From NCBI RefSeq assembly GCF_038396675.1, contig NC_088931.1, positions 58,434,501-58,498,500 on the forward strand: 64,000 nt of DNA, written 5' to 3'. Both the position numbers and the translations under genes were made by a program. Below, piece after piece: positions 1-64,000 of the stretch. The stretch's first letter is position 1, and every line of letters starts with the position of its first letter. The notes beneath the pieces are model-generated. The model saw only the letters and a program-made list of their open reading frames with translations. It was not told the DNA's origin and did not search any database. The stretch is from Hydra vulgaris. Lineage: Eukaryota; Cnidaria; Hydrozoa; Anthoathecata; Hydridae.

Positions 1-16
1 ATAATGTATAACTAAA

Positions 17-1919
17 TTGATGTCATTTAAGGATCAGGACCAGGAAAACCGACTAGCAGCCAGATTTATGAGGATGAAGATAATGAACTTCTTAAATCTC
101 AATTCTTTTTTGACAATAATGAACATAAGTTCTCTCAAAACGCATGCTGTGAATAGTCAAGAGTTGCTCTCGGTGAAAAAAAAATGTTACATGTTCAAAA
201 AACAGTAAAGTTAAGTATTACAAGGACTTTAAATAAAGATCCTGATCAGTTACGTCAAGATGATTCCTTTAATAAGTTATATGAGGAAGTTAAATGAAAA
301 GCAAATGATATGGATATACTTTTAGGAAAAATTAAAGAAAAAATCTTAACTTTCAAATGGAATCATAAAATTTAATTACTACTGATTCCAATACCTTGGT
401 CTAACAAATGTATAGAAAAAGAATTTAGTTTTACTAATTATATGGTGCAGACATGCAAACTGCTGCTGAAAAATGGCATTTTATCTTTCCCTGAAAAAAA
501 AAGGTAAAGGATATGTCTCATTTGTAATTATGTGCATTTACTGTATGCTAAATTTAAAATCAGTTATCCTGATATAAAAACTTGTTTTTCTCACTGCTGT
601 TCAAATTGTGCATTACAGTGTGAGCATCTGGTTGATGATAAGTGCAGTTGAATAATCCAAGGTTTATCATAAACTTATTGATTTATTTCTAGTAGGGCTA
701 ACAAGAATTGCATATTAAATTGTAGCCAATGTGTCCAGAAGATTTTATATTAAGACATTATCTTGAAAATGAATTCTACTCTCAAGAAGATATTGATGAA
801 GATCATGGTTATTGTATGGATTACAAACAATGGAAGACAACAGACCGATCTGTGCTAGTAAGTCTAACAGAAATCAAGTAGCTTAACTAATACTTTAATA
901 AATAAGTTACAAAAACTTACTGTTCACTTTTACATTGCAAAACATTCATACATTGCTGATTTTTTATAGAAATTAAAAAATGAGTTAAGTAGTACTGAGG
1001 TCATTGTCCTTTGTGATTTTTCAGAAAATTATGAGTTTGTTGTACAAGACGAAGTACAAATTTTTCACTGGAACAAAATTCAAGCAACATTGCAGCGTAC
1101 AGTAGCTTATTATAAAGTAAATAATATCCTTAATGTGATTCAATATGTTTTATCTCAGATGATTTACTGCATGGTGTAGATATGGTATATTATGCAATGA
1201 AGTTATCAATGGAGCATATTAAAAGCAATATTTCTTATCAAATAGAAACTGTTTATTACTTTTCAGATAAGTGTGCTGGCCAGAACAAAATTGCAAACAC
1301 TTCATAGATATATGCCACCATGGGCAAGATTTTGCTATGAAATGTACATGGTTTTTCTTTGCAACAAGTCATTGTAAATCAGCCTATGATGGTTTTGGTG
1401 GTATTGTTTAAAGAATAACTTCAATTGCTAGCCTTCATTGAGCAACAACAAATCATACTTACAGCATCTGGAATGTTTTGTTTTTTAACCAAAATGAAAT
1501 CATAGGAATTAGTTTTTGATAGGTATCTAAGGAGTCAAACATGATAACTCAAATTAAAATTTTTTTCAAAGATTTTAAACAATAACGTTGAAACTTTAAT
1601 AATCTCATCAGTTTTTCAAACTGATGAGATTATTAAAGATTGCTTGCCTGATATAAGTATTGAAATGCTTGCATGTTTGATTTATAATGACAACCCATAG
1701 ATTGGACTAGTGGAGGATATTGATGTTGAAATTAAAGACTTTCAAGTTAGATTCATGCATCCATTTTACCCTTCAAGTTCATATTGCAAGCCTTCTAGAG
1801 TTGGTGTGTGCTGGGTTCCATCAACAAACTTATTCTTAATGATTAATATTCCAACAATTGTCAAAGGAAGACAATACAAAATCAGTGCAATTAATCATCA
1901 AAGCATTAAAGAAAGCTGA
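17..1919 (+). pseudogene. decayed transposase-like gene of a repetitive invertebrate family
   Basis: No intact reading frame remains, but protein-like islands follow one another on the plus strand in different frames. One lies near 300-510 (DMDILLGKIKEKI, then an EF-SFTNYMV-like stretch). One lies near 727-856 (EDFILRHYLENEFYSQEDID). One lies near 970-1115 (VIVLCDFSENYEFVVQDEVQ, then HWNKIQATLQ). One lies near 1260-1410 (YYFSDKCAGQNK). The last is an open stretch at 1710-1919 (VRFMHPFYPSSSYCKPSR, then VCWVPS). The order DFSENY, then FSD-GxGQ, then a C-terminal FMHP/W-P/CWVP block is one I recall from multicopy, transposon-associated proteins of cnidarians and other invertebrates. I cannot assign a superfamily name. 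Stops such as those around 296 and 1300 rule out function. The 18-bp-arm hairpin at 1594-1638 lies inside it. Confidence 0.5.
1594..1638. repeat. perfect 18-bp-arm hairpin
   Basis: The arms 1594-1611 and 1621-1638 (CTTTAATAATCTCATCAG and its reverse complement) flank a 9-nt T-rich loop. It lies inside the decayed gene and is probably a local inverted duplication. Confidence 0.6.
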
Positions 1920-2096
1920 GTTAACTTTAAACTGGAGAACTAATTTTTTATAAAGCTGTTAAAGATTGTTAATTCTTATTGCCTTATTTTAATTTTTTTT
2001 ATTACATTTTAATTTTTTTTAATTACAATTTAATCATTTCCATGGTTTATTTTGGAATTTCAATATTTTAAGGGTTTAGAAATATAAAACATTAAA

Positions 2097-2790
2097 TGCA
2101 AATTAATCTGATTTAAAAAAGATTACCCTTGCAGTTTTTTTGTTCTATGGCATTTGTTATATATAGAACATTAGAAAAAAACTTTATAATCATGTCTTTC
2201 AGGCATCTCAAGATAAACATATTTTGTACGAGGCATCAAAAAATTTACAAAAAACTTTACATTATTTTAAAGCTGAATTTTCATATAAAAGCTTCAATTC
2301 TTTAGTATTTTAGCCATCATACTCGATTTCCTCTCCCTAAAATAATGTTGTAAATCGAAAATCCTTCATTAAGCATAAAGGTTGTATAAAGAAAAGATCT
2401 TCAATGTGAAATGCAACAAGTTTATATATTAGAACTGTATGTGAGATTCTAAAATCTTTTTAAAACAATGCAAAAATTAATGTATATAATTTTTTTTTTC
2501 ATTATTAAATAACAACTTTTTTAAATTTTTTTATAAAACTTTTAATGCAAATAAATCAGATTCAAAAAAGAAAACCCCTGCAGTTTTTTGTAATAAGGAG
2601 TTTGTTATATATAGAACCATAGGAAAAAATTTCATAATCATATCTTTTAGACATCTCAAGATACACTTTTTTTAGTACATGGCATCAAAAAACTTATAAA
2701 AAGTGTTACACCATTTTGAAATTGAATTTTCATAAAGAAGTTTTAATTTTTTACGTATCATTTTTGAGTTCTTCTCTCTAAAAAATAGTT
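2097..2790 (+). repeat. diverged direct duplication, two ~250-bp copies
   Basis: About 250 bp beginning at 2097 (TGCAAATTAATCTGATT) recurs in the same orientation from 2546 (TGCAAATAAATCAGATT). The shared order is: CTGCAGTTTTTT-like tract, TTTGTTATATATAGAAC, CATCTCAAGATA, GGCATCAAAAAA, GAATTTTCATA, and a CTCTCCCTAAA/CTCTCTCTAAA end. By eye the copies differ at roughly a quarter of sites. About 200 bp of unrelated AT-rich sequence separates them. This is either an old tandem duplication or two copies of an unclassified interspersed repeat. Confidence 0.65.
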
Positions 2791-3502
2791 AGGTACAAAT
2801 TTTCAACACTATTGAGCAAGTACTTAATAAGTTAAACCTAATTGTGTTATGTAATTAGCTAAAAAAAGAAAAACAGCACAAATTATACAAATATATTTTA
2901 CAGATGGCAATTTATATTTTCACTTTCCTCTTTAAAAACAAAAACAAATAAAATATAGGAAAATCATTCATTTTAATGTCAACTTTAATTTTTCTATTTT
3001 TTTTTTGCTTTGCTTTATCTAATTTGTTGCTGAAAAAAACAACCACTCTAAAGAAACAAAAATAAAAACAGTACACAAATTATTTATACTATTTTTTTTT
3101 CTTTCTATTTAAGTTTATTTTTATTTCCTATTTTGTTAGTTTTGCTTTCTGTTTTTAAAACTTTTTCTGCAACACTTAATATTTATTATATTAATTATTA
3201 CTTGCAAACAGTCGTGACCAAGCTGTCTACAATAAAATACTTATGTGTGGTCATACAAAACGAAAAACTGCATACATTTCCAGGAAAGGCTTGAATTTTA
3301 CAACGTGTTTTAATGTTTTTAGAAATTTTAAGATTATTTTAAAATTCTATTTAAAAAAGTTTGTTATAGTATATAAGATATATATAGGATATAAGATATA
3401 TAGTATATCTTTATATATGTTATGTATATAATATTTATTGAACTTCAAAAATGTTTTATTTTGTATTTTAAAGAATCAAAAATAATAAAAATAAAAAATG
3501 TT

Positions 3503-3577
3503 GAAGGGCAAGGATTTGAAGCATTGCGATGCACTTTAGAAATGCTGTTCGCTAACCACTTTGGCCATTAAGGTGTA
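3503..3577 (-). other. tRNA-like sequence (tRNA relic or SINE head)
   Basis: On the minus strand the sequence contains TGGCCAAAGTGGTTAGCG, which fits the internal A-box (TRGYNNARNGG). About 40 nt further on is GCTTCAAATCCTTGCC, which fits a B-box (GGTTCRANTCC). The spacing suits a tRNA body, but I could not fold convincing acceptor and anticodon stems. I therefore call it tRNA-derived rather than a working tRNA. Confidence 0.4.
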
Positions 3578-5537
3578 TTAGTGTAAAGTCAGTTTTCTAA
3601 GTTTGAAATTTAATGCACACAGAAAGCGCTGACAGGATAGTCATTTTTAAGTTAGCCTGCGCAATTTAAGGATTTCGTTTTTTTCTGCTATTTAAATTAA
3701 AATAAAAATAGCAAAAAATGCTTTGAATAAATACTAGAATAATTTTTAAAAAAAAAACTAGTGTAAAAATGTAATTTTTTATAAAAGTTGTTTAAATAAA
3801 CAAAGACCTTAATTAAATAAAATCTTTTAAAAAAATCTTTACTTAAAAAAAGAAATGAAATCTTAAAGAGAAAAAAATAAAAAAACTCAACTAAAACTCA
3901 ATTATAAAACACAAAAAATAAAACGCTAAAATAATCTAAATCAGGTTTGTAATTACGTTTGGAATAATAAACTTAGCATATTTTATATTTACTCATGTTT
4001 TGACAATATTATGAGAAACTTTTTTGAATTAAGTAACAATTTCTATCAATTGTTATTTAAATGCACACATTAATTTAAAATTATAGCATTTTTTTATTTT
4101 TTTTTACTAATTTAAAAATAAAAAATTTTCATATTTAACACACTAATGAATAACAATGCACACAAAAAAAAGATATTAAACTCTTTTTTAAGCAATTTCA
4201 TACTTTGTTTAAACATACATTAATTTAACATTAAAAAATTCATAATTATAAATAAATAAGAAAAAAAAACTCTGTATAACATTCATTAATACTTTATATA
4301 AAAAATCATTACCATTGACTAAAAGCGCTTCAATAATAAAAAAAACATTAAGATTGAAGTTATTTAACTGTAATGGCTTTCAAAAACATTTGTCATTTTT
4401 TTTCAAGAACTTTTTCATCTTTTAGAGCATATAAATTTTAATGAATTTTATACAAAGTTTATTTAAAAGCATATGATTGTCTAAAAAAGATATATTGCAA
4501 AATCAAATTAATTTTTTTTTAATAACATTTACTATAAAAAATTTAATTTTATATTAAAAAACAGAATTTATACAATATAAATAGAAAAAATATATACAAC
4601 TTTCATCAATACTTGAAACAAAAACTTTATCAGTAATCTGTTACTTTATTTAAAAACGTTTTGCTTATATAGAAACAATAGTAAGGATAAAAGGTTCAAT
4701 GTTTTTTTATTTTTAATGTATAATTATAGCATATAAATATAATATGAAAACGATTTTATTCAGCACATTTTTAAAATGTTAAGCCATGGTCAAAAAAAAT
4801 TTTGTTTGCATGGTCAAAAAAATTTGTTTGCATATAATGGCATGCGATCACAAGCCTTCCTGTATCAGTATGATATAATAAATGTGCTTAATAATAACTA
4901 TAAATGTATTTAACATGAATGTATTTAACAAAGCATAAATCAAATACTCTATTTATACTGACAACAAAATACATTTAATTATTATTGAGGTTACTCTTTT
5001 TTTTTTTTATTCTTATTATAAAATGTTGTCATATTGTTAAATTGTTTGTTATTTTAAACAAAACTATAATAATGATTTCAGTTTCATTTAAAGGTATTAA
5101 GTTTTTGTAAGTTACTACTCCACAACATGTGAGGATCATAGTTTATAAATATACATTTATATATGCAGCATTAGATGCACACTGATGATATCATACTAAA
5201 AGAGATAGATGCAAGGGGCGTAAGTACATACATTAACTATCTTACAGACTGTTGCCGCATGGGCATGGCATGGGGAAGCAGTCTTCTCTTTCATTATTTT
5301 TCGTTAATTTTCTTCCTTTTTTGAATAATTTAAACACTACATTCCTAATATATTCAACATACCCCATAAGAATACAGACTATAATCATTGTTAAGACGCT
5401 TATCATTAATTTTGATCACTCAAATTACAATAACTTTGCTTCTAACTGGGCTAGAAACATAAATTTGTTATCTATTTGATAATTATGTGCAGCATTTGAT
5501 GACCTCTTTTACCTAAACATACTTTAAAGTCAAAATA

Positions 5538-5715
<178 letters not shown>

Positions 5716-6062
5716 GTTATATAAAATCTGTAATAGGTCAGTTTAGCACTTGGAGCTTAGTTTTCTTTTTCACCTCAAACATAAAGATATCTTTAGACTT
5801 TAATATAAACCAAATGTAATCGAAGCCACTTACTAAGATTGAATAAATAATTATTAACTTTCACTTTAACACTCAAAAATTATTAACAATTTTGAAATGG
5901 ATTTATTCGCCTTCGGATACTCCGTGGAGGCTGATGGCCCGCATTTTAAACGAGGACCATCAAAAGGTAGCATGATGGGAAATAAGCTATTTATTATTCA
6001 TCGAGTTTTATAGAATAGCTCCGACGCGCACAAACACGCATCATTCAGCAGGCTCTTTATTT

Positions 6063-6250
6063 GAAAACTTTTTTTTTTTTTTTTCTGTTCTTTATTACAT
6101 GAAAATTTTTATACAAATATATAAAGTTAAAAAGTTTACAATTGGAGATTATTTTAATATAATGATAGAAATTAAATTAAAAAAAATAATGCGGAAACTC
6201 AAAGAAGACTTAGAGGTCTTGTTATGAGAACCGCTAAATTTAACGCGTCA
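6063..6250 (-). mobile_element. probable truncated LINE 3' end (minus strand)
   Basis: A T-run at 6068-6085 (a poly-A tail on the minus strand) is followed by AAAAATAATGCGGAAACTC near 6182. That closely resembles AAAAAGAATGCGGAGACTC at about 47403, which lies downstream of the minus-strand LINE RT gene in this window. This suggests a 5'-truncated relative of that LINE. The similarity is short, so the call is tentative. Confidence 0.35.
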
Positions 6251-7396
6251 ATAAAAATTTATATAAGTCAACGCCGTTAATGCATGTTCTGGAAAATACA
6301 CGAATTTTGCGTTTTTACAAAAAGGTTATGTTTCACTGCATTTTTTTATCCCAAATAATTTATTTTTTTTACTTTTTTTTTTCCCCGAGCGCTATAATGT
6401 GCCTAAAATCAAACAAATTTAACTTTTTTTTAAATTACTAAAGTTTAGATATAAAATTTTGCTTTATTGTCGATGAACCATATTTTGGTATAAAATGGTG
6501 CTGCTCTCAACGAAGATAAAACATTAAATTGAGAAAACAACTTTTTCAAACAAGTTTTAAGTTATATATTTAATTTCTAACCAGTCATATGTCTGCAAGC
6601 ATATTAAAGGTCAAAAAAAATTAGTTATTTCAAGTTTAAAATCTATTTTTTCCATTTTATATGAAAGTTTTTATTAATTTGAGTGTAAAGAACACACAAA
6701 TTGGCATACGACCAGTTAGACTTTTAAAGTTAAACCTCTTAATGTTTATTTAAAAATCTAAGCCCAAAATTTAAACATTACTGTGATATGAACCACCCCT
6801 ATTTTATAATGCCATAAAACTATTTTACTAAAATTCCGGTCTTTAAATTACCATAGATTAATGTAAACATGTAAAATAGCGGGCAGTATATAAATTTACT
6901 TAACCAAATTTAGAATACAAGTGAACAACATATTTATAATAAAATTAACTCAATCTTTTGTTATGTCAGAGCTGTCTATTGCTGATCCTTTAACTTGCGG
7001 TTTCTCTAAAGTTGCAGTATATATAGCTTTAACTGAAAAACATAGAATCAAACATTTAGTAAAAGAAAATTATAAAGTTTTTAGATCAAGAGTGCTAAAT
7101 CATCAATACAAAATTTATATTGAAAAAAATCCTACATTTCACTTTAATCTTAAACAAACAAAAAAAAAGGCCCGGTTATTGTTAAACATTTGAAAAACTT
7201 AGGGAAGACCAGGTCAAAATTGTCTTTGAAAGGTATTTTGCTTACCTTTTCCAAAGAAAGATTTAATAATTTAAGAAGCTCAAAAATGCTTCATAGCCAT
7301 TTTTAACTGTCAAGGATGCATAGCTAACAAAAGATTAAAATTAGTGTTAGAATAATTTCCTGTCAAATGTAAAAGGTTCAAATATAAAGCAGATAA

Positions 7397-7444
7397 AAGA
7401 GGAAGAGAGAGAGAGAGTGAGAGAGAGAATGTACTCTCTCTCAC
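7397..7444. repeat. GA/CT simple-repeat hairpin
   Basis: A run of GAGAGAGTGAGAGAGAGA is followed at once by its reverse complement (CTCTCTCTCACT), so it can fold back on itself. Confidence 0.7.
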
Positions 7445-7956
7445 TTTGTTTTACATATATAATATATATATATAACATAAAGTATAATAAAAATTTAACT
7501 TTTTTATGGCATTTGGTGTTCCTGTATCATTAAGCAATAGAGATAAGCTCCGCCTAACCCATAGTTTTAAAACACAAAAAAAAGAAGAATATTAGAACTA
7601 TCACCTATAAAAAATTTAAGTCATGTACAAAAAAATGAGTTGGTTAAAATAATAATAACTTTAAAACAGATTTGAGTTAAGTCAATATCTATAATTACAG
7701 CGTCATTATGTTAAATTTAGGACTCGCATAAGTCATTAGTTCATTCAGTGACCCCTGGGTGAAGTAGTATTTAGGGATTTTTCTACATAAACCAAATAAA
7801 GAATCTAATAACACCTAATAAATATCAAATTGAGGAAAATTTAACTAACACCATTATAGTTCTTACCAGCTCAAATAATCATTAACTACAAATGATGTAT
7901 GCATTTTTTATAATTTGAACAATATACACATTAATTACATGCAACAGATGGCCTTG

Positions 7957-8175
7957 CCCAGTGAAAAAAAAAACCGCGTCCCACATGGGTTCCGCGTGGG
8001 TTCCGTGTGGGATTGATGGGATTTATGTGGGACGGATTTTCCCATGTGGTATCCGTATGGAAATTTGTCACCTTAAACCCATGTGGGTAATCCCACATGG
8101 GTTACATGTGGGAACCATATGGTATTTACACACATGGGAAATCCCACGTGGGTTTCCTGTGGGATTTGCATGGGA
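7957..8175. repeat. 5' subterminal CCCACATGGG-type repeat cluster of P copy 1
   Basis: Variants of a short palindromic word (CCCACATGGG, CCCATGTGG, ACATGTGGG, CCCACGTGGG) recur at least eight times in about 200 bp. The same family of words fills the other end of the element (13720-13960) and both other copies. Such subterminal repeats are commonly transposase-binding sites, but that role is inferred here. Confidence 0.7.
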
Positions 8176-9260
8176 ATTAATTTAAAAGCTGGAAACTAAA
8201 AAAAAATTTTTAAATCGACATTGCATTGCGTTACGTTTATATTGTGTGAAAATATTTTATATTAATAAAGGGAATGGCAAGCAAGTACGTAAGTACCACG
8301 AATAATGTTTATCTTTCTTTATAGAAATAAGATTAAGATTTGTGCAAATAGACTTATTATTAGGATAATATAATAGTTATTTGAATATATATCTTGAGTA
8401 AATTATTTGCAAACAATTAACTGATGCAAGTTGAAATGTTGTCAAAAACCAATCTTGCATGCATGGGACACTGCAGTGTCCCACAAAGAAATGCAGGTTT
8501 GAAAGTCAAAGAATTCCCTATTTTCTTTATTAAAAAAAGAAAAAAATAGGATAGAGATGGGTTTCTGTAACTTTTTTTATGCTCCAAAACTTTTATATTT
8601 AGATATAATAAGGTCCTTAAGACTTAAGGGACTTACGAACTACATTGAGGAACAAAAACAGTATATTTACAGAAACTTTTCAATTTTTAATATGGAGTAC
8701 CACAGTGTTATTGAAAATAAAGCCTCTGGGTCCAGTTTTCAAAGTAATATGATCTAAGTAATGTTTAAATAAAATATTATGCTTTAAAATGCATATAGTT
8801 ATACATATAACTCCTGATAGTTAACTATATGTATAACTAGTTATACTTATAATTATTATTAATATATAAAATATACATAAACTTATTTTTTAAGGTTATG
8901 CTTGAACAAATTAGTACCCATTAATTCAAATTCAAGATTTAGTTAAATTCAAGTTAATGTTCTTATTTATTAATTGTTTTTGTTAATTTTATATTTATTT
9001 GTTCAAATTTAACAGTTAGTACTATATTTTACTACAGTAAGAATGTTTATCATTGTTGAACGTGATTTTATTAGTAACTTAATTTTATTTTCAACATATT
9101 TTGACAACACCCTTTATATTTTAAATGATGACAGCTTTACTTTTCTATTGATGTTAAATTTATTACGTTTCAATAACTCAGATTGAATCTTTACTGAATT
9201 ATTGTAAGCTTTGTAGGGGTTTGTTGTATATCAAATGGTGTTGTAAATAAAGTAAAAATA

Positions 9261-9361
<101 letters not shown>

Positions 9362-10363
9362 CATTAAAACAATAAAATTGATACAAATTTTCACTTTAAA
9401 ACGAATACCATTAACATTGTGATGATAATAGCATTAGGAAACTAGTATTTATGTATTATTATTACTATAAAATACTATAAAAATATATGTAATACTATAA
9501 ACAAATAGTTTTTTAATTCATTTTATAAAATGGAGACTGACAACTGATAATTAATGGAAATAAATACAAATTATAAAAATCATGTATTATTACTAAATAC
9601 TATATTAATGTTAGTCTACAAAGTTAAAAACTAGTTTAGAGCATTGTTATTAGTTCTTTTACGATTCGCACTTCCACTTTGTCTCTCAAATTTATAAAAT
9701 AGGTGGTCAAAGCTTGCTCAATAGGTAGGTTCTCAGCATAACAATGCTTTTTTCTTACACTTTCTAAAGAGAAATATGGCAAATTGATTACTTATTTTAC
9801 TTAAATTGTAGGGTCATCTATGCATAATGATGTCAGATGATGACCCGGTTTATTGAACAACTTCACCCTTTATCAAACTCAGTCAATTTTTTGCCATCTC
9901 CCATTGAAAATGATGTCAGTTTTTGTTATCGTATTATGATGGTATATCTGAATTGTTAATATAATATAAAAAATGCATATACCATCAATTTTTTTCTGGT
10001 TCAGTTATACATTTATTCTCAACAGTACTAAAAGTAAAAAAAGAAAAACAAATTGTTCTTTCAGATAAGCAAGCTAATTTCTGAATTTAAATTGTTTTTC
10101 CTATGATCCTCTACAGTTTTAAGCAACAAAAGCAAGAAGTTTTTAGACCACATTGTTGGTTTAAATACCTCTAAAACCTGCTCATAGCTAGCATAAATTG
10201 TTTTACTTTTTTTTAAAATAAAATATTTTACTTTTTTTTTTAATTCAATTTTTTAATTGACATTATTTTGGTCTCAACATCCCCTCCCTATTGTCAATTA
10301 TTGTTAAACTCTCGCTGCCCCTCTATCTACTGGCATCATTTATGGATGATCCCATAGCCTAAA

Positions 10364-10366
<3 letters not shown>

Positions 10367-10437
<71 letters not shown>
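10367..10437. repeat. (TA)n microsatellite
   Basis: Pure TA repeat at the inner edge of the right foldback arm, mirroring the tract at 9262-9360. Confidence 0.95.
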
Positions 10438-10441
<4 letters not shown>

Positions 10442-11771
10442 TTTACTTTATTTACAACACCATTTGAGATACAACAAACCTTTACAAAGCTTACAATAAT
10501 TCAGTTAAAATTCAATCTGAGTTATTGAAACGTAATAAATTTAACATCAATAGAAAAGTAAAGCTGTCATCATTTAAAATGTAAAGGGTGTTGTCAAAAT
10601 ATGTTGAAAATAAAATTATGTTACTAATAAAATCACGTTCAACAATGATAAATATTCTTACTGTAGTAAGAATTAGTACTGGTTAACAAATTTGGACAAA
10701 TAAATATAAAATAGTGAAAAAACAATGAACAAATAACTTGAACTTGAACTAAATCTTGAATTTGAATTAATTGGTTCTAATTTGTTCAAGCATAACCTTA
10801 AAAAATAAGTTTATATAATAAATTTTATGTATAACTAGTTATACATATAGTTAACTATCAGGAGTTATATGTATAACTGCATGCATTTTATAGCATTTTA
10901 TTTAATTTATTATTACTTATTATTTATATATTACTTTAGATCATATTACTTTGAATACTGGACCCAGAGACTTTATTCCCAATAACACTGTGGTACTCCA
11001 GATTAAAAATTGAAAAGTTTCTGTAAATATCCTGTTTTTGTTCGTCAATGTTCGTTAGTCCCTTAAGTTTTATGAACCTTATTATATATAAAGTTAAAAG
11101 TTTTGGAGCCTAAAAAAAGTTACAGAAACCTCCCTATCTCCCTGCTATTTTTTTTTTTTTTTAATAAAGAAAATTTGACTTTCAAACCTGCATTTCTTTG
11201 TGGGACACTGCAGTGTCCCATGCATGCATGCTTGGTTTTTGACAACATTAGAACTTGCATCAGTCAATTGTTTGCAGATAATATACTCAAGAACTATATT
11301 CAAATATCATATGAACATGTTAGAGGATGTTCATATATTTGAACATCACAAATTTAATAATATTGTTGTGATATGTTATATAAATAATTCCATAATAGAT
11401 TATGATATGAAAATAAGATAGGATATGAAGGCAATGATCAAAGAATAAATTTACTTATAGAAATTTAGATGTTTGTTTATTAGTTTCAGAATATTATATT
11501 ATGTGTGACCGCGGCCTTCTATAATAACAGGCCTTGACATCGCGCAAAAAGTTGTTAAACTGAAGGCTAATTCCTAATACTGTGTTTACATTTTCATCTT
11601 TTAACATTAGACGAAAGTTTGTGTTCGCGCTTTTTTAATAAATCTTTAAAATGTGATTGGTTTATAAATTAGATAGCCCAACATCAAGACGATAACGTTG
11701 TAAGGTTCAAGGCGTTAACTTTGTAAGGTAATAATATTGTCAAACTAACGATAAGTTTTTTTAATAATTAA

Positions 11772-12430
11772 AATGCCTTAAAAATGCCTTTAAAATGCTG
11801 TGTATCTCTTTGCAAGTCGAACTATCTCAACTACAACAAAAATATCAATTTATACAACTACAATATCAATTACAACTACAACAAAAATATCAATACTCAA
11901 CTACGACAAAAATATCAATTTATAAATTCCCGAAGAATCTAGAGGAGAGAAAAAGATGTAGTGAAGCTATCCCAAGAACTGGTTTTATTGTTACAGACTA
12001 TACAGCAGTATGTCAACTGCATTGGCCAAATGAAGCACCTTTTGAAAGCAAATATGGGAAGCAACGACCTTTAAACCCACCATCTGTTTTTTAAAATATT
12101 CCGCCTAGTTGTTTAGCCACACCAGCAAGTAAAGTTAGAAAAAATGTAACTTCAAGCGGTTTTCGAAGCATTTTACCAGATGAGTTAAATGATTTTCTAA
12201 AAGAGGATGAAATTATATTTGATGATATTCAATCTTTGTTAAGTGATAATAACAATGTTATTGTTTTCCAGCTTAATAAAAAAAGTGTGCACATACAATC
12301 AAAAATGTACTAACTTGGTCTTTTATTATTTATTTTAGTAATTTTCAATGATTATTCATTTGTAGCTAACCATAATGGCACAATTTGTAATATTTCATAT
12401 TTAGCTGTAAACAAATTAAAAATACAGTTA
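11772..12430 (+). pseudogene. THAP-domain 5' part of a P transposase gene, frameshifted
   Basis: A frame opening at 11785 reads MPLKCCVSLCKSNY, giving the CxxxC start of a C2CH THAP zinc finger. The continuation (YKFPKNLEERKR, then AIPRTGF, then VCQLHWP with the second Cys/His pair, then RPLNPPSVF) is in another frame at about 11922-12092. Between them is a run of near-identical AACTACAACAAAAATATC units, whose expansion displaced the frame and added residues to the finger. An extra T at about 12090 breaks the frame again before the ILPDELNDFLKEDE segment at about 12170. The gene stops aligning at about 12417, where the catalytic part has been deleted. THAP domains are the DNA-binding domains of P-type transposases. 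This copy cannot encode an active protein. Confidence 0.75.
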
Positions 12431-12959
12431 TCTTTCTAATATATAGATATATACTTTGTTATGGTTCTGCTCGTTATTGATACTATTTAATATTACATAA
12501 ATATTCTTAATGAAATTTGAAATACGAAAAGCATGATTATCTTTTAACAATTTTTTGGTTTTCTTTTTATATTTTCGTTTTTACTAGAGATTATTATTAG
12601 AAAACATAGACTTCCATTACACCTTACCTAATATAAAAATATATCAATATAAGTAAAAGTGAAAGTTTAATCGGCCTTCAGTTTTTACGGCATTTTGCGC
12701 GATGGCAAGGCCTGTTATTATAGAAGTCTACATCATTGAAAAAGTAGGTTTTTACATATTTGTTTTTGTTTTTTTGTTTAACTACTTATCCTTATTGATC
12801 ACTTTTTTCAGGATTCTCCTCATGGGTTCAAGCTCATTACGCATAATATGTGTTCAATTACGCATAAACGTTAGTCATTGTAAGTAATAAATTAGGAAAT
12901 AATTATTTGTGAAATATTGTAGTCATTAATGACTTCAAACTGGCTAATAATTAAAATTG

Positions 12960-12960
<1 letters not shown>
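12431..12960. other. 3' non-coding part of P copy 1
   Basis: This AT-rich stretch is colinear with 59480-60020 in copy 2 and, inverted, with about 61866-62360 in copy 3. I see no coding potential in it. Confidence 0.6.
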
Positions 12961-13172
<212 letters not shown>

Positions 13173-13429
13173 TTTTATATATATTTATATTTATATTTTT
13201 TTTTTTAGAAAATGTTTGAAGAAAGTTAGAAGATACTAAAAACCTTGGTATTATACAAGCCGAAGCGATTTAATTAATTCAATTGACAAAAAACGGCGTG
13301 TAAATCGCAAAAGGAAAAATAATATTTTTAATATTCGTTTAGGATGTATTGATTAATAGCATTTATTTTTAAATAAATTCATTTTGCAACACGTTTTTTA
13401 ATTTTATAAAATTTCGTCATAATAGTTTA

Positions 13430-13972
13430 AGGTAAATCCCACATAGGTTATAGGTGGAAAACATCACATGTAAAAGATCAAAAATGCTACACGTTTTGAA
13501 TACCAAATGGGATAAAGTAGCAAATACCAGATTAAGTTAAGCCTCTCTGAATGCTTCGATGATTAATTTTAAATTACTATTTAAGTAATTTTTAAATTAA
13601 AAGAATTTTAAAAATTATCATAGAAGCATTCGGACTTTCATTTGTCTAGTATTGACTACTTTTATACCATTTGGATTAAAATATGTGGCATTTAAGATCT
13701 ATAACATGTCGTATTTTCCACCTATATCCCATGTAGGATTTACCACATAAAACCCATGTGGGATTTACCATATGAAACCCACATGGGACAAAATAATAAT
13801 CCCCATATGGGTTACATATGGTAAAAACCCACGCGTATCCCATATGGGATTTACCATATGGAATCCATGTGGGATTTACCATATGAAACCCACATGGGAC
13901 AAAATAATAATCCCCACATGGGTTACATGTGGAAAAAATCCACGCGTATCCCATGTGCGCTTTTTCACTGGG
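13430..13972. repeat. 3' subterminal palindrome and 110-bp duplications of P copy 1
   Basis: Sequence from 13435 (GGTAAATCCCACATAGG) folds back imperfectly onto 13640-13741 (CACCTATATCCCATGTAGG). Beyond that, about 110 bp ending in a CCCACATGGGACAAAAT segment occurs twice (about 13753 and 13863) before the terminal TTTTTCACTGGG. Confidence 0.7.
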
Positions 13973-13998
13973 TGGTATTATAATTTCAAGTTGTATAT

Positions 13999-14255
<257 letters not shown>

Positions 14256-14474
14256 GACACACATACTTTAAAACTCTATTCACATCTAGAAGGAACCTAC
14301 GAGGTGTGGAAACACTCACAGGGCTCGTTTAACAATCCATATGACAAATGTGTTCTAAGTACAGAGAAGTACTAGCCATTCCTTATGTAGTTATATTATA
14401 TACCTTCTAGCATACTACAGAGAAGGATTAAGGATTGAAAGGTGCATATAGTGAGGCTAATACAAAGTTGTTGT

Positions 14475-16950
14475 TTTTTTCTACCACTAATTTAGGGAGA
14501 GAAAAAAGCAAAAAACCCTGTCGGTTCTATTGAGAAATATTCTTGGATACAAGTTGAATGTTTGGATGAAATTTCATCCTACCCTAATGGTTTTAAAATA
14601 AACTTTTCTGAACAAGCACGTAAATTTTGTGTGACAAACAAAAAAGGTAATAGTTTTAAATGTTTGCGATATAGTATATTTACAAAAGTAATAAACTAAT
14701 AATAAATGTATTATGCTAATAAATTAGTTTTACCATTTTAACAGTAATAAGTACAAATAAAAAACAAGAATTTTAAACAAAATAATTTTTAGGTATTACA
14801 CTCGCAAACGGAGGCCAAGTACTAAAAAATCTTTTAGAATCAATGAACTGTGATCTAAAAAGACTAAATCTAAAAAGAAAAATGTCAGATAATACATACT
14901 TTGATGGCATTAATATTAATAATATACAGTAGAGAAGAAAAAAACGGAGGCATTTATTACCTTTCCTTCACTTATCATTAATAAGTTAAACTTTTCAAAT
15001 TTTGTTAGTCATTCATGTTTAAACTCATTTATAGGTTAAACATGCCATATATCAGAGATATATTTTTCCCATGCGAGCCAACTAATAAAAAAATAAAGCA
15101 GCAACTTAAAAAAAATAGATGATGGAACATATAATTCAGGGGAAAAGATATGAAAAAGTGTTTCTATCATCTGAAAATCAAACAATTACAAAAAAAGAGG
15201 TTCATATTAAAGGCAGAAAAATTTCCTTGAAAGATATAAGACTAAATATGTTCAAAGACCATGAGATTTTTATGAAAGTTCGAAACGATAATGAACTAGA
15301 AGCACTTTCTCAAAGGCAAATTGTTAATGCTCTTGATAATATTCAGGAATATAAAGATGAATATGACACCTTAACTAAAAAAGAGCTGATAAATATACTT
15401 AAAACTTATAAAAGAACAAGGAATTTAATGTTTTGGCATGATTGCTCCAGTATATCTAATCACACTCACTTTCTTATTAATGTTAGCGTAATGTATGATA
15501 CAGCCATATTTCTAAGTAGCTTTGAATATAAACAAAAGTATGGAGAGAATATAAATATTCAATCAGAGGTCGAAAAGCCTTATTTATGCATACTTGGTAT
15601 ATGTCCTTCCAATGACCAGCAACTTTTGTATAGCGATGACAGGATTAATAACATTTTGCAATTGAGCAATCCCTTAGAATTCAAGGGAACACCTATTTTA
15701 GATGTTGCACAAATATTCAAAGGTGACAATCCAGCAGCACAACTGGAAGCTGGTCATCAGAAGGGTGGTAATTATTTTTGTTGGGCATGCAACATGCATG
15801 CAGATCTTTTTAATAATATATCTATATCACTAAGTCCCACACTTCCGTACAAAATCGTATAGAGTATATAAATGCAACGAACACCTCACTGCTAGCAGTA
15901 AACCAAGGAAAAACCAAATTATATTCATGTCTAAAAAAAGATCAGATCAAACAAGAGCTTTATGAAAGAAATATTCAATTTCCGTTAAATACATCTGTCA
16001 AAAAATTAAAGGAGCTATTGGCAAATGAAATGCATGGAGTGCAAGGATTGCCTGCCCTTCTTTTTAAAAAAACCAGGTTTTTCTTTAACACAACTAAATC
16101 TTTTACACTATGAAATTTTAAATAATGAACCAATGCATGATATTTCAAACCATGTTAAAAATATATTTGATGAATTGCCATATTTAGTAGAAAAAAAAGA
16201 TAAAAAATTGCAGAAAATACAATTAAAAGCTCTTTCAATTGCATTGAAGCAAAAAATGCTGCCAACTATCGAAAAAGTTTATTAATAGTTACTAACTGGT
16301 TCCTAGAACATTACAATCACTTTGTTTTTAAATTTTTACTAACTCTGTGCGAAATACTAAACATCCTTTATATGCCAGAAGAATCTAGATCAACACACAG
16401 TATTCTTCGTTTAATAAATACCAAATTTGTATATGCAATAATTATGAAAGAACATTTAGAAGCAAATTTAAAAAATTGCATACTATCACTCAATCACATC
16501 CCATGCTCCACTACAGTATAGATTACTTACAGGTTTTTTCAAAATTTGAAACTGTCTACATAAACATCTTCTAATCATCAATCAGAAAATATTATTTTTA
16601 ATGCAATAATCCGCAACCAAGCAAAAAAATATTTAAAGGAAGGAAAAAAGTTATGTGATGGCGTTTCAATACTTCACAAATTCTACCAACCATTACATAG
16701 TCTATTTATTGACACAAAAATATCATTTACTTGGATTGAAAAGAATAGCAATGAATATCAAAAACTTTTAGAAAAATCAGCTGATTGTTTAGTAGAAGGC
16801 ATTAATGAATGGTGGAAAGAAATTGAAGATGGAGTAGTATTCTTTGATATAACTACCCCAATAATTCGAAAAAAATATTTTCCCATTTTCGTTCCTCCTC
16901 AATGCAACAAAAGTCAGAGTATTTGAAAAAAATGCTGGAAACATTGTTTG
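14475..16950 (+). pseudogene. decayed multi-exon transposon-type gene
   Basis: The best-preserved part is an open frame at 15119-15862 (247 codons). It contains HDCSSISNHTHFL, YDTAIF, VEKPYLCILG, LLYSDDRINNIL, and a block reading DNPAAQLEAGHQKGGNYFCW followed by CNMHADLF. A second block at about 16015-16285, partly in another frame, holds GFSLTQLNLLHYEILNNEP, then MHDISNHVKNIFDELP. Fainter islands continue to about 16950 (KKYLKEGKKLCDG, then WIEKNSNEYQKL). The GD-PA-QxExGxQxGGxYxC signature recalls large cnidarian and mollusc transposon proteins, possibly KDZ-like transposases. I am not certain of the family. Frameshifts at about 15862 and 16280 and stops beyond 16600 mark it as dead. Confidence 0.5.
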
Positions 16951-17204
16951 GAAAACAAACACAAAATTCCTGCTTATAAAATCACAGTTAATGCAAATGT
17001 ATTTTATATAGACACACTTCAATATTTTCAAATTTTTAACACTGAAAATATATCTAGAAATAGTATTATACTACTAGATATAATTTTGATTTAATAATAT
17101 CAAAGTTTTTCAAATTAGTATTAAAAACAGTTATATTAATAATACAATTATTCCTAATGACAACATCTAATGTTATTATTATTTTATTATAAAAGAACTT
17201 AAAT

Positions 17205-17331
17205 ATTATAAAAAATATGTTTATAATGTGTTTACAACATTATCATTATGTTGTACATAACCAAGTCAAGTGCACAATCATTGTGCCATAATTTTAGTAG
17301 TACGCATACCATATTATGCATAATAACGTTT

Positions 17332-17412
<81 letters not shown>

Positions 17413-17535
17413 CAACGTTATTATGCATAATATGATATGCATACTGCAAAAATTATGACTCAATGATTGTGTACTTAACTGTACATTCAATGGTTATGCT
17501 CTACATAACGATTATGTGCATATATAATTATAACT
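17205..17535. repeat. foldback sequence with a (TA)n loop
   Basis: Sequence on each side of a TA tract (17337-17411) is an imperfect inverted repeat. AACGTTATTATGCATAAT-like sequence lies immediately left and right. Farther out, ATGTTGTACATAACCAAGT pairs with a diverged copy ending near 17520. There is no coding content. It is a MITE-like foldback. Confidence 0.65.
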
Positions 17536-17631
17536 GCATATATATATATATACACTACATATTAAATAGTTGTAACACTACATATTAAATAGTTGTAACA
17601 ACATATATACTATATGTAATTATAACTACAC

Positions 17632-17833
17632 ATATGAGGCGTTGCAAACGAAAGTGTGTTTCTTCAGATTTTATCACGTGTAAATAAGAAGAGATTTTCA
17701 GTCAGAAAGAGGCCCACTGACACGTTGATCTTGTGTTATATTGTAGATGACAGACTAAAGTAAAAAATGGTTAAAGAAAACGGATTTTCAAAAATTGGTT
17801 GGCGTGCCCCTTTCGTTCGCAACGCCTCATATA
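17632..17833. mobile_element. ~200-bp MITE
   Basis: TATGAGGCGTTGCAAACGAA starts at 17633 and its reverse complement (one mismatch) ends at 17832, giving terminal inverted repeats of about 23 bp around about 155 bp of non-coding sequence. The flanks are TA-rich and the right one passes straight into (TA)n. No transposase is present, so it would depend on another element. Confidence 0.6.
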
Positions 17834-17837
17834 ATAT

Positions 17838-18017
<180 letters not shown>

Positions 18018-18190
18018 CAATATATCATTATTTATAGCATTATTTAAAACTATTTTCAAAACTATTTTTTGTTAAATATTTTATTAAAAAAAGTACTTCT
18101 CATTACAAGCGGTTTTCAAGTTTTACAGATTAAAGTTTTGAATAAAAAATGAAAAAAATACAAAATGTATAATTTTGTTTTATTTCTTAG

Positions 18191-21010
18191 TTAAATTATT
18201 TCAAGAACATATTTCTTTGATTTAAAGGTAGGAATTTCTTCCCTGTGTATCATTCTTGTTCTAACAAATCCATCTCTTCTTTCTTGGCCGTAAACAATGG
18301 CAGATGCTTCCGTCACGCTTTTGACGCAGCGTTCTGTTGCTTGAGTGTGAATGCTGAATTTAGGAATTTTCAATTGATCTTCAATGAATTTGGAGACCTC
18401 CACTTTAGAAAGATTACATGTAAATATTGGTTCATAACAATCTTTTACATTCCAAGAAATTAGTTCTTGAAGAATAGTAGCGTCAAGGTTAATTTTTGGA
18501 GATATTCTTTTTCGAACAGCAGTGTCTCCAAGCTCATTATTTCCTCTAATTTGTAAAACCTTATCAACACCAAACATTCTTTCATTTTTATTAGAGCTAG
18601 TCAAGAGTGAAACCAGAATACACTCACTATGGCTGTACCAAGCCCCAGTTCAAATATAAGGTGTAATAATATTCGCCAAATTGACTGGCATTGTCTTTAG
18701 AATTTTAAGTTCAAGCAAAATGTGTCTTGGTCCGTCCTCCAGCAGATGTTTGGAAGAAATTTCAAAATAAAGTTTGAAATACATTTTGACACAAAATTGA
18801 ACTAATATCTTTAAGATCTCCAACTCACTGTATTTAAGGTTATGATTTCTTTTCCACAAAAACATCAAAGCCATACCTGTTGTAAGCCAGCGAGAATGAG
18901 ACAGTGATCCACATTTTAGATTTGCGAGATCCGGAGAAAGTTTTCCTGACTTGATAGCATTTACATATCTGTAACTGATATAAGCATCAGTAGATAAACT
19001 TTTTATGTCTTTCTCACCAAGTTTTGGAAGCTCCTCTCCATCTGGCAGGGGTGTAAAATTATAATTTATTGTCATATCATTTACATACTTAAGGTTTTTG
19101 CAAACTGATCCTGTAAATCCGTCCTTGCTACTTGTCGGACCATCAAGGGATATAATTAAATGTCGTAGCTTGAGTTCATTTGTATGTTTCATGCAAATCG
19201 CCCAATAGCATTTATGTCCTAACATTTTTTCAAGATGGGCATGAATTCCCCCTGACCATCCTGTGTTGATATTAGTTGAATCTCCACCTATTACTATGCA
19301 TAACTCATTTGCATTGTTTTTTTCAAGCACATCATAGAGTGCTTCAGCGATTTTTTTTGCAGGTTTTTCCGGATGAAGGGCAGGTTCTGGCGTGATGTGA
19401 GCAAGATAACGTCCAGTTGGCTCCCAAGATACACTTATATGCTCCTCTTTTATGACTCTAGGGTGAAGTTTTTCGTATTTATCTGGAACTAACGTTTTGG
19501 TCCAGTCTTTTCTTCCATCATAAGCAATTCCAATTATATTTTCGTTACTACATTTATTAGCTTCAATTATTGTATTTTCTTTCATTACATTATTTTTAGC
19601 CCTTCGCATTTTATTTGGGTCAACAGAAAGGTATGACATATCAGGAGAAAGATAACCTGCAGCTATAAAATCTTTTATTATACCAGTGATTATAGCAGCC
19701 CCACCAACATTAGAAATATTATATCTTATTGCAGCTGATGCCGCATGTGTTATAGTCATTTTGTTTTGCTTTAGACTTGGTTTTTTTAAGTATCTTGTAA
19801 CCAGTGATGCAAATTTTCCTAGTTTTTCTTCAAGCAACTTGTCGGCCAAAGTTTTTGTTTCTTTTTTTAGTTGTGCAGTATTTACATTGTATGTATCATC
19901 AGTATCATCAATACCATTTTTGTTTTCTTCATGCAGATTGAAAACAAGTTCAGGATTCTAAATTTTTTAAACATGCAGTTTCTATAATATAATCTTATTA
20001 CTTACCAATATTGGTAAGTAATATTATATATAATAGAATATATAAATTTTAAATTTAAAAAAGTTAAGTATATATTAAACATTAAAAAGTTAGTTTTAAA
20101 GACTTTCTTAGATTGCGGTAATAAATGTTTTAAAAAAATTAAAGAATTATATTCATGCTAATTGAGCTAACCTGAAATTTATTAAACTCATATTTTCTTT
20201 CATTTTCTTTTTTTTCCCTTTTTCTTGCAGCTTCTTCCTGAATGTTTTTCCTATTTTCTCTTCTCCGTAGGCGAACTGATTCTTTATAATCACATAAACC
20301 AATTTGCATAGTAGAAATCTCTTTCTTTTTAAGCCTCTGATTACGAAGCCAAAGAAGATCAAGTACAGGAACTTTTTGTAATAGAGGGCATGAACAATAA
20401 ACATGTGCACCTAATTTGCAGTTTTTGGGATCATTGCAAAATGATGCTGCCTCTGTGCATATAATGATTGTATGAGTACATGATATGATATCAAAGAGAC
20501 TATCAAGCTCATTAGTTATTTTGTTGGTTGCTTCTTTGGATGGTTTTGTGTTTTTTAAAAACCTGGATATTTTAAACCATAGTCTACTTATTTTTTCTGC
20601 TAGTAATTTTTCCGAAATTGTAACTGGTGGTTTAAACATACTATTTGCTTTGAACCATTGAGCTGTCACCATTTTATCAAGTTCTCTGCTTAGTTCTTTT
20701 GTAGCAAAATTACTTTATCTACATTCAAATTCTATTTCTTTTCTTTCCTAAAAGGTAGATATAGATTTAGTTATTTATCACAAATAATTTATATTTAGTC
20801 AATATATATTTTTGATATAATATTTTTTGAAAATATTTTAGAAGTTAAAAAAAATAAATAAAAGCTAACCTTTAGAAGAATACCCATTTGAATTACTGAT
20901 CTTTTTGTGGGTACCTCCGACAAAACAAACTCTTTACCTTTTCCAACAAAAGTAGACAATTTAGTTGCTAAACTATGTCTAGTTTTCACATTCGATGTAT
21001 AGTTACTCAT
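18191..21010 (-). pseudogene. transposase-like three-exon gene, left-arm copy, two in-frame stops
   Basis: This is the mirror copy of 43256-46075. Exons are at 20870-21010, 20172-20747 and 18191-19957, reading outward from the centre of the palindrome. The same two stops are present: TAA at 20715-20717 and TGA at 18650-18652. See the right-arm entry for motifs. With both copies carrying both lesions, neither arm keeps an intact version. Confidence 0.7.
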
Positions 21011-23640
21011 TGTTAGTACTGTTATTAGAAATAAATTAAAAAATACACATTATTAAAAAGTACTTGTGATTAGAGTCTTTTTTATAAAATACGTTTTTAG
21101 TATATAAACAAAGTAAATTTGAATTCTCGGGTATATAAACTGAATAAAATCCTGCTTCTTTCGTTTCTTTGTTTTGAAAATATCTTTTCTTAACAAAAAC
21201 ATGTATTTAAGATAACAATGTATGTTACAATCGTATTGTAATTTTACAATCGTAGTTTATAAAAGAAAAATGTACATGACTGGGGCTAGAAGACGACAAA
21301 ATTAGTCTTTTCATTGAGCCCCGAAAAAGATAAAACATCACCATAAGGTCAAAATAATAACCAAAAAAAATTCTATCACATAGTTCATTTTATTACATAT
21401 GTTCAATATGCATAATCGCTGAATATGCACAATACGCATTATAAAAACAAACTTTATGATATTTTGATAACTAGTATTTATTTTTCAAGGTAAGTATTAC
21501 TTACCTTGAGAATTATACAGTTGTTACAACACATTCTCAAAAAACGGGTAATTATTTACAATAAACTATAAAATGTATAACTAAAAGTCTCAATCGCCTT
21601 ACCAAAACATTTTCAAATTAAAAAACGCAAAAAAGAAACTCAAATTAAAATTTAATTTTACATAGGATTATCAGTACGCCGTATTATTTTAATCAAAATT
21701 ATTTTAGCGATGTACCCTAATGTATATATGATATATAGCATTATTTAATAACATTATTAATATTATTTTATAATATGATTATTATATTATATTAAGATTT
21801 ATTATTGTTATCAAAAATGAATTTTTATTCATGATATAAAAAAATATATTACTTCTAATAATTAAATAAAGCTTAACAAAAAATATACATATATTCAACA
21901 AAATATTGCGTTTCTTTACTTCATATTTTTTTACTACATCGCAAAAGATATGTTAAAGTTTTAACAATATCTAAACAAATATTGCAGACCGGAAAAAAAA
22001 TATGTTTGTTATCGCCGAGAACAATAAGATAAAACTTGCATTAGCGGCGTTGAGTAAGCTTACAATGCGACTATCGCATAATTTTTTGGTAATAAATATA
22101 GTATTTGAAGTTTTCCTTAAATTAACTTCAAATATGGTAGACTTTACTAGGATCATTATTCTTGGGATTTTTTTTATTTTTTTATTTATTTATTTATTTT
22201 TTTTCTGCACCTTCTTTTTAGTATACCACAATTTTCTTGACGAATTTTTCATTTTTCATCAAAATTATCATTTTCTTCAACCGTTGTAAAACACCTCTGC
22301 AAATACATTATTGAATAGATTAAGTCTATCTTTTTTTTTTTTTTCTTTTTTTTTTTTTTTTAAGGATATCACGATTGTCAATTCGAATTTTTAATTTAAA
22401 TATTTTTATTTTAAATTTATTAATATTTTCCAATTGATTTGTAAAAGTTCTTCTTTGACCCACATGCAGCAACTTTGAACTCGACTAGTGCGTTCACAAG
22501 TCGAACGCACTAGTTTCAGTGGTTTGAACTTGATGTTTCTCTTCAGATTATTACATTAGCATTTACAACCATAGTTCAATAAATCAAGTTAAGTAAAAAG
22601 AAATGAATCTGCTTTTCTACTTTGTATAAACAGTCAACGTAACATGTCATGACGTTAGAATTATGTTGCTTTATGTCACGACGTTAGAATTATCTTTTTT
22701 TGCTTTTAGGGTGTGCTTTCTATATATTTTGTTTGTCTTTGATATCTTGAACACTAAGTACCTTTAAGGGAATTCTTTTTTACTATTTATATTTTCTTTG
22801 CTTTTAATTTTATACTTTATCTAGAATTTTTCAATACAAAAGCCGCGCGATGTAGAATAATTAAAAATTGATTTTGTTCTTACTTTGAAAATGGCTAATA
22901 TTACTCGAAACATAAATTACTTTTATGCGGTTGCTTTTTTAAATTACATAAAAAAATACTTTTATAAAAACTATAAAACTGTTATAAAAACTTTAAAATT
23001 GATATAACCTATAGTTAGGGTTGCTATTGTCCGAGTGTGTAGGAGAACGCAATAAGAATTTAACTTTGATTAGTTTAGCGCTGCGCTCTCCTACGTAAAA
23101 ACAGGGACAATGGCAAAATCTACCTATAACGTCAATATACATGATAAATATTCGGCTAAAACAGATTCTAGCAACTGGATTCATTCGGGTAACGCTGATA
23201 TTAAAGTTTGAATTTATGATAGTATTACACTTTAAGGTGTTAAGCCATTATAGTTATCATAAAAAGCTTACAAACTTACGGCATTTTCTCCTCCTATAGG
23301 AGGAGAGAATTCAGTCGGCGAAATTTTTTATATGCAATCAAATTATTTATCTGCTTGTCATATATGACAATCATGGGCCAATAATGCTTTAGAAAACAGT
23401 CAATAATGCTTTAAAATCATGGGCCAACGAACAAATAGTTTGTTTGTTGGCCCATGATTCTAAAGCATTATTGACTGTTAAATTTAAAAGTTGTCTTTAA
23501 ATACTATTCTACTTTCCTCTCAAAATAATGTTATTCTAGTTTTTATTATTCGTAATAATAACAACTACAATAACAATATTTTGTAACAATATTGCTATTT
23601 CTATTTAAAAGTAATATTACTATTTTTATTAATATTATTA
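21011..23640. other. non-coding part of the left arm
   Basis: No gene is recognised in this AT-rich stretch. It contains several dyads: 21485-21509 (core CAAGGTAAGTA), the 12-bp-arm ACTAGTGCGTTC hairpin near 22487-22514, a CGC-rich stem near 23040-23090, the CTCCTCCTATAGGAGGAG palindrome near 23287-23306, and the large hairpin at 23395-23479. Short frames such as 22002-22289 are AT-biased and lack motifs. Confidence 0.55.
23395..23479. repeat. 41-bp-arm hairpin with a 3-nt loop
   Basis: The arms 23395-23435 and 23439-23479 pair with two mismatches around the loop TAG. They contain CAATAATGCTTTA and ATCATGGGCCAAC. A third partial copy (ATCATGGGCCAATAATGCTT) lies just left, near 23370. The mirror hairpin is at 40787-40871. 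Confidence 0.85.
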
Positions 23641-23650
23641 TATAACTATT

Positions 23651-23935
23651 ACCCAGACAGCACACGACTCTGGGCCAGAACTCCGGCGAATTGTCACTCG
23701 CTGTTGCGACTGTATAAGCAACGGGCCATTACTGGCGCGAGTCTGGCAAGCGACTCAAGCAACTTTTTCATGTATGGTAAATCATCGCAAAGAACCGCAG
23801 CGGCATGCGACGAAATGCCAGAACTCTGGCGAGTAGTGGTGAGCCACTGCGACGGCATTTGATTTTGGGCCAGCACTGGCCCGTTTGCGGTGAAGACAGA
23901 GTCGAATACAGGCCGAATGTCGTTTTACCATAATT
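23651..23935. repeat. GC-rich island starting ACCCAGACAGCACA (possible transposon terminus)
   Basis: In very AT-rich surroundings this 285-bp segment is GC-rich and repeats words around ACTGGC and GGCCAG (near 23672, 23727, 23820, 23870). It opens abruptly with ACCCAGACAGCACACGACTC. In the right arm the mirror ends GTGCTGTCTGGGT at 40615. This abrupt edge with subterminal repeats could be the true terminus of the inner element, which would then span about 23651-40615. Confidence 0.5.
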
Positions 23936-24240
23936 TAAATGCCTTTTTTTCGTTAGACGTGATGACTGTAATAAAATATCACATCCGCCTAAAATATCAC
24001 ATCCCCCATAGAAAAACCGAAATCGAGAATGCGTTTTCAAGTTATTGCACTTAGAAGTGTATCTAGTACGTCCGAAATATTTATTATGAACAAAAACAAT
24101 AAAATTAAAAGCGCAACGATCAAGATTCATAAAGTGGTTTGTAAATAATATACTACAAATGAAGTTAGCATTAAATGGTAATATATTTTAAAGTCATAGT
24201 TATGAAATTTTGATCTTAATATATTGCGTGACAATAATTA

Positions 24241-26593
24241 TACAGATTACACATGGGGGATGTGATATTTTAGATACCAAATACTAATACTTTTCATTAT
24301 TTTAAATGTTACATAGGGGGATGTAATATTTTAGAAGCCTGAATAAGGGGGATAAGATGTTTTACGTAGGAATTTCAGCTTCTTATTGTGATATATATAC
24401 AGATTACACATGGGGGATGTGATATTTTAGATACCAAATACTAATACTTTTCATTATTTTAAATGTTACATAGGGGGATGTAATATTTTAGAAGCCTGAA
24501 TAAGGGGGATAAGATGTTTTACGTAGGAATTTCAGCTTCTTATTGTGATATATATACAGATTACACATGGGGGATGTGATATTTTAGATACCAAATACTA
24601 ATACTTTTCATTATTTTAAATGTTACATAGGGGGATGTAATATTTTAGAAGCCTGAATAAGGGGGATAAGATGTTTTACGTAGGAATTTCAGCTTCTTAT
24701 TGTGATATATATACAGATTACACATGGGGGATGTGATATTTTAGATACCAAATACTAATACTTTTCATTATTTTAAATGTTACATAGGGGGATGTAATAT
24801 TTTAGAAGCCTGAATAAGGGGGATAAGATGTTTTACGTAGGAATTTCAGCTTCTTATTGTGATATATATACAGATTACACATGGGGGATGTGATATTTTA
24901 GATACCAAATACTAATACTTTTCATTATTTTAAATGTTACATAGGGGGATGTAATATTTTAGAAGCCTGAATAAGGGGGATAAGATGTTTTACGTAGGAA
25001 TTTCAGCTTCTTATTGTGATATATATACAGATTACACATGGGGGATGTGATATTTTAGATACCAAATACTAATACTTTTCATTATTTTAAATGTTACATA
25101 GGGGGATGTAATATTTTAGAAGCCTGAATAAGGGGGATAAGATGTTTTACGTAGGAATTTCAGCTTCTTATTGTGATATATATACAGATTACACATGGGG
25201 GATGTGATATTTTAGATACCAAATACTAATACTTTTCATTATTTTAAATGTTACATAGGGGGATGTAATATTTTAGAAGCCTGAATAAGGGGGATAAGAT
25301 GTTTTACGTAGGAATTTCAGCTTCTTATTGTGATATATATACAGATTACACATGGGGGATGTGATATTTTAGATACCAAATACTAATACTTTTCATTATT
25401 TTAAATGTTACATAGGGGGATGTAATATTTTAGAAGCCTGAATAAGGGCGATAAGATGTTTTACGTAGGAATTTCAGCTTCTTATTGTGATATATATACA
25501 GATTACACATGGGGGATGTGATATTTTAGATACCAAATACTAATACTTTTCATTATTTTAAATGTTACATAGGGGGATGTAATATTTTAGAAGCCTGAAT
25601 AAGGGGGATAAGATGTTTTACGTAGGAATTTCAGCTTCTTATTGTGATATATATACAGATTACACATGGGGGATGTGATATTTTAGATACCAAATACTAA
25701 TACTTTTCATTATTTTAAATGTTACATAGGGGGATGTAATATTTTAGAAGCCTGAATAAGGGGGATAAGATGTTTTACGTAGGAATTTCAGCTTCTTATT
25801 TTGATATATATACAGATTACACATGGGGGATGTAATATTTTAGATACCAAATACTAATACTTTGCAGTATTTTAAATGTTTCATAGGGGGATGTAATATT
25901 TTAGAAGCCTGAATAAGGGGGATAAGATGTTTTACGTAGGAATTTCAGCTTCTTATTGTGATATATATACAGATTACACATGGGGGATGTGATATTTTAG
26001 ATACCAAATACTAATACTTTTCATTATTTTAAATGTTACATAGGGGGATGTAATATTTTAGAAGCCTGAATAAGGGGGATAAGATGTTTTACGTAGGAAT
26101 TTCAGCTTCTTATTGTGATATATATACAGATTACACATGGGGGATGTGATATTTTAGATACCAAATACTAATACTTTTCATTATTTTAAATGTTACATAG
26201 GGGGATGTAATATTTTAGAAGCCTGAATAAGGGGGATAAGATGTTTTACGTAGGAATTTCAGCTTCTTATTGTGATATATATACAGATTACACATGGGGG
26301 ATGTGATATTTTAGATACCAAATACTAATACTTTTCATTATTTTAAATGTTACATAGGGGGATGTAATATTTTAGAAGCCTGAATAAGGGGGATAAGATG
26401 TTTTACGTAGGAATTTCAGCTTCTTATTGTGATATATATACAGATTACACATGGGGGATGTGATATTTTAGATACCAAATACTAATACTTTGCAGTATTT
26501 AAAATATTACATAGGGAGATGAAATATTCTAGAAGCATAGATAAGGCGGATGTGATGTTTTACGTAGGAATTTCAGCTTTATGTTGTGATAAT
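24241..26593 (+). repeat. left array of the 157-bp minisatellite, ~15 copies
   Basis: The unit length is 157 bp, measured from CATGGGGGATGTGATATTTT recurring at 24252, 24409 and 24566. Each unit contains two relatives of ACATRGGGGGATGTRATATT plus AAGGGGGATAAGATG. Most units are identical. One variant unit near 25801-25890 has TTTGATATAT, GATGTAATATT and TTTGCAGTATT. The last, inner unit (26480-26593) is clearly more diverged, as expected at an array edge. Confidence 0.95.
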
Positions 26594-28741
26594 TAGTCAC
26601 CACATATACTGAAATAGTGGTAGCACTTTTTTATTTCTTTCAGCTTTGTTGGAATATGTTTAAAAATATATGAAATATATATGTATACAATTTATGTTTA
26701 TTTACAAAGCTTATAATAAATTTACAATTTTTTGTATTCTTTATTTTCATTATTTTTTTTAGCTTTTTAATTTTTAATTAAATCTTCTATTAAATTTAGA
26801 TGCGATTGAGCTAACAATTAAAAAATGCAAAATTGTTCAACCAAGACTTTGAAAAAGCTTTTTAAAATGCATAAGGCTTTGAACAAGTTAATGAGTTCTA
26901 AAGATTCAAAAAGAACACAGCTAACACATTTTTATGCTTGTATTTTTATGTTTTAGTGCATAAACATTTAAGGAAAAGAAATAAATACTGTTTGTCATTG
27001 TTGTTTCTTTTTTTGTATGTTTAAAAATTTAAGGAGAGAGGGCTAGAAAATATTTGGAATCTTTTATTAAATAAAAGAAGCTTCTTTATTATCCCAATAC
27101 AGTAACAATTTTAGAATATGATTAAATTAACATTTTTTTGTGGGTGGTATGAGAGAAGGTGCCTCTGATTCTTGAATCATTTTTGAACCTTCTCAAGTCC
27201 AGTTTAGAAATCGATTTATATATATATTTATAATGATAAATGTAAAATCATTGTGAATTTTTTTATTAAGGAACATTAAATACCAATGTGTAATGATAAA
27301 GAATACTGTACCAATACTGTATGTGCATTGTAGTATATTTATAGTACTGTATAATATTATGGAAAAGACGAACATAAAATATTTGGGAATTGCGATTATT
27401 TACTGTTAACTAATTTGAAATCAAAACAGCATGTTGATTATTGTTGTTTTAAGCCCACTGCGACATCGAAATGCTTTCGCGAATATTTTAATCATTTCGA
27501 CAACAAAACAATTGAGCAATAATAAAAAATTTCTATTTGTACACACTTATAATATTTGGTTTCTTTATTTACTTAATGATACAAATGCTTTAAACCGTGT
27601 CCCACATTGTACGACGAGGATTTCAACAACAATTAAAAATCGTGCTTATAATGACAGCCAGATAGCGAGGAATTTGACAAGTTTAAAATAAGGATGAAAG
27701 CGTGGTGGTTTAATTAAAATGATTAAGTTAGATAATAAAATTGACTATATCGATTGGCATATGAAAGACTTTTTAATTTCAATTCAACGAGTCGAGTACA
27801 AACACGTAGCCGTGGTAACAAAATTCCGAACATAAATTGCCGGTAATTATAATATTTGTCAAACAGTTCGACTTGAGCAGTTCAGGAAAGGACTGAGTTT
27901 AAGCAAAGTGAAGTGAAATTATATTAGTAAATATTTATTATTTGAGGTTAAAAGTTGAGCGCACAAATTTTTGTTTTGAATACACCTTCGTCTGACGTGT
28001 CAGAAACCCAGAGCTATTCAAATTTTATTACGCATAATACTGGTCTCAAAACATCTTTAAAAAACATTGAAAATATTTAAATAATATTTTTGTTACTTTT
28101 TTATTCAAAAGTTTCTATTCTACTAATTAAGTATTTTTACTTTTCTTCAACTTAATTTAATCTAAGTAGTTTAATTTTCTACGTGTAATCTTAATACAAA
28201 GTAGGCATTGAAATTTATCCCCCTTCTACTACTTGCCTTACCGAGTCACACTTTACCTACCAAGGCTAGTTGTACAGGTTAGTCAACAAAAAGCCTCTCC
28301 AGACCACAACATAAGTCACAATCTTTCGGCGAAGCCGTCAGCAACCCTTGCATGTGGAAATAGACGTTTTTAGAGGAAAAAAACATAAGTATTAGAAAAT
28401 AGAAATATAAGCGTTACAAAGATAGGCATACAGAAAGGAGACAGAACGCTCATTTTAAAAGACAAAACTAAAAGAAAACAATAAATTTCTCTACAAAATA
28501 AATGATATTAAATGTTGTGTTTTTTCCGCACGAAAGACATAATTTAGTATAATAAAAGTCAAACGTGTGCAGCACATTTATCGTATATTGTATATGTAGC
28601 CAAACTGCTTTCCGTATGAGCCATTAAGACATACTTATTGATTTTCTTACGATTATGTATGTATATAAATAGTCCCTAACTCAAAATATGTAAACAGGTT
28701 TGATATACTCATTACAATTTTGAAAAACTTAAAAGTTAAAA
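26594..28741. other. unique core, upstream of the integrase gene
   Basis: AT-rich sequence with no recognisable coding region. The open frame at 27431-27691 (86 codons) has no motif. It presumably contains the promoter and 5' region of the gene starting at 28742, but I see no definite signals. Confidence 0.5.
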
Positions 28742-31700
28742 ATGGAAAAGGTGGAAAAAAACGAACATTACTTTAAAAATATTTTAGCATATTTAACAGA
28801 GAGCACTTATCCAGCTGGTTTTCGAAAAGATGAAAAACGAAGTTTGAGAAATGTGTCAAAAAGTTATTGTGTGCTAGGTACTGGTAATAAAAAAAAAAAC
28901 TAAAATTTAAATATTTCATTGAAATAAATGAAATTAAAAGTATACTTGTTCAATATTTACTATCCTTAGATAACAAGTTGAAGCGTAGAGTAAAGATATG
29001 TGGAAACTTATATTATGCGGATATTGTTGTGGATACGGAAGAGCAAAAAAAAATTTTTGCTGCGGAACATGACAGTCCTTTAGGGGGTCATGGTGGCACA
29101 AACAAAACAATAATGAAAATAATGGAAAAACATTATTGGCCCAATATTACCGGAGATATTAAAAAATGGGTAAAGTATTTTGCTTTTAAATTTATTTAAT
29201 TGCATTATTTTTATTTTATTATCATAGTAAGTTGTAAAACCACTACCATCAGCCTTGGGAAAATAAGATAAAAGGTTAAAAAAGGAATAAAAAAATAACT
29301 CTTTTAATAGATAAAACAATGCATTCAATGTCAAACATCGGGTCAACTGCTTTCCGCATCCGAACCTTTACATTCCATAAAGGTAACTTAATAAAGTGTT
29401 TTTAAATATCTTTCTAGAATTCGGAATCTTTAATTTAGTATATTATACGAATGTATAATGTATTATGTTTACTTTGTTAAGTTGCATTATGTTGAAATTT
29501 TGTGTTTAGACCACAAGAATTTGGGAAATTATTGGTTTAGACTTCGCCGGACCATTTACTAAAACATCAATGGGTAACAGATACTTCATGAGTTGCACCG
29601 ATTTATTTTCCAAATGGCCTATTGCTTACGCATTACCAAATAAGGAAGCAATAACGGTAGCAAGAGCGATTATTAATTTAGTTACAACCTTTGGTTTTCC
29701 ATCCGTCATACTTACTGACAATGGAACTGAGTTTTGCAATGAGGTATTTTTTAATTTTTTTATATAATGCAGACCCGTAGGAACAACATTAGGTCGAATC
29801 CTTTAAGGATGAATTAGAATAAAACATTTTGATTTTGTATAATACAGCATTTACGATAGCAAGTAATAAAAATAATTCATTTTTTTCCGTTATTTAATTA
29901 GTTAAACGATGAGGTATATAAGATCTTGGGTATCGAACGACGAAGAACTGCTGTTTATCACCCTCAAACAAATGGACAAGATGAAAATACAAATAAAAAT
30001 ATAAAAAGGTGTGCATTATTTTATCATTGTTTAAGTTCAAAATAAAATAATGATAATAACATCATTATTTTGAAATTACGTTAATTAGAAAAATCAGAAA
30101 ACTTGTCGACGAAAACCAGTCAAACTGGGATGAGTTTCTCGATATAGTTTTATACCCATTACGAATTGAAAGACAAACGTCTACAAAAGTGTCACCTTTT
30201 GAGTTAATGTTTGGTGGTCGTTCACCTGTTTGCAAAAGTGAGTTCAAAGAAGTAAGTATATTTGGATATCATTTTAAGCAATTATATTTACTTTACACTC
30301 ATAATTTAGTATACCAATACCAGTATGCATTGTTATTTAGGAGGTCGGTATTTTCCCCGCAAACGAAGATGAAGTTAAAGCTGAAATCGAAAAAAATAAA
30401 ATTCATATTGAAAACTTAACCAATTTGGTCACTAAAGTAATCACTTATACCACTTAACTTTAATTTAATTTTTAAGATACCCTCTTTTTTTTTCTTTTTT
30501 TCTAATTACAATAGTTATAAATTTTAGAACATTACAGAAGCTCAAAAGAAACAGAAAAAATATTACGATAAAAGAGTTTCAAAAAATATCAAATCTAATG
30601 AAGAATGCATTGAAATTGGGGACAAAGTTTTGTTACTTGATATTAGAGGGAGGAGAAGCAAAGGCGCAGCTTTCAAGCCACGGTTTAAAGGACCTTATGA
30701 AGTAAGCGATATTACAAAATGTGGAAATTACAAACTGAGTAGTAATAAAGTTATTATAAAAGGAACCCACAAAAGAGCCCATGTTAAGAAATTTCTCGAA
30801 GGCATTTGTGATAAAGGTATGCGCACAACTTATATACAAGTTTTCCAATAACTACTTTTTTTAACTTTTAAAAAGAAAGCTAAAGAGTTTCATGAATATT
30901 ATTGCTAAACAACCAATTTTTTCTAATTTGAAAGACTTTTGTACCTTCTACTTTAGAAACAACAAAAAACGAAATAGAAATAAAAAAAAAACATTCATTG
31001 GTGGAAAGCATAAAGGGTAAATAGTAACAACAGATTTTCTTTTTATGTTTCAACTTTTGGTCTGCTTAAGCATTTTTTTTCCATATTTTATTTTTTGTTC
31101 AATTTTCTAGAAGCAAATAAGGCAGAGCAGATAATTAAAAGCTTTGTAGTTAAAGATAGTGAAGGTATGTCTTAAAAAATTACCTTTACATTTATATTTG
31201 TTATCTTTTTATTTTAATTTCTATCCAATTTTTTAGAGGCAAATAAGGCAGAGGAGACAATAAATAGCTTTCTAGTTGAAGATAGTGAAGGTATGTAATA
31301 AAAAACTACCTTTTTATTTATAAGTGTTAACGTTTTATTTAATGTATGGTTTGTTTTGTAGAGGAGGCAGATTCAATAAAAAGCTTCGTAGTTAAAGACA
31401 GTGAAGGTATGTATTAAATAATTACAGTTTCATTTATATTTGTTAGCCTATCATTTTATATTTATGTTCAATTTTATAGACGAGACAAATAAGGCAGAGG
31501 AGACAATAAAAAGCTCTGTCGTTGAAGATAGTGAAGGTATGTATTAAAAAATTTTCTTCAAATACCTTCATGTTGGCTTTTTATTTTAATTTATGTGCAA
31601 TTTTCTAGAGATGTTTTATACAAAAAAAAGCTGCATAGTTGAAGATAGTGAAAGGTATATATTATTCAGTGGCGCACTAGTAAACTGAAGATTTCTATGT

Positions 31701-32349
31701 AAACTTACCTAAATAAAATCAATTTTAAACATTATCCCTACCCGGTGAAAAAATAGAAGGTCTAAAAATTTATAACATTATGTTATCTTCTGTAAATGTA
31801 ATACTGTCGTTATTTTATTTGATGAATCTGTGCTTGAATAATTAATTATTATTACATTTTATTAATAGGTCAATAATACAATATCTCCGTATTGTAAACC
31901 CTGTAAAAGCCATTATGGGTATATATCCAGATTTAGGTGGCTGCAAGATATATGATTATTCATTACAAGACACTTTAAACGAATGTCTCAGTGACGAAGT
32001 TGTTTATATTTATCTAAAACTACTAGTAAACAGTAAAAAAAAAGTATGATTAATGAATATACTTCAAAATTGAATTTTTGTACAAAACAAACAGTATTAA
32101 TAATTTGTCTTTATTTAAATTAAAAAAATTTTAATTTAAATATAAAACAATAAATTGAATGTCATTCCATTTATTAATGCTGTGAAGAATCGAATCGAAG
32201 TATTGTCACCAGCTGGGTTGCTCTCACTGGACGAGTTGCCAATTAATACTGATTTAATACAAAGACGGCATGAGGTAATCACAAACTTTTAGCTAAAAAA
32301 TAATGCAAATAATTAATGATAGTTATTAATTAAATTATATATAAATATA

Positions 32350-32431
<82 letters not shown>

Positions 32432-33073
32432 ATTTAATTAATACAAATTTATTTACAGAAAGAACTCTTTAAATTAGAAATGTTAATATGCTGCATGGTG
32501 GCAAAATTCCATTGGACGCTGGCTGTATGTAAAATAGTTTTTTGAAATAGTTAACTTCTTTGAGTTCAAGAAACCTTATTTTCAGTTAGCTTTTTTACAG
32601 GGAACCAAAGTTAAAACTTAACATTGAAACTTACTTCTGTTTTAGATAATTAAACCAGATGATAAAACCATTCCTTATATAAACCCTATGGGAGAGCCGA
32701 TTAATTCCATAAAAAAAGAAGAATCAAAATGGAAGTATGATGACTTTTTAATCTAGTGATTGGTATCTCAAAATTTTGTTTTTACATCTTTTATAATTTT
32801 TTTACTATTATACTTCAGTCGTTACTTACAACAGAGATATGGTATTATTGAAAAGTTTAAAATATTAACATCGCCACATGCTAAACAAGCTGACAGTATA
32901 TCATGCGGAGTATTTTGCCTTAAGGTAACATTATTTAACTAAACAAAAAAATGATATATTTTATATAATATTGTTTTTATTCTTATATTATTATTATCAT
33001 TATGTGAACAAGTAACCGTGGCATTTACAATATCATCAGTTGAGTTTCAAAATGTGTGTGAATTTTCTCACTT

Positions 33074-33167
<94 letters not shown>

Positions 33168-33653
33168 GACCTATTTTAGTTTGCTGAAAATTATATAAAT
33201 GGAGAAGAATTGGTGACCACCTTTCCAATTGAAGAAGTGAATGCATATAGGAAGAAAGTGGTGCAACTACTATTAGATGAAGGAGGTTAGTAAGGTTGTT
33301 TATAGTGTTAAAAACATTTATATTACTTTTATATAAAATTACATTTAAAAAGAAACAAAAAAAAAATGATAAAGCTAAATCAATAGGTCAAAAATGTTGG
33401 CAGGATAATTTGTGTCGTATTTCCGGAAGTGAAACTGGTCCAAAAACTAGAAAAAATCAAAAAAAAGATAAATGGGTATTAAGAAATATTTCAATTACTT
33501 TTAAACATTATTTTCAAATAGAAAAATGATTTAACCTTAAATATTTATTTTTAGATAAAATGTGACTTTTGCATCCCGAATCGATGGTACCATATAGGAT
33601 GCATTGTTTTTAAAAATGAAACTTCATTTTGTTGTGATCAAATTTATTACTAA
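28742..33653 (+). CDS. Ginger-like transposase: integrase + Ulp1 protease + PHD finger, 22 exons
   Basis: Proposed exons: 28742-28877 (or -28883), 28970-29169, 29311-29382, 29510-29743, 29902-30008, 30089-30251, 30341-30436, 30528-30816, 30957-31016, 31111-31164, 31237-31290, 31362-31406, 31480-31536, 31609-31654, 31869-32043, 32161-32274, 32459-32524, 32646-32734, 32819-32924, 33180-33285, 33387-33475, 33555-33653. Phases agree throughout (about 818 codons), and all junctions but one are GT/AG. Domains in order: HHCC zinc finger (HDSPLGGH, CIQC); DDE integrase core (IIGLDFAGPF, ILTDNGTEF, HPQTNGQDEN); GPY/F module (RFKGPYEV); tandem micro-exons; C48 protease (CLSDEV, FHWTLA, QADSISCGVF); C-terminal PHD-like finger (KCDFC, WYHIGC). 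This layout matches Ginger DNA transposons, whose integrase resembles that of Ty3/gypsy elements. Oddities: no AG just before 32161, and Asn in YINPMGE where Ulp1 proteases usually have the catalytic Asp. Function in cut-and-paste transposition is inferred. Confidence 0.8.
31090..31660 (+). repeat. five tandemly duplicated micro-exons within the integrase gene
   Basis: Exons of 54, 54, 45, 57 and 46 bp (starts 31111, 31237, 31362, 31480, 31609) encode versions of EANKAEETIKSFVVEDSE. All begin in phase 1, and all but the last end with GATAGTGAAG or GACAGTGAAG followed by GTATGT. The flanking introns are also related (TTTTATTTTAATTT before the TAG acceptors). Repeat spacing is about 118-129 bp. 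The region links the integrase and protease parts and is acidic and probably unstructured. Confidence 0.8.
32343..32430. repeat. (TA)n in an intron, flanked by AATTAAATTATATATAAA dyads
   Basis: A TA tract in the intron between exons 16 and 17. Its flanks (AATTAAATTATATATAAATA and the reverse complement) make the whole block a palindrome. Confidence 0.9.
33077..33165. repeat. (TA)n in the intron before exon 20
   Basis: Pure TA repeat close to the acceptor at 33179. Its length could affect splicing of the last protease exon. Confidence 0.95.
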
Positions 33654-34125
33654 AAAGTAAAATTAATAATAAATAATATAACATTTATTACATAATAATT
33701 TGTGTAAAAAATTAACTAATACAATATTTATAACTTTAATAAATACATATTATAACATAATAAATAAATTTATACAATTTATTTAGGTTTTCCGCAAAAC
33801 ACTGCTAGAAGTTTAAAAAGAAAAGAAGAAATCTCTCTCTCTATATATATATATAAATAAATATATAAAAATATATAAATTAACATGCAAAAATTTGTAG
33901 CACATAAAAATTTTGAAATATATTATTAAACGCATAAACATACTTTGGTTTAAGTTTAATTTCACAAATTATCAAAAGTCAAAATAAGAAAATATAGTAA
34001 TTGACTTTAGACATTGAAGTAAATAAAAAACAAATTTGCATTCAATAAAATTGTATAACAAATTACATTAGAGTTCAAAAAGTTAAATATCAGTTGAAAA
34101 AAAGAACTTGCTTATAAAATAGTGT
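33654..34125. other. 3' flank of the integrase gene
   Basis: AT-rich sequence with AATAAA-type words soon after the stop at 33651-33653 (for example near 33671), plus a short CT/TA repeat at 33833-33855. There is no further coding signal before the minisatellite begins. Confidence 0.5.
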
Positions 34126-37100
34126 GCGAAAGAGATCCCCCTATGAAACATTTAAAATACTGCAAAGTATTAGTATTTGGTATCTAAAATATCACATCCC
34201 CCATGTGTAATCTGTATATATATCACAATAAGAAGCTGAAATTCCTACGTAAAACATCTTATCCCCCTTATTCAGGCTTCTAAAATATTACATCCCCCTA
34301 TGTAACATTTAAAATAATGAAAAGTATTAGTATTTGGTATCTAAAATATCACATCCCCCATGTGTAATCTGTATATATATCACAATAAGAAGCTGAAATT
34401 CCTACGTAAAACATCTTATCCCCCTTATTCAGGCTTCTAAAATATTACATCCCCCTATGTAACATTTAAAATAATGAAAAGTATTAGTATTTGGTATCTA
34501 AAATATCACATCCCCCATGTGTAATCTGTATATATATCACAATAAGAAGCTGAAATTCCTACGTAAAACATCTTATCCCCCTTATTCAGGCTTCTAAAAT
34601 ATTACATCCCCCTATGAAACATTTAAAATAATGAAAAGTATTAGTATTTGGTATCTAAAATATTACATCCCCCATGTGTAATCTGTATATATATCAAAAT
34701 AAGAAGCTGAAATTCCTACGTAAAACATCTTATCCCCCTTATTCAGGCTTCTAAAATATTACATCCCCCTATGTAACATTTAAAATAATGAAAAGTATTA
34801 GTATTTGGTATCTAAAATATCACATCCCCCATGTGTAATCTGTATATATATCACAATAAGAAGCTGAAATTCCTACGTAAAACATCTTATCCCCCTTATT
34901 CAGGCTTCTAAAATATTACATCCCCCTATGTAACATTTAAAATAATGAAAAGTATTAGTATTTGGTATCTAAAATATCACATCCCCCATGTGTAATCTGT
35001 ATATATATCACAATAAGAAGCTGAAATTCCTACGTAAAACATCTTATCCCCCTTATTCAGGCTTCTAAAATATTACATCCCCCTATGAAACATTTAAAAT
35101 ACTGCAAAGTATTAGTATTTGGTATCTAAAATATTACATCCCCCATGTGTAATCTGTATATATATCAAAATAAGAAGCTGAAATTCCTACGTAAAACATC
35201 TTATCCCCCTTATTCAGGCTTCTAAAATATTACATCCCCCTATGTAACATTTAAAATAATGAAAAGTATTAGTATTTGGTATCTAAAATATCACATCCCC
35301 CATGTGTAATCTGTATATATATCACAATAAGAAGCTGAAATTCCTACGTAAAACATCTTATCCCCCTTATTCAGGCTTCTAAAATATTACATCCCCCTAT
35401 GAAACATTTAAAATACTGCAAAGTATTAGTATTTGGTATCTAAAATATTACATCCCCCATGTGTAATCTGTATATATATCAAAATAAGAAGCTGAAATTC
35501 CTACGTAAAACATCTTATCCCCCTTATTCAGGCTTCTAAAATATTACATCCCCCTATGTAACATTTAAAATAATGAAAAGTATTAGTATTTGGTATCTAA
35601 AATATCACATCCCCCATGTGTAATCTGTATATATATCACAATAAGAAGCTGAAATTCCTACGTAAAACATCTTATCCCCCTTATTCAGGCTTCTAAAATA
35701 TTACATCCCCCTATGTAACATTTAAAATAATGAAAAGTATTAGTATTTGGTATCTAAAATATCACATCCCCCATGTGTAATCTGTATATATATCACAATA
35801 AGAAGCTGAAATTCCTACGTAAAACATCTTATCCCCCTTATTCAGGCTTCTAAAATATTACATCCCCCTATGTAACATTTAAAATAATGAAAAGTATTAG
35901 TATTTGGTATCTAAAATATCACATCCCCCATGTGTAATCTGTATATATATCACAATAAGAAGCTGAAATTCCTACGTAAAACATCTTATCCCCCTTATTC
36001 AGGCTTCTAAAATATTACATCCCCCTATGTAACATTTAAAATAATGAAAAGTATTAGTATTTGGTATCTAAAATATCACATCCCCCATGTGTAATCTGTA
36101 TATATATCACAATAAGAAGCTGAAATTCCTACGTAAAACATCTTATCCCCCTTATTCAGGCTTCTAAAATATTACATCCCCCTATGTAACATTTAAAATA
36201 ATGAAAAGTATTAGTATTTGGTATCTAAAATATCACATCCCCCATGTGTAATCTGTATATATATCACAATAAGAAGCTGAAATTCCTACGTAAAACATCT
36301 TATCCCCCTTATTCAGGCTTCTAAAATATTACATCCCCCTATGAAACATTTAAAATACTGCAAAGTATTAGTATTTGGTATCTAAAATATTACATCCCCC
36401 ATGTGTAATCTGTATATATATCAAAATAAGAAGCTGAAATTCCTACGTAAAACATCTTATCCCCCTTATTCAGGCTTCTAAAATATTACATCCCCCTATG
36501 TAACATTTAAAATAATGAAAAGTATTAGTATTTGGTATCTAAAATATCACATCCCCCATGTGTAATCTGTATATATATCACAATAAGAAGCTGAAATTCC
36601 TACGTAAAACATCTTATCCCCCTTATTCAGGCTTCTAAAATATTACATCCCCCTATGAAACATTTAAAATACTGCAAAGTATTAGTATTTGGTATCTAAA
36701 ATATTACATCCCCCATGTGTAATCTGTATATATATCAAAATAAGAAGCTGAAATTCCTACGTAAAACATCTTATCCCCCTTATTCAGGCTTCTAAAATAT
36801 TACATCCCCCTATGTAACATTTAAAATAATGAAAAGTATTAGTATTTGGTATCTAAAATATCACATCCCCCATGTGTAATCTGTATATATATCACAATAA
36901 GAAGCTGAAATTCCTACGTAAAACATCTTATCCCCCTTATTCAGGCTTCTAAAATATTACATCCCCCTATGTAACATTTAAAATAATGAAAAGTATTAGT
37001 ATTTGGTATCTAAAATATCACATCCCCCATGTGTAATCTGTATATATATCACAATAAGAAGCTGAAATTCCTACGTAAAACATCTTATCCCCCTTATTCA

Positions 37101-40026
37101 GGCTTCTAAAATATTACATCCCCCTATGTAACATTTAAAATAATGAAAAGTATTAGTATTTGGTATCTAAAATATCACATCCCCCATGTGTAATCTGTAT
37201 ATATATCACAATAAGAAGCTGAAATTCCTACGTAAAACATCTTATCCCCCTTATTCAGGCTTCTAAAATATTACATCCCCCTATGTAACATTTAAAATAA
37301 TGAAAAGTATTAGTATTTGGTATCTAAAATATCACATCCCCCATGTGTAATCTGTATATATATCACAATAAGAAGCTGAAATTCCTACGTAAAACATCTT
37401 ATCCCCCTTATTCAGGCTTCTAAAATATTACATCCCCCTATGTAACATTTAAAATAATGAAAAGTATTAGTATTTGGTATCTAAAATATCACATCCCCCA
37501 TGTGTAATCTGTATATATATCACAATAAGAAGCTGAAATTCCTACGTAAAACATCTTATCCCCCTTATTCAGGCTTCTAAAATATTACATCCCCCTATGT
37601 AACATTTAAAATAATGAAAAGTATTAGTATTTGGTATCTAAAATATCACATCCCCCATGTGTAATCTGTATATATATCACAATAAGAAGCTGAAATTCCT
37701 ACGTAAAACATCTTATCCCCCTTATTCAGGCTTCGAAAATATTACATCCCCCTATGTAACATTTAAAATAATGAAAAGTATTAGTATTTGGTATCTAAAA
37801 TATCACATCCCCCATGTGTAATCTGTATATATATCACAATAAGAAGCTGAAATTCCTACGTAAAACATCTTATCCCCCTTATTCAGGCTTCTAAAATATT
37901 ACATCCCCCTATGAAACATTTAAAATACTGCAAAGTATTAGTATTTGGTATCTAAAATATTACATCCCCCATGTGTAATCTGTATATATATCAAAATAAG
38001 AAGCTGAAATTCCTACGTAAAACATCTTATCCCCCTTATTCAGGCTTCTAAAATATTACATCCCCCTATGTAACATTTAAAATAATGAAAAGTATTAGTA
38101 TTTGGTATCTAAAATATCACATCCCCCATGTGTAATCTGTATATATATCACAATAAGAAGCTGAAATTCCTACGTAAAACATCTTATCCCCCTTATTCAG
38201 GCTTCTAAAATATTACATCCCCCTATGTAACATTTAAAATAATGAAAAGTATTAGTATTTGGTATCTAAAATATCACATCCCCCATGTGTAATCTGTATA
38301 TATATCACAATAAGAAGCTGAAATTCCTACGTAAAACATCTTATCCCCCTTATTCAGGCTTCTAAAATATTACATCCCCCTATGTAACATTTAAAATAAT
38401 GAAAAGTATTAGTATTTGGTATCTAAAATATCACATCCCCCATGTGTAATCTGTATATATATCACAATAAGAAGCTGAAATTCCTACGTAAAACATCTTA
38501 TCCCCCTTATTCAGGCTTCTAAAATATTACATCCCCCTATGTAACATTTAAAATAATGAAAAGTATTAGTATTTGGTATCTAAAATATCACATCCCCCAT
38601 GTGTAATCTGTATATATATCACAATAAGAAGCTGAAATTCCTACGTAAAACATCTTATCCCCCTTATTCAGGCTTCTAAAATATTACATCCCCCTATGTA
38701 ACATTTAAAATAATGAAAAGTATTAGTATTTGGTATCTAAAATATCACATCCCCCATGTGTAATCTGTATATATATCACAATAAGAAGCTGAAATTCCTA
38801 CGTAAAACATCTTATCCCCCTTATTCAGGCTTCTAAAATATTACATCCCCCTATGTAACATTTAAAATAATGAAAAGTATTAGTATTTGGTATCTAAAAT
38901 ATCACATCCCCCATGTGTAATCTGTATATATATCACAATAAGAAGCTGAAATTCCTACGTAAAACATCTTATCCCCCTTATTCAGGCTTCTAAAATATTA
39001 CATCCCCCTATGTAACATTTAAAATAATGAAAAGTATTAGTATTTGGTATCTAAAATATCACATCCCCCATGTGTAATCTGTATATATATCACAATAAGA
39101 AGCTGAAATTCCTACGTAAAACATCTTATCCCCCTTATTCAGGCTTCTAAAATATTACATCCCCCTATGTAACATTTAAAATAATGAAAAGTATTAGTAT
39201 TTGGTATCTAAAATATCACATCCCCCATGTGTAATCTGTATATATATCACAATAAGAAGCTGAAATTCCTACGTAAAACATCTTATCCCCCTTATTCAGG
39301 CTTCTAAAATATTACATCCCCCTATGTAACATTTAAAATAATGAAAAGTATTAGTATTTGGTATCTAAAATATCACATCCCCCATGTGTAATCTGTATAT
39401 ATATCACAATAAGAAGCTGAAATTCCTACGTAAAACATCTTATCCCCCTTATTCAGGCTTCTAAAATATTACATCCCCCTATGTAACATTTAAAATAATG
39501 AAAAGTATTAGTATTTGGTATCTAAAATATCACATCCCCCATGTGTAATCTGTATATATATCACAATAAGAAGCTGAAATTCCTACGTAAAACATCTTAT
39601 CCCCCTTATTCAGGCTTCTAAAATATTACATCCCCCTATGTAACATTTAAAATAATGAAAAGTATTAGTATTTGGTATCTAAAATATCACATCCCCCATG
39701 TGTAATCTGTATATATATCACAATAAGAAGCTGAAATTCCTACGTAAAACATCTTATCCCCCTTATTCAGGCTTCTAAAATATTACATCCCCCTATGTAA
39801 CATTTAAAATAATGAAAAGTATTAGTATTTGGTATCTAAAATATCACATCCCCCATGTGTAATCTGTATATATATCACAATAAGAAGCTGAAATTCCTAC
39901 GTAAAACATCTTATCCCCCTTATTCAGGCTTCTAAAATATTACATCCCCCTATGTAACATTTAAAATAATGAAAAGTATTAGTATTTGGTATCTAAAATA
40001 TCACATCCCCCATGTGTAATCTGTAT
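34126..40026 (-). repeat. right array of the 157-bp minisatellite, ~37.5 copies
   Basis: This is the same 157-bp unit as in the left array, in inverted orientation, over 5.9 kb. A variant unit (ATGAAACATTTAAAATACTG, ATATTACATCCCCC, TATCAAAATAAG) begins near 35088, 35400, 36343, 36655 and 37912, with related changes near 34142 and 34614. Spacings are close to 2, 6, 2 and 8 units. All other units are virtually identical. The outer junction at about 40026 (CTGTATAATTATTGTCACGC) exactly mirrors the left array's outer junction at 24240. Confidence 0.95.
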
Positions 40027-40330
40027 AATTATTGTCACGCAATATATTAAGATCAAAATTTCATAACTATGACTTTAAAATATATTACCATTTAATGCTA
40101 ACTTCATTTGTAGTATATTATTTACAAACCACTTTATGAATCTTGATCGTTGCGCTTTTAATTTTATTGTTTTTGTTCATAATAAATATTTCGGACGTAC
40201 TAGATACACTTCTAAGTGCAATAACTTGAAAACGCATTCTCGATTTCGGTTTTTCTATGGGGGATGTGATATTTTAGGCGGATGTGATATTTTATTACAG
40301 TCATCACGTCTAACGAAAAAAAGGCATTTA

Positions 40331-40615
40331 AATTATGGTAAAACGACATTCGGCCTGTATTCGACTCTGTCTTCACCGCAAACGGGCCAGTGCTGGCCCA
40401 AAATCAAATGCCGTCGCAGTGGCTCACCACTACTCGCCAGAGTTCTGGCATTTCGTCGCATGCCGCTGCGGTTCTTTGCGATGATTTACCATACATGAAA
40501 AAGTTGCTTGAGTCGCTTGCCAGACTCGCGCCAGTAATGGCCCGTTGCTTATACAGTCGCAACAGCGAGTGACAATTCGCCGGAGTTCTGGCCCAGAGTC
40601 GTGTGCTGTCTGGGT
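40331..40615. repeat. GC-rich island ending GTGCTGTCTGGGT
   Basis: Mirror of 23651-23935, and the possible right terminus of the inner element. Confidence 0.5.
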
Positions 40616-43255
40616 AATAGTTATATAATAATATTAATAAAAATAGTAATATTACTTTTAAATAGAAATAGCAATATTGTTACAAAATATTGTTATTGTA
40701 GTTGTTATTATTACGAATAATAAAAACTAGAATAACATTATTTTGAGAGGAAAGTAGAATAGTATTTAAAGACAACTTTTAAATTTAACAGTCAATAATG
40801 CTTTAGAATCATGGGCCAACAAACAAACTATTTGTTCGTTGGCCCATGATTTTAAAGCATTATTGACTGTTTTCTAAAGCATTATTGGCCCATGATTGTC
40901 ATATATGACAAGCAGATAAATAATTTGATTGCATATAAAAAATTTCGCCGACTGAATTCTCTCCTCCTATAGGAGGAGAAAATGCCGTAAGTTTGTAAGC
41001 TTTTTATGATAACTATAATGGCTTAACACCTTAAAGTGTAATACTATCATAAATTCAAACTTTAATATCAGCGTTACCCGAATGAATCCAGTTGCTAGAA
41101 TCTGTTTTAGCCGAATATTTATCATGTATATTGACGTTATAGGTAGATTTTGCCATTGTCCCTGTTTTTACGTAGGAGAGCGCAGCGCTAAACTAATCAA
41201 AGTTAAATTCTTATTGCGTTCTCCTACACACTCGGACAATAGCAACCCTAACTATAGGTTATATCAATTTTAAAGTTTTTATAACAGTTTTATAGTTTTT
41301 ATAAAAGTATTTTTTTATGTAATTTAAAAAAGCAACCGCATAAAAGTAATTTATGTTTCGAGTAATATTAGCCATTTTCAAAGTAAGAACAAAATCAATT
41401 TTTAATTATTCTACATCGCGCGGCTTTTGTATTGAAAAATTCTAGATAAAGTATAAAATTAAAAGCAAAGAAAATATAAATAGTAAAAAAGAATTCCCTT
41501 AAAGGTACTTAGTGTTCAAGATATCAAAGACAAACAAAATATATAGAAAGCACACCCTAAAAGCAAAAAAAGATCATTCTAACGTCGTGACATAAAGCAA
41601 CATAATTCTAACGTCATGACATGTTACGTTGACTGTTTATACAAAGTAGAAAAGCAGATTCATTTCTTTTTACTTAACTTGATTTATTGAACTATGGTTG
41701 TAAATGCTAATGTAATAATCTGAAGAGAAACATCAAGTTCAAACCACTGAAACTAGTGCGTTCGACTTGTGAACGCACTAGTCGAGTTCAAAGTTGCTGC
41801 ATGTGGGTCAAAGAAGAACTTTTACAAATCAAGTGGAAAATATTCATCATATGACAATAAAAATCTTGAAATTAAAAATTCGACTTGACAATCGTGATAT
41901 CCTTAAAAAAAAAAAAAAAAGAAAAAAAAAAAAAAGATAGACTTAATCTATTCAATAATGTATTTGCAGAGGTGTTTTACAACGGTTGAAGAAAATGATA
42001 ATTTTGATGAAAAATGAAAAATTCGTCAAGAAAATTGTGGTATACTAAAAAGAAGGTGCAGAAAAAAAATAAATAAATAAATAAAAAAATAAAAAAAATC
42101 CCAAGAATAATGATCCTAGTAAAGTCTACCATATTTGAAGTTAATTTAAGGAAAACTTCAAATACTATATTTATTACCAAAAAATTATGCGATAGTCGCA
42201 TTGTAAGCTTACTCAACGCCGCTAATGCAAGTTTTATCTTATTGTTCTCGGCGATAACAAACATATTTTTTTTCCGGTCTGCAATATTTGTTTAGATATT
42301 GTTAAAACTTTAACATATCTTTTGCGATGTAGTAAAAAAATATGAAGTAAAGAAACGCAATATTTTGTTGAATATATGTATATTTTTTGTTAAGCTTTAT
42401 TTAATTATTAGAAGTAATATATTTTTTTATATCATGAATAAAAATTCATTTTTGATAACAATAATAAATCTTAATATAATATAATAATCATATTATAAAA
42501 TAATATTAATAATGTTATTAAATAATGCTATATATCATATATACATTAGGGTACATCGCTAAAATAATTTTGATTAAAATAATACGGCGTACTGATAATC
42601 CTATGTAAAATTAAATTTTAATTTGAGTTTCTTTTTTGCGTTTTTTAATTTGAAAATGTTTTGGTAAGGCGATTGAGACTTTTAGTTATACATTTTATAG
42701 TTTATTGTAAATAATTACCCGTTTTTTGAGAATGTGTTGTAACAACTGTATAATTCTCAAGGTAAGTAATACTTACCTTGAAAAATAAATACTAGTTATC
42801 AAAATATCATAAAGTTTGTTTTTATAATGCGTATTGTGCATATTCAGCGATTATGCATATTGAACATATGTAATAAAATGAACTATGTGATAGAATTTTT
42901 TTTGGTTATTATTTTGACCTTATGGTGATGTTTTATCTTTTTCGGGGCTCAATGAAAAGACTAATTTTGTCGTCTTCTAGCCCCAGTCATGTACATTTTT
43001 CTTTTATAAACTACGATTGTAAAATTACAATACGATTGTAACATACATTGTTATCTTAAATACATGTTTTTGTTAAGAAAAGATATTTTCAAAACAAAGA
43101 AACGAAAGAAGCAGGATTTTATTCAGTTTATATACCCGAGAATTCAAATTTACTTTGTTTATATACTAAAAACGTATTTTATAAAAAAGACTCTAATCAC
43201 AAGTACTTTTTAATAATGTGTATTTTTTAATTTATTTCTAATAACAGTACTAACA
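40616..43255. other. non-coding part of the right arm
   Basis: Mirror of 21011-23650. It holds the hairpin at 40787-40871, a 20-bp palindrome at 40960-40979 and a stem near 41150-41240 (GTAGGAGAGCGC pairing with GCGTTCTCCTAC, inside CCATTGTCC/GGACAATAG). I see no gene in it. It should include the 5' region of the gene at 43256. Confidence 0.55.
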
Positions 43256-46075
43256 ATGAGTAACTATACATCGAATGTGAAAACTAGACATAGTTTAGCA
43301 ACTAAATTGTCTACTTTTGTTGGAAAAGGTAAAGAGTTTGTTTTGTCGGAGGTACCCACAAAAAGATCAGTAATTCAAATGGGTATTCTTCTAAAGGTTA
43401 GCTTTTATTTATTTTTTTTAACTTCTAAAATATTTTCAAAAAATATTATATCAAAAATATATATTGACTAAATATAAATTATTTGTGATAAATAACTAAA
43501 TCTATATCTACCTTTTAGGAAAGAAAAGAAATAGAATTTGAATGTAGATAAAGTAATTTTGCTACAAAAGAACTAAGCAGAGAACTTGATAAAATGGTGA
43601 CAGCTCAATGGTTCAAAGCAAATAGTATGTTTAAACCACCAGTTACAATTTCGGAAAAATTACTAGCAGAAAAAATAAGTAGACTATGGTTTAAAATATC
43701 CAGGTTTTTAAAAAACACAAAACCATCCAAAGAAGCAACCAACAAAATAACTAATGAGCTTGATAGTCTCTTTGATATCATATCATGTACTCATACAATC
43801 ATTATATGCACAGAGGCAGCATCATTTTGCAATGATCCCAAAAACTGCAAATTAGGTGCACATGTTTATTGTTCATGCCCTCTATTACAAAAAGTTCCTG
43901 TACTTGATCTTCTTTGGCTTCGTAATCAGAGGCTTAAAAAGAAAGAGATTTCTACTATGCAAATTGGTTTATGTGATTATAAAGAATCAGTTCGCCTACG
44001 GAGAAGAGAAAATAGGAAAAACATTCAGGAAGAAGCTGCAAGAAAAAGGGAAAAAAAAGAAAATGAAAGAAAATATGAGTTTAATAAATTTCAGGTTAGC
44101 TCAATTAGCATGAATATAATTCTTTAATTTTTTTAAAACATTTATTACCGCAATCTAAGAAAGTCTTTAAAACTAACTTTTTAATGTTTAATATATACTT
44201 AACTTTTTTAAATTTAAAATTTATATATTCTATTATATATAATATTACTTACCAATATTGGTAAGTAATAAGATTATATTATAGAAACTGCATGTTTAAA
44301 AAATTTAGAATCCTGAACTTGTTTTCAATCTGCATGAAGAAAACAAAAATGGTATTGATGATACTGATGATACATACAATGTAAATACTGCACAACTAAA
44401 AAAAGAAACAAAAACTTTGGCCGACAAGTTGCTTGAAGAAAAACTAGGAAAATTTGCATCACTGGTTACAAGATACTTAAAAAAACCAAGTCTAAAGCAA
44501 AACAAAATGACTATAACACATGCGGCATCAGCTGCAATAAGATATAATATTTCTAATGTTGGTGGGGCTGCTATAATCACTGGTATAATAAAAGATTTTA
44601 TAGCTGCAGGTTATCTTTCTCCTGATATGTCATACCTTTCTGTTGACCCAAATAAAATGCGAAGGGCTAAAAATAATGTAATGAAAGAAAATACAATAAT
44701 TGAAGCTAATAAATGTAGTAACGAAAATATAATTGGAATTGCTTATGATGGAAGAAAAGACTGGACCAAAACGTTAGTTCCAGATAAATACGAAAAACTT
44801 CACCCTAGAGTCATAAAAGAGGAGCATATAAGTGTATCTTGGGAGCCAACTGGACGTTATCTTGCTCACATCACGCCAGAACCTGCCCTTCATCCGGAAA
44901 AACCTGCAAAAAAAATCGCTGAAGCACTCTATGATGTGCTTGAAAAAAACAATGCAAATGAGTTATGCATAGTAATAGGTGGAGATTCAACTAATATCAA
45001 CACAGGATGGTCAGGGGGAATTCATGCCCATCTTGAAAAAATGTTAGGACATAAATGCTATTGGGCGATTTGCATGAAACATACAAATGAACTCAAGCTA
45101 CGACATTTAATTATATCCCTTGATGGTCCGACAAGTAGCAAGGACGGATTTACAGGATCAGTTTGCAAAAACCTTAAGTATGTAAATGATATGACAATAA
45201 ATTATAATTTTACACCCCTGCCAGATGGAGAGGAGCTTCCAAAACTTGGTGAGAAAGACATAAAAAGTTTATCTACTGATGCTTATATCAGTTACAGATA
45301 TGTAAATGCTATCAAGTCAGGAAAACTTTCTCCGGATCTCGCAAATCTAAAATGTGGATCACTGTCTCATTCTCGCTGGCTTACAACAGGTATGGCTTTG
45401 ATGTTTTTGTGGAAAAGAAATCATAACCTTAAATACAGTGAGTTGGAGATCTTAAAGATATTAGTTCAATTTTGTGTCAAAATGTATTTCAAACTTTATT
45501 TTGAAATTTCTTCCAAACATCTGCTGGAGGACGGACCAAGACACATTTTGCTTGAACTTAAAATTCTAAAGACAATGCCAGTCAATTTGGCGAATATTAT
45601 TACACCTTATATTTGAACTGGGGCTTGGTACAGCCATAGTGAGTGTATTCTGGTTTCACTCTTGACTAGCTCTAATAAAAATGAAAGAATGTTTGGTGTT
45701 GATAAGGTTTTACAAATTAGAGGAAATAATGAGCTTGGAGACACTGCTGTTCGAAAAAGAATATCTCCAAAAATTAACCTTGACGCTACTATTCTTCAAG
45801 AACTAATTTCTTGGAATGTAAAAGATTGTTATGAACCAATATTTACATGTAATCTTTCTAAAGTGGAGGTCTCCAAATTCATTGAAGATCAATTGAAAAT
45901 TCCTAAATTCAGCATTCACACTCAAGCAACAGAACGCTGCGTCAAAAGCGTGACGGAAGCATCTGCCATTGTTTACGGCCAAGAAAGAAGAGATGGATTT
46001 GTTAGAACAAGAATGATACACAGGGAAGAAATTCCTACCTTTAAATCAAAGAAATATGTTCTTGAAATAATTTAA
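43256..46075 (+). pseudogene. transposase-like three-exon gene, right-arm copy, two in-frame stops
   Basis: Exons 43256-43396, 43519-44094 and 44309-46075 join in phase 0 with GT/AG junctions (828 codons including the terminal stop). Start at the ATG of MSNYTSNVKTRHSLATKL. Exon 2 contains a Cys-rich stretch (CNDPKNCKLGAHVYCSCPL) and ends in a basic, probably coiled segment. Exon 3 has an RNase-H-fold look: GIAYDGRKDWTK, IGGDSTNINTGWSGG, KHTNELKLRHL, SHSRWLTTGMA, then a C-terminal RCVKSVTEASAIV, QERRDGFVRTR block. Asp in the first two motifs could be catalytic, as in hAT-like transposases, but I do not recognise the family. Within the frame are TAA at 43549-43551 and TGA at 45614-45616. The latter would be CGA (Arg) before one C-to-T change, and flanking residues (ITPYI, TGAWYSHSE) read straight through it. 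Confidence 0.7.
44243..44270. repeat. 28-bp perfect palindrome in intron 2 (core CTTACCAATATTGGTAAG)
   Basis: A perfect dyad inside the second intron of the arm gene, mirrored at 19996-20023. A second dyad with the same TACTTACC core is upstream at 21485-21509 and its mirror. Confidence 0.8.
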
Positions 46076-46224
46076 CTAAGAAATAAAACAAAATTATACA
46101 TTTTGTATTTTTTTCATTTTTTATTCAAAACTTTAATCTGTAAAACTTGAAAACCGCTTGTAATGAGAAGTACTTTTTTTAATAAAATATTTAACAAAAA
46201 ATAGTTTTGAAAATGGTTTTAAAC

Positions 46225-47069
46225 CTTTTACCAATTTAAAAAATGTGAGATTGAGTAATTTTTAGATTAAAAATTCTTTCCCCTTCATTAGGGACGATGA
46301 CATATATTGTTCCGAGATTGCTCAGGGGGTTTGGGAGGGGAAGGGTGTTCCCATGCTCTTATTACTAAAAAAAATTAATCAATTTCTGACAAAACAACGC
46401 TCTTTGACATAAGTATAAAAGTAAAATAATTTAGAATTTCCACTTTTCTAAAAAAATTAAAATTGCTATAAATAATGATATATTGCGTATCTAAAAGTGT
46501 CCATTGCCTTACCAAAACGTTTTTAAATTAAAAAACACTAAAAGGAAACTCAAATTAAAATTTAATTTTACATAAGAAAATGAGTACGCGCTTTGAAAAA
46601 TATTGATTTTCATTAATTATAGTACCAAGCGATGCACCCTATTATACATCGTATTATATTAATATTATACATCGTATTATATTAATACATCGCATTATAC
46701 TAATATTTGTACCATTCTTTATCGTATTATATTAATATCTGTACTATTTTAAATATATTATTAGTGACATACATCGACTAAATTAATTTGAGGTTGACGC
46801 ATTTGAGTTTTCATACATTGACTGAGGGTTTTGGTTTGGACAGGTAGTCTATTTATTTAAAATTTTTACTTTTTTGTCTTATTCCCTAAATACTTTCAAA
46901 ACAATTTCTTTTACAATTATGACGTTTTTTTTTTTTTGTTTTTTTATTTTTCTATTTTGAAAAAAAAAGATTAATTTTGAAATCAAAATTAATCTTTTAA
47001 ATTCATTCGATTACAATTTTCATCTATCTTATAAAGATGATAGAAACTTAAAAAAAAGTTTTATAACTG
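46225..47069. other. right flank of the palindrome with a diverged copy of an arm segment
   Basis: Non-coding. About 46498-46650 (GCCTTACCAAAACGTTTTTA, then AAACTCAAATTAAAATTTAA, then AGCGATGCACCC) closely resembles 21596-21730 of the left arm, in the same orientation. Farther on, ATCGTATTATATTAAT-type words recur (46650-46740). Confidence 0.6.
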
Positions 47070-47303
<234 letters not shown>

Positions 47304-47557
47304 TTTTTTTTTCACGTTTCTTCAATATTTATAAAATTACAAGTTAAGATATAATAATATAAACAATTACAAGTGAGGATTTTTACTATAAATAATAAAA
47401 AAAAAGAATGCGGAGACTCGTAGAAGAACCGTTGCAAACTCGTTACAAATTTACGTGTTACATATTTTAAAATAAATTAAAAAAAAACTGTGTTTAACAA
47501 TATTAGAAGAAAAACATAATTTAAATAAAAAATAGAAATTTTCAAATAAATTTCCTA

Positions 47558-49680
47558 TTAAAAGTATAAAAGTATATTATCAATAGACAAAATGATTTTC
47601 TTAAGTTTCCTTTTATAAGAGTTATAAGTCCATTCATGAGAAAAGTCAAAATGTTTCAAAACTATTTTATTCCAAAGAAAGGCTCCTCGGAAAGAAACAC
47701 AAGATTTACCAAAATTTGTATGCGAAAATTGTAGTCGAATAGAATTATCATTTCGTAGATTGTACTTGTTTTTTTCTTTTATTGAGTATAGGTTATGAAA
47801 GGAAGAAGGGGAATCGTTGGTTTTACATTTATACATAAAACATAAAATATCATAAACGTTTAGCTGATATATATTTAAAATATTCATTTCAAGTAAGAGA
47901 GGCCTGGCATGAGTAAAACGGTCTTTAAAGTTTATAAGACGTGCAATGTGTTTCTGTTGACGATGAAGAGGTTCTAGTATACTTTTGTTCACACTACCCC
48001 AAGCAATGTTAGCGTAGTTAATATGGCAGTGAATAAAGGAATAATATAATTGAGTTAAAGTATGTTTATTTAAGAAACTTCTTGATTTATATAATATTCC
48101 TATAGTTCTAGCAATTTTGTTATTTAGGTTGTTAACGTGTTGTTTCCATTTAAGATTTTCATCAATATAAATGCCTAAAAATTTTGTAATTTTTGTTCGC
48201 TTTATTTCAATATTGTCAACAAAAATAAGTGGCGTAAAACATGGAATTAATTTTTTTTTTGAATTTGGGTAAAAAAGCATCCATTTAGTTTTTTCTATAT
48301 TAATTGATAATTTGTTTGATTTGAACCAGTCAGAGATTTTAATAAGCTCAGTGTTCATATTTCTAAATAATGTTGTTAGATCATTGCTGGTTAAAAAAAG
48401 ATTAATGTCATCCGCAAACATAATTGTCATTAAGTTTGAGGCTTTGTAGAGATCATTGATGTATATCAGGAACAGCAATGGGCCTAGTATTGAGCCTGGT
48501 GGCACTCCACAAGTTATATTTAATAAATTTGATGATAATGATGAGTCTATTTGAATAAACAGTTTACGATTAGTTAAATAGTTCTTTAGTAATATTAAAG
48601 TATTTCCAGTGATTCTATAATGTTCTAGTTTGTTATAAAGAATTTCATGATCTATAGTATCGAAAGCTTTCGATAGATCTATGAAAATACCTAATGTGTA
48701 TTGTGATGTTTCATATGAATCACCAATATTTCTTGTTAGTTGAAGTATTGCATGTTCTGCAGAATTATTTTTTTTAAATCCATATTGGTTATTATATAAT
48801 ATTTTGTTTTCTGATAAGCGATTAAAAATTTTATTATATAATATTCTTTCTAGAATTTTTGAAAAAACTGGGAGAACTGATATTGGGCGATAATGACTGA
48901 GGTTTGTAAGTTCTCCTCCTTTGAAAATTGGGGTAACTCTAGCTATTTTGAGTTTGTCGGGAAATACTGCTCGGTTTATTGAGCACGTAAAGACCCTAAA
49001 GAGAATATTTTTAATTATGTCATATGAACCAATAACAATATTCCCGTTTACATCGTCTGGACCAATTGCTTTATTAGTCTTAAGCATTTTGAAAGCAATC
49101 TCAAATTCATCAAAAGATACTCAAATTCATCAAAAGATAAATTTATTTAGAGAAGATATTTCAGGGGAAGTCAAATCTTTTTTTGAATTGATTGAATTAT
49201 TAATTATGGGGATGTTTTTGGCTAAGTTTGGTCCAACTGATACAAAGAACTTGTTTATTTCGTTTGCTATTATGGTAGGGTTCTAAAAAATGTCAGTATT
49301 TATTTTAACTGCCTTGGGCAAAGAGCATATTTCCATTTTATTGTTACAAGTGATTTCATTAACAAGTTGCCATTTTCGCTTATAGTCGTTTTTATATTTA
49401 TCAAATAAGTCGCTGTAATATTTTCTTTTAAGGTTTTTTTTTTATTTTCAAATAGTTTGGTAAAGGTTTTATAGAGTGTTTTGCTTTCAATTGTTTTTGC
49501 TTCAAGGTATTTAATATATAGTTTTTGTTTTATTTTTGAGGATTTTCTAAGGTCTTTTGTTACCCATGGTGATTTTAAACTTTTTTTTGTCTTATTAATT
49601 TTACATTTTGGGAAGTTTACATCATAAACTTCATAAAAAACTTTAAAAAGTGCATTATACATATTATTTGCCTCTGACAA
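47558..49680 (-). pseudogene. non-LTR retrotransposon (LINE) reverse transcriptase region
   Basis: A 509-codon open frame (47558-49087, minus) carries the RT motifs in order: TNKAIGPDDVNG, RVTPIFKGGELTNLSHYRPI, FKKNNSAEHAI, FIDLSKAFDTIDHEIL, CGVPPGSILGPLLFLIYIND, MFADDINLF with the catalytic FADD box, LSINIEKTKWMLF, and ITKFLGIYIDENLKWKQHV. The upstream linker (SPWVTKDLRKSSKIKQKLY) is open at 49300-49680. Motif style suggests the CR1/jockey group. The frame is broken at 49100-49139 by an exact 20-bp tandem duplication, so LSFDEFE and FKMLKTNK no longer share a frame. The 5' endonuclease part is displaced to 51960-53235. RT would copy the element's RNA at a nicked target, but this copy is dead. 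Confidence 0.85.
49100..49139. repeat. 20-bp tandem duplication disrupting the LINE frame
   Basis: CTCAAATTCATCAAAAGATA occurs twice head to tail. 20 bp is not a multiple of three, so it shifts the frame just upstream of the RT domain. Confidence 0.9.
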
Positions 49681-49694
49681 ATTACTTACTGTTA

Positions 49695-50530
<836 letters not shown>

Positions 50531-50539
50531 AATAAATAA

Positions 50540-51959
<1,420 letters not shown>

Positions 51960-53235
51960 TTAATGTGAAAGTTTCATGAAAAATTGCAGTCAATCAACGA
52001 AAATGTTGTTTCCTTAATAAACATTTGGAAACATGAGTTGGTATTATTGCACTTTATAACATCATTCCAGTCATCTTTTGATAAATCGGATTTAAAGTTT
52101 TTTTTATCGAAGTTTTTAAAACTCCTGCTATATAATTTGCGACTGCGTGGTATAAATAATTTATTAAAATTGGGACAAATAAAAAATTGAGGTAAGTGCT
52201 CAGAAACAGATGTTTTGAAATTTCCTGAAATAGTTTTATTACTTATCAAATTTAAATTAAAATAATAAATTAAAGATAATACTATCAATGATTGTAGCGG
52301 AGTGATAAGTAATTCTAGTTGGCAAAGTGATAAAAAGTGCCAATATTATAAAAAGAAAAAAAGCTTAGAAAATCAGAGTCGCCGTGTCATTATTTGATTG
52401 TATGAGATCAATATTATAATCACCAAGTAAGAAAACTGACTTATTTTCAGCAAATATTTTTTGAAGTAGGACAGACATGCTATTATTAAAAACATTGATA
52501 TCCATTCAAGGGTGTCTATAAATGCAACCAACCATAATGTTTGACTTTTAGAAAAAATTATTTCAACAAAAGTGGATTCTAAATAATTAGGTGTGTAAAT
52601 CATTAAACCATTTCTTCGTTTGTATATTAGTTATTTTGATAAATATAATATGTATCACCACAAGAGGATTCAGTTGGTGTTTGCTCGATGCCGTAGTTAT
52701 CAATGAGAATTGGATGAATTGGATGAGCATGTTCTTTTTTTTTAACCGTGTTTCAGTTTTACCAATAATGGAAAAATTAAAATTAATTAATGATAGTATT
52801 ATTTTTAAACTTAGATGAAAAATGGAAAGAGCCATTATTTTATCAAAGTTAAGTGTTCGCTTAAGTAAAAAGAATTCGCTTACATTATTATATTTACAAA
52901 CTGTATCTAGTGAAGAAGAAATTTCTTCATCCGAATCTAAAATACGGTATGAAACATTATTATTAACTTGATTTGAGACTTTATTTAATCGAAAAGACGG
53001 AAAAAGTTTGTAGTTTTAAGAATTTTATTAGAAGAAAATAGTAATTTAAACTCGTCATCTGGTACATCTATGAATGGAACTACACCTTTAGTACAGTTTA
53101 CACAATGCCGCAATGAGCGACTTAATTGTAGCAAACTGTATACAGTAACAATAAGCCTATCACATTTTATGAGTCCAAAATAAACAATGACATTAAGTTG
53201 AGCGACAACTTTGACTAATTTTTTTTTTTTGATTA
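51960..53235 (-). pseudogene. LINE 5' part: apurinic-type endonuclease and linker, broken
   Basis: Minus-strand islands in changing frames. The start of an endonuclease domain is at about 52700-52840 (ALSIFHLSLK, then FSIIGKTETRLK, recalling the usual TETWL motif). MIYTPNYLESTFVEIIF is at about 52550-52603. A D-Y-N-like end is near 52400. The post-endonuclease linker is at 51974-52288 (FIPRSRKLYSRSFKNF, then DWNDVIKCNN). A further upstream region reads PFIDVPDDEFKLLFS near 53040. It fits as the 5' portion of the LINE whose RT is at 47558-49680, same strand. Confidence 0.6.
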
Positions 53236-53239
53236 AATT

Positions 53240-53830
53240 ATCTTTTCAAAAGTTTGTTTCAATTTTATACTTAAAGTTGGGATCCAGGGTAAAATAAAAG
53301 ATTTGTTGTAGTTCATGCCGTTATTTTTTGATCGATTAGCATCTCTAAAAAAGGTTTGAGTTATTTTGTTTAAACTATGTTCATCATTACAATTTTTGAT
53401 AAAAAATTATGTAGAAAATTTTATTTCTTGTTGTATGCGTTGTGGAGAGCATACTCGTTTTGTACTCGATAATAAACCTTTAAATATACCGTAAATTAAA
53501 CTAGGTGATACTTAAATTAAACTAGATGAATGAGATTTAACTTGCACATTTGCTAAAGTCTCTTTTCTAAAAAACTTAATTAATAAAATAGGTATTTTCC
53601 ATTTTGATTATTACGTAGTTTAATATCTAAAATATTTAACTCTTTAATGTAGTTTGTATTTTCCATTGCGAACTTTATGTTTGGATCAATTGAGTTTAAT
53701 TGAGATTAAGAAGTCGGAAGCATTATTGATATTACTAAAACGTGCATGGTAGTCATCAACATAACGTTTGTATGTTATAGGATTGCAAATATAGGGGTAC
53801 CTTAAAGATTAAGATAGGGCTTTATTTTCT
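53240..53830 (-). pseudogene. Penelope-like reverse transcriptase fragment
   Basis: On the minus strand, frames broken by stops give TYKRYVDDYHARFSNINNAS (the RT YVDD box), then NIKFAMENTNYIKELNILDI, then KIT-type remnants, then a C-terminal FILPWIPTLSIKLKQTF. These match the order of motifs at the end of Penelope-like RT domains. The GIY-YIG piece at 50540-51027 lies farther along on the same strand and may be from the same insertion. Confidence 0.55.
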
Positions 53831-53929
53831 ATATGTTTTGATGGATTTGGATTCGATTGATTTGAATTCGATGACATTCACCCGCGCGTTTTTAATTACA
53901 GTGCGGCAAGCTTTGTTATTCCCTCAGCA

Positions 53930-54520
53930 TAATATTCTCAGAGTCACAGAGAGGCCAGCAAAGTATCATCTCAATGGAAGAAATCTGAAATCACTCCCAT
54001 CTTCAAAAAAAGCCGTAAGTCAAACCCTTCAAACTACCGACCTATCTTGCGCACTTTTGTCTCTTGCAAGGTAATGGAAAGTTTTATACTCGGACACATC
54101 ACCTGACTACAAATAAGCTTATCAGCCCTGCTCAACACGAATTCCAAAAAGGAATAAGTTGCCTTACAAAACTACTAGAAACTCGTGACATCATGACAGT
54201 GGCTCCCCACAAAGGTTACTCAACTGATATTAATGGACTTTGCGAAAGCATTCGACAAAGTTCCGTGCCGCTGTCTGCTGCATTAGCTAAAATCGTACAG
54301 GGTTGATTGACACCTTGCACAAATGGATAGAGAACTGGCCAACCAACCACCTACAACTTATAACTCTTGGTAATGACAAACCTGAATGAAAAACAATCTC
54401 TAGCGGTGTGCCGCAAGGATTTGTTCTTGGACCGCTCCTATTTCTCATCCTCATAAATAATCTACCAGACAAAATACTACGCTATTTCAAAATTTATGCA
54501 GACGACTGTAAAAAGGTTAG
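53930..54520 (+). pseudogene. plus-strand LINE reverse transcriptase fragment
   Basis: RT motifs in shifting frames: WKKSEITPIFKKSRKSNPSN, LISPAQHEFQKGISCLTKLL, DFAKAFDKVPC (frameshifted near 54235), SSGVPQGFVLGPLLFLILIN and KIYADDCKKV (YADD box) near 54500. It is a different LINE family from the minus-strand copy and lies in the opposite orientation. Both ends are truncated. Confidence 0.75.
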
Positions 54521-54540
54521 ATTATCAAATCCAACGAAGA

Positions 54541-55227
54541 CACCATAAATGAAATATGTGGAAAAAAATATATTATATTTAAAAAAATCATGTGAAAATA
54601 AAAAAACTATTACCATAGAATTTGAAAATGTAAGGTAACTTTACCGTTGTTTAATCTTATTTGTAATCAATTTTTAATTCAAATTAAGCATCTGATAATA
54701 ATTATGTTAAACAACTTTGTCCTTATTAAATAAAAATTGATTTTATTTATATTTTTTATTTCAATAACAATGCAATGATGCTTTGCAAAAAATTGCGTTG
54801 AATGGAGGCTGGGAACAAAAAACTTCTTTAGCTTCATCCCAACACCCCCTTCCTTCCCCACCCCAAACATAAGGGCAACAAGTTGATAAAATATTTTTTG
54901 TACTATTCTACTATACTAAACTAAACTTATTCATTGATATATTTTTAGTTTCATAGTATAAAGTTTAAACCCCCTCAATTTGAGAGGGTTACAAATTTTA
55001 TAAGGTCATAATTTTTGAACGCTGAGAGAGAATACTATAAAACTTAAAATTATTGGGTGAATATAAGTCTATTTGAGAATAGTACAAAAAATATTTTATC
55101 AACTTGTTGCTTCTCACGTTTGAGGTGGGAGTGGGTGGGTGGGGGGAGCTATAGGGCTTTTTTGTTCCCGGCCTTTAATCATCACAATTTTTTGCAAAGC
55201 ATAACTTTTTATATATATACACATATA
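54541..55227. repeat. foldback element around 54775-55203
   Basis: Sequence near 54775-54905 (TTTGCAAAAAATTG, then CAACAAGTTGATAAAATATT) is inverted and diverged at 55083-55203 (AATATTTTATCAACTTGTTG, then CAATTTTTTGCAAAGCAT). One arm is C-rich (CCCCCTTCCTTCCCCACCCC) and the other G-rich. There is no coding content. It resembles a small palindromic MITE. Confidence 0.65.
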
Positions 55228-55773
55228 CCCAGTGAAAAATAAAACCGCGTCCCACATGGGTTCCGCGTGGGTTCTGTGTGGGATTGATGGGATTTATGTG
55301 GGACGGATTTTCCCATGTGGTATACGTATGGAAATTTGTCACCTTAAACCCATGTGGGTAATCCCACATGGGTTACATGTGGGAACCATATAATATTTAC
55401 ACACATGGGAAATCCCACGTGGGTTTCCTGTGGGATTTGCATGGGAATTAATTTAAAAGCTGGAAACTAAAGAAAAAAATTTTAAATCAACATTGCATTG
55501 CGTTACGTTTATATTGTGTGAAAATATTTTATATTAATAAAGAGAATGGCAAGCAAGTATGTAAGTACCACGAATAAATTTTATCTTTCTTTATAGAAAT
55601 AAGATTAAGATTTGTGCAAATAGACGTATTATTAGGATAATATAATAGTTATTTAAATATAGATCTTGAGTAAATTATTTGCAAACAATTAACTGATGCA
55701 AGTTGAAATGTTGTCAAAAACCAATCTTGCATGCATGGGACACTGCAGTGTCCCACAGTACCACAGAACCACA

Positions 55774-55857
55774 GAAAACTGAACCCAGAGGCTTTATTCT
55801 CAATAACACTGGAGTACCACAGTGTTATTGAGAATAAAGCCTCTGGGTTCAGTTTTC
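55774..55857. repeat. perfect 38-bp-arm hairpin with an 8-nt loop
   Basis: The arms 55774-55811 and 55820-55857 (containing CCCAGAGGCTTTATTCTCAA and its reverse complement) pair without mismatch. Copy 1 has only one of the two arms at the matching place (about 8700-8745), so the inverted duplication arose in copy 2. Confidence 0.9.
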
Positions 55858-56358
55858 AAAGTAATATGATCTAAGTAATGTTTAAATAAAATAATATGCT
55901 TTAAAATGCATATAGTTATACATATAACTCCTGATAGTTAACTATATGTATAAGAAGTTATACATATAATTTGTTATAAAAACTTATTTTTTAAGGTTAT
56001 GCTTGAACAAATTAGTACCAATTAATTCAAATTCAAGATTTAGTTAAAGTTCAAGTTAATGTTCTTATTTATTCATTGTTTTTGTTAATTTTATATTTAT
56101 TTGTTCAAATTTATCAGTTAGTACTATATTTTACTACAGTAAGAATATTTATCATTGTTGAACGTGATTTTATTAGTAACTTAATTTTACTATCAACATA
56201 TTTTGACAACACCCTTTATACTTTAAATAATGACAGCTTTACTTTTCTATTGGTGTTAAATTTATTACGTTTCAATAACTCAGAATGAATTTTAACTGAA
56301 TTATTGTAAGCTTTGTAGGGGTTTGTCGTATATCAAATGGTGTTGTAAATAAAGTAAA

Positions 56359-56555
<197 letters not shown>

Positions 56556-58503
56556 AATATAACATTAAAACAATAAAATTGATACAAAATTTCACTTTAA
56601 AACGAATACCATTAACATTGTGATGATAATAGCATTAGGAAACTAACTAGTATTTATGTATTATTATTGTACTATAAATAAATAGTTTTTTAATTCATTT
56701 TATAAAATGGAGACTGACAACTAATAATTAGTGGAAATAAATACAAATTATAAAAATCATGTAAACTTCATTTATTATTACTAAATACTATATTAATGTT
56801 AGTCTGCAAAGTTAAAATCAATTTAGAGCATTGTTATTAGTTCTTTTGCGATTCGCACTTCCACTTCTGTCTCTCAAATTTATAAAATAGGTGGTCAAAG
56901 CTTGCTCAATAGGTAGGTTCTCAGCATAACAATGCTTTTTTCTTACACTTTCTAAAGAGAAATATGGCAAATTGATTACTTATTTTACCTAAATCATAGG
57001 GTCATCTATGCATAATGATGTCAGATGATGACCCGGTTTATTGAACAACTTCACCCTTTATCAAACTCAGTCAATTTTTTGCCATCTCCCATTGAAAATG
57101 ATGTCAGTTTTTGTTATCGTATTATGATGGTATATCTGTTAATATAATATAAAAAATGCATATACAATCAATTTTTTTTGGGTTCAATTATACATTTATT
57201 CTCAACAGTACTAAAAGTAAAAAAAAAAAACATAAATTGTTCTTTCAGATAAGCAAGCTAATTTCTGAATTTAAATTGTTTTTCCTATAATCCTCTACAG
57301 TTTTAAGCAACAAAAGCAAAACGTTTTTAGACCACATTGTTGGTGTAAATACCTTTAAAACCTGCTCATAGCTAGCATAAATTGTTTTACTTTTTATTTA
57401 AAATAAAATATTTTACTTTTTTTTTTTAATTCAATTTTTTAATTGACATTATTTTGGTCTCAACATCCCCTTCCCATTGTCAATTATTGTAAAAACAATG
57501 AACAAATAACTTGAACTTGAACTAAATCTTGAATTTGAATTAATTGGTTCTAATTTGTTCAAGCATAACCTTGAAAAATAAGTTTATATAATAAATTTTA
57601 TGTATAACTAGTTATACATATAGTTAACTATCAGGAGTTATATGTGTAACTGCATGCATTTTAAAGCATTTTATTTAATTTATATATTACTTTAGATCGT
57701 ATTACTTTGAATACTGGACCCAGATTAAAAATTTAAAAGTTTCTGTAAATATCCTGTTTTTGTTCCTCAATGTACTTCGTAAGTCCCTTAAGTTTTATGA
57801 ACCTTATTATATATAAAGTTAAAAGTTTTGGAGCCTAAAAAAAGTAACAGAAACCTCCCTATCTCCCCCCTATTTTAATTTTTTTTTTAATAAAACAAAA
57901 TTTGACTTTCAAACCTGCATTTCTTTGTGGGACACTGCAGTGTCCCATGCATGCATGCTTGGTTTTTGACAACATTAGAACTTGCATCAGTCAATTGTTT
58001 GCAGATAATATACTCAAGAACTATATTCAAATATCATATGAACATGTTAGAGAATGTTCATATGATATTTGAACATCACAAATTTAATAATATTGTTGTG
58101 ATATGTTATATAAATAATTCCATAATAGATTATGATATGAAAATAAGATAGAATATGAAGGCAATGATCAAAGAATAAATTTACTTATAGAAATCTAGAT
58201 GTTTGTGTATTAGTTTCAGAATATTATATTATGTGTGACCGCGGCCTTCTATAATAAAAGGCCTTGACATCGCGCAACAAAGTTGTTAAACTGAAGGCCA
58301 ATTCCTAATACTTTGTTTACATTTTCATCTTTTAACATTAGACGAAATTTTGTGTTCGCGCTTTCTTAATAAATCTTTAAAATGTGATTGGTTTATAAAT
58401 TAGATAGCCCAACATCAAGATGATAACGTTGTAAGGTTCAAGGCGTTAACATTGTAAGGTAATAATATTGTCAAACTAACGATAAGTTTTTTTAATAATT
58501 AAA

Positions 58504-59411
58504 ATGCCTTTAAAATCTCTTTGCAAGTTGAACTATCCCAACTACAACAAAAATATCAATTTATTCAACTACAACTACAATATCAATTACAACTACAACA
58601 AAAATATCAATACTCAACTACGACAAAAACATCAATTTATAAATTTCCAAAGAATCTAGAGGAGAGAAAAAGATGTAGTGAAGCTATCCCAAGAACTGGT
58701 TTTATTGTTACAGACTATATAGCATGATGTCAACTGCATTGGCCAAATGAAGCACCTTTTAAAAGCAAATATGGGAAGCAACGACCTTTAAACCCACCAT
58801 CTGTTTTTAAAATATTCCGCCTAGTTGTTTAGCCACACCGCAAGTAAAGTTAGAAAAAATGTAACTTCAAGCGGTTTTCGAAGCATTTTACCAGATGAGT
58901 TAAATGATTTTCTTAAAGAGGATGAACTTATATTTGACAATATTCAATCTTTGTTAAGTGATAATAAAATGTTATTGTTTTCCAGCTTAATAAAAAAAGT
59001 TTGCACATACAATCAAAAATGTACAAACTTGGTGTTCCATTATTTATTTTAGTAATTTTTAATGATTATTTATTTGTAGCTAACCATAATGGCACAATTT
59101 GTAATATTTCATATTTAGCTGTAAACAAATTAAAGTTAATAAAAACAAAATCAGCTTTATTTGAAGCAGTTAGATTTTTAAAAAATAAAGAAAGTTCGCT
59201 TCTGTCAAATATTCTATTCGAACACCTTAATGCTATGGGAAAAGTTAATGTTGGTGAAGTTTTATATACTTCAGATATTATATGTAGAGCATATGAGTAT
59301 TTTGCAATGCGACGAAGTTTATATGATTGTTTGTGTATTGACTACAAGTTGCCAAGTATAAGGACTTTAACCCTGTTGAGATATATTGATAAAACTTTTT
59401 TTTTTGCTTGA
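58504..59411 (+). pseudogene. THAP and central part of P transposase, copy 2, broken
   Basis: The ATG context at 58504 matches copy 1, but 9 nt (GCTGTGTAT in copy 1) are missing, removing the first Cys pair of the THAP finger. The AACTACAACAAAAATATC repeats are present in a different number. YKFPKNLEERKR and AIPRTGF follow. A change at about 58723 gives a TGA where copy 1 has the finger's Cys-His segment. Later frames hold FRSILPDELNDFLKED (58876-58925), FVANHNGTICNISYLA (59073-59120), SSLLSNILFEHLNAMGKVNV, and DYKLPSIRTLT near 59340. The gene then stops at the deletion junction at about 59375. Confidence 0.75.
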
Positions 59412-60020
59412 ATCAACTTTTGTTGGTGTTTTTTATTGTTGGTGATTTTTATTGTTACCATTTTTAGCAAAAAAAATTAAAAATACAGTTATCTTTCTAA
59501 TATATAGATATATACTTTGTTATGGTTCTGCTTGTTATTGATACTATTTAATATTACATAAATATTCTTAATGAAATTTGAAATACGAAAAGCATGATTA
59601 TCTTTTAACAATTTTTTGGTTTTCTTTTTATATTTCCGTTTTTATTAGAGATTATTATTAGAAAACATAGACTGCCATTACACCCTACCTAATATAAAAA
59701 TATATCAATATAAGTAAAAGTGAAAGTTTAATCGGCCTTCAGTTTTTACGGCATTTTGCACGATGTCAAGGCCTGTTATTATAGAAGTCTACATCATTGA
59801 AAAAGTAGGTTTTTACATTTTTGTTTTTGTTTTTTTGTTTAACTACTTATCCTTATTGATCACTTTTTTTCAGGATTCTCCTTATGGGTTCAAGCTCATT
59901 ACGCATAATATGTGTTCAATTACGCATAATACGTTAGTCATTGTAAGTAATAAATTATGAAATAATTATTTGTGAAATATTGTAGTCATTAATGACTTCA
60001 AACTGGCTAATAATTAAAAT

Positions 60021-60180
<160 letters not shown>

Positions 60181-60424
60181 ATTTGTATTTATATTTTTTT
60201 TTTTAGAAAATGTTTGAAGAAAGTTAGAAGATACTAAAAACATTGGTATTATACAAACCGAAGCGATTTAATTAATTCAATTGACAAAAAACGGCGTGTA
60301 AATCGCAAAAGAAAAAATAATATTTTTGATATTCGTTTCGGATGTATTGATTAATAGCATTTATTTTTAAAAAAATTTTGCAACACGTTTTTTAATTTTA
60401 TAAAGTTTCGTCATAATAGTTTAA

Positions 60425-61515
60425 GGTAAATCCCACATAGGTTATAGGTGGAAAACATCACATGTAAAAGATCAAAAATGCTACACGTTTTGAATACCAA
60501 ATGGGATAAAGTAGCAAATACCAGATTAAGTTAAGCCTCTCTGAAAGCTTCGATGATTAATTTTAAATTACTATTTAAGTAATTTTTAAATTAAAAGAAT
60601 TTTAAAAATTATCATAGAAGCATTCGGACTTTCATTTGTCTAGTATTGACTACTTTTATACGATTTGGATTAAAATATGTGGCATTTAAGATCTATAACA
60701 TGTAGTATTTTCCACCTATATCCCATGTAGGATTTACCACATAAAACCCATGTGGGATTTACCATATGAAACCCACGTGGGACAAAATAATAATCCCCAT
60801 ATGGGTTACATATGGTAAAAACCCACGCGTATCCCATATGGGATTTACCATATGGAATCCATGTGGGATTTACCATATGAAACCCACATGGGACAAAATA
60901 ATAATCCCCACATGGGTTACATGTGGAAAAAATCCACGCGTATCCCATGTGCGCTTTTTCACTGGGTATCCCAGTTAAAAAGCGCACATGGGATACGCGT
61001 GGATTTTTCCATATGTAACCCATGTGGGGATTATTATTTTGTCCCATGTGGGTTTCATATGGTAAATCCCACATGGATTCCATATGGTAAATCCCATATG
61101 GGATACGCGTGGGTTTTTACCATATGTAACCCATATGGGGATTATTATTTTGTCCCATGTGGGTTTCATATGGTAAATCCCACATGGGTTTTATGTGGTA
61201 AATCCTACATGGGATATAGGTGGAAAATACTACATGTTATAGATCTTAAATGCCACATATTTTAATCCAAATGGTATAAAAGTAGCCAATACTAGACAAA
61301 TGAAAGTCCAAATGCTTCTATGATAATTTTTAAAATTCTTTTAATTTAAAAATCACTTAAATAGTATTTTAAAATTTTTCATCGAAGCTTTCAGAGAGTC
61401 TTAACTTAATCTGGTATTTGCTACTTCATCTATTTATTTGGTATTCAAAATGTGTAGCATTTTTGATCTTTTACATGTGATGTTTTCCACCTATAACCTA
61501 TGTGGGATTTACCTT
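60425..61515. repeat. tail-to-tail junction of P copies 2 and 3
   Basis: The 3' ends of two P elements meet as CACTGGG-TAT-CCCAGT at 60960-60974, producing a palindrome centred on 60968. Each half also has its own subterminal palindrome and the 110-bp duplications (GGATACGCGTGG at 60991 and 61101 in copy 3). Confidence 0.85.
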
Positions 61516-61755
61516 AAATTATTATGACGAAATTTTATAAAAGTAAAAAACGTGTTGCAAAATGAATTTATTTTAAAAAAAATGCTATTAATCAATACAT
61601 CCAAAATGAATATTAAAAATATTATTTTTTCTTTTGCGATTTACACGCCGTTTTTTGTCGATTGAATTAATTAAATCGCTTCGGCTTGCATAATACCAAG
61701 GTTTTTAGTATCTTCTAACTTTCTTCAAACATTTTCTTAAAAAATATAAATACAA

Positions 61756-61759
<4 letters not shown>

Positions 61760-61808
<49 letters not shown>

Positions 61809-61827
61809 TATAGATATATATATATAG

Positions 61828-61863
<36 letters not shown>
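61760..61863. repeat. (TA)n(GA)n microsatellite
   Basis: Inverted equivalent of the CT/TA repeat in the other P copies, with TAGATA interruptions. Confidence 0.95.
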
Positions 61864-61867
<4 letters not shown>

Positions 61868-62687
61868 CAATTTTAATAAGGAACCTTATTAGTCGAGCAA
61901 TTTTAATTATTAGCCAGGTTGAAGTCATTAATGACTACAATATTTCACAAATAATTATTTCCTAATTTATTACTTACAATGACTAACGTATTATGGGTAA
62001 TTGAACACATATTATGCGCAATGAGCTTGAACCCATGAGGAAAATCCTGAAAAAAAGTGATCAATTAGGATAAGTAGTTAAACAAAAAAACAAAAACAAA
62101 AATGTAAAAACCTACATTTTCAATGATGTAGACGTTGGGTGCAATAGCCAACTATTATGGCAGTCTATGTTTTCTAATAATAATCTCTAGTAGAGACGGA
62201 AATATAAAAAGAAAACCAAAAAGTTGTTAAAAGATAATCATATTTTTCGTATTTCAAATTTCATTAAGAATATTTATGTAATATTAAATAGTATCAATAA
62301 CAAGCAGAACCATAACAAAGTATATATCTATATATTAAAAAGATAACTGTATTTTTAATTTTTTTTGCTAAAAATGGTAGCAATAAAAATCACCAACAAT
62401 AAAAAACACCAACAAAAGTTGATTCAAGCAAAAAAAAAGTTTTATCAATATATCTCAACAGGGTAAATATTTACAAATCCAAACATATTGAAAGACATAT
62501 AGGCTAATGAAAAAATAAAAAACATAACAAGTAAATAGCATAATTAATTACAAAACTAATTTCACATAAATTATGATAGCTTTAGTATTTTGGGAGTGGT
62601 AATTAGTGAGTAATTCTTTAGCAGAATATTAGAATATACTCTGCATTGTTTTTTTGTGATTTTAAATTAATATTTAGCAGCAATGAA

Positions 62688-63910
62688 CTAAAACTGAGTA
62701 ACACAAAATGTTCTGTATAAAGGGTCAGTAGCACCTTGAAAAAAAAAGAAGCAAAATATTGCCCAATAGAAAAGAGCATCAGAAGGAATTTCAAGTCCGC
62801 CTCTGTTTAGGCCATACAGATAACTTCCATATTTATAATAATAATTGGTAGAATCATCATAAATTTTTATTTCGCTTTTTTGCACATAGCCAGCTATGTA
62901 AACTATAGCCACTAATGTAGATTTATTAACTGAGCTTTCAAGATCATGTATATTATCCAGAAGTTCTTTTTCATCAGTAGAAATATCTCTAAAACATATG
63001 TCACAAGTATGACCATCGATACCATCAACAGGAATGTCAAGTTGTAATATCAATTTAGTAAGTTGAATATTAATTTTTTCAATTACAGATTTAGCGTTTA
63101 TAAAGTAAGTACCTCCAGATCCCTGTCAAAGCTTAGAAAAAGCTTTTTCAAGTGGATCTGTTGAAAACCAACCTAATAAGACATACTTTGCTCCATTACT
63201 CAACAAAGTTTCTACAAGATCAATAAAGCCATAACATGAATGCGCTATTGCATTGCTAGCATCTAGCGTAAGCTGTTTTACATGCTTACCTGTAGGTTTC
63301 ATAAAATTTGTTCAGCAATATCTCATAGCAGTTGTAACTGTTGATCACCAACTGAGTGGATTTCTTCGCATAATTCATTTCTAAACCAATATTCACATAG
63401 TCATACAATAAATATATACCTGATGTTGTTAACCATGGTTTACTATCAACTGTTTTAAACATTACAAAAAATCTTTGATTTACACGGTTACCATCAGTAA
63501 TTATTACCAGTGTCTTACTATTTTCAATATTATTTATTGTATAGACAATTTGTTGACATTGAGCAAACTGAAATTCAGAGGAAAGATTTGCAACAGGTTG
63601 AGCTCTACATATAAATTCTGGACCTCCAAAAAGACATTTAATCATAAATGATAAAATTGTTTTAGCTAACTTTTCAGGGTAGTTTACTGCTTGACCAAAC
63701 AAAGCACCTCTTTGGTAAAGTAATGAAGCTTTGACATAGACCTCATCAATTAGTAGTATGGAAATTCTTTTTAATGGATTTAAATTCATAAAAATACTAT
63801 TTATGAAACTTAGGTCCTCCATTGAGCTTATTTTTGAAGTCAATCGTGTTAAAGTCCTTATACTTGGCAACTTGTAGTCAATACACAAACAATCATATAA
63901 ACTTCATTGT
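62688..63910 (-). pseudogene. P-element transposase catalytic core, copy 3, broken
   Basis: The minus-strand frame 63286-63888 contains LPSIRTLTRLTSKI, ISILLIDEVYVKASLLYQRG, FGQAVNYPEKLAKTILSFMI, LFGGPEFICRAQPVANLSSE and LVIITDGNRVNQRFFVMFK. That is the RNase-H-like core of P/THAP9 transposases, with likely catalytic Asp in IDEVYVK and TDGNRVNQ. After a frameshift at about 63295, the frame reads TGKHVKQLTLDASNA and STDPLEKAFSKL. A TGA follows at 63124-63126, then QGSGGTYFINAKSV: the DPLE-F-LRQGSGG motif with Arg (CGA) changed to stop. The C-terminal part is open at 62688-63053 (VNKSTLVAIVYIAGYVQKSE, then LYGLNRGGLEIPSDALF). This is the best evidence for the P assignment of all three copies. 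Confidence 0.85.
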
Positions 63911-64000
63911 AGTTGTAATTGATATTGTAGTTGAAGTTGAGATAGTTCGACTTGCAAAGAGATACACAGCATTTCAAAGGCATTTTTAAGGCATTTAAAA

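Follow-up and report, generated by a model that had tools for sequence, protein, structure and literature searches.

Mirrored flanks around a Ginger-like transposon with array-filled ends in Hydra vulgaris

A near-perfect palindrome of 28 kb with an integrase gene at its centre lies in the genome of Hydra vulgaris and raises the question of what, at this locus, is the mobile element. The palindrome occupies the middle of the window (the whole stretch of DNA analysed, 64,000 nucleotides, C12:58434501-58498500), and the genome searched comprises 911.5 Mb in 15 contigs. The original prediction offered two answers: a giant Ginger transposon whose terminal repeats had grown and captured a gene, or a composite in which two inverted copies of another element bracket a Ginger.

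The palindrome itself is present in the assembly, as are the 157-bp arrays inward of its arms and, by Pfam matches to Integrase_H2C2 and rve, the integrase gene in its core (Table 1). Outside the arrays, 18043-24238 and 46223-40028 are mirror images save for 12 mismatches over 6196 bp (mirror axis p+q=64266). BLAST self-comparison of the window gives one ungapped inverted match of 8549 bp (18043-26591 against 46223-37675) at 99.5% identity. Ten of the 12 arm differences fall within 22382-22433; elsewhere the arms differ at two positions only. The cluster (22382-22433 / 41833-41884) covers about 50 bp and adjoins a poly-T run, and eight of its ten differences are A or T in the left arm and G or C in the right. 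A local inversion was rejected as its source, as no inverted segment reduces the ten mismatches; the cluster may be a consensus error or a conversion tract, and is unexplained. The window also contains a separate 2.3-kb near-palindrome (59787-62133, 91% self-complementary), the 111-bp repeats of which recur at 13725-13954, and a direct repeat (10991-12420 and 57715-59134, 94.5% identical) with one copy on each side of the large palindrome.

The limits of the mobile unit can be read from its other copies. A core query (26560-30560) has at least 59 matches in the genome (best 40 of 162 candidates scored). Twenty of the matching loci were excised, the window copy included, and the 19 others were compared. 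The end sequence 23967-24238 is present in 10 of the 19; in nine of these ten, homology starts exactly at 23967 (TGTAA) with unrelated flanks outside, and in the remaining one the first 24 bp of the end did not align. In the nine other excised loci the 272-bp end was not found within the 1.5-kb flank. Used as a query, this end has at least 41 matches (best 40 of 174 candidates scored), and many of these combine in pairs to make up elements. Short flanks were taken for ten end pairs other than the window copy. Perfect 4-bp target duplications are found in six of them (GAAC, TATA, GCTG, ATAC, GGTA and GGTT), and these six copies are 7.4-29 kb long; the other four pairs comprise a cluster on C4 flanked by GCGC/GCAC, two on C3 without a duplication of their own, and one with an unmatched end. 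The C4 cluster (C4:17875982-17963248) consists of 87 kb of same-oriented Ginger units with a period of ~8.5-9 kb between its GCGC/GCAC outer flanks; in excised loci from this cluster, oppositely oriented array pieces meet beside the core. Since these copies end at 23967 and six of the ten pairs have perfect 4-bp duplications, the mobile unit is the 16.3-kb Ginger-like element 23967-40299, and the palindrome as a whole is neither a giant Ginger nor a composite. The 28-kb unit was thus wrongly regarded as mobile, other Ginger copies ending at the equivalent of 23967/40299 in unrelated flanks. The point 23651/40615, suggested as an inner boundary, is the border of a dispersed repeat (R).

Table 1. 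Features of the palindrome and of the transposon within it (window positions)
Feature	Positions	Strand	Remarks
(TA)n run	17829..18015	.	junction of left arm with the sequence on its left
Left arm	18017..23966	-	inverted duplicate of right flank (40300 to ~46486); 237-bp deletion at 18042/18043
Truncated, internally deleted copy of element E	18017..21719	-	in left arm
Dispersed repeat R, first part, cut by Ginger end	23651..23966	+	mirror copy 40300-40615
Ginger-like DNA transposon, 16.3 kb, TGTAA...TTACA ends	23967..40299	+	from copy ends, end pairs genome-wide and 4-bp target duplications
Left 272-bp terminal repeat	23967..24238	+	identical to 40028-40299; holds 2 motif copies
Left 157-bp array, 15 units	24239..26591	+	43 copies of 15-bp motif
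Transposase gene, multi-exon	28742..33650	+	H2C2 zinc finger, DDE integrase, GPY motif, Ulp1/C48 protease, PHD-like finger
Tandemly duplicated small exon and intron, 126-bp period, ~4 copies	31084..31610	+	between integrase and Ulp1 parts
Right 157-bp array, 37.5 units	34135..40027	-	111 copies of 15-bp motif
Right 272-bp terminal repeat	40028..40299	-	holds 2 motif copies
Right arm	40300..46486	+	probable original flank (template); holds most of complete hAT-like element
hAT-like element E, 4095 bp	42547..46641	+	flanked by ATATACAT/TTATACAT (7/8)

The core is of Ginger type, as was predicted, with H2C2, DDE, GPY and Ulp1 parts, TGTAA ends and, in the family, 4-bp target duplications. The integrase part of its gene is open over eight exons (434 aa). 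One of the splice combinations tried for this part is stop-free with GT-AG at every intron. An apparent frame break at a poly-A run near 28889 was resolved by an ordinary 86-bp intron. Pfam matches in the core are Integrase_H2C2 (7e-14) and rve (2e-9; 3.8e-10 on the spliced integrase part). The GPY motif is read in the translation as KGPYEV, and this part has no Pfam match above the cut-off. Exon-like pieces of the downstream part, joined by eye, match Peptidase_C48 above the cut-off (3.7e-8) and PHD below it (0.019).

Ginger1 elements are abundant in Hydra and, in the original description, have target duplications of CCGG or CCGT (Bao, Kapitonov and Jurka 2010, PMC2836005). The TGTNR ends, 4-bp target duplication and intron-containing gypsy-like integrase given there for Ginger1 (PMC2836005) are shared by the family in the window, as are the H2C2, DDE, GPY, Ulp1 and PHD parts. 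Ginger1 has a C-terminal Ulp1 or OTU protease and in some cases PHD; an H2C2/DDE/GPY integrase, a C-terminal Ulp1 protease and TGTNR termini were all found here, and so was the 4-bp duplication, in other copies and not in the window copy. None of the six perfect duplications is CCGG or CCGT/ACGG, and the family is for this reason called Ginger-like and not filed as a member of Ginger1. It also differs in size: that text gives Ginger1 terminal inverted repeats of 40-270 bp and a length of 2.6-7 kb (PMC2836005), whereas here the repeats are 272 bp plus ~2-128 units and the elements 7.4-29 kb long.

Each inverted repeat of the window Ginger consists of a 272-bp end followed by 157-bp units, 15 on the left and 37.5 on the right. 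The earlier suggestion that terminal repeats had grown by arrays is borne out in other copies, where they amount to 272 bp + n x 157 bp with ~2 to 128 units. In five such copies, unit numbers derived from coordinates are (left/right) ~2/8, 18/20, 9/25, 2/4 and 128/6. A 29-kb copy (C11:4702262-4731279) has a left array of ~20 kb and a perfect 4-bp target duplication; four samples taken from this array, 3.2 kb in all, match the end and arrays of the window copy except for 62 bp of outer flank.

Most 157-bp units share an identical sequence, and the innermost left unit is divergent. In the ungapped register the outer 14 left units differ from the right array at 11 of 2198 bp. When these 14 of the 15 units are shifted by three units, two mismatches are left (2196/2198 match); shifts of 1, 2 and 4 to 9 units give 12 to 18. 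The three-unit shift fits best, and the arrays are therefore offset by three units, an offset masked by their uniformity; within it they have a common order of variants. A degenerate 15-bp motif, picked by eye from these same repeats, occurs in both 272-bp ends and in both arrays in the numbers given in Table 1, with no occurrence in the core or in 47.7 kb of flanks. By analogy with Galileo (PMC3573991), the motif is a candidate for multiple transposase-binding sites.

The outer arms are flanking DNA, made up of half of R, mostly low-copy DNA and a hAT-like transposon (E). The outer 3.7 kb of the arms belong to E, which has at least 98 matches in the genome (best 40 of 108 candidates scored). 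All ten other E loci excised (12 including both arms) remain alignable beyond the palindrome edge, their alignments stopping between 46501 and 46649. Perfect 8-bp duplications surround TAGGG...CCCTA in six of these ten; one of the other four lies within TA repeats, and three have an end which was not found. The 8-bp duplication and short terminal inverted repeats are those of hAT elements; 8-bp duplications are also produced by some other superfamilies, and three ORF pieces of the gene in E gave no Pfam match above the cut-off, to a hAT transposase domain or any other. The gene has the same in-frame stop in both arms (18650-18652 and mirror). On the right, E is complete, has a near-perfect target duplication and reaches 418 bp past the palindrome edge. 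On the left it breaks at 18043; a 237-bp deletion follows, then ~26 bp more of E (18017-18042) and the (TA)n run. The outer edge 18043/46223, previously proposed as an element end, falls inside this 4.1-kb element, which runs to 46641 on the right, and no target duplication is apparent there.

Between E and the Ginger lie a dispersed repeat (~21720-22060), a stretch with one other match (~22049-22480; C9, 84%), DNA without other match save short pieces (~100 bp, within the first 117 bp after 23000) and then R. Full-length matches to 21720-23640 (best 40 of 588 candidates scored) and to 23000-24000 (best 40 of 288) are found at the two arms only. Among the best 40 candidates scored per search, the inner arm is full-length at this locus only, which speaks against a mobile unit of 28 kb. 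In four of the five R copies compared (L003-L006) shared sequence runs on beyond the Ginger junction; the fifth (L007) diverges there. The rest of R has no convincing match in the window, just short AT-rich ones among the matches listed. The same half of R is thus present on both sides of the Ginger.

The mirror symmetry extends to the very ends of the transposon. When the 20 bp outside one end of the window Ginger are compared with the reverse complement of those outside the other, 20 of 20 positions agree, against 2-11 of 20 in nine other pairs (C3:63675118-63680366 was omitted from this count, its right end being unlike the end motif). Where a target duplication would be expected, the left side has TGAC and the right side GTCA, so there is none at this copy.

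Other Ginger copies without target duplication form an inverted pair on C3 (C3:48003303-48012212 and C3:48123073-48131727). The left flank ends in TAGC at one copy and GCTA at the other, and the right flanks start with ATAC and GTAT. Rejoined, the first pair of flanks is contiguous elsewhere in the genome: 19 matches at 97-99% identity (best 40 candidates scored) start at 250-271, cross the join at 300 and finish at 589 or 600, and further matches across this join are shorter or 85-86% identical. Left of this join, only ~30 bp belong to the dispersed repeat. In the second rejoined pair, a THAP reading frame stays open over the junction (Pfam THAP 4.7e-9). The two copies thus appear to bound an inversion of ~111 kb, whose 4-bp target duplications are exchanged and whose flanks can be rejoined. 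Insertion of a hybrid element is a possible alternative source of the signature. It was by signatures of this kind that Galileo was shown to cause inversions (PMC2775673).

The mirrored flanks of the window copy were probably formed by repair of a break at the left end of the Ginger, with outward copying from the right inverted repeat. Flank copying is preferred because it gives the 20/20 mirror and the TGAC/GTCA pair, and a single insertion, whether into ordinary DNA or into a palindrome, does not. The same half of R on both sides, the palindrome edge within E and the truncated left E speak for it as well. What the sequence shows is the limits of the element, the mirrored flanks, the lack of the other half of R and the truncated outer edge; the break, the outward copying and the joining at (TA)n are inferred. 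A Ginger-like cut-and-paste transposon would have inserted into R, with the hAT-like element nearby on the right. Later, its left end or the DNA next to it would have suffered a double-strand break, with loss of the flank first present on that side. The left inverted repeat, now broken, would have taken the right one, an inversely oriented homologue on the same or the sister chromatid, as its template, and outward DNA synthesis would have passed along the right array and the right end and then along ~6 kb of the flank beyond. The new end would then have been sealed, at the (TA)n run, to the surviving part of the chromosome on the left, presumably through break-induced replication or fold-back repair. 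From left to right the product would consist of the left flank, (TA)n, an inverted copy of the right flank, the Ginger and the right flank itself. Of the two sides the right probably served as template, since E is complete there, with a near-perfect target duplication, and the left E is truncated. The divergent innermost left unit and the match at a three-unit shift fit a change of template close to the inner end of the left array; array identity alone is no proof of copying. That the family also marks another rearrangement, the apparent 111-kb inversion, is in keeping with this reading. Two observations count against a simple copy: the cluster at 22382-22433, and position 18051, where the left-arm base agrees with all eight other matching E copies (8/8) and the right arm differs, so that the right arm must have changed after copying.

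Arms and arrays do make one ungapped mirror alignment, as they would in a giant Ginger with ~8.5-kb terminal inverted repeats including the arms and their gene. Such an element is nevertheless extremely improbable: nine of the ten other copies with an end found stop exactly at 23967 in unrelated flanks, the nine other sampled copies are without mirrored flanks, and the arm edge, where no target duplication is apparent, lies inside another transposon. There is equally little to be said for a composite, in which two inverted E copies bracket the Ginger and could move jointly. Two inverted copies do flank it, but one boundary of E lies within the arm and the other outside the palindrome, the left copy has no outer end, and the right one has its own near-perfect target duplication, as if inserted alone; nor would two independent insertions yield the same low-copy DNA and R half on both sides. 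Mirrored arms would also result if a palindrome had existed first and the Ginger had inserted later exactly at its centre. This order of events is very unlikely, as a 4-bp duplication of a palindrome centre should be self-complementary and direct, and TGAC/GTCA is neither; R would, moreover, need to end already at the later insertion point.

Somewhat less improbable, if still unlikely, is aberrant transposition, in which Ginger ends on two sister chromatids were joined and the mirrored chromatid broke and healed at the (TA)n run. The Ginger is the exact pivot of the mirror, the window copy has an open integrase frame and the family bounds another rearrangement, all of which would suit this course; the junction 18016/18017, however, has no Ginger end, so a second healing step is needed. 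An assembly artefact, from a read or haplotig folded back at the long inverted repeats, is also rather improbable. Long inverted arrays are hard to assemble, the arms differ at just two positions outside the clustered differences, and these adjoin a poly-T run, a place where consensus errors can arise. The 237-bp deletion and different outer junction of the left arm, and the unequal unit numbers of the two arrays, would however be absent from a simple fold-back chimera.

It is chiefly in Foldback and Galileo elements that long inverted repeats built from arrays are known, and they have been blamed there for chromosome inversions. Foldback and Tetris elements are not known to have a Ginger-type integrase. 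The family described here, which has an rve-type integrase and a 4-bp target duplication and not the P-superfamily transposase and 7-bp duplication of Galileo, resembles the latter in architecture only; the transposases are unrelated. As described, this element of Drosophila (P superfamily) has long, internally repetitive terminal inverted repeats with unequal unit numbers at the two ends, inversions with exchanged target duplications, and proposed multiple transposase sites in its repeats (PMC2775673, PMC3573991). Its terminal inverted repeats are given there as up to 1.2 kb, in contrast to up to ~20 kb here (PMC2775673, PMC3573991), and they expand into the element (PMC3573991), whereas the copied sequence at this locus lies outside it. 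Foldback elements are similar in their long repetitive inverted ends, and Tetris is said to have supplied building blocks for a satellite DNA (PMC4079207). No description of array-filled Ginger ends or of Ginger-mediated inversions was found among the titles and opening parts of abstracts searched, and the 2025 paper on the Hydra genome does not use the word Ginger in its main text (PMC12220107).

It is conceivable, although put forward tentatively, that a Ginger-like lineage independently gained array ends of the Foldback/Galileo type and drives rearrangements of this genome. If true, this activity would account, within one assembly, for the 111-kb inversion, the inverted duplication of ~6 kb of flank, the 87-kb tandem cluster and the arrays of up to 20 kb. 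With array-built ends on an unrelated transposon of integrase type, Hydra would provide a case of convergence, and a testable set of rearrangements (inversion, mirrored flank and tandem cluster) would be tied to one element family. A palindrome made of repaired flanking DNA can, in this way, pass for a giant transposon.
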